Assembly (NCBI RefSeq): GCF_000828635.1
Contig: NZ_AP012547.1
Coordinates: 1,798,001 to 1,862,000 of the forward strand
Source of the DNA: Sulfuritalea hydrogenivorans sk43H
GTDB taxonomy: Bacteria; Pseudomonadota; Gammaproteobacteria; Burkholderiales; Rhodocyclaceae
Length of the DNA: 64,000 bases
Reading direction: 5' to 3'
Below the pieces are notes generated by a model. The model searched no databases. It was not told the origin of the DNA and saw only the letters and a program-made list of their open reading frames with translations. The position numbers and the translations under genes are program-made. Below, in pieces: positions 1 to 64,000 of the stretch (position 1 is the stretch's first letter; every line of letters begins with the position of its first letter).

Positions 1-123
1 CACGGCTCGCACATCGCCGAGGAACTGCTGCTCGGCAGCGTGACCAAGCATGTGCTGACAGAATCGCAATGCGATGTGCTGGTAATCTGCGACCCGCGCG
101 ATGCACCTGACGAGTCGCCATGA
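1..123 (+). CDS. Universal stress protein, C-terminal part (5' end outside window)
   Basis: Open from the first base in frame 1 to TGA at 121-123, giving about 40 residues. The stretch GSHIAEELLLGSVTKHVL followed by CDVLVIC matches the end of UspA-family proteins, where a G-S-x-x-x-x-L-x-G-S nucleotide-binding loop precedes the last hydrophobic beta strand (usually PVLVV). UspA proteins are small cytoplasmic alpha/beta proteins linked to stress survival. The last eight or so residues are an acidic tail. Only the C-terminus is visible, so single or tandem Usp architecture cannot be decided. Confidence 0.8.
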   Translation, partial: HGSHIAEELLLGSVTKHVLTESQCDVLVICDPRDAPDESP

Positions 124-237
124 CCGATTTGGCGCCCATTCTTTGGCGCCGTTCTGCTGATGGCGGCCGGCGGCGAGGCTCTACATAACGGCCAGGAGTT
201 GTCATCGCCGCATGTGCAACAATGGGGTTTCATCACG

Positions 238-582
238 ATGGAGCGACCGTTGGAACTCCTACGTCTAAGCCTTTTATTTGCCATAACGGCACTGGCTGAA
301 ATTGTCGGCTGTTATCTCCCTTGGCTCGTTCTTCGGCAAGACAGGCCGCTGTACTTGTTAATACCTGCTGCAGCGTCATTGGCCCTTTTTGCTTGGCTTC
401 TTACGCTACATCCCACCGCAGCAGGGCGAACTTACGCAGCCTATGGTGGTATGTATATCGCTGTCGCGCTGCTCTGGCTGAAATTCGTAGATGGCGTTTC
501 ATTGACCCGATGGGATGCCCTGGGTGCGACGATTGCGCTCATTGGCATGGCCGTTATCGCACTACAACCGTCAACTACCTGA
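238..582 (+). CDS. UPF0060 (YnfA-type) small membrane protein
   Basis: A 114-residue protein with four hydrophobic segments. It closely follows E. coli Ynf[14 protein letters not shown] near the N-terminus, [13 protein letters not shown] in the middle, and [19 protein letters not shown], the most conserved family block. The family is about 108 residues, so ATG 238 fits. An in-frame ATG at 160 would add 26 polar residues that the family lacks. YnfA proteins resemble small multidrug resistance transporters, but the substrate is unsettled. It stands alone, 115 bp after the Usp gene. Confidence 0.9.
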
Positions 583-936
583 CAGGCAGCTTCGGGCACA
601 GCGGTCAGGTAGCAGTTACCGATAAGCAGCCGCGCAGATCTGTGGCTTCCGTTTTCCGCTGCAAGGCTTCGGGCGACGGCAATGGGAACGGCTGTTGCCT
701 CTCAACTGACTCGCCCTTAATGACCGTTCAGGCAGAGTTGTCTGAATTGCCATTCCGGCAGGTTCCAAGGTACAGCAGTCGTTCGGATGGCCGCTATCCG
801 GAATCATCGAGTGGCGGCAGTTGGCCGGATCGAGGCAAGGATCATCTCAACTTCACCGCCGAAAACCGGACGTTCAGGTGGGCCAGAGCACGCATCGACT
901 ATTCAAATTGGAAGGCCACATCGAGTGGCCGGATAT
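583..936. other. Non-coding stretch before the IS1182-type element
   Basis: About 350 bp with no convincing gene. It contains GGAATCATCGAGTGGCGGC near 801-819 and ATCGAGTGGCCGG near 920-932, i.e. a short GAGTGG(C)GG motif twice in about 120 bp. I see no protein homology in any frame. It may be the decayed remains of an older insertion, but nothing here proves that. Confidence 0.4.
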
Positions 937-2622
937 GGCCCAGACTGTGTAAAAACGGGAACTTATTGATTTCCGCTCGATCTATGCATTAGACATTATT
1001 GATCGGGAGCGGCGGGATGAAGCGATTCATACAGGGAGAAGACAGGACGCAAAGCACCTTGCTGCCCGAACTCCTCGACGAGTACATTGCTGAAGCCAAT
1101 CCAGTGCGGGTGGTTGATGTGTATGTTGATGAACTCGATCTGGGCAAGCTCGGATTCGAAGGGGGCGATCCGGCAGCCACCGGTCGGCCGGCCTACCACC
1201 CTGCCGTGCTCCTGAAGCTGTACATCTACGGTTACCTCAACCGCATTCAGTCCAGCCGCCGCCTTGAACGCGAAGCCCAACGCAACGTCGAACTCATGTG
1301 GCTGACCGGTCGCCTGACACCTGACTTTAAGACCATTGCCAATTTCCGCAAAGACAACGGCAAGGCGATCCGCGGTGTCTGCAAACAGTTTGTCGTGCTG
1401 TGCCAGCAATTGGGCCTGTTCTCGGAAGCCGTGGTCGCCATCGACGGCAGCAAGTTCAAGGCCGTCAATAACCGTGACCGGAATTTCACCAGTGCCAAGC
1501 TGCAACGACGGATGGAAGAAATTGAGTCGAGTATCAACCGCTACCTGGTCGAACTCGACAGCGCCGATCGGCAGGAACCGGCTGTGGCGCAGCTCAAGAC
1601 AGAACGGCTGCACGACAAGATCGCGGCGCTCAAAGATCAGATGAAGGCGCTCAAGGAGATCGAAGTCCAACTCAATGAAACACCTGACAAGCAGATATCC
1701 CTGACCGACCCCGATGCGCGTTCCATGAAGACGCGCGGCACCGGCATCGTGGGCTACAACGTACAAACGGCGGTGGATGCCAAGAACCATCTGATTGTGG
1801 CCCACGAGGTCACCAACGACGGAATCGACCGGAACCAACTGTCTTCGATGGCCGTGCAGGCACGGACGGCGATCGGAACCGAAACTCTTACGGCCATTGC
1901 TGATCGAGGGTATTTCAAGGGCGAGGAAATTCTGGCCTGTCACGAAGCTGGGATTACGGCGATTGTTCCGAAGACCATGACCTCGTCTGCCAAAGCGGGC
2001 GGGCGGTTCGACAAGGCAGACTTCATCTACGATGCCGCCACCAATGAGTTTCAGTGCCCGGCCGGGGAGCGTTTGATCTGGCGCTTCTCAGCTATCGAGA
2101 ATGGGATGAAGATCAGTCGTTACTGGAGTTCGCATTGCCCGAGGTGTGCCATCAAAGAGAAATGCACGCCCAGCGACTACCGCCGTGTCAGTCGATGGGA
2201 ACACCAGGCGGTGCTCGATGACATGCAGACGCGCCTTGATCGAGCCGCCGACAGCATGCGGATCCGACGCCAAACCGTTGAGCATCCGTTCGGCACCATC
2301 AAGTCATGGATGGGGAGCGCGCATTTCCTGACCAAGACCCTGAAGCGAGTTAGTACGGAAATGAGCCTGCACGTCCTCGCCTATAACCTCAAGCGAGTGA
2401 TGAAGATTCTTGGCCCTGAGGTTCTAATGGCGCAGATGCGGGGCTAAAGCCCCTTATGTCGTCGTCAATACGACTGCACAGCCCAGAGGGGCTCCGGAAG
2501 AACCGCAACTCAAAGGACAACAAACGTGGTCGCCTTGACGCTCCTATGGCAGTCGGAAGTGGCCTACGAACCGAATACTTGCATCGCCCCATAACTTCTC
2601 GCGTTTTTACACAGTCTGGGCC
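937..2622 (+). mobile_element. IS1182-family insertion sequence
   Basis: A 1686-bp element bounded by terminal inverted repeats. The left end at 937-957 begins GGCCCAGACTGTGTAAAAA, and the right end at 2602-2622 is its reverse complement, giving 21 identical bases. It carries one transposase gene, with a short hairpin of the form GGGGCTAAAGCCCC at 2440-2453 just behind it. The flanks (ccggatat on the left, ggttgcag on the right) show no obvious target duplication. Both ends and the reading frame look intact. Confidence 0.85.
1017..2447 (+). CDS. IS1182-type DDE transposase
   Basis: 476 residues. The N-terminus (MKRFIQGEDRTQSTLLPELL) and the following GRPAYHPAVLLKLYIYGYLN block are hallmarks of the IS1182/DUF772 transposase family. 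The C-terminal half contains the RNase-H-like core: AIDGSKF (first Asp), ITAIADRGY-like ALTAIADRGYFKGEEI (second Asp) and VEHPFGTIKSWM (Glu). A cysteine pair CPRCAIKEKC lies between them, as usual in the family. ATG 1017 was chosen because GGAG lies about 8 bp upstream; an in-frame TTG at 999 is less likely. The gene shows no frameshift, so the element may still be mobile. Confidence 0.92.
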   Translation: MKRFIQGEDRTQSTLLPELLDEYIAEANPVRVVDVYVDELDLGKLGFEGGDPAATGRPAYHPAVLLKLYIYGYLNRIQSSRRLEREAQRNVELMWLTGRLTPDFKTIANFRKDNGKAIRGVCKQFVVLCQQLGLFSEAVVAIDGSKFKAVNNRDRNFTSAKLQRRMEEIESSINRYLVELDSADRQEPAVAQLKTERLHDKIAALKDQMKALKEIEVQLNETPDKQISLTDPDARSMKTRGTGIVGYNVQTAVDAKNHLIVAHEVTNDGIDRNQLSSMAVQARTAIGTETLTAIADRGYFKGEEILACHEAGITAIVPKTMTSSAKAGGRFDKADFIYDAATNEFQCPAGERLIWRFSAIENGMKISRYWSSHCPRCAIKEKCTPSDYRRVSRWEHQAVLDDMQTRLDRAADSMRIRRQTVEHPFGTIKSWMGSAHFLTKTLKRVSTEMSLHVLAYNLKRVMKILGPEVLMAQMRG

Positions 2623-2660
2623 GGTTGCAGTCGGTGCTTCGGCGTTGCCGGGCATATGAA

Positions 2661-2682
2661 AGTCGGCGCTGGCGATACGGCG
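2661..2682 (+). repeat. Dispersed 22-bp repeat, copy 1 (intergenic)
   Basis: Reads AGTCGGCGCTGGCG then ATACGGCG. It lies 2 bp beyond the stop codon of the radical SAM gene (minus strand, stop at 2685). The same word recurs at 14360, 21292, 23821, 37847 (inverted) and 49284, with weaker copies at 5003 and 26219. Confidence 0.75.
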
Positions 2683-2684
2683 AT

Positions 2685-3779
2685 TCAGGCGGCGTGCAGC
2701 CTGACCGGAATCCGCTGCGGACCGAAGGGCTTGCCGAACTCGCCGAAGCGGCCGGCGATGGCGGTGCCGCAGTGTTTGCAATGGCCCGTGGCATCCAGTT
2801 CGTAGCCGAGGATGCGATACCAGTCGCGTTCGATCACCGGCTTGCCGCAGCCGGGGCAGTAAGTGGCGTCGCCGGCCTTGTCGTGCACGTTGCCGGTATA
2901 GACATAGCGCAGGCCGGTGTCCATGGCGATGTGGCGGGCGCGGGTCAGCGTCGCCGGTGGCGTGGCGGGGATGTCGTCCATTTTCCAGTCGGGGTGGAAG
3001 GCACTGAAGTGCAGCGGTACGTCGGGCCCGAGTTCCTTCGCCACCCAGGCCGACAGCGCCTTGAGTTCGTCATCGCCATCGTTCTTGCCGGGAATCAGCA
3101 ACGTGGTCAGTTCAAGCCAGCAATCGGTTTCGTGGTGGATCATCGCGAGGATGTCGAGCACGGGCTGCAGATGCCCGCCGCAGAGATTGACGTAGAAGTC
3201 GTCGGTGAAGCCCTTGAGGTCGACGTTGGCGGCATCCATCTTCGCGTAGAACTCGCGCGCCGGTCCGAGGTGCATGTAGCCGGCGGTGACGGCGACGGTC
3301 TTGACGCCCAGCGCATGACAGGCATCGGCGGTGTCCATTGCGTACTCGGCGAAGATCACCGGGTCGTTGTAGGTGAAGGCGACGCTCTTGGCGCCTTCCT
3401 TCTTTGCGGCGCGGGCGATGGCTTGCGGCGTGGCGTCGTCCATCAGGCGATCCATGTCGCGCGATTTCGAGATGTCCCAGTTCTGGCAGAATTTGCAGGC
3501 CAGGTTGCAGCCGGCGGTGCCGAAGGACAGGATGCTGGAGCCGGGATAAAAGTTGTTGAGCGGCTTCTTTTCGACGGGATCGATGCAGAAGCCCGAACTG
3601 CGGCCGTAGGTGGTGAGCAGCATTTCGCCGCCCTGCATGGCACGGACGAAGCAGGCCGCGCGCTGGCCTTCGTGCAGCTTGCAGTTGCGCGGGCAGAGGT
3701 CGCACTGGATGCGGCCGTCATCGAGCTTGTGCCACCAGCGGGCGGGCACACCGCTTATGGGGTCGGCGCTTCTTTCCAT
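2685..3779 (-). CDS. amrS: AmmeMemoRadiSam system radical SAM enzyme
   Basis: 364 residues. The radical SAM cluster motif CNLACKFC (Cys91, Cys95, Cys98) sits in the typical context FGTAGCNLACKFCQNWD. Ahead of it is a Cys-rich N-terminal segment CDLCPRNC (Cys26/29/33), and there is a C-terminal zinc-ribbon-like part (YCPGCG ... CKHCG). This is the AmmeMemoRadiSam radical SAM protein, related to pyruvate-formate-lyase activases; its substrate is not established. The start MERSADPISG overlaps the end of the preceding AmmeB/AmmeA gene by 25 bp, which implies translational coupling. The gene is last in a four-gene leftward operon. Confidence 0.93.
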   Translation of the reverse strand: MERSADPISGVPARWWHKLDDGRIQCDLCPRNCKLHEGQRAACFVRAMQGGEMLLTTYGRSSGFCIDPVEKKPLNNFYPGSSILSFGTAGCNLACKFCQNWDISKSRDMDRLMDDATPQAIARAAKKEGAKSVAFTYNDPVIFAEYAMDTADACHALGVKTVAVTAGYMHLGPAREFYAKMDAANVDLKGFTDDFYVNLCGGHLQPVLDILAMIHHETDCWLELTTLLIPGKNDGDDELKALSAWVAKELGPDVPLHFSAFHPDWKMDDIPATPPATLTRARHIAMDTGLRYVYTGNVHDKAGDATYCPGCGKPVIERDWYRILGYELDATGHCKHCGTAIAGRFGEFGKPFGPQRIPVRLHAA

Positions 3780-5158
3780 TTTTGCACCTCGTAGCGTTGC
3801 AGTTCCACTTCGGAAGACCACCAGTCGACCGGCAGGCCGGCCTTCTGCTTGAGGTGGGCCATGAACAGGCGCGGCTCGGGCAGTTGTTCCCAGACTTGCG
3901 GCAGGAAGGTGCCGCGGCGGAATTGGCCACCCGGGCCTGCCGTCAGGATGACGCCGTCGACATGGGGCCGCAACTGGCGCAGGGCATCGGCTTCGCTGCT
4001 GAAACTCATTGATTGCGGCGCCGAGAGCAGCGAGACCTCGACGCGGATGCGCGAAAACTCGGCGACCGTCAGCGGCGGAAAGCGTGGATCGCTGAAGGCG
4101 GCGGCGACGGCGTTGGCGCGTACATCCTGATCGAGCGAGCGATGCGCTTCTAGCGAGCCGATGCAGCCGCGCAGATCGCCATTCTGCGTCAGCGTGACGA
4201 AGGTAGCGCCGGGGCTGGCCAGCGCGGGATGGTCGGGCTCGGCCTGCGTTGGCTGCTGGAGCCGGGCGGCGATGGCGTTGCGCGCGCGCACCAGCAGGGC
4301 CGGGCCGAGCGTATCGGCTTCGGCCTCGGGCTCATAGAGGGCGAACGAGGCATAACCGACCACGCGCCCCTTGTCGCCGGCGGTGTCACCCGAGTTGCAT
4401 TGCGCGACGCGCTCGATCCGCAGCCCGCGCCGTTGCGCCACCGCGAGCAGGCCGTTGATCGGCAGCGCACCGCAGGCCTGGTCGAAGCTGGTGAGCTGGT
4501 CGAGGGCGAGGATGTGCGACACCGTGGCGTTGTCGATGGATTGCGCTTCGCGGTAGCTGTGGAAATGCGACAGGTCGGAACTGATCACGATCAGGGTTTC
4601 CGGCCCGCCCCAGAGGCGGTCGAGCACTTCGGCGACTTCGGCGGCGCTGGCATCGCCCACGGCCAGCGGCACCAGTTCGAAGGCACCCAGCACGGTCTGC
4701 AGGAAGGGCAGTTGTACTTCGAGCGAATGTTCCTGGGCGTGGGCGGCATCGCTGGCGACGACCTGCGGCAGATCGGCCAGCGCATCGAGCGCGGCGCGGT
4801 CGAGCGGGATGCTGCCCAGCGGCGTGGCGAAGGCTTTGGCGGTTGGCGCCGCGAGGCCGCGCACGGATACCCTGTGGCAGGGCCCGAGCAGCACTACGCG
4901 GCAGATGCGTCCCGCCAGCGGTGCCAGCAGGGCATAGGCATGGCCCGCGGTGCCGCCGGAATAGACATAGCCGGCATGCGGCACGATGAGGGCCTTGAGA
5001 AGAGTCGGCGCTGCTCCGCCTTGCGTGCCTGGACTTCCGCTTCGCGGGACGGCAACGGCGGCGAGGCAGGTCAGCAATTCATCGCGCAGGCTGGCCGGAT
5101 CGCCGGGGTAGAACATGCCGGCAACGGCCGGCGGACGGATGGCGGTGGCTGGGTTCAT
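3755..5158 (-). CDS. Fused AmmeMemoRadiSam proteins AmmeB (Memo) + AmmeA (AMMECR1)
   Basis: 467 residues. The N-terminal half (about 1-265) is a Memo/AmmeB domain of the LigB-dioxygenase-like fold: RPPAVAGMFYPGDP at the start, LIVPHAGYVYSGGTAGHAY, and VVLLGPCHRV. The C-terminal half (about 290-465) is an AMMECR1 domain, with FVTLTQNGDLRGCIGSLEAHRSLDQDV carrying the conserved LRGCIG hexapeptide. Fusion of the two is common in bacteria that also encode the radical SAM partner next door. ATG 5158 has AAAGGG 6-12 bp upstream and starts with the family N-terminus. Biochemical function remains unproven. A partial copy of the dispersed repeat falls in the poorly conserved loop GTQGGAAPTLLK. Confidence 0.92.
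   Translation of the reverse strand: MNPATAIRPPAVAGMFYPGDPASLRDELLTCLAAVAVPRSGSPGTQGGAAPTLLKALIVPHAGYVYSGGTAGHAYALLAPLAGRICRVVLLGPCHRVSVRGLAAPTAKAFATPLGSIPLDRAALDALADLPQVVASDAAHAQEHSLEVQLPFLQTVLGAFELVPLAVGDASAAEVAEVLDRLWGGPETLIVISSDLSHFHSYREAQSIDNATVSHILALDQLTSFDQACGALPINGLLAVAQRRGLRIERVAQCNSGDTAGDKGRVVGYASFALYEPEAEADTLGPALLVRARNAIAARLQQPTQAEPDHPALASPGATFVTLTQNGDLRGCIGSLEAHRSLDQDVRANAVAAAFSDPRFPPLTVAEFSRIRVEVSLLSAPQSMSFSSEADALRQLRPHVDGVILTAGPGGQFRRGTFLPQVWEQLPEPRLFMAHLKQKAGLPVDWWSSEVELQRYEVQKWKEAPTP
5001..5013 (+). repeat. Dispersed repeat, partial copy inside the AmmeB/A gene
   Basis: AGAGTCGGCGCTG matches the first 11 bases of the 22-bp repeat plus the AG in front of it seen in other copies. 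After that it diverges (CTCCGCC). It is read on the minus strand as A-A-P-T-L in a variable loop. At 13 bp this could be chance; the other copies make it worth recording. Confidence 0.35.
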
Positions 5159-5187
5159 GACAATACCCTTTCGGTTTTGTCGATCTT

Positions 5188-7419
5188 CTAGCGAACGGTT
5201 CCCCGATAGCGAGGAGCGGCGTAGGCATGGGCATTGCGGAAGGCTTCGAAGAGCTTCCATCGTACGACCGGAATCCTCGATACGAGTTTCAGCGGCACGG
5301 AAAAGATTTCGCAATCATCGAGGGCGACGAGGCTGTCTGCGACGGGTGTGGCGGCACGCTGGTCCCCCGCATCCTCAAAGAGCAGGTCGGAACCCCAGCA
5401 TTCGCCCTTGCCGAGCACTTGGGCAGCTTCCTCGCCGCCTCGGGCCAGCCGCCCCTTGCCGATCAGATGCAGGAGCTGTTCTTCCCCGACGAAGGTTTCA
5501 CCCGCCTTGAGTTCGGTGATCCTGCAGTTCTTTGCCAGGGTAAACAGCGTGGTGCTGGTGACGGCGTCGCTGAACAGGAAGGTATGCCGCAGCCGCTCTT
5601 CGACTTCACGCACGTCAAGCAGTTCGATGCTGGAAAAGAAGCGCTCGATGAAGCTGCGGTAAAGGTCGGCTGGCAGGCGCAAGGCCTGCACGAAGCCGAC
5701 GGAGCGGTAGGTCTCGTTGCTGGGGCGGTCGTGAAGGGCGGCCGACTCGGCCAGCAGCGAACCGCTGAACAGCAGATGGGAATTGCCGGGCTCCTGCATC
5801 AGCATTTCGACCTTGCCCGCCAGCAGGAGGTAGATTTCCTGCGGGACTATGCCCGCCGGCGTGATGATGGTTTCCGGATTGAAGGTGACGATCCGGTTGT
5901 TGAGCAGCATGTGCAGCCGCTCCATCGGCACCATCGGAAAGTAGCTCCTGAGGAATTCGCTGGCATCGCGCAGCAGGAAGTTCTGCTGCCCCGGAATCAT
6001 CACGTCGAGCGTGCCGAAGGGCGCGCCCGAGCCGATGCGCCGCTCGGCATCGGTCAGGTCGCGGGAGGTATGCGCGAGCAGCAGCCGGGTGGAGCCGTCG
6101 GCGGCGAAATCGGCGGCGTTGCCGTGGATCATGCCGCCGCCGATGTCGATCTTCTTCAGATCCACGGCCCGCAGATAGGACGCCTTGACCGCCTGGGCGA
6201 GTTCGGGGCTTACCCCCGGCTTCGATGCATCGGTGGTGGTCATCGCGTCGAGCACGTCGAACGAGGCGATGTCGGCGAGATGGCTGTAGGTCCGATAACC
6301 GCCTTCCCACAGCACGCGGAAATCGAAAATGGTGGTTTCCACCGGATGAGGCGAAAGGATCGGTCGCACTTCCAGTCCCATGATGTCGTTCCACTCGCCT
6401 TGCTTCAGGTCGTGGATGTCGAAGTAGCGGGCGAACTCGCTTTCCGGGATGGACAGCAGGGCGCAGAGTTTCCGTGTCACCGAGGCGCGCACCAGCGGCG
6501 TGGCGAAATACTGCAACGGCTGGTCGCACTGGAGCAGCGTGGTCAGGCCGGCGAAATGGTCGTCGTGGCAATGGGTGTGGAATATCCCGGCCACTTCCTT
6601 CTTGCCGATGCCCAGCGCGTCGAGGCTGTAGTGGATGTTCGGCCCGGCGTCGATCAGGTATACGCGCCCCTGGTGGATGAGGACGCTGCCCATGGCCGGG
6701 CGGTTGTAGTCCCAGCCATCGCCGTCACCGGCGTGCACCACGGCGAAATAGTGGCGGTCGATGGCGACATGGCTCAGCGGATACGGGCACGGATAGGTTT
6801 CGTCGCGTTTCAGGTTCAGGTCGACCTCGACGGAATCCTCGCCATGGCTGATCCTGAACACATTGTGCGCAATGCGTTCGATGCCGACGCCGTCGCCGAT
6901 ATCGATGGCGTCGGCGCCCAGCGGCAGGCATTCGACGAAGGCATCGGGCTGGGCAATCTGGCCGAAGGCGAACTTGAGCTTGATGCGCATGAGCTCTTTC
7001 GCCGCGTCCTCGTCGATCCCGGCCTTGATCATTTCCTCGACCGAGACCAGTCCGTAGTTGCCGCGATGGATGTAGCGGAGCTGTGCAGCCAACTGCTCCG
7101 GCGTGCCGATCAGCCTGGGTTTCCTGCCGGTATTGTTGGGGTGATTCGGCAGCAGCATGCCCTGCCGGTAGAGCATCTGCAGGATGGGAAACTCGGCCAG
7201 GTTGCACAGGTGGCCGTTCTGGATCATCGAATCCGACAGCAGGATAGCATTCGGTCCGGTTTCGAAAGTCACGCCGCCGTCTTCGGTGGTCTGGATGATG
7301 CCTCGCCGGAACAGGTGCTTGACGGCGTCGGCGGGGGCGCCGCACAGCAGCGACAGACCGGCCGCGGGGATCTCGACATAGGAGATTCCGCTAGCAACGA
7401 CCAGTTTTCGGATCAGCAA
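5188..7419 (-). CDS. Metallo-beta-lactamase-fold protein with cyclic-nucleotide-binding-like modules
   Basis: 743 residues. Residues 1-190 form a domain I do not recognise. Residues 215-480 are a metallo-beta-lactamase fold with the metal motif HTHCHDDH at 281-288 and later His positions in LSPHPVETT and MIHGNAAD. The last 220 residues contain two cyclic-nucleotide-binding-like segments (PQEIYLLLAGKVEML; AGETFVGEEQLLHLIGKGRL). It should be a cytoplasmic hydrolase or oxidoreductase; the substrate is unknown. No ATG fits the conserved start. I chose TTG 7419, preceded by AAAGGAAA at a good distance and 16 bp after the MgtC-like gene; an upstream extension would run through that gene. The downstream AmmeB/A gene starts 29 bp later. 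Confidence 0.8.
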   Translation of the reverse strand: MLIRKLVVASGISYVEIPAAGLSLLCGAPADAVKHLFRRGIIQTTEDGGVTFETGPNAILLSDSMIQNGHLCNLAEFPILQMLYRQGMLLPNHPNNTGRKPRLIGTPEQLAAQLRYIHRGNYGLVSVEEMIKAGIDEDAAKELMRIKLKFAFGQIAQPDAFVECLPLGADAIDIGDGVGIERIAHNVFRISHGEDSVEVDLNLKRDETYPCPYPLSHVAIDRHYFAVVHAGDGDGWDYNRPAMGSVLIHQGRVYLIDAGPNIHYSLDALGIGKKEVAGIFHTHCHDDHFAGLTTLLQCDQPLQYFATPLVRASVTRKLCALLSIPESEFARYFDIHDLKQGEWNDIMGLEVRPILSPHPVETTIFDFRVLWEGGYRTYSHLADIASFDVLDAMTTTDASKPGVSPELAQAVKASYLRAVDLKKIDIGGGMIHGNAADFAADGSTRLLLAHTSRDLTDAERRIGSGAPFGTLDVMIPGQQNFLLRDASEFLRSYFPMVPMERLHMLLNNRIVTFNPETIITPAGIVPQEIYLLLAGKVEMLMQEPGNSHLLFSGSLLAESAALHDRPSNETYRSVGFVQALRLPADLYRSFIERFFSSIELLDVREVEERLRHTFLFSDAVTSTTLFTLAKNCRITELKAGETFVGEEQLLHLIGKGRLARGGEEAAQVLGKGECWGSDLLFEDAGDQRAATPVADSLVALDDCEIFSVPLKLVSRIPVVRWKLFEAFRNAHAYAAPRYRGTVR

Positions 7420-7435
7420 GATGATTTCCTTTCGA

Positions 7436-8689
7436 TCAGACCAGCAGCAGTCCGCCGGCCAGGCCAGCCGCGATGGCGCAGAGTCCCGGCAGTGTAAGGC
7501 GGGCCAGCGCCGTACCGCCGATGACGACCACCAGCCCGGTCTTGAAGGCGAGGTTGGAGATGGTTGCAAGGGTTATCGCGGTGATCGCTTCGGCGGCGGT
7601 CAGCTTTTCCAGGCTGAACATGCGCAGCGAGGACAGCGTGATCGCATCGACGTCGGTGAGCCCGGAGGCCAGCGCCAGCAGGTACAGCCCGCGGTTGCCG
7701 GCAACATCCTGGAGCCAGGCGGAAAGCACCAGAACCAGCGCGTAGAGGGCGCCGAAGGTCACCGCCGTGCGGATTTCCGTCGGGTTGGTGACGTTCGGCA
7801 TGGGTAGCGCATCGCCGCCTTCGAGCTGGCGCCAGCCCCAGAGCGTGGCCGCGATGCCCAGCACGATGCCGCCGCCGAGCACGCCGAGCAGCGATCCGGC
7901 AAGGTTGGGAGCGACGGCGAAGGAGAGCACGCCCAGGCGCACCATGACGACGATGTTGGCGAGCAGGATCACCACCATGGCGGTGCGGGCGAGACCGGCA
8001 TTGGCCCGCGCATGGCGGGCGAAGATCATGGTGGTCGCGGTGGAGGAGGCAAAGCCGCCGAACAGGCCGATCAGCGCCGCGCCGTGCTGCGCGCCGGTCA
8101 TGCGCAGCGCCGCATAGCCGGCCAGCGATACGCCCGAGATCAGCACCACCATCCACCAGATGTTGTGCGGATTCAGCGCCTGGTAGGGGCCGAAACTCCT
8201 GTCGGGCAGGATCGGCAGGATTACCAGCGCCAGGATGCCGAACTGGAGGATCGACAGCAGGTCGACATGCGTCAGGCTTTTTGAAATGCCGTGCAGTTCG
8301 GCCTTGAAGTACAGCAGCACGGTGGTGGCAATGGCGAGCATGACCGCGGTCGAGGCATAGCCGAACCAGACCACGGCGCCCAGCGCGAAGCAGACCATCA
8401 GCGCAACCACCGAGGTGGTTCCCGGATCGCCGGTATCGAGCGGGTCGGACACATGCGCGGCGATCATCATGGCGGCGATGGCAAGCATGCCGGCGGCAAG
8501 TATCCAGCCGTTGTCGGTGATCTGCGCCAGCAGCGCGCTGAGGCAGCCCAGCAGCCCGACCAGGGCGAAGGTACGCAAGCCGGCCTTGAGGTCAACCTGG
8601 CGCTCGCGCTCAAGACCGATCAACAGGCCGATGCCGATACTGGTGGCAAAGGCCTGCAAGGTTTCGTAGCCGGCATCCGAAGCGAACAT
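7436..8689 (-). CDS. MgtC/SapB-type membrane protein with DUF4010 C-terminal part
   Basis: 417 residues and mostly hydrophobic, with roughly 11-12 membrane segments. The N-terminal 130 residues match MgtC/SapB (GIGLLIGLERERQVDLKAGLRTFALVGLLG, with the conserved GLERE motif). The remainder matches DUF4010 (GLFGGFASSTATTMIFARHAR; YLLALASGLTDVDAITLS). MgtC-domain proteins are linked to Mg2+ limitation and modulate membrane ATPases; the long DUF4010 fusion is common in proteobacteria and its role is open. It is the first gene of the leftward operon with the metal-dependent hydrolase and the AmmeMemoRadiSam genes, divergent from ispD across 53 bp. Confidence 0.88.
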   Translation of the reverse strand: MFASDAGYETLQAFATSIGIGLLIGLERERQVDLKAGLRTFALVGLLGCLSALLAQITDNGWILAAGMLAIAAMMIAAHVSDPLDTGDPGTTSVVALMVCFALGAVVWFGYASTAVMLAIATTVLLYFKAELHGISKSLTHVDLLSILQFGILALVILPILPDRSFGPYQALNPHNIWWMVVLISGVSLAGYAALRMTGAQHGAALIGLFGGFASSTATTMIFARHARANAGLARTAMVVILLANIVVMVRLGVLSFAVAPNLAGSLLGVLGGGIVLGIAATLWGWRQLEGGDALPMPNVTNPTEIRTAVTFGALYALVLVLSAWLQDVAGNRGLYLLALASGLTDVDAITLSSLRMFSLEKLTAAEAITAITLATISNLAFKTGLVVVIGGTALARLTLPGLCAIAAGLAGGLLLV

Positions 8690-8705
8690 TCGCTGGTTCT
8701 CGCGA

Positions 8706-8736
8706 TTTACGGTTGGGTAGGGCGATTGTATAGAAT
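8706..8736 (+). promoter_or_regulatory. Predicted sigma-70 promoter of ispD giving a near-leaderless mRNA
   Basis: A -35-like TTTACG at 8706-8711 and a -10-like TATAGAAT at 8729-8736. The spacing is 17 bp to TATAGA or 19 bp to TAGAAT. The predicted start point falls at about 8741-8743, i.e. on the ATG of ispD at 8743. No Shine-Dalgarno sequence is visible in front of that ATG. Confidence 0.45.
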
Positions 8737-8742
8737 TGCGCC

Positions 8743-9468
8743 ATGATTCCCACGCAAACCGGCTCCTGTCACGCACTGGTTCCCGCCGCCGGCTCGGGGT
8801 CCCGCATGGGAACGCCGGCCGACCGGCCGATGCCCAAGCAATATTTGCAGCTCGCCGGCCGACCATTGATCTGGCATGCGCTGGCGACCTTGTGCGCCAC
8901 TCCGGCGATTGCCAACGTATTCGTCGTGCTGGCGCCGGACGATGCGCTCTGGCCGGCCGCACAGATGGCCGCGCTCGGTCCGAAGCTGCGTGTCCTGCGC
9001 TGCGGCGGCGAGACCCGCGCGCAAAGCGTTGCCAACGGCTTGCGGGAAATGGCCGGCGAACTCGGCGACATCGGCCACGACTGGATCCTGGTGCATGACG
9101 CGGCACGACCCTGTTTGACGATCGCGCTGGTCGAAAAGTTGATCGCCGAAGTCGGCGAGGACGATGCCGGCGGGCTGCTGGCGGTGCCCGTCGCCGATAC
9201 CCTGAAGCGTGCCTACGACGGCGGCCGGGTGCTGGAGACGGTGGCGCGGGAAGGCCTCTGGCAGGCGCAGACGCCGCAGATGTTCCGTCACCGCCTGCTG
9301 CTCGATGCGCTCGATTTCGCGCCGGCGGTGACCGACGAAGCCAGCGCCATCGAGGCGCTGGGGTTGTCGCCGCGACTGGTGGCGGCCGATGTGAGCAATC
9401 TCAAGGTGACGTATCCGCTGGATTTGAAACTGGCGGAGTGGATACTCGAAAACAGGGACAAGCCATGA
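8743..9468 (+). CDS. ispD: 2-C-methyl-D-erythritol 4-phosphate cytidylyltransferase
   Basis: 241 residues. It catalyses the CTP-dependent step of the MEP isoprenoid pathway in the cytoplasm. The signature sequences are present: [13 protein letters not shown] (nucleotide loop), [24 protein letters not shown], and [10 protein letters not shown] near the C-terminus. The usual family length is 225-240. The first in-frame ATG has no ribosome-binding site and lies just after a promoter-like sequence. The stop overlaps the start of ispF (ATGA), so the two are translationally coupled. Confidence 0.96.
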
Positions 9469-9953
9469 ACATTCCATTCCGCATCGGTCAGGGTTATGAC
9501 GTGCACGCGCTGACGCCGGGCCGCAAGCTGATCTTGGGCGGCGTCGAGATTCCCCATCATCAGGGCCTGCTCGGGCATTCCGATGCCGACGTGCTGCTGC
9601 ATGCGATTACCGATGCGATCCTCGGCGCGGCGGCGCTGGGCGACATCGGCCGCATGTTCCCCGACAGCGACGCGCAATGGGAAGGGGCGGACAGTCGGCG
9701 CCTGCTGCGCGGCGCGGTGGCGGCGGTGAATGCCGCCGGCTGGCGGGTGGGCAACATCGACGCCACCGTCATTGCCCAGGCGCCGAAAATCGCGCCCCAT
9801 GTCGAGGCGATGTGCGCCAATATCGCCGCCGATCTCGGCATTGCCGCCACGGCGGTCAACATCAAGGGCAAGACCACCGAACGCCTGGGCTTCACCGGGC
9901 GGGGCGAAGGCATCGCGGCCCAGGCCGTCGCCTTGCTGGTACGCAAGGAGTAA
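9465..9953 (+). CDS. ispF: 2-C-methyl-D-erythritol 2,4-cyclodiphosphate synthase
   Basis: 162 residues. It converts CDP-ME 2-phosphate to MEcPP in the MEP pathway as a trimer with a divalent metal. The metal ligands are in [11 protein letters not shown] (Asp12, His14) and in the next conserved His of [17 protein letters not shown]. The [11 protein letters not shown] block and the C-terminal [19 protein letters not shown] signature are all present. ATG 9465 overlaps the ispD stop by 4 bp. The adjacent ispD-ispF order is typical of proteobacteria. Confidence 0.97.
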
Positions 9954-9959
9954 TCCGGC

Positions 9960-10511
9960 ATGACCGAAGCCCGCTCGCGGCGAGTGTTCTTTGCACTCTG
10001 GCCGGACGATGAGGCGGTCAGCCATTTGTCCGCGCTGGCCCACGACCTGACCGCGCGTGGCGGCGGGCGGGTGATGCGTCCCGCCTCGCTGCACCTGACG
10101 CTGGCCTTTGTCGGCGCCGTGACGCCAACCCAGCTTGGCCAGATCGAAGACATCGCCGCCGGGGTGCGAGCCGAAGCCTTCGACCTGAGCCTCGATCGCC
10201 TCGGCTTCTGGCCGCAGCGCGGCATCCTGTGGGCCGGTTGTCGCCAGTCGCCGGCGCCGCTGCGGCGGCTGGCCGAGTCGCTGGGCGGCGGACTGCGCGC
10301 CGCCGGTTTCGCCATCGACCCCCGTTCCACGGCACAGGTACCGCACATCACCCTGGCGCGCCGCGCCCGCTGTGCCTCGCTGCCGCGCCTGGGCACGCCG
10401 ATACGCTGGCGGGTCGGCGAATTCGCCCTGGTCGAAACGCATTTGCATCCTTCGGCGGCGAGTTACAAGTCCCTGGCCGCCTTCCCGCTCGACGAAGCGG
10501 ACGCCGGTTAG
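9960..10511 (+). CDS. thpR: RNA 2',3'-cyclic phosphodiesterase (2'-5' RNA ligase family)
   Basis: 183 residues with the two catalytic HxT motifs of the 2H phosphoesterase family: H45-L-T in SLHLTLAFVG and H129-I-T in VPHITLARRA. The start RRVFFALWPDD is typical of ThpR/LigT. It hydrolyses 2',3'-cyclic phosphates on RNA; its in vivo substrate is uncertain. It lies 6 bp behind ispF and 26 bp ahead of the cNMP-domain gene, so it probably belongs to the same transcript. Confidence 0.93.
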   Translation: MTEARSRRVFFALWPDDEAVSHLSALAHDLTARGGGRVMRPASLHLTLAFVGAVTPTQLGQIEDIAAGVRAEAFDLSLDRLGFWPQRGILWAGCRQSPAPLRRLAESLGGGLRAAGFAIDPRSTAQVPHITLARRARCASLPRLGTPIRWRVGEFALVETHLHPSAASYKSLAAFPLDEADAG

Positions 10512-10537
10512 AATTTCGTCATAAGGAGCCCATCACC

Positions 10538-11074
10538 GTGGTCAAGCTGTTTCGCCCGAGGAATGCAACGCCGCGCCTGGAACGCCTGCGCAACCTGAGC
10601 CTGTTCGTCAACCTGACGCCGGCCGAGTTGCAGATCGTCGATGGCCTGCTGCATGAGCGCGACTACCTCGCCGGAGAAGTGATCTTCGATGAAGGTGAGG
10701 AGGGACAGGCGATCTACATCGTCGCGGCGGGCGAAGTGCTGATTTCCCGGCAGGAGCAGGGGGATGCCGGCCGCGCGGCGCAAACCGAGTCCGCATTGCG
10801 CCCCCGGCGGCGGCAGGGAGACACCGGGCGTCTGGCCCAGCTCGGTCCCGGCACCTTTTTCGGTGAACTGGCGCTGCTCGACAATTCGCCGCGTTCGGCC
10901 CAGGCGCGGGCGGCGACTGCCTGCCAGCTGATCGTGTTCTTTCGCGACGATTTCGTCGGCCTGCTCGACACCCACGCCCGCATCGCCTCGAAGATTTCGC
11001 GCGAACTGGCGCGCCACCTGGGCGCCCGCATGCGCGACATGGCGCTGGCAACCGGCGCCCATCAGCATCTGTGA
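10538..11074 (+). CDS. Cyclic-nucleotide-binding-domain protein (GTG start)
   Basis: 178 residues forming a single cyclic-nucleotide-binding fold: ERLRNLSLFVNLTPAELQIV, GEVIFDEGEEGQAIYIVAAGEVLIS, then the phosphate-binding-cassette-like GTFFGELALLDNSPRSAQARA. It has no DNA-binding helix-turn-helix, so it is not a complete Crp/Fnr regulator. A 25-residue Arg/Gln-rich insert (ESALRPRRRQGD) interrupts the beta roll. GTG 10538 has AAGGAG at 10523-10528. The gene's end overlaps the next start (TGATG), which suggests a regulatory module for the exporter-like protein that follows. Confidence 0.82.
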   Translation: MVKLFRPRNATPRLERLRNLSLFVNLTPAELQIVDGLLHERDYLAGEVIFDEGEEGQAIYIVAAGEVLISRQEQGDAGRAAQTESALRPRRRQGDTGRLAQLGPGTFFGELALLDNSPRSAQARAATACQLIVFFRDDFVGLLDTHARIASKISRELARHLGARMRDMALATGAHQHL

Positions 11075-12216
11075 TGCCCGACACCTCGCCCGCAAGCTAT
11101 GCCGTGGAAGAGGGCCAGCACGGCTCCGGCCCCATCGTCTGGGCCTCGATCATCGCCACCACCTGCCTGCTGCTGTTCTTCTTCCAGAAAATACTCTGGC
11201 TGGTGGTGCCCTTCCTGCTGGCGCTGATCCTTTACTATTTCCTCTACCCTTCGATGCAGGCGCTGATCTATCGCGGCATGAGCCGCGAGGCGGCGGCCAG
11301 CACGGTCACCGTGGGCTTTCTTGCCTTGCTCGCGGTGGTCGGCGTGGCGCTGGCGCCCTGGGTCACCGGACAGGTTGCCGGCTGGCAGGAGGCCGTCATC
11401 GGCTATGTGCAAGGCGGCCTGCAACTGCTGGACCGCTCGCTGCGGGCGCTGGAAGCGGCCTGGGCGCCGCTGGCTCGCGCACACCTGGCGGACACCGTGG
11501 CGGGGCGCCTGACGCAAGGCGCGGGCAGCGTGACCGATCACCTTGAGCCGATCGTGGTCGGCATCATGGCCTGGGCGCCATCGCTGATGCTGGCGCCCTT
11601 CCTCGCCTATTTCTTCCTGCGCGACGGGCGTCGCTTCCAGCGTTTTCTCGGCGGCGCGGTGCCCAATGCCTTTTTCGAAAAGACCTTGTACCTGCTGCAT
11701 GAAATCGACCGCACTTCGCGCGCCTATTTCCAGGGCCTGATCAAGCTCACCGTGCTCGATACCCTGACGCTGGCCGCCGGCCTGTGGCTGCTGGGAATTC
11801 CCGGGCCGTTCGCGCTGGGCCTGATCTGCGCCGTGCTGGCCTGGATTCCCTATGTCGGCTCGATCCTCGGCGGCCTGCTGGTGGTGCTGGTGGCGGCGAC
11901 CGATTTCCCCGACGCGCCGGGCATGGCCTACTGGGCCGTGGCCCTGTTCGTGCTGGTGCGCCTGCTCGACGACTTCGTCTATATGCCGCTCACCATCGGC
12001 AAGAGCCTGGCGCTGCATCCGCTGGTAACGGTGCTGATGATTTTCGTCGGTGGCGCGGTGGCGGGTATCGCCGGATTGATGCTGGTGCTACCGGTGCTGG
12101 GCGTGGTGATGGTAATCGGCGAAACCATCGGCGTCATCGTCACCGACCCGCGCCTGATGGCGCGCCACCGGCATGCGCTGGCGCTGCGGCGGGAACAGGC
12201 CAGCAGCGACCTGTAA
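11074..12216 (+). CDS. AI-2E family transporter (PerM/YdgG type)
   Basis: 380 residues with about eight membrane helices. The N-terminal pair (IIATTCLLLFFFQKILWLVVPFLLALILYYFLYP) is followed by a long non-membrane segment (about 110-165). The C-terminal half holds the family signature (IPYVGSILGGLLVVLVA; LDDFVYMPLTIGKSLALHPLVTVLMIFVGG). Members export small molecules, Na+ or H+ in different species; the AI-2 label is historical. The start overlaps the preceding cNMP-domain gene by one base. Confidence 0.88.
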   Translation: MPDTSPASYAVEEGQHGSGPIVWASIIATTCLLLFFFQKILWLVVPFLLALILYYFLYPSMQALIYRGMSREAAASTVTVGFLALLAVVGVALAPWVTGQVAGWQEAVIGYVQGGLQLLDRSLRALEAAWAPLARAHLADTVAGRLTQGAGSVTDHLEPIVVGIMAWAPSLMLAPFLAYFFLRDGRRFQRFLGGAVPNAFFEKTLYLLHEIDRTSRAYFQGLIKLTVLDTLTLAAGLWLLGIPGPFALGLICAVLAWIPYVGSILGGLLVVLVAATDFPDAPGMAYWAVALFVLVRLLDDFVYMPLTIGKSLALHPLVTVLMIFVGGAVAGIAGLMLVLPVLGVVMVIGETIGVIVTDPRLMARHRHALALRREQASSDL

Positions 12217-12237
12217 ACGTAAATCCAGAAAAAGCAG

Positions 12238-12389
12238 TTGATCCGCAGATTTCGCAGATTTCCGCAGATAGAGCAATACTCTTGGCACGCCTTGCCGATC
12301 ACCCATCGGGCGTGTCGGCGAGTACCTCCAACCCTATGAAATACCGCGTTTTAATCTGCGAAAATCTGCGTCATCTGCGGAAAACAGGT
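12238..12389. repeat. Inverted pair of CGCAGAT-rich repeats
   Basis: The left arm at about 12240-12270 reads ATCCGCAGATTTCGCAGATT then TCCGCAGAT. The right arm at about 12354-12385 reads AATCTGCGAAAATCTGCG then TCATCTGCGG, its near reverse complement. The arms enclose about 85 bp of unrelated sequence. The right arm ends just before the IS5-type element. Similar CGCAGAT-type repeats occur between genes in many bacteria; the pair could fold as a long hairpin behind the AI-2E gene. Confidence 0.6.
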
Positions 12390-12392
12390 TAA

Positions 12393-13583
12393 GGAATCGC
12401 TGAATAAGCCACCGCAAAATGCGACAGCGAATTGAAATCGAGACGGAATTGTGATGGCAATGTCATGTGCATTGGATAGTGGGCCGTATTCAAGCCTGGA
12501 TTCGGGGAATTCTCCCGATTCCTGCTCATGCCGGACGCACCTCTCCCATCAGAGGTCGGCCCCATTTGCTGATGTTGAGCATCGCCAGCATGGCGAAAGC
12601 GCGGTTGGCATTCTTCGCCAAGCCGCGATAGCGAACCTTGGCAAATCCCCACAGGCGCTTCAAGGTAAGAAACGGGTGCTCGACCTTGGAACGCACACTG
12701 GACTTGCGCCGGTTGGTTTCCTTGTCGGCTTCGCTCAAGGGATGATTCTTGTAGGCGCGTTTGTTGGTGAAGTCTTTCGCCTTCGGCGCAATGTCCTTGA
12801 GTCGTTCCCGCTGCTGCTTGCCCCGGTAGGCACTGTCACCGTAGAAACGGGTTTCCTCGCCATGCAGCAGGTTCGGCACTTGGTGGCTGTCATGGACATT
12901 CGCCGCAGTGACGCTCGCGCTATGAACCAGGCCCGTCTGACTGTCGGTGCCAATGTGCAGCTTCATGCCGAAGTGCCACTCGTTGCCCTTTTTGGTTTGA
13001 TGCATCTCGGGGTCACGGCGTTTCTCTTGATTCTTGGTCGAGGGGGGCGCAGCGATCAGTGTGGCATCGACAATCGTGCCACCGGACAGCTTCATGCCGT
13101 TGGCCAGCAGCAATTCGCCCACCTTGGCGAACAGCGCCGCGCCCAGCTTGTGCTCTTCCATCAAGTGACGAAAGTGAAGCAAGGTCGTCGAATCGGGCGC
13201 CCGTTCGCGGCCAAAATCGAATCGGCAGAAGTCTCGAAACACGGCCACGTCGTAGAGCGCGTCTTCGCAGGCTTCGTCGCTCAGGTTGAACCAATTGGCG
13301 ACGCAGTACATCCGCAGCATCCGCTCTACACCCACCGGCGGACGGCCATTCCCGGCCTTCGGGTAATGCGGCTCGATCAACGCACAGAACTCGGCCCACG
13401 GCATCAAGCCGTCCATTCTCGCCAGAAATTCCGCCTTGCGCGTCGTTCGGCCGTGCTTCTCGAATCCTTTCACTGCCGCCAGCGTCATCTGCTTCATCGT
13501 CTTGTCTCCTGTGATCACAACCCTTTGTCTGACTCCATGACAAAGAAATCGTTCACGGCGTTTGTACCTTATTCAGCGTTTCC
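12393..13583 (-). mobile_element. IS5-family insertion sequence with TTAA target duplication
   Basis: A 1191-bp element. Its ends are GGAATCGCTGAATAAG on the left and the reverse complement of GGAAACGCTGAATAAG on the right, differing at one base. TTAA flanks both sides (12389-12392 and 13584-13587), fitting the YTAR-type 4-bp duplication of this family. One intact transposase gene reads leftward. The right-hand TTAA also supplies the stop codon of the globin gene. Confidence 0.88.
12526..13497 (-). CDS. IS5-family DDE transposase
   Basis: About 323 residues from MKQMTLAAVKGFEKHGRTTRK. It contains the DUF772 N-terminal domain (GRPPVGVERMLRMYCVANWFNLSDEACEDALYD) and an IS5-type DDE core: GTIVDATLIAAPPSTKN (first Asp), FYGDSAYRG (second Asp) and RSKVEHPFLTLKRLWGFAKVRYRGL (Glu, with the Y-2-R-3-E-like signature). 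An in-frame ATG seven codons upstream is also possible. No frameshift is seen, so the element may be active. Confidence 0.93.
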   Translation of the reverse strand: MKQMTLAAVKGFEKHGRTTRKAEFLARMDGLMPWAEFCALIEPHYPKAGNGRPPVGVERMLRMYCVANWFNLSDEACEDALYDVAVFRDFCRFDFGRERAPDSTTLLHFRHLMEEHKLGAALFAKVGELLLANGMKLSGGTIVDATLIAAPPSTKNQEKRRDPEMHQTKKGNEWHFGMKLHIGTDSQTGLVHSASVTAANVHDSHQVPNLLHGEETRFYGDSAYRGKQQRERLKDIAPKAKDFTNKRAYKNHPLSEADKETNRRKSSVRSKVEHPFLTLKRLWGFAKVRYRGLAKNANRAFAMLAMLNISKWGRPLMGEVRPA

Positions 13584-13985
13584 TTAAACGTTTGGCGGAT
13601 CGCCGCGGTTGCGCATGTGATGCGCCAGGTCGTTGAGCGACTTGTCCAGCGCGGCGCGCAAGCCGTCGTCGGGTATCACTTCCGCCATCGCCTGGCGCAT
13701 GCACAGCATCCATTGTTCCGCTTCGTTGCTGGCGATGGTAAAGGGCAGGTGCCGCGCGCGCAGCTTGGGGTGGCCGAACTTCTCGACATAAAGCTGCGGA
13801 CCGCCCAGCCAGCCGCAGAGAAACATGAACAGTTTTTCCTCGGCGCTGGACAGATCCGCAGCATGCAGCTTGCGGATGCCGTAGGCCTCGGGCAGCGTGT
13901 CCATCAGTTCATAGAAACGCTGTACCAGCTGGCGCACGGCAGGTTCGCCGCCGATGCGGGAGAAGGGTGTGGTGGTTTCGTTCAT
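13584..13985 (-). CDS. Truncated haemoglobin, group II type
   Basis: 133 residues in the 2-on-2 globin fold. RIGGEPAVRQLVQRFYELMD is the N-terminal helix pair. FMFLCGWLGGPQLYVEKFGHPKLRARHLPF includes the group-II GGP turn and the proximal His (RARH). EQWMLCMRQAM carries the group-II Trp of helix G. Such proteins bind O2 or NO and are tied to redox or nitrosative stress. The start overlaps the end of the sensor-kinase gene by 4 bp, so it is the last gene of the ompR-envZ operon. Its TAA stop lies within the TTAA target duplication of the neighbouring IS5-type element; the reading frame is undamaged. Confidence 0.92.
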   Translation of the reverse strand: MNETTTPFSRIGGEPAVRQLVQRFYELMDTLPEAYGIRKLHAADLSSAEEKLFMFLCGWLGGPQLYVEKFGHPKLRARHLPFTIASNEAEQWMLCMRQAMAEVIPDDGLRAALDKSLNDLAHHMRNRGDPPNV

Positions 13986-15445
13986 GGGGCGACGGTGGCG
14001 GTTGGGGTGGAAGGGTGCAGCACCAGGCGGGCCACCAGCCCGCCGCCTTCACGCGCCAGCAGTTCCAGGCGGCCGTTGTGGGAGCGGGCGATACGCTCGA
14101 CGATGGCCAGGCCGAGGCCGGCGCCCGCCGCATCGGTGCGGGCGGTTTCAAGACGGGCAAAGGGCCGCTTCATGCGTTCCACCTCCTGCGACGGAATGCC
14201 GGGGCCGCGGTCGCGTACCTCGATGCTGGATTCGCCGGCGGCGGCATTCAGGGCGAGCTCGACCGGGGAGTCGTTGCCGGCATGGCGCAGTGCATTGTCG
14301 ATCAGGTTGCTGACAGCCCGGCGCAGGGCCTGCGGCCGCACCGGAATGGCGCTGGCAAGAGTCGGCGCTGGCGGTACGGCGACATTGAAGCCACGACGCT
14401 GGTATTGCGTGGCGAGTTCGGCCAGCAGGGCGCCGACATCCACCTCCTGCAAGGCTTCGCCGCTTTCCGAGCGGGCGAAATCGAGAAACTGGCCGATGGT
14501 CTTGTCCATTTCCTCGATGTCGGCAGTCATGCCTTCGCGCAGGCCGTCGTCGCCGGCCATTTCGATGCCCATGCGCAGGCGCGTCAGCGGCGTGCGCAGG
14601 TCGTGCGAAATGCCGGCCAGGATCAGGGCGCGGTCCTGGTCGAGCTGGGCCAGGTCGGCGCTCATCTGGTTGAAGGCATGGGCGACGGTCGCCAGTTCGG
14701 TCGGGCCGCCTTCATCGAGGCGGGCCGCCGTCTCGCCAGCGCCGACTTTGCGCGCGGCTTCCTGCAGGGCCTTGAGCGGGCGGGTGATGCGAAACACGAT
14801 GAGCCAGGCGCCGAGCAGGGAAAGCAGCAGCGCCGCCACGCCCCAGCCCAGCCAGCCCAGCGGAAACACGCGGTCGATGCGCTCGCGGGGCAGGGCCAGC
14901 CAGTAGTTGCCTTCGTCGCTGTCGTCGATGCGGAAGCTGACGAACAGGGCCCGTTCGCCTTCCCGTTCCAGCGTCAGGCGGGTCGCCGGTCCCAGTTGTT
15001 CCCTGACCAGTTCTTCCACCCGGAGCAGGAAAACCCGGTCGGGCAGCGGTTGGACACGGTCCGTTGCATCGGCCGGGTAGATGTGGATGCCTTCGCGGTC
15101 GGACAGTTCGCGCAACAGTTCGCGGCGCGCTTCGGGACGGGCGGAAACCAGCGCCGCACGCGTCAGGTTGGCCACGCTGACCAGGGTTTGCGCCAGTTGC
15201 CGGGCGCGCGGCTCGCGCTCGTAGGCCCGGAAAATGGCGAACCAGGCCACGACGGAAAGCACCATCAGCAGGGCCACGAACAGGAACGTGCGCCAGAGAA
15301 GAGTCTGCGGCCATGGCCGCAGCCGATCAGTCGCCCCCTTCCGCGGGGCGTAGGCGGGATTTCGCGAAGCATCGCTTCGTGCCGCCGCAGCCGGCCGGCT
15401 GTGCAAAGCCGGCCGTGGGGCCGGGGATGGGGGGATGGCTGTCAT
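13982..15445 (-). CDS. EnvZ-type membrane sensor histidine kinase
   Basis: 487 residues. The N-terminus is an unusual Pro/Ala/Arg-rich cytoplasmic stretch (1-47). It is followed by a membrane helix (WRTFLFVALLMVLSVVAWFAIF), a periplasmic sensor of about 110 residues, a second helix (WGVAALLLSLLGAWLIVFRIT), HAMP, HisKA with LAGISHDLRTPLTRLRM (phospho-acceptor His281) and an ATPase domain (NLIDNALRHA; DRGPGIP; GAGLGLAIV). The start overlaps the regulator stop (TGATG). A copy of the 22-bp repeat encodes VAVPPAPTLA between HisKA and the ATPase domain, and a cluster of palindromes encodes the N-terminal extension. It likely senses an envelope signal and phosphorylates the adjacent OmpR-type protein. 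Confidence 0.92.
   Translation of the reverse strand: MTAIPPSPAPRPALHSRPAAAARSDASRNPAYAPRKGATDRLRPWPQTLLWRTFLFVALLMVLSVVAWFAIFRAYEREPRARQLAQTLVSVANLTRAALVSARPEARRELLRELSDREGIHIYPADATDRVQPLPDRVFLLRVEELVREQLGPATRLTLEREGERALFVSFRIDDSDEGNYWLALPRERIDRVFPLGWLGWGVAALLLSLLGAWLIVFRITRPLKALQEAARKVGAGETAARLDEGGPTELATVAHAFNQMSADLAQLDQDRALILAGISHDLRTPLTRLRMGIEMAGDDGLREGMTADIEEMDKTIGQFLDFARSESGEALQEVDVGALLAELATQYQRRGFNVAVPPAPTLASAIPVRPQALRRAVSNLIDNALRHAGNDSPVELALNAAAGESSIEVRDRGPGIPSQEVERMKRPFARLETARTDAAGAGLGLAIVERIARSHNGRLELLAREGGGLVARLVLHPSTPTATVAP
14360..14381 (+). repeat. Dispersed 22-bp repeat, copy inside the EnvZ-type kinase gene
   Basis: AGTCGGCGCTGGCG then GTACGGCG, 21 of 22 identical to copy 1. 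On the coding (minus) strand it reads V-A-V-P-P-A-P-T-L in the region linking HisKA to the ATPase domain. The same residues PAPTLA arise from the copy in sucB. Confidence 0.75.
15305..15432. repeat. Cluster of palindromes encoding the kinase N-terminal extension
   Basis: Four hairpin-forming words occur in about 125 bp. They are the perfect palindrome CTGCGGCCATGGCCGCAG at 15305-15322, CGCCCCC with GGGGCG at about 15332-15350, CGAAGC with GCTTCG at about 15364-15378, and AGCCGGCCGGCT at about 15389-15400 with a second GCCGGCC downstream. They resemble a REP/BIME-like unit. Here most of them fall inside the open frame of the sensor kinase. Confidence 0.5.
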
Positions 15446-16176
15446 CACTCGCTATGTTTCGTTCCGTCAGGAACGAATACATAGCCGAAGCCCCACACGG
15501 TCTGGATGTAACGCGGCTTGGCGGGGTCTTCCTCGACCAGTTTGCGCAGCCGCGAAATTTGCACGTCGATGGCGCGGTCGAAGACTTCATATTCGCGGCC
15601 ACGCGCCAGTTCCATCAACTTGTCGCGGCTCATCGGCTGGCGCGGATGTTCCAGCAGCACGCGCAGCAGGCCGAATTCGCCCGAGGTGAGCAGGGTGCAT
15701 TCCTCATCGCGTTCGAGTTCCCGCGTCGCCAGGTTGATTTTCACCTTGCCGAAGCTCACGCTTTCCTCGGTGATGGCGGGGGCGCCGGGAGGCGGCGGCG
15801 CGGCGCGGCGGCGCAGCACGGCATGGATGCGGGCCACCAGTTCGCGCGGATTGAAGGGCTTGGGCAGGTAGTCGTCGGCGCCGATTTCGAGGCCGACGAT
15901 GCGATCGACCTCGTCGCCCTTGGCCGTCAGCATGATGACGCTTACCGTATTGGCCGCGCCGCGCAGGCGGCGACAAATGGCCAGGCCGTCTTCGCCGGGC
16001 AGCATCAGGTCGAGCACGATCAGGTCGTAGAGTTCGCGCTCCAGCGCACGGTCCATGGCGGGCGCATCGGGCACGGCCTTGACCGTGAATCCCTGATCGG
16101 AAAGATAGCGCTCCAGCAGTTGGCGCAGGCGAAGGTCGTCATCGACGACCAGAATCTTGTTCCTGGTTTCGTTCAT
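15445..16176 (-). CDS. ompR: OmpR-family response regulator
   Basis: 243 residues. The receiver domain (1-120) has the acidic pocket VVDDD, phospho-acceptor Asp56 in LIVLDLMLPGEDG, and Lys in LPKPF. The winged-helix DNA-binding domain (about 140-238) ends in RYIQTVWGFGYVFVPDG, the typical OmpR finish. The NPRELVARIHAVLRRR hinge and GREYEVFDRAIDVQISRLRKLVEEDP closely follow E. coli OmpR. It is encoded directly ahead of the EnvZ-type kinase with overlapping codons. Tandem TTACAAA words about 44 bp upstream of its start could be its own binding sites. Confidence 0.93.
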   Translation of the reverse strand: MNETRNKILVVDDDLRLRQLLERYLSDQGFTVKAVPDAPAMDRALERELYDLIVLDLMLPGEDGLAICRRLRGAANTVSVIMLTAKGDEVDRIVGLEIGADDYLPKPFNPRELVARIHAVLRRRAAPPPPGAPAITEESVSFGKVKINLATRELERDEECTLLTSGEFGLLRVLLEHPRQPMSRDKLMELARGREYEVFDRAIDVQISRLRKLVEEDPAKPRYIQTVWGFGYVFVPDGTKHSE

Positions 16177-16219
16177 GGGCTAAATCCTAGCCGGATCGAC
16201 GGCATCCTGCCAGCCGACC

Positions 16220-16265
16220 TTACAAACGATTACAAAGGCCGCCGGGGCGCAACACTTCGCTTACA
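16220..16265. promoter_or_regulatory. Direct repeats TTACAAA, candidate OmpR-type operator
   Basis: TTACAAA at 16220-16226 and 16230-16236 are exactly 10 bp apart, and a third TTACA lies at 16260-16264. Response regulators of the OmpR/PhoB class bind head-to-tail sites spaced about one helical turn. The site is in the 159-bp gap between ompR (leftward) and the small exported peptide gene (rightward), so it could control both. Confidence 0.45.
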
Positions 16266-16335
16266 GCCTCTGCCGAGAATGCAAGCGTGCCGGAAGAGCG
16301 GCCGCGACAGCCCGCAACAGACATCGGAGGCAATC

Positions 16336-16470
16336 ATGAAAGCACTATTCTTCAGCATGGCCCTGGCCGCAGGACTGGCTCTGTGGGGCGCCGAACCGCA
16401 GGCCGGGGTGGATAACCTCGTGGCCGCCAGCCGTTTCGCCGGCGAGCAGGTTTACAATATCCTGCGTTGA
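16336..16470 (+). CDS. Small exported peptide (44 residues)
   Basis: ATG 16336 is preceded by CGGAGGCAATC, a strong ribosome-binding site. The product starts with a Sec-type signal (MKALFFSMALAAGLALWGAEPQA), leaving about 20 residues (GVDNLVAASRFAGEQVYNILR) after likely cleavage. I recognise no family. The strong ribosome-binding site, signal peptide and position next to the OmpR-type operator argue that it is real. The next small exported protein starts 19 bp downstream, so the two form a mini-operon. Confidence 0.6.
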   Translation: MKALFFSMALAAGLALWGAEPQAGVDNLVAASRFAGEQVYNILR

Positions 16471-16489
16471 TGATGAAAGAGGACAGGCT

Positions 16490-16792
16490 GTGACCCTACC
16501 CCGCAGGGCGTTTCTGGCAAGTGTGGCGAGTGTCGTGTGGCTTCTGGCCGCCACGGCTTCCGCACAGGGGCCGCATCGGTCGCAGCAGGGGCGCGAAGGC
16601 AATGGCCGCGGTCCGCAGCGGATGGTGGCGCCCGACCAGCGCCCGATGGGCTCGCACGATGGATTGGCTCCGGGCGGTGGGCGTCTGTCGCCGGAAGAGC
16701 GCCGCCAGTTGCGCCGGGACGTGCAGGAAGCGGGCCGCGACATCTATTCGGACAGGATGCCGCCCGGCCGTCGGGAAGCGCGCCGCCAATAA
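16490..16792 (+). CDS. Small exported Arg/Gly-rich protein (GTG start)
   Basis: 100 residues starting at GTG 16490 behind AGAGGACAG. The N-terminus LPRRAFLASVASVVWLLAATASAQ is a signal peptide with a twin arginine before the hydrophobic core. The mature part is low-complexity and basic (RSQQGREGNGRGPQR), then has a charged helix RLSPEERRQLRRDVQEAGRDIY like the one that ends several small periplasmic proteins of betaproteobacteria. Its function is unknown. A terminator-like hairpin follows after about 40 bp. Confidence 0.7.
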   Translation: MTLPRRAFLASVASVVWLLAATASAQGPHRSQQGREGNGRGPQRMVAPDQRPMGSHDGLAPGGGRLSPEERRQLRRDVQEAGRDIYSDRMPPGRREARRQ

Positions 16793-16829
16793 GAACGTTT
16801 CCCGCTGCCATGGCCATGGCGGCTGCAAT

Positions 16830-16866
16830 GAACGCCCCGGGCTTGTCGGCCGGGGCGTTCTTCATT
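16830..16866 (+). terminator. Rho-independent-type terminator
   Basis: Stem GAACGCCCCGG at 16830-16840 pairs with CCGGGGCGTTC at 16850-16860 around a 9-nt loop, followed by TTCATT. The 11-bp GC-rich stem ends the two-gene small exported protein unit. Confidence 0.75.
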
Positions 16867-17040
16867 GTGCTTGATGCCCGCGAATCCGGTGCAGCGCAAC
16901 TTACTGTTTTTCCGGTAGCAAGAATACGGAGACCGGGGTATTCCTGCCGACCTGTGTGTCGGATATGTTTTACGCATGCGAATCGACGGCGTGCGTGCGT
17001 TCCGGACCAAGGCGGAACGCCTTACATACAGGTGCCCGCA

Positions 17041-17442
17041 ATGATTGGACAAGACCCAGGCCGAGTGCAACCGGCTGAGCCAAAGCAGGACATGTTCCGT
17101 GTTGCCGCGAATCACCAGGGTGAATACGGCACCTTGATCGTGGACCGGGTGGGAAGAATCCTCAGTTGCGGCGTGCCGGCCGAGAACATATTCAGGACCG
17201 GACACTCCCGATTGGTGGGCCGACAAATACCGGAGTTCATCGACGGACTGTTTCTTGGGGGTAGTTCGCCCAGCTACAGCGCGCGCCATCTGGTTTACCT
17301 GTGTTCGGACGGCGAGTGGCGAAGGTTTCAGGCGACGGATGCCAAGGGCGGCCGTTTTCCGGTGGAACTCAATCTTTCGCGGATCGTTACCGACGGCCAG
17401 GAAATGTTCCTGGTGAACGTGCGTCGCGCGGAAGAGGATTGA
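17041..17442 (+). CDS. Small PAS-domain protein
   Basis: 133 residues from ATG 17041. The central part reads as a PAS fold: GEYGTLIVDRVGRILSCGVPAENIFR, then a glycine and a hydrophobic helix (LVGRQIPEFIDGLF), and at the end GGRFPVELNLSRIVTDGQEMFLVNVRR, the last strands of a PAS core. No output domain is attached, so it may act as a stand-alone sensor or as a partner of the kinases nearby. Upstream is a 180-bp leader. Confidence 0.7.
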   Translation: MIGQDPGRVQPAEPKQDMFRVAANHQGEYGTLIVDRVGRILSCGVPAENIFRTGHSRLVGRQIPEFIDGLFLGGSSPSYSARHLVYLCSDGEWRRFQATDAKGGRFPVELNLSRIVTDGQEMFLVNVRRAEED

Positions 17443-17561
17443 TGCTTGCCGCTGGACGTGAACGCCTGATGGAGTCGAGTTTGCAGATGTTTGAAGGAGA
17501 TTTCTGTTTTTCACTGCCGGCGGCTCCCGCCGCCAAATCAAGGAACCATGAGGAGATCAAG

Positions 17562-17783
17562 ATGAAAGCCAGGAGCGAACCAGGCAAGAAATCCAAAGGC
17601 AACGGATCATCGCGACAGGCGCGCGGACCGGGCGAGTCCGATTCCCGTGATTGCCCACGCGAACAAATGATCGCGGAAGCTGCCTATTACCGTGCCGAAC
17701 GGCGAGGCTTCGCGCCGGGGAACGAGATGTCGGACTGGCTGCAAGCCGAGGCCGATGTCGAGAACGTAGCCCGTAGTCAGTGA
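17562..17783 (+). CDS. DUF2934 domain protein
   Basis: 73 residues. The C-terminal IAEAAYYRAERRGFAPGNEMSDWLQAEADVE is the DUF2934 motif, found in small proteins of unknown function, often beside stress genes. The N-terminal half is a basic, disordered stretch (MKARSEPGKKSKGNGSSR). ATG 17562 follows GAGGAG at a good distance; an in-frame ATG at 17469 would add a segment unlike the family. Hsp20 starts 62 bp downstream. Confidence 0.75.
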   Translation: MKARSEPGKKSKGNGSSRQARGPGESDSRDCPREQMIAEAAYYRAERRGFAPGNEMSDWLQAEADVENVARSQ

Positions 17784-17845
17784 CGGCCGCTCCGTCGTGC
17801 CGTTTGAATTCAAACCCCATTCGATGACCCATCAAGGAGAGCATC

Positions 17846-18295
17846 ATGGCCAGCATCGCCCGTTTCGATCCGTTCAACGAACTGACCCGCCTCGAACCCT
17901 TGAGCGACTTCGACAACCTGTTCAAGGGTTTCATGGTGCGTCCGCTGTTTCAGGGTGCAACCGCCGCCGCGCCCCAAATGAAGCTCGAGGTCAGCGAAGA
18001 CGACAAGTCTTACACCATCAAGGCGGAAATTCCAGGGGTCAAGAAGGAGGACATCAAGCTCTCGGTGGACGGCAATCTGGTCTCGATCAGCGCCGAAGTG
18101 AAGAAGGAAACCGAAAAGAAGGAAGGCAAGAAGGTCGTCCATAGCGAGCGCTACTACGGCCAGGTTTCGCGCAGCTTCACGCTCGGCAGGGAAGTGGAGC
18201 AGGGCGCGGCGAAAGCCAAATACACCGACGGCGTGCTGGAAGCGGTGTTGCCCAAGAAGAAGGGCACGGCCGCAACGCAAGTCGCGGTTTCCTGA
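17846..18295 (+). CDS. Small heat-shock protein, Hsp20/alpha-crystallin family
   Basis: 149 residues. The alpha-crystallin domain spans about 45-140: MKLEVSEDDKSYTIKAEIPGVKKEDIKLSVDGNLVSISAEVK, then ERYYGQVSRSFTLG and ADGVLEAVLPKK-like YTDGVLEAVLPKKKG. The N-terminal arm DPFNELTRLEPLSDFDNLFKGF is the class-A arm. It is an ATP-independent holdase that forms oligomers in the cytoplasm. AAGGAG lies at 17834-17839. The C-terminal tail is short and lacks a clear I-x-I motif (ATQVAVS). Confidence 0.95.
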   Translation: MASIARFDPFNELTRLEPLSDFDNLFKGFMVRPLFQGATAAAPQMKLEVSEDDKSYTIKAEIPGVKKEDIKLSVDGNLVSISAEVKKETEKKEGKKVVHSERYYGQVSRSFTLGREVEQGAAKAKYTDGVLEAVLPKKKGTAATQVAVS

Positions 18296-18333
18296 TCCAA
18301 TCCCCGGATCGGATTGATAGCGCCGACACTTAA

Positions 18334-18469
18334 CCGGTATTCCGCTTGCGCAGTGCGATCCCGATTAACTCCGCGACTGTCGGCGCGATGCGATCGAGCC
18401 CGGGCAGCACCAGCCGGCTGTGACTCCCAAACCTGCGGTATTCCGGCTAGGGGTTTTCCGGTATTTCCG
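18334..18469. promoter_or_regulatory. Three CCGG-TATT-CCG words upstream of the sensor kinase
   Basis: CCGGTATTCCG at 18334-18344, CGGTATTCCGG at 18436-18446 and CCGGTATTTCCG at 18458-18469. A fourth, inverted copy (CCGAAAATACCGG) lies at 20911-20923 beyond the response regulator. The arms CCGG...CCGG are dyad-symmetric. Clustering around a NarX/NarL-type pair suggests operator sites, but this is inference. The rest of the 282-bp gap after hsp20 shows no gene. Confidence 0.4.
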
Positions 18470-18577
18470 CGGCCATTCGGCTCGTGCATGATTGATCGCA
18501 TTGATTTTGATTGGCGGTGGAGGCCTGAAATGCGATAGGCTGACTCGGTCAACCGACGCGGGTCAGGGGGATGGGGG

Positions 18578-20230
18578 ATGAAGAAGGAGCGGGCGCTACA
18601 GAAAACCGCCGCCGAATTGAGGCGTGAGGCGGAGGCGCGTCTTGGCCAGTTTCCGGGTAGGGGCGGAACGGGACGTACCGACGCTGAACTGCTGCACGAA
18701 CTTCAGGTGCACCAAATCGAACTGGAGATGCAGAACGAGACACTGCGCCAGTCCCAGATCGCACTCGAGGAATCCCGTGACCGCTATGTCGACTTTTACG
18801 ACTTTGCACCCGTCGGCTATCTCACGCTCAACGAGCAGGGGCTGATCACCGAACTCAATCTGGCCGGCGCCGAAATACTCGGGGCGGCGCGGTCGAAACT
18901 GGTCCGCAGCCGGTTCAGCCCGTCGGTGGCTCCCGAGCATCGTGATCGCTGGCACCAGCATTTCACCAATACTCTGCACAATCAATCGAAGCTGCGGTGC
19001 GAACTGGAACTGGTGCGTCCGGACGGTGCGCGGGTTGATGTGCTGGTGTCCAGTGTGCGCCTGACAAGGGAGGAACATGCGCCGGTGCTGCGCGTGGCGC
19101 TGACGGACATATCCGAGCGCAAGCAGGCCGATGACGCGCTGAAGGCTTCGCAGCAGCGGTTTCTTGACATCGTCAATACCACCGAAGGCATCGTGTGGGA
19201 GGCCGACGCGACGAGCTTCGACTTCTCTTTCGTCAGCCGGCAGGCGGAGCGCCTGCTGGGCCATCCCATCGAAGATTGGCTGAAGCCGGGCTTCTGGGTG
19301 GAACATCTGCACCCCGACGACAAGGCCTGGGTGCCCGAGTACTGTGCCAGCTTCACCCGGCAGATGGTGCCGCATGACTTTGAATATCGATTGATCGCCG
19401 AGGACGGTCGCGTCGTCTGGCTTCACGACATTGTTACGGTCGTGGCAGAGAACGGCGCGCCGCGCTGGCTGCGCGGCATCATGGTGGATATCAGCAGGAA
19501 CAAGAAAGTCGAGGGGCAGCTGCGTGAAATGGCCGCCAGCCTGGAGGCGACGGTCGAGGAGCGAACACTGCGCTTGCGCAGGCTCGCGGCGCAATTGACG
19601 GTGACGGAAGAACGCGAGCGGCGCATGCTGGCGCAGGACCTGCACGACAACCTCGGCCAGTTGCTGGCGGTGATCAAGATCAAGCTGACTTCGCTGGCCG
19701 GCAATGAGCTCCAGCCGGAGATCGACAAGGTGGTGGCTCTGGTGGACCAGGCCGAGCAGTCGGCACGGTCGATCACCCTGGAGCTGAGTCCGCCCATCCT
19801 GCATCGGCTCGGCCTGATGCCGGCCCTGGAATGGCTGGGCGACGAGATCGAACGCGTGTACGGCATTTCGGTCGAAGTCGACGGCAGCGCTTGCGAGTCC
19901 GGGCTCGGTCCGGAACTGGAGGCAGTGTTGTATCGGGCAACCCGGGAATTGCTGATCAACGTCGCCAAGCATGCCAAGGTTCATCGTGCCCGGGTTTCCG
20001 TCATGTGTGACGAGGGCGAGTTGATCCTGTGCGTGAGCGATGACGGCTGCGGTTTTGACCGGAACGCTCACGGCGGCCCCTTGAGCGGGCAGCGCAGTTT
20101 CGGCCTGAGTTCGATCTATGAACGGATTGTCAATCTGGGCGGCGCCATGGAGGTCGACAGCAGTCCGGGAAACGGCACCACGATCAACCTGCGCGTGCCG
20201 TGCCGCAATGATTTGAAAGGAGTGTCGTGA
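18578..20230 (+). CDS. PAS-PAS sensor histidine kinase, NarX/DegS-type (HisKA_3)
   Basis: 550 residues with no membrane segments, so cytoplasmic. There is an N-terminal coiled region (LLHELQVHQIELEMQNETLRQSQ, the usual lead-in of this class). PAS1 is at about 70-175 (YDFAPVGYLTLNEQGLITELNLAGAEILG) and PAS2/PAC at about 190-310 (IVWEADATSFDFSFVSRQAERLLGHP). A coiled linker then leads to HisKA_3 with AQDLHDNLGQLLAVIKIKL (His356) and an ATPase domain (LLINVAKHAKVHRARV; DDGCGFD; FGLSSIYERI). The stop overlaps the start of the LuxR-type regulator by one base, marking a coupled pair. Confidence 0.93.
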   Translation: MKKERALQKTAAELRREAEARLGQFPGRGGTGRTDAELLHELQVHQIELEMQNETLRQSQIALEESRDRYVDFYDFAPVGYLTLNEQGLITELNLAGAEILGAARSKLVRSRFSPSVAPEHRDRWHQHFTNTLHNQSKLRCELELVRPDGARVDVLVSSVRLTREEHAPVLRVALTDISERKQADDALKASQQRFLDIVNTTEGIVWEADATSFDFSFVSRQAERLLGHPIEDWLKPGFWVEHLHPDDKAWVPEYCASFTRQMVPHDFEYRLIAEDGRVVWLHDIVTVVAENGAPRWLRGIMVDISRNKKVEGQLREMAASLEATVEERTLRLRRLAAQLTVTEERERRMLAQDLHDNLGQLLAVIKIKLTSLAGNELQPEIDKVVALVDQAEQSARSITLELSPPILHRLGLMPALEWLGDEIERVYGISVEVDGSACESGLGPELEAVLYRATRELLINVAKHAKVHRARVSVMCDEGELILCVSDDGCGFDRNAHGGPLSGQRSFGLSSIYERIVNLGGAMEVDSSPGNGTTINLRVPCRNDLKGVS

Positions 20231-20874
20231 TGATTCGCATTGTTCTTGTCGATGACCATACGATGGTGCGGGAAGCCTTGCGCACGGTGCTGGAGCAGGA
20301 CAAGGACATGCGGGTGGTGGGCGAAGCCGGCAACGGGGAGGATGCGTTGCGGCTGGCAGACCAGCTGGCGCCCGACATCGTGGTGATGGATGTCGCCTTG
20401 CCCGGACAATCGGGGATCGAGACCACGCGGCGCCTGCTGGCCATGCATCCGGAGATAAAGGTACTGGCACTGTCCACCTATCTCGATCGCCGGATTATTC
20501 AACAAATGCTGGATGTCGGCGCCCGCGGCTATATCGTCAAGTCGGCCGCCGGTTCCGAACTCAAGCAGGGGATTCTCAGCCTGATGGGTGGATGCAGCTA
20601 TCTCTGTCCGCAGGTTACCGCCCTGGTGACCGACAGCCTGCGCAGCCGCCACACGCAAGCCATGGACCCCGACGAAAACCCGCTGTCGCGGCGCGAACTG
20701 CAGGTGGCGACCTTGCTGGCCGAAGGCAAGACGGCGCCGCGCATCGCGGAGCAATTGCACATATCGCCGAGCACGGTCGATGTGCACCGCCGCAACCTGA
20801 TGCGGAAGCTTCAGTTGCACAATGTGGTCGAGCTCACCAAATATGCCATTCGCACGGGGCTGATCCTGCCCTGA
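20230..20874 (+). CDS. NarL/LuxR-family response regulator
   Basis: 214 residues. The receiver has VDDH near the start, Asp54 in VVMDVALPG, and the conserved Lys in GYIVKSAAGSEL. The C-terminal LuxR-type helix-turn-helix (about 148-210) has LSRRELQVATLLAEGKTAPRIAEQLHISPSTVDVHRRNLMRKLQ. It is translationally coupled to the upstream kinase, which is the presumed phosphodonor. The CCGG-N4/5-CCGG words around the operon are candidate targets. Confidence 0.94.
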   Translation: MIRIVLVDDHTMVREALRTVLEQDKDMRVVGEAGNGEDALRLADQLAPDIVVMDVALPGQSGIETTRRLLAMHPEIKVLALSTYLDRRIIQQMLDVGARGYIVKSAAGSELKQGILSLMGGCSYLCPQVTALVTDSLRSRHTQAMDPDENPLSRRELQVATLLAEGKTAPRIAEQLHISPSTVDVHRRNLMRKLQLHNVVELTKYAIRTGLILP

Positions 20875-20954
20875 TCCTTTCTGACAGTAGGGTTTCTCCC
20901 TGCGGGTCGCCCGAAAATACCGGCAAGTCGGTAGCTCAAATACCCGTTCGCGGG

Positions 20955-21229
20955 TATTCGTGATGGTGCTCATCGATCTGAGCGAAGATGCGGTCGAGGC
21001 CAGGCGGCAGGCCGAAACCGTCGGCAGGAAAATCCTCGCGGCGCTCAACAGGCTCTACGAGCTGCCGGGAAAGCAACACTACTGCATCCCCAGCATCGGC
21101 ATTACGCTTTTTTCCGATCAGCAGACGGGGATCGACGAGCTGCTGAAGCAGGCGGACCTGGCGATGTATCAGTCGAAATCGGCGGGCCGCAATACCATGA
21201 TTTTCTTCGAGTCGGCCCGCCCAGTTTGA
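20955..21229 (+). pseudogene. Remnant of a GGDEF (diguanylate cyclase) domain
   Basis: About 90 codons open from around 20955 to TGA 21227-21229. MVLIDLSEDAVEARRQAETVGRKIL then SIGITLF and LLKQADLAMYQSKSAGRNTMIFFE is the C-terminal two-thirds of a GGDEF domain, including the SIGI and ADxAMYxAK blocks. The catalytic GGDEF loop and everything before it are missing; the remnant starts just where that loop should end. It cannot make c-di-GMP. It may be the trace of a deletion next to the two-component pair. Confidence 0.8.
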
Positions 21230-21241
21230 GTTGAAGACAGA

Positions 21242-21278
21242 AAGACAGCCTCGGAAATCATCTTTGCAAGGCTGTCTT
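21242..21278. terminator. Hairpin between convergent genes
   Basis: AAGACAGCCT at 21242-21251 pairs with AGGCTGTCTT at 21269-21278 around a 17-nt loop. It lies between the GGDEF remnant and the leftward periplasmic protein gene and could end transcription from both sides. Confidence 0.55.
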
Positions 21279-21291
21279 CATGGGCTTCGAG

Positions 21292-21313
21292 AGTCGGCGC
21301 CTGCGGTACGGCG
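21292..21313 (+). repeat. Dispersed 22-bp repeat, intergenic copy
   Basis: AGTCGGCGCCTGCG then GTACGGCG. It lies 34 bp beyond the stop of the leftward gene ending at 21348, in the same orientation relative to that gene as copy 1 has to the radical SAM gene. Confidence 0.7.
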
Positions 21314-21347
21314 CCCCGGAAGCCGCATTCCTGATTCCCCGAAGTAA

Positions 21348-21845
21348 TCAGTGCTCGATCGGTTTGAAGTTGAGGTCGTCGAAGTAGGTGGCGTATTTTT
21401 CGAGCGCACCGATCACCTTGACGGCGCCGTCCTGGCGCTTGGCCTTCTTGACCTTGCCGGCCATCTGTTCGGCGCCCGCCATCAGCTCGGCGACGACCAG
21501 ATGCAACTGTTCGTCGGCCTTCGGTTCCAGCTTGCAGTTGGCCACGATGTTGGCGACTTCACCTTCGACCTTGCTTGCCAGTGCGCCGTAAGCGGCGGGC
21601 TTCAGGCGATTTTCGTGAATCTCGTGCAGGGAGCCCGCGACCGCCTGGCGGATGTTTGCCATTGATTTGCGCAATGCTTCGTCGGTTCCCCATTTCTTTC
21701 CGGCATTGAGTTGCAGCGTTGCCGGCGCGCCGTGGTCGGCGTGCGCGTCATGCTTGTGGGCCGGTGCAGCGTGACCGGCGGCAGCGAAGGAAAGACCGGC
21801 TGCGACAAGGATCGCGCTCAGCACGTTCGAAATATTCCGTTTCAT
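21348..21845 (-). CDS. Periplasmic helical protein of unknown function
   Basis: 165 residues from MKRNISNVLSAILVAAGLSFAAAGHAA, a clear Sec signal peptide. Next comes a His-rich stretch (HKHDAHADHGAP). The mature part looks all-helical: GKKWGTDEALRKSMANIRQAV, HEIHENRLKPAAYGALASKVEGEVANIVANCKL and DEQLHLVVAELMAGAEQMAG. The H-x-x-H and single Cys recall metal-binding or cytochrome-b562-like bundles, but there is no CxxCH haem motif. Annotations such as DnrO-like exist for similar sequences; I cannot confirm that. It sits downstream of the sigma/anti-sigma cluster, 112 bp away. Confidence 0.65.
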   Translation of the reverse strand: MKRNISNVLSAILVAAGLSFAAAGHAAPAHKHDAHADHGAPATLQLNAGKKWGTDEALRKSMANIRQAVAGSLHEIHENRLKPAAYGALASKVEGEVANIVANCKLEPKADEQLHLVVAELMAGAEQMAGKVKKAKRQDGAVKVIGALEKYATYFDDLNFKPIEH

Positions 21846-21957
21846 CTGGTGATCTCCATTCAATTGAGCGATGCCCGCCCTCGCGCCCTGTGCGTCGAGG
21901 TAAAGGCTTCACTGGCTTGAACGGATGGCGGATGGAAATGTTCCATCACCCGGCGGA

Positions 21958-22410
21958 TCAGTCGCGATGCAATTGCTCGATGGTCGTCGGCCCGACGGGC
22001 TGCGCCAGCAGCAGTTGGGCGAGCCGTTCGCGCTGCACCGGCTGCAGCAGTTCGCGCTCGCGCAGCAGTTGCGCGATCACCAGCTTCTGCTGCTCGTCCT
22101 GCAGGCGCGCGATGGCGGTACGTTCGCTGTCGATCAGTTTCTGGTCGGGCGTGTCGGCAAAGATGGCGTGGATCATGCGGTCGCGGTGTACTCGGATTTG
22201 ATTCGCCCCGGCGCCGATCTGCTTGAGGAAGCCCGCCTCGGATTCGTGCCAGCGGTGCAGTTGTTCCGCGCTCAGTTGCAGGTGGCGCGGCAGGGTTTCG
22301 CCGGGCGGTGGCGCGGACGGTGCCGCCGCCCGGTAGGCCACGGCACCGATAACGCCGAGGTTGATCAGCAGCGAGAGAGCGAGTGCGGTGCGCAGCAGGA
22401 TGGGTTTCAT
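21958..22410 (-). CDS. Periplasmic metal-resistance/CpxP-like protein (Metal_resist type)
   Basis: 150 residues. It has one N-terminal membrane anchor or uncleaved signal (RTALALSLLINLGVIGAVAYRA), then a helical periplasmic part: HLQLSAEQLHRWHESEAGFLKQI, RVHRDRMIHAIFADTPDQKLIDSERTAIARLQDEQQKLVIAQLLRERELL and LQPVQRERLAQLL. This layout fits the CnrX/ZraP-like heavy-metal-resistance group that acts with ECF sigma factors. Its ATG overlaps the anti-sigma stop, so it is the third gene of a sigma/anti-sigma/sensor operon. The metal, if any, is unknown. Confidence 0.72.
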   Translation of the reverse strand: MKPILLRTALALSLLINLGVIGAVAYRAAAPSAPPPGETLPRHLQLSAEQLHRWHESEAGFLKQIGAGANQIRVHRDRMIHAIFADTPDQKLIDSERTAIARLQDEQQKLVIAQLLRERELLQPVQRERLAQLLLAQPVGPTTIEQLHRD

Positions 22411-22865
22411 TTGAGGCTTCCCTTGACGTAGCAGGATTCGAGGCCGATGCACAGGTTGCCCGGCGGCATGGTGTCGAAGACGCGCATCGCCGTCATGCGC
22501 GGCGCTGTCGCGCCCCCTCCGCTGACCAGTGCCGAGCCCATGAACACGCCTGCCGCAATCGATGCGGCGGCACCGACGGCCACCGGCAGGCGCAGCCACC
22601 AGTCGCGTTCGCGGCGTTCGCCGCGTTCAGTCGGGCGGCGTGGCGCGCCGGCAAGGCGGCCTTCGATCACCCCCGCGAGATCGAAGCCGAGGCTGTCCCC
22701 GGGCAGCACCCTGAAGTCGGCGGAGAGCGCCTGCAGTTGGGCGAGGCTGGCGGTGCAGCGCGGGCATGCGGCGAGATGGGTGGCGACGCGCTGCTTTGCG
22801 GCGGCATCGAGTTCGCCGTCGAGATAGGCGGACAGTTCGGGCAGGTCGGGGGCGTGTTCAGTCAT
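22407..22865 (-). CDS. Anti-sigma factor with zinc-finger domain
   Basis: 152 residues. The N-terminal zf-HC2 (ZAS) domain has LSAYLDGELDAAAKQRVATHLAACPRC, with the H-x3-C-x2-C zinc motif. One membrane helix follows (LPVAVGAAASIAAGVFMGSALV). The short C-terminal periplasmic tail holds two Cys (CIGLESC). It is expected to hold the ECF sigma factor at the membrane. The start overlaps the end of the sigma gene by 8 bp. Confidence 0.85.
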   Translation of the reverse strand: MTEHAPDLPELSAYLDGELDAAAKQRVATHLAACPRCTASLAQLQALSADFRVLPGDSLGFDLAGVIEGRLAGAPRRPTERGERRERDWWLRLPVAVGAAASIAAGVFMGSALVSGGGATAPRMTAMRVFDTMPPGNLCIGLESCYVKGSLK

Positions 22866-23439
22866 CGCGGTTCTCTCCGGAATGGCGTTGGTAGCCGGCA
22901 ATGGCGGCGCTGCGGGCACGCGCAATGCGGGATTTGACGGTGCCCTCGGCAATGTTCAGCGTGGCGGCGATTTCGGCATAGGACATGTCTTCCACTTCGC
23001 GCAGCAGCAGGATTTCGCGATGCTCGAACGGGAGCTCCCGCAGCGTGCGTTCGAGCAGGCCGATGCGCTGCCTGTCGTCCAGCCGCTGGTCAGGCTGCGG
23101 CGCCGGGTCGGGCAGGGCGAAGTCCTCGTCTTCTCCGGCAAGATCGGAGACGGAGACGAATTCGATGCTTTGCCGACGGCGCAGCACGTCGAGCGTGGCG
23201 TTGTGCGCGATGCGGAACAGCCAGGTGCGGAATTGCGCCTCCGGCCGCCAGTCGGGCAGGGCCTGATGGGCTTTCATGAACGTCTCCTGAGTGAGATCCA
23301 TGGCGTCCTCGCGCGTGCCGACCAGCCGCAGGATGAAGCGGAACACACGATCCTGATGCTGGCGGACCAATGCGGCGAAGGCGCGATGGTCGCCCGTCTG
23401 CGCCTGCGCGATGATCCGGCTTTCCGCGTCATCCGCCAT
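22858..23439 (-). CDS. RNA polymerase ECF-family sigma factor
   Basis: 193 residues. Region 2 (RIIAQAQTGDHRAFAALVRQHQDRVFRFILRLVG; DLTQETFMKAHQAL; FRTWLFRIAHNATLDVLRRR) and region 4 (LPFEHREILLLREVEDMSYAEIAATLNIAEGTVKSRIARAR) are complete, with an acidic linker between. It is RpoE-like and belongs to an operon with the zinc-finger anti-sigma factor. GGAACTT-N15-GTTGAA lies upstream of its own start, so it may be autoregulated. Confidence 0.95.
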   Translation of the reverse strand: MADDAESRIIAQAQTGDHRAFAALVRQHQDRVFRFILRLVGTREDAMDLTQETFMKAHQALPDWRPEAQFRTWLFRIAHNATLDVLRRRQSIEFVSVSDLAGEDEDFALPDPAPQPDQRLDDRQRIGLLERTLRELPFEHREILLLREVEDMSYAEIAATLNIAEGTVKSRIARARSAAIAGYQRHSGENRDD

Positions 23440-23471
23440 TCAGGTCATCCGCGCCGTATCCGCCATATGCC

Positions 23472-23499
23472 TTCAACGAACGGGCCGGGAAAAAGTTCC
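23472..23499 (-). promoter_or_regulatory. ECF-type promoter of the sigma operon
   Basis: On the minus strand, GGAACTT (complement of 23493-23499) is separated by 15 bp from GTTGAA (complement of 23472-23477). This fits the RpoE-like -35 GGAACTT and a GTC/GTT-type -10. It lies about 33-60 bp upstream of the sigma factor ATG at 23439, as expected for autoregulation. Confidence 0.55.
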
Positions 23500-23517
23500 T
23501 TCGGCACTTTCTCGCCA

Positions 23518-23736
23518 TCACGACCTGGCGGTGCGCAGCGGCGTCAACAGGTCGCTCAGCCCGTTGTGATCGATCTCGTGCATCAGCGCCAGCAGGCGGC
23601 CGATTTCCCCTGGCGGAAAGCCCTCGCGGGCAAACCAGGCGAGGTAGTTGCCGGGCAGGTCGGCGATCAGCCGCCCCTTGTGCTTGCCGAAGGGCATTTC
23701 GCGGGTGACGAGCAGTTGCAGATCTTCGGCGTGCAT
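23518..23736 (-). CDS. DUF3820 small protein
   Basis: 72 residues from MHAEDLQLLVTREMPFGKHKGRLIADLPGNYLAWFAREGFPPGEIGRLLALMHEIDHNGL. The MPFGKHKGR ... DLPxxYLxWF pattern is the signature of DUF3820, sometimes named putative quorum-sensing-regulated virulence factor. It is cytoplasmic with unknown function. An in-frame ATG 14 codons upstream would add SSPSRRPVR, which lies outside the family. The terminator hairpin 45 bp away separates it from acnB. Confidence 0.8.
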   Translation of the reverse strand: MHAEDLQLLVTREMPFGKHKGRLIADLPGNYLAWFAREGFPPGEIGRLLALMHEIDHNGLSDLLTPLRTARS

Positions 23737-23780
23737 TCGGACCGGGCGGCGTGATGGGGACGAACCGGATTGTCCCAAAG

Positions 23781-23816
23781 AAATCGCCTCCGGGGATTGC
23801 TCCGCGGAGGCGATTT
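23781..23816. terminator. Bidirectional-looking terminator hairpin
   Basis: AAATCGCCTCCG at 23781-23792 pairs with CGGAGGCGATTT at 23805-23816 around a 12-nt loop. The A and T runs at the two ends would serve either direction. It lies downstream of acnB (leftward) and ahead of the DUF3820 gene. Confidence 0.75.
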
Positions 23817-23820
23817 CGGG

Positions 23821-23842
23821 AGTCGGCGCCGGCGCTACGGCG
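23821..23842 (+). repeat. Dispersed 22-bp repeat, copy behind acnB
   Basis: AGTCGGCGCCGGCG then CTACGGCG, 21 bp past the acnB stop codon and 4 bp from the terminator hairpin. Confidence 0.75.
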
Positions 23843-23863
23843 AATGCGCGCCGATTGCGATGC

Positions 23864-26449
23864 TTACACCGTGACCGTATCCGCCAGCTCCTTGAACTCG
23901 GCGATCTGGTCGAAGTTCATGTAGCGATACACGTCGCCGGCCTTGGCTTCGAGCGACTTGACCTGCTCCATGTACTCGGCCACGGTCGGGATCTTGCCCA
24001 TCAGCGCCGTCACCGCCGCGAGTTCGGCGGAACTCAGATAGACGCGGGTGTCGATGCCCAGGCGGTTGGGGAAGTTGCGGGTCGAGGTCGACACCGCCGT
24101 GCTGCCCTTCCGGATCTGCGCCTGGTTGCCCATGCACAGCGAGCAGCCGGGCATTTCCATGCGCGCGCCGGACTTGCCGAGGATGGCGTAGTAGCCCTCT
24201 TCGTTGAGGATCATGGCGTCCATCTTGGTCGGCGGCGCGATCCACAGCCGCGTCGGGATGTCGGTCTTGCCTTCGAGCACCTTGCCGGCAGCGCGGAAGT
24301 GGCCGATGTTGGTCATGCAGGAGCCGATGAACACTTCGTCGATCTTCTCACCGGCGACTTCCGAAAGAATCTTGACGTCGTCCGGGTCGTTGGGGCAGGC
24401 CAGGATCGGCTCCTTGACGTCGGCCAGGTCGATCTCGATCACGGCAGCGTACTCGGCATCCGCGTCGGGAGCGAGCAGGGTGCCATTGGCGATCCAGGCT
24501 TCCATGGCCTTGACGCGGCGGCCCAGCGCCCGCTTGTCGTCGTAGCCCTCGGCGATCATCCACTTCATCAGCGTGATGTTGGAGCGCATGTACTCGACGA
24601 TCGGCTCCTTGTTCAGGCGCACGGTGCAGCCGGCAGCCGAGCGCTCGGCGGAGGCGTCGGTGAGCTCGAATGCCTGTTCCACCTTGAGGTCGGGCAGGCC
24701 TTCGATTTCGAGGATGCGGCCCGAAAAGATGTTCTTCTTGCCCTGCTTGGCCACGGTCAGCAGGCCGGCCTTGATGGCGTAGAGCGGAATCGCGTTGACC
24801 AGATCGCGCAGCGTGATGCCGGGCTGCAACTTGCCCTTGAAGCGCACCAGTACGGATTCCGGCATGTCCAGCGGCATCACGCCGGTGGCGGCGGCAAAGG
24901 CGACCAGGCCGGAGCCGGCCGGGAAGGAAATGCCGATCGGGAAGCGGGTGTGGCTGTCGCCGCCGGTGCCGACGGTGTCAGGCAGCAGCAGGCGGTTCAA
25001 CCAGGAGTGGATCACGCCGTCGCCGGGACGCAGCGAGATGCCGCCGCGCGCGGTGATGAAGGAGGGCAGGGTGCGGTGGGTCTTGACGTCCACCAGCTTC
25101 GGGTAGGCGGCGGTGTGGCAGAAGGACTGCATCACCAGGTCGGCCGAGAAGCCGAGGCAGGCGAGGTCTTTCAGTTCGTCGCGGGTCATCGGGCCGGTGG
25201 TGTCCTGGCTGCCGACCGAGGTCATCTTGGGTTCGCAGTAGGTGCCCGGGCGGATGCCCTTGCCTTCCGGCATGCCGCAAGCGCGGCCGACCATCTTCTG
25301 TGCCAGCGAATAGCCCTTGCCGGAATCCTTCGGCGCCTGCGGCAGGCGGAACAGCGTCGACACTGGCAGGCCGAGGAACTCGCGGGCCTTGGTGGTGAGG
25401 CCGCGGCCGATGATCAGGTTGATGCGGCCGCCGGCGCGCACTTCGTCGAAAATGACATCGGACTTGACCTTGAACTCGGAGATCACGACGCCGTTCTTCA
25501 GTGCCTTGCCTTCATAGGGACGCAGCTCGACTTCGTCGCCCATGTTCATCTGCTCGACGTCGAGCTCGATCGGCAGGGCGCCGGCATCTTCCATGGTGTT
25601 GTAGAAAATCGGCGCGATCTTGGTGCCCAGACACACGCCGCCGAAACGCTTGTTGGGGACGAAGGGAATGTCCTCGCCGGTGAACCACAGCACGGAATTG
25701 GTCGCGGACTTGCGCGAGGAGCCGGTGCCGACCACGTCGCCGACGTAGGCGACCAGGTTGCCCTTGGCCTTGAGCGCGTCGAGCTGCTTGATCGGGCCGC
25801 GTTCGCCGGCCTTGTCGGCCTCGATGCCGGGGCGCGGGTTCTTCAGCATGGCCAGGCCGTGCAGCGGGATGTCGGGGCGGCTCCAGGCGTCGGGGGCGGG
25901 CGAGAGGTCGTCGGTATTGGTTTCGCCGGTGACCTTGAAAATCGTGACCTTCAGCGATTGCGGTACTTCCGGACGCTCGGTGAACCACTCGGCATCGGCC
26001 CAGGACTGCATGACCGCTTTGGCATTGGCGCTGCCGGCCTTGGCTTTTTCCGCGACATCGTGGAAGAAGTCGAACATCAGCAGCGTGGATTTCAGCGCCT
26101 TGGCGGCCGTGGCGCCGACCACGGCGTCGTCGAGCATGTCGATCAGCGGCTTCACGTTGTAGCCGCCGACCATGGTGCCGAGCAGTTCGGTGGCCTTTTC
26201 GCGCGAGATCAGCGCGCACGCCGTCTTGCCGGCGCCGACTCCTGCGAGGAACTCGGCCTTGACCTTGGCCGCGTCATCGACACCGGCCGGCACGCGGTAG
26301 GTGATCAGGTCGACCAGGAAGGCCTCTTCGCCCTTGGGCGGGTTCTTCAGCAGCGCCATCAGTTCTTCGGTCTGCTGCTTGGTCAGCGGCAGCGGCGGAA
26401 TGCCAAGGCTGGCGCGTTCGGCGACGTGTTGGCGATAGGCTTCAAGCAT
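23864..26449 (-). CDS. acnB: Aconitate hydratase B
   Basis: 861 residues, the normal AcnB length. It isomerises citrate to isocitrate in the TCA cycle. The N-terminal HEAT-like and swivel domains are followed by the Fe-S catalytic core; cluster Cys residues are in [12 protein letters not shown] and in GCSLCMGNQ. Other AcnB landmarks are [13 protein letters not shown] at the start, [15 protein letters not shown], and [23 protein letters not shown]. It ends with the usual NFDQIAEF tail. It heads the leftward TCA arm, followed upstream by a CitE-like gene and mdh. The stretch [13 protein letters not shown] is 19/22 similar at DNA level to the dispersed repeat but causes no length change. Confidence 0.97.
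26219..26240 (-). repeat. Possible degenerate copy of the dispersed repeat within acnB
   Basis: The reverse complement reads AGTCGGCGCCGGC then AAGACGGCG, 19 of 22 identical to the copy at 23821. It falls in codons for GVGAGKTA, where AcnB proteins vary but keep their length. Chance similarity in GC-rich coding DNA is quite possible. Confidence 0.3.
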
Positions 26450-26470
26450 GATGAGTTCCTCTTGTTGGGA

Positions 26471-27508
26471 TCAGTGGGAAACGATGGATGGGTCTTGTGC
26501 GGCAGTATTGAAGAAGCTCTGTCGAGCCTCGGGCGGCAGCGCCGCGCCGGTGGCGTGGGCCCGGCGCAACAACTCCCAGTAGTAGCGATAGGAAGCCCGG
26601 TCGTGCAGTTTGCCTTCCCAGGCAATCGGCCCCCAGCCGGCATTTTGCGCGGCGAGCAGGATGCCGGCGGCTTCGGTCACTTCGGCAAAGTCGGGACGCA
26701 TGGCCTCGACGATGGGCTGGATCTGGCGCGGGTGGATGCTCCACATGCGCAGGAAGCCGAACTCGTTCCTCGCCCGGCGAGCGTCCTCGCGAACCACGTC
26801 GGGATCGTTGAGCTCGGTGGTCACGTTGTGGGCAGGAATCACACCGTTGCCCAGCGCGGCCGCGGCGATGTCGCACTTGGCACGCGCAATCAGCGGATGC
26901 GAGAACTGGCCGGGCGAGCGCATCGCGCTGCCGGGAATCGCGCCGTGGTGCGCGCTGACGAAATCCATCAGGCCGAAGTCGATCGATTCGACACGGGGCA
27001 GGGCGGCGATCTGCCAGACTTCGTGCAGCGCGCCGGGAGTTTCGATCAGGACATGGACCGGAATCTCGCGCTCGATGTTGTAGAGCGTGCGAACTTCGTC
27101 GAGGGCTACGATTTGCGTCAGCGCGTCGTCCGCGCTGGCGACCTTGGGCAGGACGATGTAAGCCACCCGCTGCCCGGCATGACCGACAATGATCTGCAAA
27201 TCCTCGCGCCAGTGCGGATGGCCAACATCGTGGATGCGCGCCCCCAGCCGGTGGTGGCGATTGGAAGCATCCATCAGCAGCTCGGCCACCATGCCGGCGT
27301 GTTCGGCCTCGTGTCCGGCGGCCGCGCCATCTTCGCAATCGGCGGTGACGTCGAAGATCGGCCGCTCGTCGGCCAGCAGTTCGCTTTGCAACTGCAGGGC
27401 CTTGCGGATGGTTTTTTCGGAGCCCGCATAGTGCTCGCAGGCGGCGAGCGCCGGAAAGGCCTTAACGCTTTTGTACAGGACGGCGGCAGGATGAAGCGGC
27501 GGGTTCAC
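26471..27508 (-). CDS. HpcH/HpaI aldolase / citrate lyase beta (CitE)-like protein
   Basis: 345 residues. The CitE/malyl-CoA lyase fold is seen in FDVTADCEDGAAAGHEAEH, YIVLPKVASADDALTQI, PVHVLIETPGALHEVWQIAALPRVESIDFGLMDFVSAHHGAIPG (the Glu and Asp metal ligands) and MWSIHPRQIQPIVEAM. No citrate lyase alpha or gamma genes are present, so it is unlikely to be a true citrate lyase subunit. A (methyl)malyl-CoA or related CoA-ester lyase is more likely. It sits between acnB (21 bp) and mdh (34 bp), a recurring betaproteobacterial arrangement. Confidence 0.85.
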   Translation of the reverse strand: MNPPLHPAAVLYKSVKAFPALAACEHYAGSEKTIRKALQLQSELLADERPIFDVTADCEDGAAAGHEAEHAGMVAELLMDASNRHHRLGARIHDVGHPHWREDLQIIVGHAGQRVAYIVLPKVASADDALTQIVALDEVRTLYNIEREIPVHVLIETPGALHEVWQIAALPRVESIDFGLMDFVSAHHGAIPGSAMRSPGQFSHPLIARAKCDIAAAALGNGVIPAHNVTTELNDPDVVREDARRARNEFGFLRMWSIHPRQIQPIVEAMRPDFAEVTEAAGILLAAQNAGWGPIAWEGKLHDRASYRYYWELLRRAHATGAALPPEARQSFFNTAAQDPSIVSH

Positions 27509-27542
27509 TTCCGTGCGCTCCGCTTCATCCCGCCGTCTGTCA

Positions 27543-28532
27543 TCAGCCGAGGAGGCTGGCGACGCCGGCTTGCTCTTCCTGCAACTCGGCCAGGGTCTTG
27601 TCCATCATGGTGCGCGAGTAGTCGTCGATGGCCAGGCCTTCGACGCGCTTGTATTCGCCAGCTTCGGTAGTGACCGGGACGCCGTAGATGATGTCCTTCG
27701 GGATGCCGTAGCTGCCGTCGGAGGGCACGCCCATGGTGACCCATTTGCCCTTGGTGCCCAGCGCCCAGTCGCGCATGTGGTCGATCGCGGCGTTGGCGGC
27801 GGAAGCAGCGGACGATGCGCCACGCGCGGCGATGATGGCGGCGCCACGCTTGCCGACGGTGGGGATGTACTCGTTCCTGTACCAGGCTTCGTCGCCGATC
27901 GCGGCCGGTGCGGCGGTGCCGGCGACGGTGCAGAAGCGGACATCGGGATACATGGTGGGCGAGTGGTTGCCCCAGACGATCATCTTCTCGATGTCGGTCA
28001 CGGCCTTGCCGGTGCGGGTGGCGAGTTGCGACACGGCGCGGTTGTGGTCCAGGCGCAGCATGGCGGTGAAGTTTTTCGACGGCAGGCTGGGAGCGGATTT
28101 CATGGCGATGTAGGCGTTGGTGTTGGCGGGATTGCCGACCACCAGAACTTTGACATTGCGCGAAGCGACATCGTTCAGCGCCTTACCCTGCTCGATGAAT
28201 ATCTTGGCGTTTTCCATCAGCAGGTCCTTGCGTTCCATCCCCGGGCCGCGCGGCTTGGCGCCGACCAGCAGGGCGTAGTCGGCGTCCTTGAAGGCGACCT
28301 TGGGATCATCGGTACCGACCATGCCGGCCAGTGTCGGGAAGGCGCAGTCGTCAAGTTCCATCATGACGCCCTTCAAGGCGGCCTGTGCCTTTTCCATCGG
28401 CAGTTCGAGCATTTGCAGGATCACGGGTTGATCCTTTCCAAGCATTTCACCGGCGGCGATGCGAAACACCAGGGCGTATCCGATTTGCCCGGCGGCGCCG
28501 GTCACTGCAACACGAACGGGGGCTTTTGCCAT
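27543..28532 (-). CDS. mdh: Malate dehydrogenase
   Basis: 329 residues. It oxidises malate to oxaloacetate with NAD+. The N-terminal Rossmann loop is [25 protein letters not shown]. The substrate-binding RxxxxRxD-type loop is in [19 protein letters not shown], and the catalytic His lies in [13 protein letters not shown]. Length and sequence fit the cytosolic-type MDH of betaproteobacteria rather than the shorter enterobacterial form. It is the first gene of the leftward mdh-citE-acnB unit; the start faces gntR across about 215 bp that carry an 18-bp palindrome. Confidence 0.96.
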
Positions 28533-28690
28533 TTGTAGAACTCCTGTATCAATTTGAATCGATTGGACAAGACTGCAAGAAAGCGGGCGGATCGGACAGC
28601 GTACTGCGAGGCAGAGACTTTACGCCTGATGCGACGTGATCGTTGGGGCGAATCTTAATTCCTGTGCTGCGCTGTGTCAATATCTGTCAA

Positions 28691-28708
28691 ATGTCTTATA
28701 TAAGACAT
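28691..28708. promoter_or_regulatory. Perfect 18-bp palindrome, candidate operator of the GntR regulator
   Basis: ATGTCTTATATAAGACAT is its own reverse complement. It is centred in the mdh-gntR divergent region, inside what looks like the gntR core promoter. GntR-family proteins bind such dyads. The left half recurs (TTGTCTTATA) at 29572-29581 ahead of sdhC, which links the site to the TCA genes. Confidence 0.7.
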
Positions 28709-28746
28709 AAGATATGGTGTGGACGAGGCGTGGAAATTGTGGTCAA

Positions 28747-29523
28747 ATGCCGGTCATGCCGGATTCTATTGATTCTCTCAAAGGGGTTTCCTCCGGGGCG
28801 GCGTCTTCGCCGACCTTCAGTCCCTTGTATCGTCAAATCAAGAGCCTGCTTCTGCAGCGGCTCGAATCCGGCGAATGGCGTCCGGGCGAGGCCATTCCCA
28901 GCGAATCCGAACTTGCAACCCGTTTCAACGTCAGCCAGGGCACGGTGCGCAAGGCCATCGACGAAATGGCGGCGGAGAATCTGCTGATCCGGCGGCAAGG
29001 CAAGGGGACTTTCGTCGCTTCTCATGACGACCCGCGCGCCTTCTTTCGTTTTTTGCGTCTGGTGCCATTGTCCGGAGGCATCGAGCAGGCCCAGAGCGTC
29101 CCGCTTGAATGCTGGCGCGCCAAAGCCGGCCCGGAAGTGGCGCGCATGCTCGAACTGAATATCGGCGATCCGATCAACATCGTTCGTCGCCTGTTGCAAT
29201 TTGCCGGCAAACCTGTGGTGGTCGACGAAATCTATCTGCCCGGCAGCATTTTCGGCACCGTGACGCTGGAGATGCTGCGCGACTACCAGGGATCGCTCTA
29301 CAGCTTTTTCGAGAACCGCTTCGGCATCCGCATGATTCGGGCCGAAGAGCGCTTGCGCGCCGTCCCCGCAGACCGCGCCAGTGCCGAGTTATTGCGTGTG
29401 GCTGAGGGCAGCCCCTTGCTGTCTGTCGAGCGCGTCAGTTTCTCTTACGGCGACAAACCCGTCGAGTGGCGGCGCGGTCTTTATTCGACCAACGAGCATT
29501 GCTATTTCAACGAACTTGGCTAG
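28747..29523 (+). CDS. GntR/HutC-family transcriptional regulator of the TCA cluster
   Basis: 258 residues from ATG 28747 (ATG 28756 is equally possible; neither has a strong ribosome-binding site). The winged HTH (about 25-90) reads PLYRQIKSLLLQRLESGEWRPGEAIPSESELATRFNVSQGTVRKAIDEMAAENLLIRRQGKGTFV. The UTRA ligand domain follows and ends with LLSVERVSFSYGDKPVEWRRGLYSTNEHCYF. It stands between the two TCA arms with a perfect palindrome at its promoter, so it is probably an autoregulated regulator of mdh and sdh. The ligand may be a TCA intermediate (inference). Confidence 0.9.
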   Translation: MPVMPDSIDSLKGVSSGAASSPTFSPLYRQIKSLLLQRLESGEWRPGEAIPSESELATRFNVSQGTVRKAIDEMAAENLLIRRQGKGTFVASHDDPRAFFRFLRLVPLSGGIEQAQSVPLECWRAKAGPEVARMLELNIGDPINIVRRLLQFAGKPVVVDEIYLPGSIFGTVTLEMLRDYQGSLYSFFENRFGIRMIRAEERLRAVPADRASAELLRVAEGSPLLSVERVSFSYGDKPVEWRRGLYSTNEHCYFNELG

Positions 29524-29554
29524 GGTGTGTTCTAGTGTTGCGTATAAAATTTGT

Positions 29555-29583
29555 TTTCAACATGATGCTGTTTGTCTTATAGT
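29555..29583 (+). promoter_or_regulatory. sdhC promoter overlapped by a GntR half-site
   Basis: A -35-like TTTCAA at 29555-29560 and a -10-like TATAGT at 29578-29583 are 17 bp apart. TTGTCTTATA at 29572-29581 repeats nine of the ten bases of the left arm of the 28691 palindrome and covers the -10 region. The right arm is not conserved. Confidence 0.45.
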
Positions 29584-29613
29584 GCGGCGCATCAAAAACG
29601 GAGATATCTTCTT

Positions 29614-30009
29614 ATGCCAGAGATAACCAAACAGCGTCCGAAATATCTGGCGCTGCACGAAATTCGGCTGCCCCTGGCCGGGTTTGCATCGATATTGCAC
29701 CGCGTCAGCGGTGCCGGCCTGTTTCTCATGCTGCCCTTGCTGATCTGGATCCTGCAACTCTCGCTTGGTTCTACGCAGGAAAGCGCCGATCTGTTCAAGG
29801 CCGTGACCGGCAACCTGCTGGTCAAGCTGGTCCTGCTGGGTCTGCTGTGGGCGTTCCTGCACCACTTCTGCATGGGCATCCGCATCCTGCTGATCGACAT
29901 TCACGTCGGCGTGGAAAAACAGCAGGCCCACAACTCCGCCGTTGCCGTGATGGTCGTCAGCCTTGCGCTGACCCTGATCTTCGGCCTCAAGCTGCTGGGA
30001 GCCTACTGA
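29614..30009 (+). CDS. sdhC: Succinate dehydrogenase cytochrome b556 subunit
   Basis: 131 residues with three membrane helices. The family opening RPKYLALHEIRLPLAGFASILHRVSGAGLFLMLP includes the HRVSG quinone-site motif. The haem-ligand His is in AFLHHFCMGIRILLIDIH. It anchors SdhAB to the inner membrane and binds ubiquinone and haem b. ATG 29614 has GGAG 10-14 bp upstream. It starts the sdhCDAB-sdhE run and lies one base from sdhD. Confidence 0.94.
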   Translation: MPEITKQRPKYLALHEIRLPLAGFASILHRVSGAGLFLMLPLLIWILQLSLGSTQESADLFKAVTGNLLVKLVLLGLLWAFLHHFCMGIRILLIDIHVGVEKQQAHNSAVAVMVVSLALTLIFGLKLLGAY

Positions 30010-30010
30010 C

Positions 30011-30355
30011 ATGAAGCGACTGGTTGTTGGTGCCCATTACGGGCTCATGGACTGGCTGGCGCAACGCGTCACCGGCGTCGTCATGGCGCTCTATACGGTC
30101 ATCATGTTCGCGGCGACACTGGGCGGCGTCACCGCTTCCCGCGAAGCCTGGCGTGCCTTCATGGCGAATGGCTTCATCCGCTACATCACCTTCCTGTTCA
30201 TCATCAGCCTCTGCTACCACGCCTGGGTCGGCGTGAGGGACATCTGGATGGACTACCTCAATTCCGCGGCGGTCCGCGTCATCCTGCACGTGCTGACGCT
30301 GCTCGCCCTGGTCGGCTATGCCGGCTGGGCAGTTCAGATCATCTGGAGACTGTGA
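30011..30355 (+). CDS. sdhD: Succinate dehydrogenase membrane anchor subunit
   Basis: 114 residues with three membrane helices. GLMDWLAQRVTGVVMALYTVIMF is the first; the His in LCYHAWVGVRDIWMDY is the expected haem b ligand and the following Asp-Tyr helps form the quinone site. The start is one base after the sdhC stop. Together with SdhC it forms the anchor of complex II. Confidence 0.94.
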   Translation: MKRLVVGAHYGLMDWLAQRVTGVVMALYTVIMFAATLGGVTASREAWRAFMANGFIRYITFLFIISLCYHAWVGVRDIWMDYLNSAAVRVILHVLTLLALVGYAGWAVQIIWRL

Positions 30356-30357
30356 TA

Positions 30358-32145
30358 GTGAATTACACCGTTCGCAAATTCGATGCGGTCATCGTCGGCG
30401 CCGGCGGCGCCGGCCTGCGCGCCGCGATTCAACTGTCAGAGGCCGGCTTCAAGACCGCCGTGCTGACCAAGGTTTTCCCGACCCGTTCGCACACCGTCGC
30501 GGCGCAGGGTGGTGTCGCCGCCAGCCTGGGCAATTCCGAGGAAGACAACTGGCACTGGCACATGTACGACACCGTCAAGGGTTCCGACTGGCTCGGCGAC
30601 CAGGACGCGATCGAATTCATGTGCCGCAAGGCCAACGAAGTCGTGGTCGAACTCGAGCACTACGGCATGCCTTTCGATCGCCTCGACAACGGCAAGATCT
30701 ACCAGCGCCCCTTCGGCGGCCACATGTCGAACTTCGGCGAAAAGCCGGTGCGCCGCTCCTGCGCCGCGGCCGACCGCACCGGTCACGCCATGCTGCATGC
30801 GATGTACCAGCGCAACGTCAAGGTCAATACGCAATTCTTCGTCGAATGGCAGGCGCTCGATCTGGTGCGCGATGCCGAGGGCGAAGTGCTGGGCGTCACC
30901 GCCATGGACATGGAGACCGGCGAGATCGTGGTCTTCCACGCCAAGGCCACCATCTTCGCCACCGGTGGAGCGGGGCGCATCTACTATTCCTCGACCAACG
31001 CCTTCATCAATACCGGCGATGGCCTGGGCATGGCAGCGCGTGCTGGGATTCCGCTGGAAGACATGGAGTTCTGGCAATTCCACCCGACCGGCGTCGCCGG
31101 CGCCGGGGTGCTGATCACCGAAGGCGTGCGCGGCGAAGGCGGCATCCTGCGCAACTCGGCCGGCGAGCGCTTCATGGAGCGTTATGCTCCCAACGCCAAG
31201 GACCTGGCCTCGCGCGACGTCGTCTCGCGCGCGATGACCACCGAAATCAACGAAGGCCGCGGCTGCGGCCCGAGCAAGGATTTCGTGTTGCTCGACATCA
31301 CGCACCTGCCGCCCGAAACCATCATGAAGCGCCTGCCCGGCATTCACGAAATCGGCATCCAGTTCGCCGGCGTCGATTGCCTCAAGGAGCCGATCCCGGT
31401 GGTGCCGACCTGCCATTACCAGATGGGCGGCATTCCCACCAACTACCACGGCCAGGTCGTGGTACCCGGCAAGCGCTCGATGAGCGAGATCGTGTCGGGC
31501 TTCTACGCCGCCGGCGAATGCGCCTGTGCGTCGGTCCACGGCGCCAACCGCCTGGGTACCAACTCGCTGCTCGACCTGCTGGTGTTCGGCAAGTCGGCCG
31601 GCGAAACGGCCGTCAGCGATCTGCAGAAGAGCGTCAAGGCGCACAAGCCGCTGCCGCAGGAGTGCATCGACAAGACCCTGGCGCGCCTCGATCGCCTCAA
31701 CCATCAGAAGGACGGCGCCAGCGTGCACGACACGCGACTGGCCATGCAGCGCAGCATGCAGAAGCATGCCGGCGTGTTCCGCTTCAGCGGCCTGCTGAAA
31801 GAGGGCGTGGAAAAGATTCTCGAAGTGCAGAAGGATGTTCAGCGCACCGAGATCAAGGACAAGTCGAAGATCTTCAACACCGCGCGCATCGAGGCGCTTG
31901 AACTCGACAACCTGATCGAAGTGGCGGTGGCCACCATGATCTCGGCCGAGGCGCGCAAGGAATCGCGCGGCGCCCACGTTCGCGATGATGCGCCGGATAC
32001 GCCGGAGCGTCCGGATGGACGGGACGACCAGAACTGGCTCAAGCACACCTTCTGGTACAAGGAAGACAATCGACTGGACTACAAGGCCGTGAAGCTCACT
32101 CCGCTGACTGTCGACACCATTGAGCTCAAGAAGCGCGCCTACTGA
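30358..32145 (+). CDS. sdhA: Succinate dehydrogenase flavoprotein subunit
   Basis: 595 residues. The FAD-binding loop is VIVGAGGAGLRAAIQLSEAG. His45 in TRSHTVAAQGG is the covalent FAD attachment site. HPTGVAGAGVLITEGVRGEGG and the Arg in SRAMTTEI form the active site. It oxidises succinate to fumarate as part of complex II. GTG 30358 was chosen because GGAG at 30345-30348 is 9 bp away; GTG 30352 is only 3 bp away. The gene start is within 3 bp of the sdhD stop. Confidence 0.96.
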   Translation: MNYTVRKFDAVIVGAGGAGLRAAIQLSEAGFKTAVLTKVFPTRSHTVAAQGGVAASLGNSEEDNWHWHMYDTVKGSDWLGDQDAIEFMCRKANEVVVELEHYGMPFDRLDNGKIYQRPFGGHMSNFGEKPVRRSCAAADRTGHAMLHAMYQRNVKVNTQFFVEWQALDLVRDAEGEVLGVTAMDMETGEIVVFHAKATIFATGGAGRIYYSSTNAFINTGDGLGMAARAGIPLEDMEFWQFHPTGVAGAGVLITEGVRGEGGILRNSAGERFMERYAPNAKDLASRDVVSRAMTTEINEGRGCGPSKDFVLLDITHLPPETIMKRLPGIHEIGIQFAGVDCLKEPIPVVPTCHYQMGGIPTNYHGQVVVPGKRSMSEIVSGFYAAGECACASVHGANRLGTNSLLDLLVFGKSAGETAVSDLQKSVKAHKPLPQECIDKTLARLDRLNHQKDGASVHDTRLAMQRSMQKHAGVFRFSGLLKEGVEKILEVQKDVQRTEIKDKSKIFNTARIEALELDNLIEVAVATMISAEARKESRGAHVRDDAPDTPERPDGRDDQNWLKHTFWYKEDNRLDYKAVKLTPLTVDTIELKKRAY

Positions 32146-32158
32146 CAAGGAACAGACG

Positions 32159-32881
32159 ATGACGAACGCCACCCGTACCGTCCAATTCAAGATCTATCGC
32201 TACGATCCGGATCAGGACGCCAAGCCCTACATGCAGGACATCTCGGTCGAGATTGATTCGACCGACCGCAAGTTGCTCGATGCCATGGTCAAGCTCAAGG
32301 CCAAGGACGATTCGATCTCCTTCCGCCGTTCCTGCCGAGAAGGCGTCTGCGGTTCCGACGCGATGAACATCAACGGCAAGAACGGCCTGGCCTGCCTTAC
32401 CGCGATGGACAGTTTCCCCGAGGGCAAACCGATCGTGCTGCGCCCGCTGCCGGGCCTCCCGGTGATCCGCGACCTGATCGTGGACATGACGCAGTTCTTC
32501 AAGCAGTACAACTCGATCAAGCCCTACCTGATCAACAACGATCCGCCGCCCGAGCGCGAGCGCCTGCAGTCGCCGGAGGACCGCGAAGAACTGAACGGCC
32601 TCTACGAGTGCATCCTGTGCGCCTGCTGTTCCACCTCCTGCCCGTCATTCTGGTGGAACCCGGACAAGTTCGTCGGCCCGGCCGGCCTGCTGGCCGCCTA
32701 TCGCTTCATCGCCGACACGCGCGACCAAGCCACCAGCGAGCGCCTCGACAACCTTGAAGACCCCTATCGCCTGTTCCGTTGCCACACCATCATGAATTGC
32801 GTCGATGTGTGCCCGAAGGGACTGAACCCGACCAAGGCGATCGGCAAAATCAAGGAAATGATGGTCAGACGGGCCGTCTGA
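32159..32881 (+). CDS. sdhB: Succinate dehydrogenase iron-sulfur subunit
   Basis: 240 residues. The [2Fe-2S] ligands are in SCREGVCGSDAMNINGKNGLAC. The [4Fe-4S] motif is CILCACCSTSC, and the [3Fe-4S] Cys residues are in FRCHTIMNCVDVCPKGLNP. It passes electrons from FAD to ubiquinone. AAGGAACAG precedes ATG 32159. Two bases separate it from sdhE. Confidence 0.96.
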   Translation: MTNATRTVQFKIYRYDPDQDAKPYMQDISVEIDSTDRKLLDAMVKLKAKDDSISFRRSCREGVCGSDAMNINGKNGLACLTAMDSFPEGKPIVLRPLPGLPVIRDLIVDMTQFFKQYNSIKPYLINNDPPPERERLQSPEDREELNGLYECILCACCSTSCPSFWWNPDKFVGPAGLLAAYRFIADTRDQATSERLDNLEDPYRLFRCHTIMNCVDVCPKGLNPTKAIGKIKEMMVRRAV

Positions 32882-32883
32882 CG

Positions 32884-33153
32884 ATGGATGAAGATCGCAA
32901 GGCGCGCATCAATCGCCTGAAATGGCATTGCCGGCGCGCTTTGCTGGAACTGGATCTGGTGTTTGAGCGCTTCTGGGAACGTCACAGCGACGATCTGGAT
33001 GCGCAGGGCGAAGCAGCGCTGGAAAGTCTGCTGGAACTGGAAGACCACGATCTGTGGGCGTTGGTGAGCGGCAGGGAAGTCACCGGCGATCTGCAACAGG
33101 CAGCAATGATTGAGCGGCTGCGGGAAGTTTCACCGATAGCCAATTTTGAGTAA
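32884..33153 (+). CDS. sdhE: FAD assembly factor SdhE (CptB/YgfY family)
   Basis: 89 residues. SdhE promotes covalent FAD attachment to Sdh[27 protein letters not shown] aligns with the family start, and [15 protein letters not shown] with its middle. The hallmark R-G-x-x-E motif reads R18-A-L-L-E22 here, so Gly is replaced by Ala. Its location directly after sdhB supports the assignment. Confidence 0.9.
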
Positions 33154-33190
33154 CAGCGGCATTTCAACGGACCTGAATGAGGATCTGACC

Positions 33191-34483
33191 ATGAGCACGA
33201 ATCGCACAGCAAGCCTGACCATAGACGGCAAGACGGTGGAGTTCCCGGTAATGACGGGAGTTCACGGCAATGATGTCATCGACATCCGCACGCTTGGCGC
33301 CAAAACGGGGTTGTTCACCTATGACTCCGGCTTCCTCTCGACGGCCAGTTGCCAGTCCAAGGTCACCTTCATCGATGGTGACAAGGGTGAACTGTTGTAT
33401 CGCGGCTATCCGATCGAGCAACTCGCGGAAAACTGCAACTTCCTCGAAGTCGCCTGGCTGCTGAAGAACGGCGAGCTGCCGAACGCCACGCAAAAATCCA
33501 ATTTCGAGACCACGATCAAGAAGCACACGATGGTGCACGAGCAACTGGTGCGGCTCTATCAGGGGTTCCGCCGCGATGCGCACCCGATGGCGGTAATGGT
33601 CGGTGTCGTCGGTGCGCTTTCAGCCTTCTATCACGATGTCACTGATTTCGCCGATCCCGAGGATCGCAGCATCTCCTTCAATCGCCTGGTCGCCAAGTTG
33701 CCGACCATCGTTGCCATGGCCTACAAGTACAACACCGGCCAGCCCTTCATGTATCCGCGCAATGACCTCGACTACACCGCCAACTTCATGCACATGATGT
33801 TCGGCACGCCCTGCGAGGAGTACAAGCCGAATCCGGTCCTGGTGCATGCTCTGGATACCATTTTCACGCTGCATGCCGACCACGAACAGAACGCCTCGAC
33901 GTCCACCGTCCGTCTGGCTGGTTCGTCGGGCGCCAACCCCTTCGCCTGCATCTCGGCCGGCATCGCCTGCCTGTGGGGCCCGGCCCACGGCGGCGCCAAC
34001 GAGGCCTGCCTCGAAATGCTCGAAGAGATCGGCGACGTTTCGCGCGTCGGCGAGTACATCAAGCGAGCCAAGGACAAGAACGACAGCTTCAAGCTGATGG
34101 GCTTCGGCCATCGCGTGTACAAGAATTTCGACCCGCGCGCCAAGCTGATGGGCAAGGTCTGCGCCGACGTATTGGGCGAACTGGGCCTGGAGAACGACCG
34201 CCTGTTCAAGCTGGCCAAGGAACTGGAAAAGATCGCGCTGGAAGACCCCTACTTTGTCGAGAAGAAGCTCTATCCGAACGTCGATTTCTATTCCGGCATC
34301 GTGCAGAAGGCGCTGGGCATCCCGACGTCGATGTTCACCTGCATTTTCGCGCTGGCCCGTACCGTGGGCTGGATGACGCAGTGGGAAGAAATGATCACCG
34401 ATCCCGAATACAAGATCGGCCGTCCGCGCCAGCTGTACACCGGCGCCGCCCGCCGCAACGTCGCGCCGCTGGCTCAGCGCTGA
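33191..34483 (+). CDS. gltA: Citrate synthase, type II
   Basis: 430 residues. It condenses acetyl-CoA and oxaloacetate. Typical blocks: [46 protein letters not shown] at the start, catalytic His in [16 protein letters not shown] and in [30 protein letters not shown], and catalytic Asp in PNVDFYSG. The hexameric, NADH-sensitive type is usual in proteobacteria. A hairpin with T-rich tail follows the stop. Confidence 0.97.
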
Positions 34484-34491
34484 GTCGTTTT

Positions 34492-34521
34492 GAGGGACGG
34501 CGGAGGCTGTCCCTCTTCTTT
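34492..34521 (+). terminator. Terminator-like hairpin between gltA and sucA
   Basis: GAGGGAC at 34492-34498 pairs with GTCCCTC at 34509-34515, followed by TTCTTTTG. It sits in the 64-bp gap and could partly stop transcription, lowering sucA relative to gltA. Confidence 0.6.
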
Positions 34522-34547
34522 TGTCCAATTCAGGATCAGGTGATGCA

Positions 34548-37379
34548 ATGATGAAGCAGATGCTGGCCAACTCGTATCTGTTCGGCACCAATACGCCGTA
34601 CATCGAAGCGCTGTATGACGCCTATCTCTCCAACCCGGCGTCCGTCGAGCCGGCCTGGCGCGATTACTTCGACAAGCTCGGCACCCTGCCGGGCGCGGGC
34701 AACTACACCGGGCCGGATGTGGCCCACTATCCGGTGATCACGTCGTTTGCCCAGCGTGCCAAGGATGGCACCCTGCAAGCCTCGGCGCATGCCACGACGC
34801 AGTCGGATGCCAAGCAGGTCAAGGTTCTGCAACTGATCAACGCCTATCGCTTCCTTGGCAATCGCTGGGCGCAACTTGATCCGTTGAAGCGCAGCGAGCG
34901 CCCCGCGATCCCCGAGCTCGAGCCCTCCCACTACGGCTTCACAGAAGCCGACCTGGGCCAGGTGTTCCAGACGGGTTCCTTCGCCGCGGTACCCGACAAC
35001 GCCACGCTCAGAGAGATACTCGAGGCCTGCCGGCAGACTTTCTGCGGCACCATCGGCGCCGAGTTCATGTATTTGTCGGATGTTGGACAGAAGCGCTGGC
35101 TGCAAAGCAAACTGGAACCGCTGCGCGCAACGCCGGCCTATTCCCCGGAAGAAAAGAAGCGTTTCCTGGTGCAGTTGACGCATGCCGAGACGCTGGAACG
35201 CTACCTGCACACCAAGTATGTCGGTCAGAAGCGTTTCTCGCTCGAAGGCGGCGAAGCGCTGATTCTGGCCATGGATCAACTGATTCGCACCGCCGGCACG
35301 GTCGGCGTCCAGGAAATGGTCATCGGCATGGCCCACCGCGGCCGCCTCAACGTGCTGGTCAATACGCTGGGCAAGCAGCCCTCGATGCTGTTCGACGAAT
35401 TCGAAGGCAAGAAGAAGCAGGCCCTCTCGGCCGGCGACGTCAAGTACCACATGGGTTATTCGTCCGATGTCGGTACGCCGGGCGGTCCGGTGCATTTGAC
35501 ACTGGCGTTCAACCCGTCGCACCTCGAAATCGTCAATCCGGTCGTTGCCGGCTCGGTCTATGCGTGCCAGGTGCGTCGCGGCCCCGAGGGCAAGCTGCAG
35601 GCACTGCCGGTGCTGATCCATGGCGATGCAGCCGTGGCCGGCCAGGGCGTGAACCAGGAGATGCTCAATTTCTCCCAGACACGCGGCTACGGCACCGGCG
35701 GTACCGTGCATATCGTGGTCAACAACCAGATCGGCTTCACCACCTCCGACCTGCGCGACTACCGTTCCTCGCTGTACTGCACCGACATCTTCAAGATGGT
35801 CGAAGCACCGATTTTCCACGTCAATGGCGACGATCCGGAAGCCGTGGCGCTGGTGACACAGATCGCCATGGAGTTCCGCCAGGAGTTCAAGAAGGACGTG
35901 GTGATCGACATCATCTGTTTCCGCAAGCTCGGCCACAACGAGCAGGATGAGCCGATGGTGACGCAGCCCCTGATGTACAAGACCATTGCCCAGCATCCCG
36001 GCACCCGCAAGCTGTATGCGGACAAGCTGGCGGCGCAGGGTGTGCTCGGCCCCAACGACGCCGACCAGATGATCAAGGATTACCGCGCCGCGCTGGATGA
36101 GGGGCGGCATCTGATCGACCCCGTGATCAGCGACTACCACAGCAAGTTCTCCATCGACTGGACGCCCTTCATCGACGTCCCCTATACCGAGAAGTGCGAC
36201 ACCACGGTATCGAAGACCGAGTTGCAGCGCATGTCCAAGCGCCTGACCGACATTCCGGCCAACTTCACGCTGCATTCGCGCGTGCAGAAGATCATCGACG
36301 ACCGCAAGGCGATGGGCGAGGGCAAGCTGCCGGTCGACTGGGGCATGGGCGAGAACCTGGCCTATGCAACCCTGGTGGCCGCCGGCTACAACATTCGCGT
36401 TTCCGGCGAGGACGTCGGCCGCGGCACCTTCTTCCATCGCCACGCGGCGCTGCACGACCAGAACCGCGAGAAGTGGGATGTCGGCACCTATTGGCCGCTT
36501 CAGCACATTCAAGAGAACCAGGGGCGCTTCATGTGCTTCGACTCGGTGTTGTCCGAAGAGGCGGTGCTGGCTTTCGAATACGGCTTCGCCACGGCGGCGC
36601 CGAACGAAATGGTGGTCTGGGAAGCCCAGTTCGGCGACTTCGCCAACGGCGCCCAGGTCGTCATCGACCAGTTCCTGTCGTCCGGTGAGGCCAAGTGGGG
36701 CCGCGGTTGCGGACTGGTGCTGCTGCTGCCGCACGGCTACGAAGGTCAGGGCCCGGAGCACTCCTCCGCGCGCCTCGAACGCTACATGCAGTTGTCGGCC
36801 GAGTTCAACTGGGAAGTCTGCGTGCCGTCCAACGCGGCGCAGATCTACCACCTGCTGCGCCGGCAGATGCTGCGCAAGCAGCGCAAGCCGCTCATCGTCA
36901 TGACGCCGAAATCCTTGCTGCGCCACAAGGACGCCACCAGTTCCATCGACGAACTGGCCAACGGCACTTTCCAGACCATCATCGGCGAAACCGAGAAGGT
37001 AGACGCGAAGAAGGTCACGCGCATGATCACCTGCGCCGGCAAGATCTATTTCGACCTGCTGGCAGCGCGGCGCGAGAAGAAGATCGATAACGTCGTCCTG
37101 GTGCGTGTCGAGCAGCTCTACCCCTTCGACGACCGCAAGCTGGCCGACGAAATGAAGAAGTATCCGAACCTCAAGGAACTGATCTGGTGCCAGGAAGAGC
37201 CGCTGAATCAGGGCGCCTGGTATGCCAAGCATCACCGCTTGTCGGAGCTCATCAAGAAGGGGCAGACCCTCAACGTGGTCGCGCGTCCGGCGTCGGCTTC
37301 CCCAGCCGTCGGTTATGCAGCCAAGCACACCCTCCAGCAAAAAGAAGTCGTCAATGCCGCTCTGGGCATCAAGGAGTAA
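34548..37379 (+). CDS. sucA: 2-oxoglutarate dehydrogenase E1 component
   Basis: 943 residues. It is the thiamine-diphosphate decarboxylase of the 2-oxoglutarate dehydrogenase complex. The N-terminus LFGTNTPYIEALYDAYLSNPASVEPAWRDYFDKL is the E2-binding arm. IGMAHRGRLNVLVN and HVNGDDPEAVALVTQIAMEFR (the TPP/Mg loop) are typical, as are ICFRKLGHNEQDEP and LLPHGYEGQGPEHSSARLERYMQL. GTG/ATG ambiguity is absent: ATG 34548 follows an AGGATCAGG ribosome-binding region. sucB starts 9 bp after the stop. Confidence 0.97.
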   Translation: MMKQMLANSYLFGTNTPYIEALYDAYLSNPASVEPAWRDYFDKLGTLPGAGNYTGPDVAHYPVITSFAQRAKDGTLQASAHATTQSDAKQVKVLQLINAYRFLGNRWAQLDPLKRSERPAIPELEPSHYGFTEADLGQVFQTGSFAAVPDNATLREILEACRQTFCGTIGAEFMYLSDVGQKRWLQSKLEPLRATPAYSPEEKKRFLVQLTHAETLERYLHTKYVGQKRFSLEGGEALILAMDQLIRTAGTVGVQEMVIGMAHRGRLNVLVNTLGKQPSMLFDEFEGKKKQALSAGDVKYHMGYSSDVGTPGGPVHLTLAFNPSHLEIVNPVVAGSVYACQVRRGPEGKLQALPVLIHGDAAVAGQGVNQEMLNFSQTRGYGTGGTVHIVVNNQIGFTTSDLRDYRSSLYCTDIFKMVEAPIFHVNGDDPEAVALVTQIAMEFRQEFKKDVVIDIICFRKLGHNEQDEPMVTQPLMYKTIAQHPGTRKLYADKLAAQGVLGPNDADQMIKDYRAALDEGRHLIDPVISDYHSKFSIDWTPFIDVPYTEKCDTTVSKTELQRMSKRLTDIPANFTLHSRVQKIIDDRKAMGEGKLPVDWGMGENLAYATLVAAGYNIRVSGEDVGRGTFFHRHAALHDQNREKWDVGTYWPLQHIQENQGRFMCFDSVLSEEAVLAFEYGFATAAPNEMVVWEAQFGDFANGAQVVIDQFLSSGEAKWGRGCGLVLLLPHGYEGQGPEHSSARLERYMQLSAEFNWEVCVPSNAAQIYHLLRRQMLRKQRKPLIVMTPKSLLRHKDATSSIDELANGTFQTIIGETEKVDAKKVTRMITCAGKIYFDLLAARREKKIDNVVLVRVEQLYPFDDRKLADEMKKYPNLKELIWCQEEPLNQGAWYAKHHRLSELIKKGQTLNVVARPASASPAVGYAAKHTLQQKEVVNAALGIKE

Positions 37380-37388
37380 AACCAAATC

Positions 37389-38630
37389 ATGCTGATCGAA
37401 GTCAAAGTTCCCCAACTCTCGGAGTCAGTCGCCGAGGCCACCTTGGCGGCCTGGCACGTCAAGGAGGGTGACGCCGTCACCCGCGACCAGAACCTGATCG
37501 ACATCGAAACCGACAAGGTGGTTCTCGAGCTGCCGGCGCCCGACAGCGGCGTGATCGTCAAGATCATCAAGACCAATGGCGAATCCGTGGCCTCCGGCGA
37601 AGTCATCGCGCATCTGGATACCGAAGCCAAGGGCGCGGTTGCCGCTCCCGCCGCCGCCAAACCGGCGGCGAAGGCTGCGGCCGCGACCGCTCCGGCGGCA
37701 ACCGCGACGGCGATGCCGGCCGCGCGCAAGATCATGGACGAGAAGGGCCTTGCCGCATCCGACGTGCAGGGAAGCGGCCGTGGCGGCCGCATCCTCAAGG
37801 AGGACGTCGCCGGCGGCACGAAGAGCGTCCCGGCTGCGGCTCCAGCCGCCGTGTCGCCAGCGCCGACTCTCGCCGCCCGGCCTTCGCTGCCGCAACCCAA
37901 CGTCGTCAGTGCCGACGCCATCGTCGCCGACCGCCCCGAACAGCGTGTCCCGATGTCCCGCCTGCGCGCCCGCGTCGCCGAACGCCTGCTGCAATCGCAG
38001 GCCACCAACGCCATCCTGACCACCTTCAACGAGGTCAACATGGCGCCGGTGATGGAAATGCGCAAGAAATACCAGGACAAGTTCGAGAAGGAACACGGCG
38101 TCAAGCTCGGCTTCATGTCCTTCTTCGTCAAGGCCGCGGTCGCCGCGCTGAAGAAGTACCCGGTGATCAACGCCTCGGTCGACGGCAACGACATCGTCTA
38201 TCACGGCTACTTCGACATCGGCATCGCCGTGGGCAGCCCGCGCGGCCTGGTGGTGCCGATCCTGCGCGATGCCGACCAGATGAGCCTGGCCCAGATCGAA
38301 AAGAAGATCGCCGAGTTCGGCGCCAAGGCGAAGGATGGCAAGCTCTCGCTGGAAGATCTCAGCGGCGGCACTTTCTCGATTTCCAACGGCGGCGTGTTCG
38401 GTTCCATGCTGTCGACGCCGATCATCAATCCGCCGCAGTCCGCCATCCTTGGCGTGCATGCGACCAAGGATCGCGCCGTGGTCGAGAACGGCCAGATCGT
38501 GATCCGCCCGATCAACTATCTCGCGCTGTCCTACGACCATCGCATCATCGACGGTCGCGAGGCGGTGCTGGGCCTGGTCACGATGAAGGAAGCGCTAGAA
38601 GACCCGGCGCGCCTGCTGCTCGACGTCTGA
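37389..38630 (+). CDS. sucB: Dihydrolipoyl succinyltransferase (E2 of the 2-oxoglutarate dehydrogenase complex)
   Basis: 413 residues. The lipoyl domain (1-80) has the lipoylated Lys43 in [10 protein letters not shown]. An Ala/Pro linker (80-110) leads to the peripheral E1/E3-binding domain ([29 protein letters not shown]), a second linker and the catalytic domain, with [19 protein letters not shown] carrying the active-site HxxxD. The second linker contains [15 protein letters not shown], which is encoded across an inverted copy of the dispersed 22-bp repeat. The reading frame is intact. Confidence 0.96.
37847..37868 (-). repeat. Dispersed 22-bp repeat, inverted copy inside sucB
   Basis: On the minus strand it reads AGTCGGCGCTGGCG then ACACGGCG, 21 of 22 identical to copy 1. 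The sucB frame reads it as A-V-S-P-A-P-T(-L-A) in the flexible linker before the catalytic domain. Confidence 0.7.
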
Positions 38631-38640
38631 GGAACCTGAA

Positions 38641-40068
38641 ATGGCAAACAAGCAATTCGACGTAGTGGTGATCGGCGGCGGCCCCGGCGGCTATGTCGCG
38701 GCGATTCGCGCCGCGCAACTGGGTTTGTCCACGGCCTGCATCGAGTCCGAGTCCTACGCCGACCCGAAGGGCGAGGTGCGTCTCGGCGGCACCTGCCTCA
38801 ACGTGGGCTGCATTCCGTCCAAGGCGCTGCTGCAATCCTCGGAGCTGTACGAACAGGCCAATCATTCCTTCGTCATGCACGGCATTTCCACCTCCGGCGT
38901 GAAGATGGACGTGGCGACCATGATCAAGCGCAAGGACAACATCGTCGGCCAGCTCACCAGCGGCATCAAGGGCCTGTTCAAGAAGAACAAGGTTACGCTG
39001 CTGCCCGGCCACGGCAAGTTTGTCAGCCAGGAAAACGAACGCTGGATCATCGATGTCAATGGCGAGCGGGTCGAAGCGACCCACGTCATCGTTGCTACCG
39101 GCTCCAGGGCGCGCCATCTGCCCGGCATTCCGGTCGACAACAAGGTGATCTGCGACAACGTCGGCGCATTGCAGTTCGATTCGGTGCCGAAGCGCCTCGG
39201 CGTGATCGGCGCCGGCGTCATCGGCCTGGAACTCGGCTCGGTCTGGAAGCGTCTTGGTTCCGAAGTGACCATCCTCGAAGCCCTGCCGGATTTCCTGGCC
39301 GCCGCCGATCAGGCCGTGGCCAAGGAAGCCTGGAAGACCTTCACCCAGAAGCAGGGACTCGACATCCAGCTCGGCGTCAAGATCACCAAGGTCGAAACCG
39401 GCAAGAAGGGTGTCACGGTCGACTACGAACTGGGCGATGAAACGCGGACCCTGCAGTGCGATCGCCTGATAGTGTCGGTCGGCCGCGTACCGCACACCGA
39501 AGGCCTCGGCGCCGAGAACGTCGGTCTGAGCATCAATCCGCGCGGCTACATAGCCGTGGACAAGAACTGCCGTACCAACCTGCCCAACGTCTGGGCGGTG
39601 GGCGACGTCGTGCCCGGCCCGATGCTGGCGCACAAGAGTATGGAAGAGGGCGTCATGGTGGCCGAGTGCATCGCCGGCCAGAAGGGACACGTCAATCTCG
39701 ATACCGTGCCCTGGGTCATCTACACCCATCCGGAAATTGCCTGGGTCGGCAAGACCGAGCAGCAGTTGAAGAACGAAGGCGTCGAATACCGCAGCGGCCA
39801 GATTCCCTTCGCTGCCAATGGCCGCGCGCTGGGGCAGGGCGACACCACCGGCTTCGTCAAGATGCTGGCCTGCGCGAAGACGGACCGAATCCTGGGTGTC
39901 CACGTGATCGGCAACAACGCCTCCGAACTGATCGCCGAAGCCGTGGTGGCGATGGAGTTCAACGCCGCCTCGGAAGACCTTGCGCGCATCTGCCACGCCC
40001 ATCCGACGCTGTCGGAAGCCATGCACGAAGCCTCGCTGGCGGTGGACAAGCGCGCGCTTCACTTCTGA
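38641..40068 (+). CDS. lpdA: Dihydrolipoyl dehydrogenase (E3)
   Basis: 475 residues. It reoxidises dihydrolipoyl groups with FAD and NAD+. The FAD loop is [21 protein letters not shown]. The redox disulfide is Cys52/Cys57 in [16 protein letters not shown], and the NAD loop is [22 protein letters not shown]. The C-terminal His-Glu pair is in [14 protein letters not shown]. It follows sucB by 10 bp and is followed by a strong terminator. Confidence 0.97.
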
Positions 40069-40089
40069 TCCTGCAACTCGTCACTTCAG

Positions 40090-40119
40090 GGCGGTCGGGC
40101 CAGCCCGGCCGCCTTTCTT
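40090..40119 (+). terminator. Rho-independent terminator after lpdA
   Basis: GGCGGTCGGG at 40090-40099 pairs with CCCGGCCGCC at 40104-40113 (one T-G wobble) around a 4-nt loop, then TTTCTT. It ends the sdh-gltA-suc transcript; zapE begins 5-10 bp later and needs readthrough or its own promoter. Confidence 0.8.
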
Positions 40120-40123
40120 ATTG

Positions 40124-41272
40124 ATGCCCCACAAAATCCTCAACGTTCCCAAGGACGGCATGATCGAAGGCTTCAATGCCGCGCTGGCCGGGCGCGGCAT
40201 TGAAGCCGATCCTGCACAATTGATTGCGGCGCAGCGCCTGCAGAAGTTCTACGACGACCTGCTGGCGTTGAAGGCGGCGCGGCGCGGGCGGCTCAGAAAG
40301 CTGCTGGTACATCCCGAGTTGCCGCGCGGCGTCTGGTTCTGGGGCGGGGTAGGGCGCGGCAAGAGCTTCCTGATGGATTGCTTTTTCGCGGCGGTGCCCT
40401 ACGAACGCAAGCGTCGTGTGCATTTCCACGCCTTCATGCGCGAGGTGCACGAATCCCTGCAGGCGCATCGCAACGAAGCCGATCCACTGCTCAAGGTCGC
40501 CGCGCGCATCGCCCGCGAAACGCGCCTGATGTGCTTCGACGAATTCCACGTTTCCGACATCGCCGATGCCATGATGCTGGGCCGTTTGATGCAGGCCCTG
40601 TTCGACGCCGGCGTGGTGTTCTGCATCACCTCCAACTATCCGCCGGAAGGCCTGTATCCGAACGGCCTCCAGCGCGAGTTGTTCCTGCCGACCATAGCCC
40701 TGCTGAAGCAGAAGCTCGACGTGATCGAGATCGACGCCGGCATCGACTATCGTCTGCGCGCCCTGCAGCAAGCCCAGGTGTATCTGGTGGCCGAAGACGC
40801 GGCTGCCGATAGCACCATCGAACATACTTTCCACACCATCGCCGGCGGTGGAGGACACACCAAACCCGTCGAGGTGCTGGGGCGCCGCTTGCCGGTGGTG
40901 CACCGCGCCCCCGGTGTCATCTGGTTCGATTTCGCCACGCTGTGCGGGGGGCCGCGCTCGCAGAATGACTACCTCTGGCTGGCCAACCGGCACCACACCC
41001 TGTTCCTCTCCAAAGTGCCGAAGATGGGCGCCGACATGGCGAGCGAAGCGCGGCGTTTCACCTGGCTGGTCGACGTCCTCTACGATCATCGCGTCAAGCT
41101 GATCATCAGTGCCGCGTGTCCGGCGGAAGAGCTCTACAGCCAGGGCGTGCAGGCCGGCGAATTCAAGCGCACCGTCAGCCGCCTGATCGAAATGCGTTCG
41201 CTCGAATACCTTGCCAGCCCGCATCGCCGCGAGGATTTTCTGGCGATCGAAGAGGAGGGCGGCGGTACTTGA
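40124..41272 (+). CDS. zapE: Cell division AFG1-like ATPase
   Basis: 382 residues. The Walker A is GGVGRGKS (74-81) and the Walker B is LMCFDEFHVSD. SNYPPEGLYPNGLQRELFLP and LWLANRHHTLFLSKVPKM are AFG1/ZapE signatures. In E. coli ZapE acts at the Z ring under low oxygen or heat; mitochondrial AFG1 serves complex IV turnover. A location directly behind the TCA genes is common in betaproteobacteria. The start ATG 40124 overlaps the tail of the terminator. Confidence 0.92.
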   Translation: MPHKILNVPKDGMIEGFNAALAGRGIEADPAQLIAAQRLQKFYDDLLALKAARRGRLRKLLVHPELPRGVWFWGGVGRGKSFLMDCFFAAVPYERKRRVHFHAFMREVHESLQAHRNEADPLLKVAARIARETRLMCFDEFHVSDIADAMMLGRLMQALFDAGVVFCITSNYPPEGLYPNGLQRELFLPTIALLKQKLDVIEIDAGIDYRLRALQQAQVYLVAEDAAADSTIEHTFHTIAGGGGHTKPVEVLGRRLPVVHRAPGVIWFDFATLCGGPRSQNDYLWLANRHHTLFLSKVPKMGADMASEARRFTWLVDVLYDHRVKLIISAACPAEELYSQGVQAGEFKRTVSRLIEMRSLEYLASPHRREDFLAIEEEGGGT

Positions 41273-41329
41273 TTCCTTCCCCGCAGACTCGGTTAGAATG
41301 AACCGAGTTCGCCGCGGAAGGAGAACCGA

Positions 41330-41824
41330 ATGCTGCATCAAGGAGAAAAGGCGCCGGCGTTTTCGCTGCCCGACGCGGACATGGAATGGTTCGATTTCGG
41401 TTCGCTGCGCGGCCGCCAAAACGCAGTACTGTTTTTCTACCCGCGCGACGGGACGCCATACTGCACTCTTGAAGCGACGGATTTTTCGGACCACGAGAAC
41501 GAGTTCGCCAAGCATGATTGTGTCATCCTCGGCGTATCGCGCGACGACTGCCTGTCGCATGCGGATTTCCGCGACAAGCATGGCCTGTCGATACGGCTGC
41601 TGTCGGACGAGGAAGGCGAGGTTTGCCGTAAATTCGGCGTGTCCCAGTTTCGCGAACGGGACGGCCACAAGAAGCTCTGTGTAATACGCTCGACCTTCGT
41701 CGTCGACAAGGAAGGCATAGTGCGTCACGCCCTCTACGATGTGCAACCGAAAGGGCATGCCGCCGAGGTCTATCAACTGGTAAAAGGCCTCAATGGCAAA
41801 GGAAGGCAACATGCTCATCGCTAG
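41330..41824 (+). CDS. bcp: Thioredoxin-dependent peroxiredoxin, PrxQ/Bcp type
   Basis: 164 residues. LHQGEKAPAFSLPDADM and VLFFYPRDGTPYCTLEATDFSD place the peroxidatic Cys at 45 in the P-x3-T-x2-C-like motif. The resolving Cys usual five residues downstream is missing (Thr50). Other Cys lie at HDCVILG, DDCLSH, EVCRKFG and KLCVIRS, any of which could substitute. It reduces hydroperoxides in the cytoplasm. GGAAGGAGAA lies 10 bp before ATG 41330. Its last 14 bases overlap slyD. Confidence 0.92.
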   Translation: MLHQGEKAPAFSLPDADMEWFDFGSLRGRQNAVLFFYPRDGTPYCTLEATDFSDHENEFAKHDCVILGVSRDDCLSHADFRDKHGLSIRLLSDEEGEVCRKFGVSQFRERDGHKKLCVIRSTFVVDKEGIVRHALYDVQPKGHAAEVYQLVKGLNGKGRQHAHR

Positions 41825-42293
41825 GAATACCGTCGTCACCCTCAAATACAGCGTCAAGGATACCGAAGGCACGTCCATCGACGAAGGCACGGCACCGCTG
41901 GTTTATCTGCATGGCGGTTACGGCGGCATTTTTGACCGCATTGAAGAAGCGCTTCAGGGCAAGGACGTGGGCGATGCCCTCGAAGTCAAGCTCGAACCCG
42001 AAGATGCTTTCGGCGAATACGATGCCGAACTCGTCGCCATCGAGTCGCGCCAGTTGTTCCCGGAGAACATCGAAGTCGGCATGCAGTTCGAGCGCGGCAG
42101 CGAGGACGGCGAGGACGACGACGCTTTATTTACTATCACCGACATCGCCGACGACAAGGTCGTGGTCGACGGCAATCATCCCCTGGCCGGAATCGCATTA
42201 CTGTTTTCCTGCACCGTGGCGGAAGTACGCGCCGCCAGCCCCGAAGAGGTTTCGCATGGACATCCGCATGGCGAACACGGACATCATCACTGA
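41811..42293 (+). CDS. slyD: FKBP-type peptidyl-prolyl isomerase SlyD
   Basis: 160 residues. MLIARNTVVTLKYSVKDTEGTSIDE and PLVYLHGGYGGIFDRIEEALQGKDVGD form the FKBP half; the insert-in-flap chaperone domain covers about 70-130. The C-terminal tail HGHPHGEHGHHH binds Ni2+ or Zn2+, linking the protein to metal handling such as hydrogenase maturation. ATG 41811 is favoured over ATG 41793 because GGAAGG lies 6 bp upstream and the family starts here. It overlaps the peroxiredoxin gene. Confidence 0.93.
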   Translation: MLIARNTVVTLKYSVKDTEGTSIDEGTAPLVYLHGGYGGIFDRIEEALQGKDVGDALEVKLEPEDAFGEYDAELVAIESRQLFPENIEVGMQFERGSEDGEDDDALFTITDIADDKVVVDGNHPLAGIALLFSCTVAEVRAASPEEVSHGHPHGEHGHHH

Positions 42294-42312
42294 GCCCCGC
42301 TGATATGCCGCG

Positions 42313-42342
42313 AAAAAGAGGGAGCTTGGCTCCCTCTTTTTT
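42313..42342 (+). terminator. Strong rho-independent terminator after slyD
   Basis: AAAAAGAGGGAGC at 42313-42325 pairs perfectly with GCTCCCTCTTTTT at 42329-42341 around a 3-nt loop. The A/T tracts make it work in either direction. Confidence 0.9.
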
Positions 42343-42428
42343 CTGCCCGGCCGCCGAAGAAAAATGTTGCGGCACTACGAAAGAATCAATGAGGTTTAAA
42401 CCTGAATCTGTTAATTTCGCAACCTTTA

Positions 42429-43388
42429 ATGTTGAAGGTCCGCAACGTGCTTCAGCCTCATCCAGATCAATCGTTCGAACGCTTGGCTCGGCTTGATCCG
42501 ACCGGTCAGGTTGACCTGGAGGATTCCACCGCGGTCGAGGCAGCAATATGTTCGATTCTCGACCGTCAATACTCCGGCCGCTACGATGCGGATCTTCTCC
42601 GTTCCGCCATGGCCGACGTATTGCGTGCCTATCGCGGCGACTATCCTGGCTTGCTGCGCTGCGATACCCTGTATCACGACCTGCGGCACTCTCTGGAAAC
42701 CGCGTTGACGATGACGCGACTGATTGACGGCTATGGCGGCAGTCATGCTCCGGGCAGTCCCGCCGGCATCGACGCGGACCACGCCCTGCTAGGCATCCTG
42801 CTGGCTCTGTTCCACGACATCGGCTTGCTTCGGCGCGACAACGAGGCGGACCTCTGGGGACCGGAACTGACGCCAGTCCACGAAGAACGAACAGTCGAAT
42901 TCATGCAGGCTTATCTGCCGAATACGACGCTGAGCCCTTTGGTCAGCAAGTCGAAATTGATTATGGCAACCAAGTTGGTCTTTACCATCCCTGACACTTG
43001 GACTGCCGACGAACGACTTCTCGCCAGCATGATCGCCACGTCCGATCTGGTCAGTCAGATTTCCGATCGCTGCTATCTGGAAAAGTGTCGTGACTTCCTG
43101 TTTCTGGAGTTCAGTGCCTTTGGCCTGGCCGGGAAACCGGACAGTCCGTATCCGGACCGGCAAACCTTGCTGGAAAAAACACCTGCATTCGTTGAGCATT
43201 TCCTTCAAAAACGGCTGGATGAAGAGTTTCAGGGAGCGCGACGCTATCTGCGTGCGCACATGGCGGGTGCCGATCCCTGGGAAGAAGCCATCCAACGCAA
43301 CATCAGCTACCTGAAAGCGCTGCTCGACAGCGGCGACGTCGACCAGTTGCGGCGGCAGCCGAAGCCCTTCACGGGCCATACGGACTAA
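42429..43388 (+). CDS. HD-domain phosphohydrolase-like protein
   Basis: 319 residues, soluble. LYHDLRHSLET (His83, His87) and LLALFHDIGLLRRDNE (His129-Asp130) form an HD-type metal site. Downstream, PVHEERTVEFMQAYL and MIATSDLVSQISDRCYLEKC fit the rest of the fold; a TSDLVSQ-like Asp is the expected final ligand. HD proteins hydrolyse nucleotides or cyclic dinucleotides; the substrate cannot be told. The N-terminal 35 residues are unlike the family. It is a lone gene after a strong terminator. Confidence 0.8.
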   Translation: MLKVRNVLQPHPDQSFERLARLDPTGQVDLEDSTAVEAAICSILDRQYSGRYDADLLRSAMADVLRAYRGDYPGLLRCDTLYHDLRHSLETALTMTRLIDGYGGSHAPGSPAGIDADHALLGILLALFHDIGLLRRDNEADLWGPELTPVHEERTVEFMQAYLPNTTLSPLVSKSKLIMATKLVFTIPDTWTADERLLASMIATSDLVSQISDRCYLEKCRDFLFLEFSAFGLAGKPDSPYPDRQTLLEKTPAFVEHFLQKRLDEEFQGARRYLRAHMAGADPWEEAIQRNISYLKALLDSGDVDQLRRQPKPFTGHTD

Positions 43389-44005
43389 AGAACTTTGGCC
43401 AAACAGTCGAAGAAGTGCTTGGACCGTCATGCGGCAATGGGCATTCATCGAGCGAATTTATTCCGGGTAGGCATTCGCGAGTTCTCCGTTTGCGCACCTT
43501 CACAGATGCATGGCGCCGACTACTCTTCGGGCACGTTATAGATAGGAAGGTTTCCTTGCGCTGGGTTGCAGGCAGGGGTGAGGATAGGCCGCTACTCGGA
43601 CCAACAAAAGGACCAAACGTCGTGCAAACGCCGATAGCCGACGACTTCATATCGTGCAATCGCCGATATGAAGCGCTGATTAATCGCGGCGACTTGGCGA
43701 TGGGGCTCGTTGTGGAAGTTGAGGGAACGAATCGGCCCGTGTCCTCAAGGGCGTCACAGGTCGAGAAAGAGGCATCAGGGCAATAATGTCAAGAAGGTTG
43801 GGGAGGGGGGGGGATGCCCCCGCAACAACCCAAAGTCGCTTGGCAACCTAATGCCGAATCAGGTGCAGACCGCTGATGGAACAATGAAGCTTGGCTATAC
43901 TTGCCCATAGTGCTCGATCCACCCTACAACAGCAGCTGACGTCGCCAGCCATGCTCGGCTATGCAGCACTTGTGAAATTCTTGAATGACCAAGTCCGCAT
44001 AAAGC
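43389..44005. other. 617-bp region without a convincing gene
   Basis: Base composition is lower in GC than the neighbours and no frame gives recognisable protein. Two structures stand out. One is a perfect 10-bp inverted repeat CTTCATATCG/CGATATGAAG at 43645-43673 with a 9-nt loop and no T tract. The other is an uninterrupted run of nine G at 43805-43813, followed by ATGCCCCCG. The region could hold the promoter of the Crp/Fnr-type gene or a small RNA; neither is shown. Confidence 0.45.
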
Positions 44006-44806
44006 ATGAGCAGTAATCGGCGACATAACTCCGGCGGGTTGGACGACGGCCGACAAACTCACCTTGTTGCCAAGGCGAGCACGCGTGTTGCCGCAAAGGC
44101 CAAGGCGAAGGAAGAGACTCGGCCGCAGCCAACGTCGACCACCCTGCGCACCGTGCCTCTGCTGGCGGATTGTCCCGAGAGCCTGCTGAAGAAGATCGTT
44201 GCCGTTGCCGATTGGGGGCAGTACCAACCGGGTATGGAAATCACGCGCCAGAATGAGGCCCCGTGTTCGGTCTATTTTGTCGTTTCCGGCTGCGTCAAGA
44301 TCCTCCGGGGTGGCGGCTTCACAGATGTGGCGCAAGCGGCCGGACAGCAGGAAATGCGTTCGCGATCGCGCCCTCAAGTCGTGGTAGCCCTGGTTGGCGC
44401 CGGCGACATCATCGGCGAGCTGGGTGCGCTGCTCGAATGCGGACGCTCAGCCTCGATTGTGGCATTGACACCCTGCGAGATTGTTTCCATTCCTTGCGCG
44501 GATTTCCTCTCCAGCATGCAAGTCCACCCGCCGTTTGCAATAGCGGTGGCGCGCAAAATCGCACAGCGTTTGGTCGATACCAACCGGCAGGTCGAGTTGA
44601 TGCGGGGCAAGGTCGAAGACCGGGTTCAGGCCCTGAATCGCTACTGCAATTCACTGGGCCTGAATTCCGAACGCCTGTTCTCCAACGCCGAGATTGCACG
44701 CATGGTCGGTGCAAGTCGGGTCGCGGTAAGCCAGGTCGTCAACCGCTTGCGCCGTGAACGCGGCGAAACGGACCTCAAGATCAAACAATCAGCTGGCAAA
44801 CCGTAA
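44006..44806 (+). CDS. Crp/Fnr-family transcriptional regulator
   Basis: 266 residues. The first 48 residues are basic and Ala/Lys-rich (VAAKAKAKEETRPQP) and probably disordered. The cyclic-nucleotide-binding fold (about 50-175) contains GMEITRQNEAPCSVYFVVSGCVKIL and ALVGAGDIIGELGALLECGRSASIVAL. The C-terminal winged HTH has LFSNAEIARMVGASRVAVSQVVNRLRRER. No N-terminal FNR-type Cys cluster is present, so it is not an O2-sensing FNR. It lies 108 bp upstream of the type I secretion operon in the same direction and may regulate it (inference). Confidence 0.85.
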   Translation: MSSNRRHNSGGLDDGRQTHLVAKASTRVAAKAKAKEETRPQPTSTTLRTVPLLADCPESLLKKIVAVADWGQYQPGMEITRQNEAPCSVYFVVSGCVKILRGGGFTDVAQAAGQQEMRSRSRPQVVVALVGAGDIIGELGALLECGRSASIVALTPCEIVSIPCADFLSSMQVHPPFAIAVARKIAQRLVDTNRQVELMRGKVEDRVQALNRYCNSLGLNSERLFSNAEIARMVGASRVAVSQVVNRLRRERGETDLKIKQSAGKP

Positions 44807-44914
44807 AGTAGTTGACGGTTTTGCTGTTTATTCCGTTGCCATGTACTGAATTTCGATTCAGCATGCTGGCTCCGCGTCGACCGTCGCGGGCACGCCAATC
44901 CCACTGCACACATT

Positions 44915-47107
44915 ATGAGCGACTCGGGTCTGACGCTTATTGCCGAGCCGGCAGAGAGCGGCTCGTCGGCAGACGCCAAGCGCGAACCCGACACCGGCCT
45001 GATCGGCCTGGTGATGCTGGCCCGCTTCCACAACATCGCCGCCGACGCCGACCAGATTGCGCACGATTTCCGCGAATCCGGCAAGAACCTCACCGTGCCG
45101 CAGATCCTGCTGGCCGCCAAGCAGCTCGGCCTCAAGGCCAAACTGGTCGGCACCGAGCTTTCCCGGCTGCCACAGACTCCGCTTCCCGCCATGGCCATCG
45201 ACCCCGATGGCCATTTTTTCATCCTCGCCCGAGTCGATGGCGAGCAGGTCCTGATTCAGGACCCTCGCGTCGAACGCCCGCAAGTGCTTTCCGCCACCGA
45301 ATTCAGCGAACGCTGGAACGGCGAGCTGATCCTGTTCACCTCGCGGGCGTCTCTGGCCGGAGAACTCGCCAAGTTCGACTTCACCTGGTTCATCCCGGCT
45401 GTCGTCAAGTACCGCAAGCTGCTCGGCGAAGTGCTGCTGGTCTCCTTCGTCCTGCAATTGTTTGCCCTGGTCACGCCCTTGTTCTTCCAGGTGGTGATGG
45501 ACAAGGTGCTGGTCCATCGCGGCATGACCACGCTCGACGTCATCGCCATCGGCCTGCTGGTCGTCATGCTGTTCGAGGTGGCGCTCTCCGGCATCCGCAG
45601 CTATGTCTTCGCCCACACCACGAGCCGCATCGACGTCGAACTCGGCGCGCGGCTGTTCCGCCATCTGCTCAACCTGCCGCTGGCCTACTTCCAGGCACGG
45701 CGCGTGGGCGACACCGTGGCGCGAGTACGCGAACTGGAAAACATCCGCCAGTTCCTCACCGGCAACGCCATCACGCTGGTGCTGGATCTGCTGTTCTCGG
45801 TGGTCTTCATCGGCGTCATGCTGGTCTATAGCGGCTGGCTGACCTTGGTCGTGCTGATCTCGCTACCGTGCTATGTGCTCATCTCGGTCGGTATCACGCC
45901 GCTCTTGCGCGCCCGCCTGCACGAGAAGTTCAACCGCGGCGCGGAGAATCAGGCCTTCCTCGTTGAAACCATCAATGGCATCGACACAGTAAAGGCCATG
46001 GCCGTCGAGCCGCAAATGATCCGCCGCTGGGACAACCAGGTCGCCGCCTATGTCGCCGCCGGCTTTCGCACCGCGACCCTGGGCACACTGGCGCACGAAG
46101 GCGTATCGCTGATCGGCAAGCTGGTGACGCTGGTCACCATGTGGCTGGGCGCCCGGCTGGTGGTCGAGGGCAGCCTCAGTATGGGCCAGTTGATTGCCTT
46201 CAACATGCTGGCGGGGCGCGTCGCCACGCCGGTCATGCGTCTGGCGCAACTGTGGACCGACTTCCAGCAGACCGGCATTTCGGTACAGCGCCTGGGTGAC
46301 ATCCTCAACACCCGCACCGAACTCGGCAAATCTGCCGGGCAGGGCGGCCGCGCGGGCACCACGCTGCCGCCGCTGGCCGGCAAGATCGAGTTCGACGACG
46401 TGGCCTTCCGCTACCGGCCCGACGGACCGGAAGTCCTGCGCGGCATCAGCCTCGCCATCGAGCCGGGCGAAGTCATCGGTATCGTCGGCCGTTCCGGCTC
46501 CGGCAAGAGCACGCTGACCAAACTCGCGCAACGCCTCTACCTGCCCGAGCGCGGCCGCGTGCTGATCGATGGCATCGATCTGGCGATGGCCGACAGTTCC
46601 AGCCTGCGCCGCCAGATCGGCGTGGTCCTGCAGGAGAACATGCTGTTCAACCGCAGCATCCGCGACAACATTGCGCTCTCCGATCCCGGCTTGCCCATCG
46701 AAGCCGTGATGGCCGCCGCCAAACTGGCCGGCGCACACGAATTCATCCTTGAACTGACCGAAGGCTACGACACTCTGGTCGGCGAACACGGCTCGACGCT
46801 ATCCGGCGGCCAGCGCCAGCGCATCGCAATTGCAAGAGCGCTGATCGGCAACCCGCGCATCCTGATTTTCGACGAAGCCACCAGCGCGCTCGACTACGAG
46901 TCCGAACGCATCATCCAGAACAACATGAAAGCCATCTGTCAGGGCCGCACCGTGCTGATCATCGCCCACCGGCTATCGGCCGTGCGGGACGCCAACCGCA
47001 TCGTTGTACTCGATCGCGGCCAGATCGTGGAAGAGGGCAGCCATGCCGAGTTGCTGCGGCATGAGGCCGGGCATTACTCGCGGCTGCATCGGCTGCAGCA
47101 GGGATAA
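44915..47107 (+). CDS. Type I secretion ABC transporter (HlyB type)
   Basis: 730 residues. The N-terminal 130 residues form a C39 peptidase-like domain ([39 protein letters not shown]). The catalytic Cys is absent, as in HlyB, so it is a docking and not a protease domain. Six membrane helices follow (about 155-440). The ATPase has Walker A GRSGSGKS (525-532), signature [15 protein letters not shown], Walker [13 protein letters not shown] and the H-loop His in [10 protein letters not shown]. It should export the RTX protein encoded 3 kb downstream with the HlyD-type adaptor and a TolC not seen here. Confidence 0.94.
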
Positions 47108-47113
47108 GCGATG

Positions 47114-47530
47114 TTACGAGACCGACACCTCGACATGCCGCCCCAGTGCCCGCGCCGCCGCTTCGATCTGGTCGAGTCGCGACGCATGCCGCAGATCGAA
47201 CAGCCGATCCACCTGCGGCATGTGCCAGCCCAGGCGGCGGGCCAGTTCGGACTTCTTGATGCCCTGCTCGGTCATGGCCCGATAGACGCCCAGCTTGGCG
47301 CACTCCAAGGCGGAAGGGCGCACCGTATGCTGCCCGCGTTTTGGTTTGCTCGGAGTCGGCAAGGGTTTGCGGTCATCGACGTAGAACGAAAGCGCGGATT
47401 CAAGCGCATCGACGGCCTGAAGCAGCGCCTCGTCGGTGTCCGCGCCAAATGTAATGGCCTCCGGCACATCCGGAAAGGTCACCAACACCGTGCCTTCGTC
47501 GGGAGCCAGAATAACAGGGTAGTCAAACAT
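47114..47530 (-). CDS. hicB: HicB-type antitoxin
   Basis: 138 residues. The N-terminal partial-RNase-H fold reads MFDYPVILAPDEGTVLVTFPDVPEAITFGADTDEALLQAVDALE. The C-terminal DNA-binding HTH reads GIKKSELARRLGWHMPQVDRLFDLRHASRLDQIEAAARAL. HicB neutralises HicA and represses its own promoter. It lies 9 bp behind hicA. The stop codon is 6 bp from the end of the ABC exporter gene, with which it is convergent. Confidence 0.92.
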   Translation of the reverse strand: MFDYPVILAPDEGTVLVTFPDVPEAITFGADTDEALLQAVDALESALSFYVDDRKPLPTPSKPKRGQHTVRPSALECAKLGVYRAMTEQGIKKSELARRLGWHMPQVDRLFDLRHASRLDQIEAAARALGRHVEVSVS

Positions 47531-47539
47531 GATCTGTCC

Positions 47540-47719
47540 TCACTTCAATCCAAGCTGGCGTTTGATCGACGCCTCAAGGCCCTTGCCGAGTTCCGTAGTG
47601 CCGTGCATGGGCAGGATGGTTTGCCGGCCGTTCAGAAAAACCTTCAGATGAGACCCTTTGGCCGGCAGGAAAGTGGCGCCCTGTTGTTCCAGCCATTTCT
47701 TCATCTGCTTCGAGTTCAT
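47540..47719 (-). CDS. hicA: HicA-type mRNA interferase toxin
   Basis: 59 residues: MNSKQMKKWLEQQGATFLPAKGSHLKVFLNGRQTILPMHGTTELGKGLEASIKRQLGLK. The dsRBD-like fold and the catalytic His in KGSHLKVF are typical; HGTTELGKGLEASIKRQLGL is the usual HicA finish. It cleaves mRNA in a translation-independent way. ATG 47719 fits the family start; no Shine-Dalgarno is visible and the predicted transcript starts at about this base. In-frame ATGs at 47755/47752 lie upstream of the -10 box and are unlikely. Confidence 0.9.
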   Translation of the reverse strand: MNSKQMKKWLEQQGATFLPAKGSHLKVFLNGRQTILPMHGTTELGKGLEASIKRQLGLK

Positions 47720-47726
47720 GGGATGG

Positions 47727-47755
47727 ATACTAAACACTTCTGTTGTGTTCATCAA
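47727..47755 (-). promoter_or_regulatory. hicAB promoter with inverted repeat in the spacer
   Basis: On the minus strand: TTGATG (-35, complement of 47750-47755), a 17-bp spacer, then TAGTAT (-10, complement of 47727-47732). The spacer starts AACAC and ends GTGTT, a 5-bp inverted repeat that exactly fills it. This is a natural place for HicB repression. The site lies just upstream of hlyD, antisense to it. Confidence 0.6.
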
Positions 47756-47766
47756 GAGGCTGAGGC

Positions 47767-49224
47767 ATGACCCAAGCCCTCACCCTCCGCCTCCAAGCCA
47801 CGCTCGACCTGCTCAAGCGCTACGCCGCCATCTTCAGCCACGTCTGGAAAATCCGCAAAGACCTCGACCCGCCGCACCGGCTGCCGCATGAGGCGCAGTT
47901 TCTTCCCGCTGCCCTTGAGCTGCAGGAAACCCCAGTCTCCGCCGCGCCGCGCATCGTCGCCTGGCTGCTGATGAGCTTTGCGCTCATCGCCGTGCTGTGG
48001 GCCATCTTTGGCCAGATCGACGTGGTCGCCACGGCGCAGGGCAAGATCGTGCCCAACGAAGGCAGCAAGCTGATCCAGCCGATCGAGACCGCCGCCGTCA
48101 AGGCCATTCATGTGGTCGACGGCCAGGCCGTCAAGGCCGGGCAGGTGCTGGTCGAACTCGACGCCACCATGGCCCGGGCCGACAGCACTCGCACGGCGAA
48201 CGACCTCACCACAGCCAAGCTGCAAGCCGCCCGTGCTCGCGGCCTGCTGGCGGCCCTGACCACCGGCAAGACGCCGCGCATCGAAACGCCACTGGGTATT
48301 GGTGCAGGCATCGACGCAAGTATTGGAATTGAGCGCATCGCGCAAGAGCAGCGCATCCTCGATGGCCAGTACGGCGAATATCAGGCTCGCGTTTCGCGCA
48401 TCGACGCCGAAATCGCCAAGCGCGAAGCCGAACGGCGCTCCACCCAGGAAACCGTCAAGAAGCTCGAACAAACCGCGCCCATCGCCCGCCAGCGCGCCGA
48501 GGACTTCAAAGGACTGGTGGAAAAGAACTTCATCTCGAAACACGGCTATCTGGAAAAGGAACAGGCCCGCATCGAGCAGGAAGCCGACCTCGAAACCCAG
48601 AAGAGCCGCTTGAAGGAACTCGCCGCCGCCATCGAAGAGGCCAAGGGCCAGCGCAATTCCGCCGTCGCCGAAACCCGCCGCCTCGCGCTCGATACCCTGA
48701 ACGAAGCCGAACAGAAAGCCACCGGCTTCGGCCAGGAACTGGTCAAGTCAGACACCCGCGGAAAACTCATGACCCTCACCGCGCCGGTTGATGGCACCGT
48801 CCAGCAATTGGCCGTGCGCACCGTCGGTGGCGTGGTCACCCCGGCCCAGGCCTTGATGGTCATCGTGCCGAAAGACGACGCGCTGGAAGTCGAAGCCTTC
48901 CTCGAGAACAAGGACATCGGCTTCGTCAATGCCGGGCAGCAAGCCGAAGTCAAGATCGAAACCTTCCCCTTTACCAAGTACGGCACTATCCCCGCCAGCC
49001 TCGTCCATGTCTCGCGCGACGCCATCAATGACGAAAAGCGCGGCCCGATCTACTCCACCCGCGCCCGCCTGCAGCGCGCCACCATGCAGGTGGAAGACAA
49101 GACCGTGAACCTCTCAGCCGGCATGGTGGTGAGCGTGGAAATCAAGACCGGAAAGCGAAGGGTGATCGAGTACTTCCTCAGCCCGCTGTTGCAGCACGGC
49201 AGCGAGAGTCTGCGGGAGAGGTGA
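47767..49224 (+). CDS. Type I secretion membrane fusion protein (HlyD type)
   Basis: 485 residues. There is an N-terminal cytoplasmic segment of about 60 residues, one membrane helix (IVAWLLMSFALIAVLWAIFGQIDVVA), then the barrel-sandwich/lipoyl half-motif (GKIVPNEGSKLIQPIETAAVKAIHVVDGQAVKAGQVLVELD). A long periplasmic coiled-coil (about 135-325) follows, then the second half-motif (LTAPVDGTVQQLAVRTVGGVVTPAQALMVIVPKDD) and C-terminal beta domain. It bridges the ABC exporter to TolC. GAGGCTGAGG lies right before ATG 47767. It is separated from the exporter gene by the antisense hicAB module. Confidence 0.94.
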   Translation: MTQALTLRLQATLDLLKRYAAIFSHVWKIRKDLDPPHRLPHEAQFLPAALELQETPVSAAPRIVAWLLMSFALIAVLWAIFGQIDVVATAQGKIVPNEGSKLIQPIETAAVKAIHVVDGQAVKAGQVLVELDATMARADSTRTANDLTTAKLQAARARGLLAALTTGKTPRIETPLGIGAGIDASIGIERIAQEQRILDGQYGEYQARVSRIDAEIAKREAERRSTQETVKKLEQTAPIARQRAEDFKGLVEKNFISKHGYLEKEQARIEQEADLETQKSRLKELAAAIEEAKGQRNSAVAETRRLALDTLNEAEQKATGFGQELVKSDTRGKLMTLTAPVDGTVQQLAVRTVGGVVTPAQALMVIVPKDDALEVEAFLENKDIGFVNAGQQAEVKIETFPFTKYGTIPASLVHVSRDAINDEKRGPIYSTRARLQRATMQVEDKTVNLSAGMVVSVEIKTGKRRVIEYFLSPLLQHGSESLRER

Positions 49225-49283
49225 GCACGATGAAGCAAATTGACGAGAAAGGTACAGACATGCAAGGGAAGCGTGAATTGAAA

Positions 49284-49305
49284 AGTCGGCGCTGGCGAGA
49301 CGGCG
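49284..49305 (+). repeat. Dispersed 22-bp repeat, copy behind hlyD
   Basis: AGTCGGCGCTGGCG then AGACGGCG, 21 of 22 identical to copy 1; the next bases (ATTC) also agree with copy 1. It lies 59 bp past the hlyD stop. Confidence 0.72.
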
Positions 49306-49351
49306 ATTCGATCATGGATTCAACCAATCAATACCTGTGGAGGGTCGCTGC

Positions 49352-50014
49352 ATGAATGCCATATCGGAACCCATATTCGGAATCACATTGGGCTGGTTGC
49401 CAGTCTTTCTGATCTGGCTGCCATTAAGTATCTGGTTGCTACGAAAGATTGGTCTTGGTCTCAAACCCGGCGCTTTCAAATGGGCGGCACTGGGATTGCT
49501 CGGGCTAGTGCTCGCGGCCATTCCCGTCGGTGATGATGTCTACATCCAGTGGCACTTCAACCGGCTGTGTCGCGATGCGGGTATGCAGTACGAGAAGAAG
49601 ATCGAGGTGGACGGGTTCTACGATTCGGTGTTGAGTAGCGGGTATGAAATGGTTGAGAGGGCCGGCTTTCGCTTTGTCGAGCACCGGAAACAGGTTAGCG
49701 GCAAGCTTGAGCGTGTTGAGAGAATCGGCGGTGAATGGCGGGTAACGGAACTCGACCGTCCTACAGCGAGATACCACTACAAGTACTTGTCCCAGCATGA
49801 GCCGATTGCGTTTCGTGTGAGGAAGGTTGACATAGCAATCGTCGACACGGAAACCAACATAGTTGTCGGGCGCCAACTTATTTACACCCGGTACTCGGGC
49901 TGGCTCGACGGTCTTTGGCTGGGTTTCTTCGACGCCCGTGGAAAACAGTGTCCAACATCGGACAAACATGGCGATCTACTGACCACTGTACTCATTCCAA
50001 CAAGCAAGCAATAA
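49352..50014 (+). CDS. Two-helix membrane protein of unknown function in the RTX locus
   Basis: 220 residues. Two N-terminal membrane helices (FGITLGWLPVFLIWLPLSIWLL; AALGLLGLVLAAIPVGDDVYI) are followed by about 165 soluble residues with mixed alpha/beta character (YEKKIEVDGFYDSVLSSGYEMVERAGFRFVEHRK; IVDTETNIVVGRQLIYTRYSGWLDGLWLGFF). The soluble part probably faces the periplasm. GTGGAGGG lies 9 bp before ATG 49352. It ends 12 bp before the giant RTX gene and so is cotranscribed with it. A role in protection from, or maturation of, the lipase-like RTX protein is conceivable but unproven. Confidence 0.65.
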   Translation: MNAISEPIFGITLGWLPVFLIWLPLSIWLLRKIGLGLKPGAFKWAALGLLGLVLAAIPVGDDVYIQWHFNRLCRDAGMQYEKKIEVDGFYDSVLSSGYEMVERAGFRFVEHRKQVSGKLERVERIGGEWRVTELDRPTARYHYKYLSQHEPIAFRVRKVDIAIVDTETNIVVGRQLIYTRYSGWLDGLWLGFFDARGKQCPTSDKHGDLLTTVLIPTSKQ

Positions 50015-50026
50015 GGGGATTCAGTC

Positions 50027-53000
50027 ATGTCTACGATTTTTCAGCAATACGAATACGCGAAACTGTCTGCTGCTGCTTACATCAATTTCGCTGGTGTTTC
50101 CTACACCGATGGACGCTTGATTGCAGAAGCGGCAAGCACGAAGCAGGGAGTCATCCCGCTCGCCCTCGCAACGCAGATGTTCGTGCGCGATCCAGTGAAT
50201 AATCCCAATCCATGGACCGTCCTCGGCGCCCCGTACAACAACGACGCTGCAGGCTTTCACGCCACGCTGTTTGGTCGGGGAACAGAGAAAGTCCTCGCCA
50301 TCGCCGGTACCGAACCCAGTGTCGGTGGGCAAGTCGATCTCGACCTGTTTCTGGCCGACATTGCCGAAATCGGCACCTACGGCGTGGCGTTCCATCAATC
50401 GGTTTCGATGATCAACTATATCCTTCGGTTAGCCGCTCCGCCGGGATCGACCGATGTGCTTCAGCTTGACCTTTTTGGGTTGCCACCGACCTCAAGCGAA
50501 TGGGACCCCGAGGCGCCGATCAATCCCGGTGCAACGGGTTGGCGCATAGAAGCGCGCCACAACGGCGTCGGCATCGGCGGAATCAACGCAGGCGATACCA
50601 TCACGGTCACCGGCCATAGCCTGGGCGGACATCTGGCAGCTTTTGCCCAACGCCTCTTCCCGAACCTGATCAGCGAGGCTATTACCTACAACGCCCCTGG
50701 CTTCGATCCCGGCACCTCGGCCAAATTCACCGACGAATTCGTCGCGTTGTTCACTCCGTTTCTTCCCGGTCCCCCGGCGGCCAGTTTCGGCGAACTCAAT
50801 ATCGCCACGCTTCGAAGCGACGACCTGGCGCCGGGCAATCCCGCCGTGGTGTCCTCGTGGATAACCGGCACGCCGCCCAGCACGCCCGAGTACATCACCG
50901 TCGAACAAAACAGCCATGGCATCGGCCAGATCGTCGACAGCCTTGCGCTGCAAAGCGTGTTTGCGCGAATGGACACAGGATTCAACGACGCCAAGGCCCG
51001 CGCGCTGTTCGACGCCGCCTCGCCCGATACCGCCAGCAGCGAAGAGCGCTTGCTCGAAGCACTGCACCGTGTGCTGGTTGGATCGATCGACAAGCTTCCC
51101 GAGGTCAAGGCTGGCGGATTGCCGGAATATTCCAGTGATGGCAATTTCGCTGCCCGCACCGAGTGGTATGACAAGTTCGTCAAGGTAGAAGCTGCAATCG
51201 TCGCGCGTCCTGCTTTACAGCTTGAATCCCTCGTTGACAAACCCGCCGCCGCCCTGGCCAACCTCGCCAAAGACGGCGACATCGACGCCACGGCCTACCG
51301 CTACGCCCTCAAAGCCGGCAATCCCTTCGCCATCCTCGGCGTCCCCACGCTCTACACCCCGCACAACCCGAACGGCGAACTCGATCTCTACGACCCTGCC
51401 ACCGGCAAGGGCGACCTGTCCGAACAATGGATCAAGGATCGCAGCGCCTACCTGACCTGGGTCTTGCGCGCCAACACCGATGACCTCCCCGCTCCTGGCG
51501 GCAAGACCAGCTTCGACGGCAGCAAGTACGGTTCCCAGGATTCGCGCAACTGGGAATTCACCAGCCTCGACCCCGACTCCGCCAAGACCCGCACGATCCT
51601 CGTCAAGGGCAGCATGCTCGGCGGCACCAACAAGATCATCTTCGGCAGCGACAGTGCGGAAGATGAGGCCAAGCCGATCAGCGGTGGAGTTGGCGACGAT
51701 CGCCTGTACGGCATGGCCGGCAACGATCAACTCAACGGCGGCGCTGGCAACGACCACCTCGAAGGCGGCCGTGGCGCCGACACCCTGATCGGCGGCAAGG
51801 GCAACGACAAACTGATTGGCGGCCTGGGCGACGATACTTACGTCTACAGCACCGTCGGTCTTGGCGACGGCCTCGACACGATCATCGACGGCGACGGGCT
51901 TGGCAAGATCAAGATCGACAACGAGGTGCTAGGCAAAGGCATCGGCAGTGATCGCGTTTACGAGTTCATCGACACTACAAACGTAAAACACAGCTACCTC
52001 TTCCTCACCGGCAACGCCAGCACCGGCGGCGACCTGCTGATCGACGGCAAGATCACCGTCAAGAACTACAAGAACGGCAACCTCGGCATCACCCTCGACA
52101 CCGCGCCGATCGTGGCGCCGGAAACCACCAACGTCATCACCCGGACCGGTCAGAGCAAGGTGATTTACGACGGGCCCGGTAACGACCACATCATCGGCAG
52201 CGCCGACGACGACAGCATTGAGCAAGACCAGATTTCCCCGGGTGTCCTTCGGGGCGCCGGCGACGACCTGATCGAAGCCGGCACCGGCAACGATGGCGCC
52301 GCCGCCGGCCTGGGCAACGACGTCATCCTCGGTGGCGCAGGCTACGACACTCTCATGGGTGGACCGGGCGACGACCGTCTCTACGCCGATGCCGAAATCA
52401 GCATCGAAGCCGCCATCACTAACGGAAACACACAGGCCGGAAGCGGGAGAGGGGAAGTGCTGAACGGCGATCAGAGCTGGAATATCGGCGCACCGGACGG
52501 CAACGACCTATTGATCGGTGGCGCCGGCAACGACATCCTCGAAGGCAATGGCGGGCAGGACATCCTCATCGGCGGCGCGGGCGACGACGACATCATCGGC
52601 GACGTCAGCTTCATCCGCGATCTTCTAACGGGGACGATACAAAGCAACAACCCGTTCTACTGGGAGATGCAGGCCAACCGCAACTTCTGGGCGCCGTGGT
52701 ATTACGACCACGGTTACGGCAACCTGGTCGAACCCAGTGCCATGGGCAACGCCGACGTCATCTACGCCGGCAACGGCAACGACTTCGTCTGGGGCGCCTA
52801 TGGCAACGACGTGATCTTTGGCGAAGGCGACGATGATCGTCTGGTCGGCGAGGGCGACAATGACATCATCCTGGGCGGCACAGGTAACGACGTGATCTGG
52901 GGTGATGGAGGGGTTATGAGCACCGTGGTCGAAGGCGCCGACTACCTCGACGGCGGCGAGGGCAACGACACGATCTACGGCGGCGGCGGCGAGGACGTCC

Positions 53001-56000
53001 TGCTCGGCGGCACCGGCACCAACACCCTCTACGGCGGTGCCGGGCGCGACACCTACGTCTTCGAGAAAGGCAGCCAGAACACCGTCTACGACACCGGAGA
53101 CAACAGCTACCGCTTCGGCGCCGGCGTCGATGCGGCCAGCGTCAAGCTCAAAGTCGGCTCGCTGCGCCTGGAATTCGGCGACGGCGAGGGCGGCGACGTG
53201 CACCTAATGAACGTCGATCACAACGACCTCTTCAGCAGCCTGGGCAGCACCCAGTTCGAGTTCGCCGACGGCTCCGTCCTGAGTTCCACCGAACTGCTGG
53301 CGCGGGGCTTCGACATCGAGGGCACCGACGGCGACGATACCCTCACCGGCACAAGTGTCGCCGATCGCATCAACGGCAGGAAGGGCAACGACACCCTGAT
53401 GGGTGGCGCCGGCGTGGATACCTACCTCTACCAGCGCGGCGATGGCGCCGACATCATTGCCGACAGCGCGGGCTGGCGCTGGGACGCTGAGGTGGGCGCG
53501 TCGCTGCGTGAGGGCAATGTCCTGAGCCTGGGGGCGGGCATCGCCGTGAGCGACATCACGGCGAGACTGGATAGGGACAGCGGACGCATCGTGCTCGACC
53601 TGGATGGCGGTGACCGTATCGACATCGGCTCACAGTATGAGCACACGATTCAGGCGCTGAAATTCGCCGACGGATCGGCGCTGGCCATTGAAGAGTTCTT
53701 CACCCAACGCCCGATTGAAGTGAGCGGAACGGTGGAGGCGGAGTCGTTGTCCGGCACGATGTACACGGACCGCATTGCGGGCGCCGGCGGCGATGATGTC
53801 CTGGCGGGTGGTACGGGAAGCGATATCTATATCTACAACATCGGCGATGGCACGGACAGAATTCAGGATACCTTAGATGATGCGAACGTGCTGCAGTTCG
53901 GCGCCGGCATTGCTCCGGCCAGCATCACGCCGCTGCTGGCCACCGACTGGCTGACGCTGGGCTTGGATGGCGGCAGCATTGCGCTGGGGGCCATGACCGA
54001 TCCGGCCGTCACGTCATTGCGCTTCGAAGACGGTACGACTCAAACGCTGGCGGACTTTCTAGAACAGCGAGGAGTGGTTCAATCCATCGCCACGGCGGGC
54101 GACGATGTCATGGCGATGTTCGGCGGCGATCAAGTCTTGCAGGGCCAAGTTGGCGACGATCGGCTGTATGGCAGCGCTCGCGACGATGTCCTCGACGGCG
54201 GATCGGGCAACGATACGCTGATCGGCGGCGCCGGCAACGATACCTATGTGTATCGGCTCGGCGACGGGGCGGACCGGATAGTGGACTACTACGCGAATAC
54301 CTTGAGTTTTGGGGTAGGCATTGCGGCAGACACGATAGCGCCCGTGTACGACGTCAATGCGCTGACGCTTGATCTTTCGAACGGCGACAGCATCGAAATC
54401 GGGGCGCTCGACAATCTCGCGATCCAGACGCTTCGATTTTCGGATGGCGTGTCGCTCTCCGTTGCCCAACTGATCGAGCAGCGAGGAGGCTTCGTGGAAA
54501 GGGGTTCGGATGATGACGATGTTCTTGTCGCGGGCTTGTTTGTCGGGCGAATCGAAGGTCTGGCCGGGAACGACGAATTGCACTGCGGAAACGGCAGGCA
54601 GACCCTCGTTGGCGGCCTGGGGGACGACATCCTTGCTGGCGGGGCGGGCGACGATACCTATATCTTCAATCGCGGCGACGGGGCCGACGTGATAGAGGAC
54701 CGGTCGTGGGCTTGGGCCGGCGAAGGAGGCGAAGGCAGGGTACCCGAGACCAATGCCTTGATCCTGGGAAATGGCATTGCGCCGGCAACGACCCAGGCCG
54801 TTGTGGACTTCAACGGAAATGTGACGCTGGATTTCGGGGAGGGCGATAGCGTCAGGGTAGGTCGGGAAAATGACGCCGCAATTCAGGAAATCCGCTTTGC
54901 CGACGGCAGCGCATTTTCGGTGACCGATATCCTTTTGGGACGGCCGACGGCAAGATCGGTCGCCGGGCAAATCGCGAACGAGGACGAGGCATTCAGCTTC
55001 GCGCTGCCCGCGAACACGTTCGCCGATCCCAATGGCGATTCTTTGACGTATTCCGTCAATTTGGCCGATGGAAGCGATTTGCCCTCATGGTTGAGTTTCG
55101 ATGCGCAAACGGGCGTGTTCAGCGGGACTCCGGGCAACGCGGATGTGGGAACTCTCGACATCGCGGTAACCGTCACGGACCCCCATGGCAACCAAGGCAC
55201 GGCAAGGCTTGCGCTTCAAGTGGCGAACGTGAATGATGCGCCGGTCGTCACGGCGGCAATAGCCGGTCAGGTAACCGCGCCAGATCGGGCCTATGAGTTT
55301 GCGGTCCCCGATGGGAGCTTCGGTGATATTGATACCGGCGACGTGCTGATGCTGACAGGCAGCCTGGCCGATGGTTCCGCGCTGCCGGCCTGGTTGAGCT
55401 TCGATGCTGCAACACGCAGCTTTACCGGCACCCCGGCAAATGGCGACGCGGGAATGCTTGAGCTGAAGGTCACGGCAACCGATCTGGCGGGCGGCAGCGT
55501 AAGCCAGAACTTCATGCTGACTGTCGATGCCGATCTTGGCGCAAGTCTGAGCGGAACTTCCGGTGACGACGAACTTATCGGAACCAGCCTCAACGACACG
55601 CTGGACGGCGGTGCCGGAGACGATTTCCTCAACGGCGGCAGGGGCAGGGATGTCTATCTCATCGGCCCGGGCGGCGGATACGACTCCATCTATGAGCGCC
55701 AAGACGGGCCGGTGTCGATTGCGGGCGAGGAGGCAGACACCATCCGCTTCACTGCAGGGATCAGCCCCGACGATGTGACGCTGGTCACCGGTGAGGGCGA
55801 AAGCCTGCTGATGCTGTCGATCGGCGACGGGGTTGGTTCCGTGGATTTGATGTTCTGGCCGGAAACCATGCCCCGGGTCGAGTTTGCCGATGATACGGTA
55901 TGGTCACCCGGTATGTTGCAAGAGACGCTGGCGGGATCGGTCTTTGGCGACGAGTACTTCCGGATACTCATCGGGTCCACTGAGGATGAAGCGCTGGAAG

Positions 56001-59000
56001 CCGACACGGATGCCGTTATCGAAATGCATGGCATGGCCGGCAACGACACACTCATCGCGGGGGAAGCCGATGGCGCATTACTGATTGGTGGCGCTGGCGA
56101 GGACACCCTGATCGGCGGCACGGGTTCGAACGGCTATTTCATCGACAGACACAGCGGCAACGACACCGTGATCGTTTCGGTCGGGAGTGAAATATGGAAT
56201 GGGCTTGAATTGGGCGGGGACATAGCGCAAGACCAGTTGCGCTTTGCCCGTCATACCGGCGAAGACGGTCGTGATCTGACTGTTTTGATCGACGGCAGCG
56301 ACACCACGGCGACGATCAAGGGCTGGTATGACGCGGTAAACCCGAGCCGTCTCGACAGCCTCTACTTCTGGGCAACCGAGGAAGAATTGTCCGGCGCCGA
56401 GCTCGACGCCGCGATCCAGGCCGACAACGCCACAACCGGAACGCTCACCCTCTCGGGCGACGCCGCCCAGAACCAGACGCTCGTCGCGGTCAATACGCTG
56501 GCCGATCTGGATGGCCTCGTTGGCCTGGGCTATCAATGGCAGTCGTCGGCCGACGGCAGTGTCTGGAGCGACATCGACGGCGCCACGACCGGCAGCCTGC
56601 TGCTGACCGAGGCCGCCGTGGGGCGGCAAGTGCGTGTCGTGGCCTCCTATGCCGATCGGGAAGGAAGGATCGGGAGCGTGGCGAGTGTTGCGACGGCCGC
56701 CATCGCCAACGTCAATGATGCCCCGGTGGTAAACATCGCGATAGCGAACCAGTCGGCGCGCGAGAACGATGCCTTCGTCTTCGAGCTGCCGTCGGCAACG
56801 TTTGCCGATGCCGATGCCGGCGACAGCCTGGCCGTGTCGGCAAGGCTGGCCAACGGCGACCCCTTGCCCGCATGGCTGAGCTTCGACGCCGCTACGGGGC
56901 GACTGATCGGCACCCCCGCTCACGCTGACGCCGGGGAGTTGCAGATCGTCGTGACCGCGACCGACCTAGCCGGAGCCACCATCAGCCAGACCTTCGCTTT
57001 GACGGTCGAGGCGCTTGCGGGCGTCACGCTGACTGGCACTGCCGGCAACGACATCCTCACGGGAGGCATCGGCGACGACACCCTGGATGGTGGCGCCGGG
57101 CGCGACCGGATGATCGGCGGCGCTGGCAACGACATCTATGTCGTCGACACCACGGGCGAGGTTATTGTTGAACTGACTGGCGAAGGCATGGACACGGTTC
57201 AGTCAGGCGTATCCCTCACGCTGGCCGCCAATGTGGAGAACCTCACGCTTCTCGGTACCGCCAATATTTCCGGTACCGGCAACGCACTGAACAACCTGCT
57301 GACGGGCAATAGCGGCAACAACACGCTCAACGGCGTTGCGGGTGCCGACACCCTGATCGGTGGCTTGGGCAACGACAGCTACTACGTCGATAGTGCCGGC
57401 GACATCGTCACCGAAGCCCTCGACGAAGGCACCGACCGGGTCATTTCGAGCATCAGCTACACCTTGGGCGAGCATCTGGAGAACCTGACCCTGACGGGCA
57501 CCGAGGCCATCGACGGTACCGGCAACGAACTCAACAACGTGATCGTCGGCAACAGTGCTGGCAATGTGCTTAGCGGCTTGGGCGGAAATGACAGCCTGAG
57601 CGGCGGCATCGGCAGCGATACCCTGTTCGGCGGGGAAGGCAACGACACCCTGAACGGCAGTGCCGGAGACGACAACATGGCCGGCGGCCTGGGCAACGAC
57701 AGCTACTACGTCGATAGCGCCGGTGATGTCGTTACCGAAACCCTCGACGAAGGCACCGATCGCGTCATTTCGAGCATCAGCTACACACTGGGTGAGCATT
57801 TGGAGAACCTGACCCTGACGGGCACCGAGGCCATCGACGGCACCGGCAACGCGCAGAACAACGTGATCGTCGGCAACAGTGTTGGCAATGTCCTCAGCGG
57901 CCTGGGCGGCAACGACAGCCTGAGTGGCGGCATCGGCAGCGATACCCTGTTCGGCGGGGAAGGCAACGACACCCTGAACGGCAGCGCCGGAGACGACAAC
58001 ATGGCCGGCGGCCTGGGCAACGACAGCTACTACGTCGATAGCGCCGGCGACATCGTCACCGAAGTCCTCGACGAAGGCACCGATCGCGTCATTTCGAGCA
58101 TCAGCTACACCTTGGGCGAGCACCTGGAGAACCTGACCCTGACGGGCACCGAGGCCATCGACGGCACCGGCAACGCGCAGAACAACGTGATCGTCGGCAA
58201 CAGTGTTGGCAATGTCCTCAGCGGCTTGGGCGGCAACGACAGCCTGAGCGGCGGCATTGGCAGCGATACCCTGTTCGGCGGGGAAGGCAACGACACCCTG
58301 AACGGCAGCGCCGGTGATGACAGCATGACGGGGGGGCTCGGCAACGACAGCTACTACGTCGATAGGGCCGGTGATGTCGTTACCGAAGTCCTCGACGAAG
58401 GCACCGATCGCGTCATTTCGAGCATCAGCTACACCTTGGGCGAGCATCTGGAGAACTTGACCCTGACGGGCACCGAGGCCATCAACGGCACCGGCAACGA
58501 GCTCAACAACGTGATCGTCGGCAACAGCACCGGAAACGTGCTTAGCGGTTTGGGCGGCAACGACAGCCTGAGCGGCGGCATCGGCGACGACGCACTGGAT
58601 GGCGGGGCAGGCAACGACAGGATGACTGGCGGGCAGGGGAACGATACTTATCGGCTTGGCTTGGGCAGCGGCGCTGATATCGTCGTGGAAAACGACGCCT
58701 CTGCCGGCAATACCGACGTGGCCGAGTTCCTCGCGGGTATAGCTACCGATCAGATCTGGCTGCGCCATGTCGGCAATAGTCTGGAAGCCAGCATCATCGG
58801 CACCACGGACAGACTGACGGTGCAGAACTGGTATTTGGGCGACCAATATCACGTCGAACAGTTCAGGACCGCCGACGGCAAGCTGTTGCTCGATAGCCAG
58901 GTCGAAAACCTGGTGCAGGCGATGGCAGCCTTCGCTCCACCGGCGGCCGGCCAGACCACACTGCCGCCGACGTACCAGGACACGCTGGCACCGGTCATCG

Positions 59001-59017
59001 CGGCGAACTGGCAGTAG
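50027..59017 (+). CDS. Giant type I-secreted RTX protein with lipase-like N-terminal domain
   Basis: 2996 residues, no signal peptide, acidic and Gly/Asp-rich. Residues 1-330 form an alpha/beta-hydrolase lipase-like domain: nucleophile Ser198 in [16 protein letters not shown], strand [10 protein letters not shown], candidate His in [14 protein letters not shown]. From about 551 on, several blocks of GGxGNDxLx RTX nonapeptides alternate with haemolysin-related domains ([11 protein letters not shown] ... [13 protein letters not shown]). Three cadherin-like/He_PIG domains lie at about 1645-1740, 1744-1838 and 2239-2330. Four tandem 108-residue repeats occupy about 2445-2860. The last 120 residues ([20 protein letters not shown] ... 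APVIAANWQ) are a typical T1SS secretion tail. It is probably a secreted or surface lipase/adhesin needing Ca2+ to fold. Confidence 0.92.
57361..58610 (+). repeat. Four tandem 324-bp repeats within the RTX gene
   Basis: Units begin near 57361, 57685, 58009 and 58333, each coding for [50 protein letters not shown] and a [12 protein letters not shown] block. DNA identity between units looks very high and the period is constant at 324 bp, so unequal recombination can change copy number without breaking the frame. The fourth unit diverges at its end ([17 protein letters not shown]). Confidence 0.9.
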
Positions 59018-59072
59018 TTCGGAACGGCCACCCCTCTCGTACCGCTTGGTCCGGGAGGGGCTTAAGTACCAT

Positions 59073-59148
59073 CGTACGGAATAGGTACGTACGGAGTCGT
59101 TGCGCAGCGTTGGTTTTAGGTCTAAACTCTGCCGTAATTCTTCCGTAC
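59073..59148. promoter_or_regulatory. CGTACGGA repeats, candidate operator of the TacA-type antitoxin
   Basis: CGTACGGA at 59073-59080 and 59088-59095 (15 bp apart) and an inverted TCCGTAC at 59142-59148, all within 90 bp upstream of the antitoxin ATG at 59163. Ribbon-helix-helix antitoxins bind such short repeats. The preceding CCCCTCTC ... GGGAGGGG hairpin (about 59031-59060) may end RTX transcription. Confidence 0.4.
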
Positions 59149-59162
59149 AGATGGTTCTTATC

Positions 59163-59450
59163 ATGCCTACCGCTGTCCAAGCCCACGAACGCATCGATCT
59201 GCGCACGTCGCCTGAAATCAAGGAGTTGATTGTCCGCGCCGCCTCTACTGCCGGGATGTCGGTCAGCGCGTTTCTGCTGGGAACGGCCCAGGAGCGCGCC
59301 CGGCAGATACTTGCCGATCAGGAAATGATGACCCTGACATCGCGGGACTGGAACGCCTTTGCCAAGGCGCTGGATAACGCGGACAAATCCCGGCCGAAGC
59401 TTTCTGCCGCGATGAAGCGTCACCGTGACTGGCAGCAGGACAAGGCTTGA
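59163..59450 (+). CDS. tacA: DUF1778 (TacA-type) antitoxin
   Basis: 95 residues. AHERIDLRTSPEIKELIVRAASTAGMSVSAFLLGTAQERARQIL is the ribbon-helix-helix DNA-binding part of DUF1778 proteins. The C-terminal helix TLTSRDWNAFAKALDNADKSRPKLSAAMKRH wraps the toxin. It represses its operon and neutralises the acetyltransferase encoded next; stops and starts overlap (TTGA). Confidence 0.9.
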   Translation: MPTAVQAHERIDLRTSPEIKELIVRAASTAGMSVSAFLLGTAQERARQILADQEMMTLTSRDWNAFAKALDNADKSRPKLSAAMKRHRDWQQDKA

Positions 59451-59947
59451 CGGCTATCTCATCGATCAGCGTCGAACCGCTGGCGACGCACCATGATCGG
59501 CGCTCGTTTTCCTGTGGCGTCGGCGCCCTGGATGAATACCTGAGGCGTTTTGCGCGGCAGCATGCCGAGACCAATGTCAGCCGCACCTATGTGGCGGTCG
59601 ATGGCCCGGTAATTCATGGCTTCTACAGCTTGGCCATGTCGGGCATTCGACGAGAAAACCTTCCGACGAAGCATGCCAACCGCTTTCCCAACTTTCCATT
59701 GCCTGTTGCGCGTCTGGCTCGCCTAGCGGTTGACGTGCGTTACCAGCGGCAAGGGCTGGGGGACTTGCTGCTGGCCGATGCCCTGCAGCGCTGCCTTCGG
59801 CTGTCGGCCGAGATCGGAATGGTCGGCGTGATTTTGGACGCCAAGGACGAGCAGGCGCGAGGCTGGTATGAACGCTATGAATTCGAGCGTTTGCCGGATT
59901 CGCCCTTGACCCTGTGGTTGCCGACAGCCGCTATTGAGAATCTGTAG
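59447..59947 (+). CDS. tacT: GNAT-family toxin, TacT type (TTG start)
   Basis: 166 residues. FSCGVGALDEYLRRFARQHAETNVSRTYVAVD and LARLAVDVRYQRQGLGDLLLADALQR (acetyl-CoA loop R/QxxGxG) identify a TacT-type N-acetyltransferase. YERYEFERLPDSPLTLWLP is the usual finish. Such toxins acetylate aminoacyl-tRNA and stop translation. TTG 59447 overlaps the antitoxin stop by 4 bp. No later start fits the family N-terminus. Confidence 0.9.
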   Translation: MTAISSISVEPLATHHDRRSFSCGVGALDEYLRRFARQHAETNVSRTYVAVDGPVIHGFYSLAMSGIRRENLPTKHANRFPNFPLPVARLARLAVDVRYQRQGLGDLLLADALQRCLRLSAEIGMVGVILDAKDEQARGWYERYEFERLPDSPLTLWLPTAAIENL

Positions 59948-60021
59948 CGGTGCAAGGGCTGCAAGACGCAAAAATGTTCTGAAGGTGGGGCAGGGCGGCA
60001 ACGGACCAACGATAATCACGC

Positions 60022-61170
60022 ATGCACCAAGACCTCGCCACCCCGCTTCCAAGACCCCGCCGCCTGTCGCCCCTCAAGGGCCTGTGGCCCTTCCTGCGGC
60101 CTTACCGGGAGCGCATTGTGCTGGCCTTCGTGCTGCTGTGCATCGGCTCCGCCACCATCCTGCTGGTGCCGCTGGCTTTTCGCGACCTGATCGATTTCGG
60201 CTTCGGCGAGCGGGAGCGTGCGACGGGCGGCTTGCTCGGCGCCTTGAGCCTCAATGGGCATTTCATCGCGCTGTTCGCACTGGCGAGCTTCTGGGCGCTG
60301 GCCGTGGCGGCGCGCTTCTATACCGTGTCATGGATTGGCGAGCGGGTAACCGCGGATTTGCGCAACGCGGTTTATTCAAGGGTGCTGGCGCAGTCGCCGC
60401 AATTCTTCGAGACGCTGCAGACGGGGGAGGTGCTGTCGCGGCTGACGGGCGACACGACGCTGATCCAGACGGTGGTCGGCAGTTCGATCTCGATGGGCCT
60501 GCGCAGCCTGTTCCAGTTCGTCGGCGGCATGGTCATGCTGGCCGTCACCAGTTTTTACTTGTTCTCCCTGAACCTGGGCCTGATGGCCTTGCTGATCCTG
60601 CCGATCATCGCCATCGGCCGCAAGGTCAAGAAGCTCTCGCGAGAATCGCAGGATCGCATCGCGGATGCCTCGGCGCTGGCCGGCGAGATCCTCAATGCCA
60701 TGCCGACGGTGCAGGCCTATACGCAGGAGCCGCAGGAAACGCAGCGCTTCGCCGATCGCACCGACAAGAGCTTCGCGACGGCGATCAGGCGTACGCGGGT
60801 GAGGGCGGCGCTGACGGTGCTCATCATCACGGCCGTGATGGGAACCATCATTTTCGTGCTGTGGATAGGCGCGCGGCAGGTGCATGAGGGCATCCTGACC
60901 GGCGGGCAGTTGGCATCCTTTGTGTTGTATGCGGCACTGGTGGCGGGCGGGGTAGGGACCATGGCCGAGGTGTGGGGCGACGTGATGCGCGCGGCCGGGG
61001 CAACCGAGCGCCTGCTGGAGCTGCTGCATGCGGAATCGGCGATCCGCGAGGTGGCACGACCGGAGACGCCGGCGCACCCTGCGCGGGCCGCGATCCGCTT
61101 CGATCACGTCAGTTTCAGCTATCCGGCGCGCCCGCAAACGCGCGCCTTGGACGACATCTGCCTGGACATT
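60022..61170 (+). pseudogene. ABC exporter gene truncated by a Tn3-family transposon
   Basis: About 383 native codons remain. The permease half is complete, with six membrane helices (RERIVLAFVLLCIGSATILLVPLAF; IALFALASFWALAVAARFYTVSWIGERV; and so on) and the coupling region TGEVLSRLTGDTTLIQTVV. The ATPase part stops after IRFDHVSFSYPARPQTRALDDICLDI, before the Walker A motif. The frame then runs 28 codons into transposon DNA to a TGA at 61252-61254. The type resembles MsbA-like/ABCB half-transporters. Without an ATPase site it cannot function. The rest may lie beyond the transposon, outside the window. Confidence 0.9.
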
Positions 61171-61251
61171 AGGGTTCCCGTACTTTCCGTGCTGAGTTTG
61201 GCGGTTTCTCCGTTTAGCTCCTTACGGTACGGGCCTCCGGCGCCCGCATGT

Positions 61252-61263
61252 TGACTATAGTCA
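61252..61263. promoter_or_regulatory. 12-bp palindrome in the transposon leader
   Basis: TGACTATAGTCA is its own reverse complement and lies 90 bp upstream of the transposase start. It could be an operator for the transposase or part of a recombination site. CCCGTAC (61177-61183 region) and GTACGGG (61226-61232 region) form a second inverted pair nearby. Confidence 0.4.
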
Positions 61264-61352
61264 GCACCATTTCCCTGTGGTTTCAGTAGCTTGGTTGACC
61301 AAACCCCTCGCTCTGGCGCAGGATTCGCCTCTTCGCGTCCTAGGAGGCAGTC

Positions 61353-64000
61353 ATGGCTGATATCCATCGCTGGCAACACCAGTATCTCGGTGCGACCATC
61401 TTTCCGAAGACCCTATCAGTAGTCGAATTTCGGGCTTTCTTTACCTTCTCGGAAGAAGAACTTGCCGCCATCCGAAAACGCTTTCGCACCCAGCTACGTG
61501 TCTCCGGAGCTTTGCAGTTGGGATTCCTCAAGATGACCGGCAATCTGCTTGAGGATACTCAGATCATCCCGAGCAAGCTGCTCCGGCACATTTCCGCCCA
61601 ACTCGAACTCCCTGCTCTGACGATCGCCAGTCTCAAGGCGATCTACACGCGACCAAAGACACTTTACGAGCACCAATGGTGGGCCATGGAAACGCTTGGG
61701 TTCTCCAAGGCGACCTCCGAGCAACAACTGCGGTTGCTGCCGTTTCTGTGCCAAGAGGCCCAATACGCACCCAGTGTCGACGTCCTGGTCGATCGCGCCA
61801 AGGTCTGGCTGTACCAGCACCACTATTTAACCCTCGCCGACCGCATCATCCGCGATATCGCCCGACGCGCCATGTCGGAGTCCGAGGAGGCCCTCTTCCG
61901 CCTGATCTGCAGACAAATTGCACCAGCCGAATTTCGGCGTATCGAAGCGTCCGTCCTGCGGCTGCAGGAAAATACGGGGCGTTCCAAGCTTGAGTGGCTT
62001 CAGCAGCCACCGCGAAAGAAGTCGATCAACGCGGTACGAGAACGCATTGAGCGTATCGACTTTCTCAAGGGACTGGGAATCCACAACCTGGACCTCGAGA
62101 GCGTCGCCATTGAGAAGATTCGCGGCTATGCCAGCGAGCTTTATGGGATTCGTCCGGTCAAGTACCGGGAATTGAAGGACCCGGCTCGAACGCTGCGCCT
62201 CGTGTGCTATCTCAAGATGTCCTTGATGGATGCGACGGATGCTGCCATCGCGCTCGGCGGCCGCATCACAGCCAAGATCCACCGTACCGCGCTCGAAAAG
62301 GCTAGGCTCGCCGAAGCCGAAAGCGCGATTTCCCAAGCGGACGCTTTCGAGCAGATTGTCGAGCGCGCGAACAACAAGTCCGTTACGGACAGCGAGGTCC
62401 GCGCCTATGTCCTTGCGCTGGCCGAGACCCTGAAACCACGGCAGTTCCATACACGTGCGGAGGCCGCCCGCTGGATCCTCTCCGAGCCGAACGACCAGGT
62501 CCGCTCCTTGTTGCACGCCATGCAGAAGCTCGAGATTCAGGCCGAACCGCAGGACCCCGGTAAGGAGCGCGTCGATTATCTGCAGACGCTCTACGCGGGC
62601 AAGATCACTGCCCTTCCGACGGAGCACCAAGTGCATATCCCGACGCCATGGAAAACCATCATTGAGGGCGAGGATCGGGAGCGCGCCCTGCGCGGGCTGG
62701 AAGCGGCGACGCTCATCGGGTTGCGTAAATCGCTGCGTAGCGGCGCCGTTTATGTCGATCACAGCGAAAAATTCCGCGGGCGCCACCGCCTGATGATCGA
62801 TACCGTCCAGTGGGAACGGGAGAAAACCAAGCGCTATACACAGCTAGGTCTGCCCATGCGTCCGGATGATCTTCTCGACGTCCTCCTGGCGGAACTAGAC
62901 ACCAAGCTTAAGGAGGTCGATACGGCGGTCCAGGCCGGCGCGTTGCAGATCAAAGGCGGCAACCTGCATTACCCGCGCGACAAGGCGGTCGAGAAAAGCG
63001 ATGACGTCGTGCGCCACCGCGACGCCTTGTTCGAACGCATCGGCGTCATCCAGCTGCCGGACTTGATTCTGGAAATGGACAGCCGGGTCCGCTTCAGCAA
63101 GATCATTCTCGGACGGCTGGCCAAGACGCCAACGGAACTCCTTCAGGTCTACGCTGGCATGTTGGCCCATGGCACCTCACTAGACGCCAGTACCGTCTGC
63201 CTCATGGTGCCGCAACTGACGCCGAACCAGATCATTGCCGGCATGAAGCACTTTGAGGATCGGGATACCGTCCGTGCCGCCAACGACGCCGTGGTCGGCT
63301 TCCACCGGCGGCTCCCCATCGCGTCTCACTGGGGCGACGGTACGCTGGCCTCGGCGGACATGATGAGCCTGGACGTTTCCCGCAAGATCTGGCTGGCGCG
63401 TTTGGATCCCAAGCGCGGGATTCCCTCGGTCGGGACCTACACTCTCATGTCCGACTTCTGGAGCGTGATCTACGACCAGCCTATCATCCTGAATGAGCGG
63501 CAGGCCGGGGTCGCCATCGAGGGCGCCATCCGGCAACGGGAAGTTGAACTTGACCGGCTGGCCGTCGATACCCACGGCTACACCGAGTTTGCGATGGCCA
63601 TCGCCAAGCTGCTCGGGTTTGCCTTGTGCCCGCGACTGAAGCGAATCACGGAGCGCCGCTTCTACGTGCCCAGCAACATGAAGAATGCGCCAGAAGGCCT
63701 TCGGGACATCATCATCCCGAGCATTTCCTTGCGGCGGATCCGCGAGGAATGGGATCAACTGGTGCGGCTCGCCTCTTCAATCGAAACCGGGCATTCCACC
63801 GCCACGGTGGCCCTGGCCCGCTACGGCTCGGCTTCCTCCGACAGCCCCATCTACCGGGCCGGCGTCCATCTGGGCCGCCTCATCCGCAGTATCTATCTGT
63901 GCGACTACTTCCTCAGCGAAGACCTGCGCCGTACGGTGAATCGAATTCTGGTGCACGGGGAAGCGGTACATACGCTTCAGCGCGCCATCAATGCCGGGTC
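61353..64000 (+). CDS. tnpA: Tn3-family transposase TnpA (3' end outside window)
   Basis: Open from ATG 61353 (AGGAGGCAG 3-11 bp upstream) to the window edge: 882 codons without a stop. The N-terminal DUF4158 domain starts ATIFPKTLSVVEFRAFFTFSEEELAAIRKRF and includes HQWWAMETLGF. The DDE catalytic core includes SHWGDGTLASADMMSL (first Asp at 662) and DRLAVDTHGYTEFAMAIAKLLGF (second Asp at 739). RLGRLIRSIYLCDYFLSEDLRRTVNRILVHGE-like GRLIRSIYLCDYFL and RRTVNRILVHGEAVHTLQRAI near the edge are typical of the part just before the last Glu region. Usual length is about 980-1010, so roughly 100 residues are missing. Confidence 0.94.
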   Translation, partial: MADIHRWQHQYLGATIFPKTLSVVEFRAFFTFSEEELAAIRKRFRTQLRVSGALQLGFLKMTGNLLEDTQIIPSKLLRHISAQLELPALTIASLKAIYTRPKTLYEHQWWAMETLGFSKATSEQQLRLLPFLCQEAQYAPSVDVLVDRAKVWLYQHHYLTLADRIIRDIARRAMSESEEALFRLICRQIAPAEFRRIEASVLRLQENTGRSKLEWLQQPPRKKSINAVRERIERIDFLKGLGIHNLDLESVAIEKIRGYASELYGIRPVKYRELKDPARTLRLVCYLKMSLMDATDAAIALGGRITAKIHRTALEKARLAEAESAISQADAFEQIVERANNKSVTDSEVRAYVLALAETLKPRQFHTRAEAARWILSEPNDQVRSLLHAMQKLEIQAEPQDPGKERVDYLQTLYAGKITALPTEHQVHIPTPWKTIIEGEDRERALRGLEAATLIGLRKSLRSGAVYVDHSEKFRGRHRLMIDTVQWEREKTKRYTQLGLPMRPDDLLDVLLAELDTKLKEVDTAVQAGALQIKGGNLHYPRDKAVEKSDDVVRHRDALFERIGVIQLPDLILEMDSRVRFSKIILGRLAKTPTELLQVYAGMLAHGTSLDASTVCLMVPQLTPNQIIAGMKHFEDRDTVRAANDAVVGFHRRLPIASHWGDGTLASADMMSLDVSRKIWLARLDPKRGIPSVGTYTLMSDFWSVIYDQPIILNERQAGVAIEGAIRQREVELDRLAVDTHGYTEFAMAIAKLLGFALCPRLKRITERRFYVPSNMKNAPEGLRDIIIPSISLRRIREEWDQLVRLASSIETGHSTATVALARYGSASSDSPIYRAGVHLGRLIRSIYLCDYFLSEDLRRTVNRILVHGEAVHTLQRAINAG

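Follow-up and report, generated by a model that had tools for sequence, protein, structure and literature searches.

The question raised by this locus is why a single 22-bp word should recur along a window of 64,000 nucleotides (the whole stretch of DNA that was analysed) in the genome of Sulfuritalea hydrogenivorans sk43H. A preliminary description had left three readings side by side: a non-autonomous element, a protein-binding site and an uptake-like word. The last of these is now the best supported, and from the sequence patterns set out below the word is probably a DNA uptake sequence, belonging to a separate and unusually long family that would have accumulated by uptake-biased transformation in a group of Rhodocyclaceae. 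Both the non-autonomous element and the segregation or macrodomain site are disfavoured, and a general protein-binding site may be regarded as a partly overlapping reading, an uptake sequence itself being one.

Copies in the window and in the genome

The window holds eight matches at ≤3 mismatches against 0.02 expected, none of 100 shuffles reaching eight, which bears out the initial view that the word is present at least six times and should not recur by chance. Exact copies stand at 2661..2682 (plus strand), in the gap between two convergent genes; at 14360..14381 (plus), within a sensor histidine kinase gene (13982-15277, minus strand; domains RisS_PPD, HAMP, HisKA and HATPase_c); at 37847..37868 (minus, the inverted orientation originally reported), in the part of a 2-oxoacid dehydrogenase E2 gene (37389-38630) that separates the E3-binding domain from the catalytic one; and at 49284..49305 (plus), in intergenic DNA ~60 bp beyond the 3′ end of the upstream gene. 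The histidine kinase gene contains a further copy, overlooked at first, at 14726..14747 (minus); it is exact once the two middle bases are left free. The copy at 21292..21313 (plus, two mismatches) occupies another gap between convergent genes, and that at 23821..23842 (plus, one mismatch) adjoins the aconitase B gene (23864-26449, minus), just outside its 3′ end. All six copies first described were recovered in place. As for the two weaker matches pointed out with them, the one at 26219..26240 (minus) is a genuine copy inside the aconitase B gene, with two mismatches when the middle is free, and the one at 5003 is no copy, differing at 8 of the 20 specified positions.

The logo of the word, drawn from a 1.644-Mb sample of the genome, reads approximately RAR-AGTCGGCGC(T/c)GGCG-(mostly A/G)(not A)-ACGGCG-A; it was built without 2 of the 303 sampled sites, which lay close to stretch ends. 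Its opening RAR agrees with the A/G-AGAG noticed earlier just before the core, several copies having purine-A-purine there, and the word was rightly described as not palindromic, its best self-complement being 8/16. The genome-wide count that had been proposed as a decisive check gave 742 matches at ≤3 mismatches (370 and 372 on the two strands; ~195 per Mb in 3.80 Mb), compared with 10 (4 and 6) for the reversed word. In the sample, to which the detailed site analyses refer (303 sites at ≤3 mismatches), the word is found 117, 103, 60, 23 and 30 times at 0, 1, 2, 3 and 4 mismatches, and the reversed word 0, 0, 0, 5 and 31 times.

Placement, spacing and conservation

The copies are enriched between genes. 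Coding sequence holds 203 sites where 265 are expected, and gaps between genes hold more than their share, with observed and expected numbers of 24 and 6.3 in convergent, 55 and 21.3 in tandem and 17 and 8.3 in divergent gaps (enrichment ratios of 2.0-3.8); the four sites classed as edge compare with 1.9 expected. Among the 96 intergenic sites, 65 are closer to a gene 3′ end than to a 5′ end. The idea that the word is a by-product of protein coding, arising from a P-loop-like VGAGxTA peptide and codon bias, draws on the 89 of 203 coding copies read in exactly that frame, and has virtually no chance of being right: copies also occur in other frames and on the antisense strand, 20 permuted-letter controls (on every fourth stretch) gave zero matches at ≤2 mismatches, and the intergenic enrichment, with 96 of the 303 copies outside genes, refutes it.

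The two strands are used evenly (156 plus, 147 minus), and 144 of the 303 sites have the leading-strand sense (p 0.42). The check on strand and position bias suggested at the outset is negative for strand; as to position, the copies are intergenic beyond expectation and mainly past 3′ ends. An apparent one-way orientation over long stretches was discarded as an ordering effect of the match listing, the sampled stretches showing no polarity. Close inverted pairs are rare (2 among 303 sites). Adjacent copies avoid each other, as pairs less than 1 kb apart number 30 against 49.4 ± 5.5 expected, with none of 500 simulations, in which counts per stretch were held fixed, giving so low a value. Taken over all 79 stretches, the counts (mean 3.73, variance 3.54) are no more even than chance; once the 7 empty stretches are removed the variance is 2.39 against 4.05 simulated, so that evenness is confined to this reduced set and to pair spacing. 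No copy falls in either of two 20-kb stretches, of which the first carries TraG_N and TraC genes and the second a ParB gene, 7.6 being expected for both together. Inspection by eye of the longest genes in the seven empty stretches showed no conjugation genes in five of them; two carry ribosomal or ilv/leu genes. Because copies per 20-kb stretch increase with G+C (r 0.57), composition may account in part for the gaps in the map.

Sites set along the chromosome for a protein that organises it (nucleoid, segregation or replication) would also fit this spacing and the conservation of copies in tolerant spots, and the origin half is slightly denser, at 2.09 per 10 kb against 1.61 in the other half (1.69 without the two conjugation/partition-gene stretches; p 0.075). 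KOPS, matS and similar systems consist of many short dispersed sites. The present word is likewise dispersed, yet it has neither polarity nor, in the sample, any regional (macrodomain) restriction, which disfavours the segregation site of the preliminary description. It is, besides, not palindromic, it occurs in phage contigs, and its total information of 34.8 bits, somewhat inflated by the choice of sites at ≤3 mismatches, compares with the 13.3 bits needed to locate the sites. On balance, we consider a chromosome-organising role unlikely.

Comparison with relatives revealed that the word is better kept than its surroundings. Across 53 aligned site pairs, which are not independent because only 17 own sites underlie them, identity was 0.880 for the motif, compared with 0.757 for the adjoining 30 bp of flank and 0.845 for flank 101-200 bp away. 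Of 12 aligned sequences, 11, representing six genera, keep the copy at 37847 at ≤3 mismatches; the one without it is that of G019 (g19). Three of 16 loci (L123-L125, from distant genera) were left out of the alignments, and G202, one of the 13 genomes, has the same counts as G151 and is possibly the same genome. Relatives' loci were fetched with a plus-strand open frame antisense to the histidine kinase gene; they are usable as gene neighbours, and the percent identities of that query are not those of a real protein.

The same comparison bears on a tiny mobile or non-autonomous repeat inserting as a unit. Comparing orthologous loci with and without a copy had been advised, and in the aligned relatives lacking the word no clean gap of 22-28 bp was seen among the few informative sites, several alignments being messy; what stands there instead is sequence that is degenerate and about as long, or else messy gaps. 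The high copy number would suit such a repeat, as would the finding that some phage contigs share a longer unit (~55 bp) whose left end is the word and whose left flanks are of several different kinds (from 80 phage loci listed, of at least 120 stretches). In the host, the logo of the sample shows no conserved sequence beyond ~28 bp, many copies sit inside genes in preferred frames, and the four copies that were folded have no long hairpin (z-scores -2.1, 0.5, -0.95 and -0.92). REP and BIME elements are extragenic palindromic hairpins enriched beyond gene ends; the word shares their intergenic enrichment past gene ends, and differs in not being palindromic, in showing no long hairpin in the copies folded and in having 203 of 303 copies in genes. 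A mobile repeat thus appears very improbable.

Carrier genomes, spelling and competence genes

Counting in related genomes, as had been recommended, showed high copy numbers in 23 of 199 family genomes, distributed over 8 of 68 genera with 94-830 copies each, and in none of 242 genomes from other families did the count at ≤2 mismatches exceed 5. Spelling varies with genus. In three of five g19 genomes the final base is almost always A (A:G of 55:1, 150:2 and 168:1) and in the other two it is mixed (147:108 and 102:145), in the g1 genome G000 it is mostly G (10:302), and G138 (g46) is untidy (16:15). Several carriers have few exact copies of either spelling relative to their total at ≤3 mismatches. 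When words were counted in 60-80 kb of each of four non-carrier genomes, no comparable dialect emerged, with weak power: as controls, in two 80-kb sets from the own genome the word topped the 12-mers in both and the 10-mers in one, coming sixth in the other, and among 10-mers it ranked sixth when 60 kb of carrier G019 were counted, and in 80 kb of carrier G046 it was outside the top eight.

We infer from these patterns an uptake function, a receptor and a molecular drive. The tag would be read by a DNA receptor with sequence specificity, part of the competence machinery of the type IV pilus, giving preference to own-kind DNA during natural transformation. New copies would originate by point mutation or recombination and would then be spread and repaired by the drive, because tagged fragments would be taken up and recombined more often, so that copies would accumulate in tolerant places, that is, beyond the ends of genes, within the linkers of proteins and in those few reading frames whose residues do no harm. 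The source genome encodes ComEC and has a minor-pilin cluster with ComP_DUS, GspH-type and PilW proteins. Across the 199 family genomes, ComEC was present in 194 and the ComP_DUS pilin model matched in 185, carriers and non-carriers alike, with zero ComP_DUS matches in the carriers G045 and G138. Since almost all genomes have them, neither protein separates carriers from non-carriers, both were dropped as carrier-specific receptor, and this search by presence singled out no candidate.

Known uptake words and phage contigs

The bacteria in which uptake words have been studied are mostly animal-associated, and their words are short. Neisseriaceae DUS are 10-12-mers with a CTG core and ComP as receptor; Pasteurellaceae USS have a 9-mer core and an extended 17-mer, in two types. 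According to PMC1939737, most work on DNA uptake specific to self has dealt with these two families, and published uptake sequences are described, in excerpts of PMC2397512, as lying in tolerant spots of the core genome, conserved as words and absent from newly acquired genes, and in excerpts of PMC3630211 as forming genus dialects. Hundreds of copies, tolerant core-genome spots, a word better conserved than its neighbourhood and genus dialects are common to the Neisseriaceae DUS and the present word (excerpts of PMC3630211 and PMC2397512). In contrast, the latter measures ~22-28 bp with a loose middle, belongs to another family, seldom forms the inverted pairs that are common for Neisseria DUS at terminators, and shares, by eye and among the published dialects shown in the consulted parts of PMC3630211 and PMC12616744, only the CTG that is found in many words. 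With the Pasteurellaceae USS it has in common conserved positions outside the core and the existence of two types. Even spacing, cited for those sequences in part of PMC1939737, is a further likeness, within the limits given above, and they reach genome densities of 31-913 per Mb (excerpts of PMC12616744), a range that includes the ~195 per Mb given above; the present word differs in being rich in GC over its whole length and in lacking the A/T-rich tail found in the extended USS, and its sequence is unrelated save for a superficial AAAGT...CGG. Its length, far beyond that of known uptake cores, counts against the uptake reading, as does the rarity of inverted pairs.

If the uptake reading is true, environmental Betaproteobacteria would offer a case of their own, marked by a much longer word and by a spelling change visible inside one genus, and the start, spread and change of uptake words would become testable in an independent lineage. 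Natural transformation would be predicted for these bacteria; a literature search, largely without subscription papers, returned among the matches listed no report of it there, nor of the word or of uptake sequences in the family.

Carriage of the word by phage contigs, in some of them beside what we take, by eye, to be integron-like (attC-like) sites, fits less easily with the uptake reading; an Rfam search of eight of the attC-like phage loci returned no integron site family. In 36 phage records, every one picked for holding the word, its density beyond one copy per record is ~0.61 per 10 kb, compared with 1.95 in the host. A possible, and for now tentative, extension is that of a third, independently evolved DNA-uptake language, with a long two-part word, genus spellings and kin-biased transformation, which the group's phages and integron-like gene cassettes would also exploit: carrying the host's tag, they would ride its transformation system. 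Chi-type signals, by comparison, are short and polar. The word is neither, which argues against its being some other self/non-self mark or recombination signal, read for example by a defence or repair system, from which the host's phages would gain; with 17 of 23 head-gene loci showing zero copies at ≤3 mismatches, we hold that alternative to be quite doubtful. What speaks for it, beyond phage carriage as such, is one phage group whose word density is not far below that of the host, represented by L347 (picked by motif), with four copies at ≤3 mismatches in 22 kb, and by L360 (found via its head gene), with three in 21.5 kb.

Recurrence and distribution of the word

The 22-bp word AGTCGGCGCTGGCGNTACGGCG has 8 matches in the window at ≤3 mismatches, where 0.02 would be expected. 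The six positions listed in the preliminary description are all correct by a motif scan, which also found a strong copy overlooked there (14726, minus strand), and the weak match proposed at 5003 is no copy, departing from the word at 8 of 20 positions. Across the complete 3,802,648-bp genome, the free-middle word AGTCGGCGCTGGCGNNACGGCG gave 370 forward and 372 reverse matches, far above the 4 and 6 obtained when the word was read backwards, which confirms the recurrence on a scale much larger than first noted.

Among 199 genomes of the Rhodocyclaceae, 23 hold 94 to 830 copies. These carriers are every sampled genome of genera g1 (6), g19 (5), g46 (4) and g64 (4), and the single sampled genomes of g8, g14, g38 and g45. 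Three genomes (of g23, g56 and g66) show intermediate numbers of 30-70 copies, and the remaining 173 have 0-25, compared with 0-21 for the reversed word. Twelve named relatives (L110-L121) contain 95-824 copies, the outgroup L122 contains 8 vs 16 for the control, and none of 242 genomes from other families of the order exceeded 5 copies at ≤2 mismatches. The last base of the word is mostly A in three g19 genomes (A:G 55:1, 150:2 and 168:1) and mixed in the other two (147:108 and 102:145); outside g19, G dominates, as in sk43H itself (10:302), except for G138 of g46 (16:15); G114 has a single exact copy. These differences are read here as a change of dialect. A further dialect is suggested, from little sequence, by G014 (g14) and G045 (g45), with 94 and 134 near copies and 0 exact copies of either spelling.

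Anatomy and placement of the copies

Anatomy and placement were studied in 1.644 Mb of the sk43H genome, made up of the window and 79 spaced stretches of 20 kb. This sample holds 303 copies, of which 117, 103, 60 and 23 differ from the word at 0, 1, 2 and 3 positions. A further 30 sites with 4 mismatches are on a par with the 31 of the reversed control, so that the word family has a sharp boundary there. The logo spans ~28 bp, RAR-AGTCGGCGC(T/c)GGCG, two loose bases and ACGGCG-A, with almost no signal beyond. Its information reaches 34.8 bits, somewhat inflated by picking sites at ≤3 mismatches, whereas 13.3 would suffice for locating 742 sites, an excess that would be easier to explain by accumulation through drive than by the needs of a usual regulator. 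No palindromy was found in the word, nor any long hairpin in the four window copies folded (z-scores -2.1, 0.5, -0.95 and -0.92).

Relative to the genes of an in-house hexamer caller (1,523 genes, 87.5% coding), genic copies are depleted in the sample (203 observed vs 265 expected) and gaps are enriched, be they convergent (24 vs 6.3), tandem (55 vs 21.3) or divergent (17 vs 8.3), the nearer gene end being a 3′ end for 65 of the 96 intergenic copies. Copies inside genes favour frames reading VGAGxTA or A/V-AVPPAPT, and 118 of the 203 are on the strand of the gene. The same caller gives a strong coding score to a 2,996-residue open frame of the window (50027-59017, plus strand).

A serious rival is that the word is a chromosome-organising site, which we regard as unlikely. 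Strands are balanced in the sample (156/147) and no replichore polarity was found, 144 of 303 copies being in leading-strand sense. Adjacent copies avoid each other, with 30 pairs <1 kb apart vs 49.4 expected; none of 500 simulations that preserved the number of copies in each stretch gave so few. The count variance of the 72 non-empty stretches is 2.39 vs 4.05 (9 of 5,000 simulations as low), and over all 79 stretches no unusual evenness was found (mean 3.73, variance 3.54). Copies per stretch increase with G+C (r 0.57).

Seven of the 79 stretches lack any copy. Two of them, where 7.6 copies were expected jointly, hold TraG_N and TraC genes in one case and, in the second, a ParB gene and a helicase/methylase-like gene of very large size; located close to the terminus, at 1937501-1957500 (L070) and 1985001-2005000 (L071) of the sk43H chromosome, they are probably parts of a conjugative element. 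Inspection of other empty stretches by eye showed regions of ribosomal and of ilv/leu genes, so that lack of copies alone is not proof of foreign DNA. A second serious rival, that the word is another kind of self-mark, appears slightly less probable than a chromosome-organising site.

Conservation and a probable uptake sequence

In 53 aligned pairs from 17 sk43H sites, some used many times, identity was 88.0% in the word vs 75.7% in the flanks at 0-30 bp, 82.2% at 31-100 bp and 84.5% at 101-200 bp; being more identical than its near flanks, the word is thus retained within locally fast-changing spots. The best illustration is the copy at 37847. It lies in a 2-oxoacid dehydrogenase E2 gene, in an indel-rich stretch that separates the E3-binding domain from the catalytic one, and of 12 aligned sequences, 11, drawn from six genera, have kept it with ≤3 mismatches. 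No clean gap of word length was seen in relatives without a copy, several alignments being messy, and one relative has 36 additional bases within the word. Of 16 named loci related to the window, retrieved with an antisense frame, 13 are Sulfuritalea, other Rhodocyclales or beta-proteobacterial MAGs.

Uptake sequences are described as occupying core-genome and tolerant sites, conserved as words, missing from acquired genes and partly recombination-derived (PMC2397512), as having dialects (PMC3630211), and as evenly spaced and arising by point mutation (PMC1939737). The word is similar in location, conservation, dialects and the spacing of adjacent copies, and may also be alike in its absence from acquired genes and in its origin. 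The sk43H genome also encodes ComEC and a minor-pilin cluster with ComP_DUS-type, GspH-type and PilW-type proteins. From this likeness and these genes we infer a pilus receptor that would prefer the word, which may then spread through biased uptake and recombination. The best reading is that the word is probably an uptake sequence of a new and long type, in a group of Rhodocyclaceae. The obvious receptor candidates are near-universal, ComEC occurring in 194 and ComP_DUS in 185 of the 199 family genomes, so that presence alone cannot name the receptor; no ComP_DUS match was found in two carriers.

Phage contigs and attC-like sites

An exact-match scan of IMG/VR returned at least 120 stretches with the word, and 80 loci among those listed were analysed. 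Out of ten large proteins from ten listed loci, 5 match PHROGs head, terminase, tail, tape-measure or primase families, 2 a weaker endolysin/unknown or ParB-like family and 3 none, so that at least some of these contigs are true phages. In 5 of the 80 listed loci, the DNA matches that of the host-family sample over short lengths. In 36 phage records, density minus one copy per record is 0.61 vs 1.95 per 10 kb in the host. L360, a relative found through its head gene alone, has three copies with 1 mismatch, and 17 of 23 loci found by head gene have no copy at ≤3 mismatches. The phage copies do not easily fit uptake; their bearers may be temperate phages subject to this drive as well, or elements that exploit the tag. 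A function other than uptake, common to host and phage, is a possible alternative. Viral record G229 (locus L253) carries at 3004-4358 five exact or near-exact copies, the first four 316 bp apart as in a tandem array.

A ~55-bp unit that begins on its left with the word and continues with a 26-bp stretch and YAACG is shared by 10 of the 80 listed phage loci; it is seen in L237, L251, L256, L269, L284, L287, L296, L300 and others. The sequence to its left is of several different kinds, and the unit is frequently read in frame, giving one and the same C-terminal tail. By eye, an integron attC-like site follows this unit in many loci, and such sites (TAACG ... hairpin ... GGGTTAG) also lie beside copies in L246, L251, L296 and L305. 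Series of them, with small genes between such as a DNA methylase, extend over 4882-7972 of L269 and 10282-11752 of L287; phage-borne integrons are already known (PMC9892861). The related contigs L370, L371 and L372 have 3-5 kb stretches in common at >99%, yet differ in the attC-like region.
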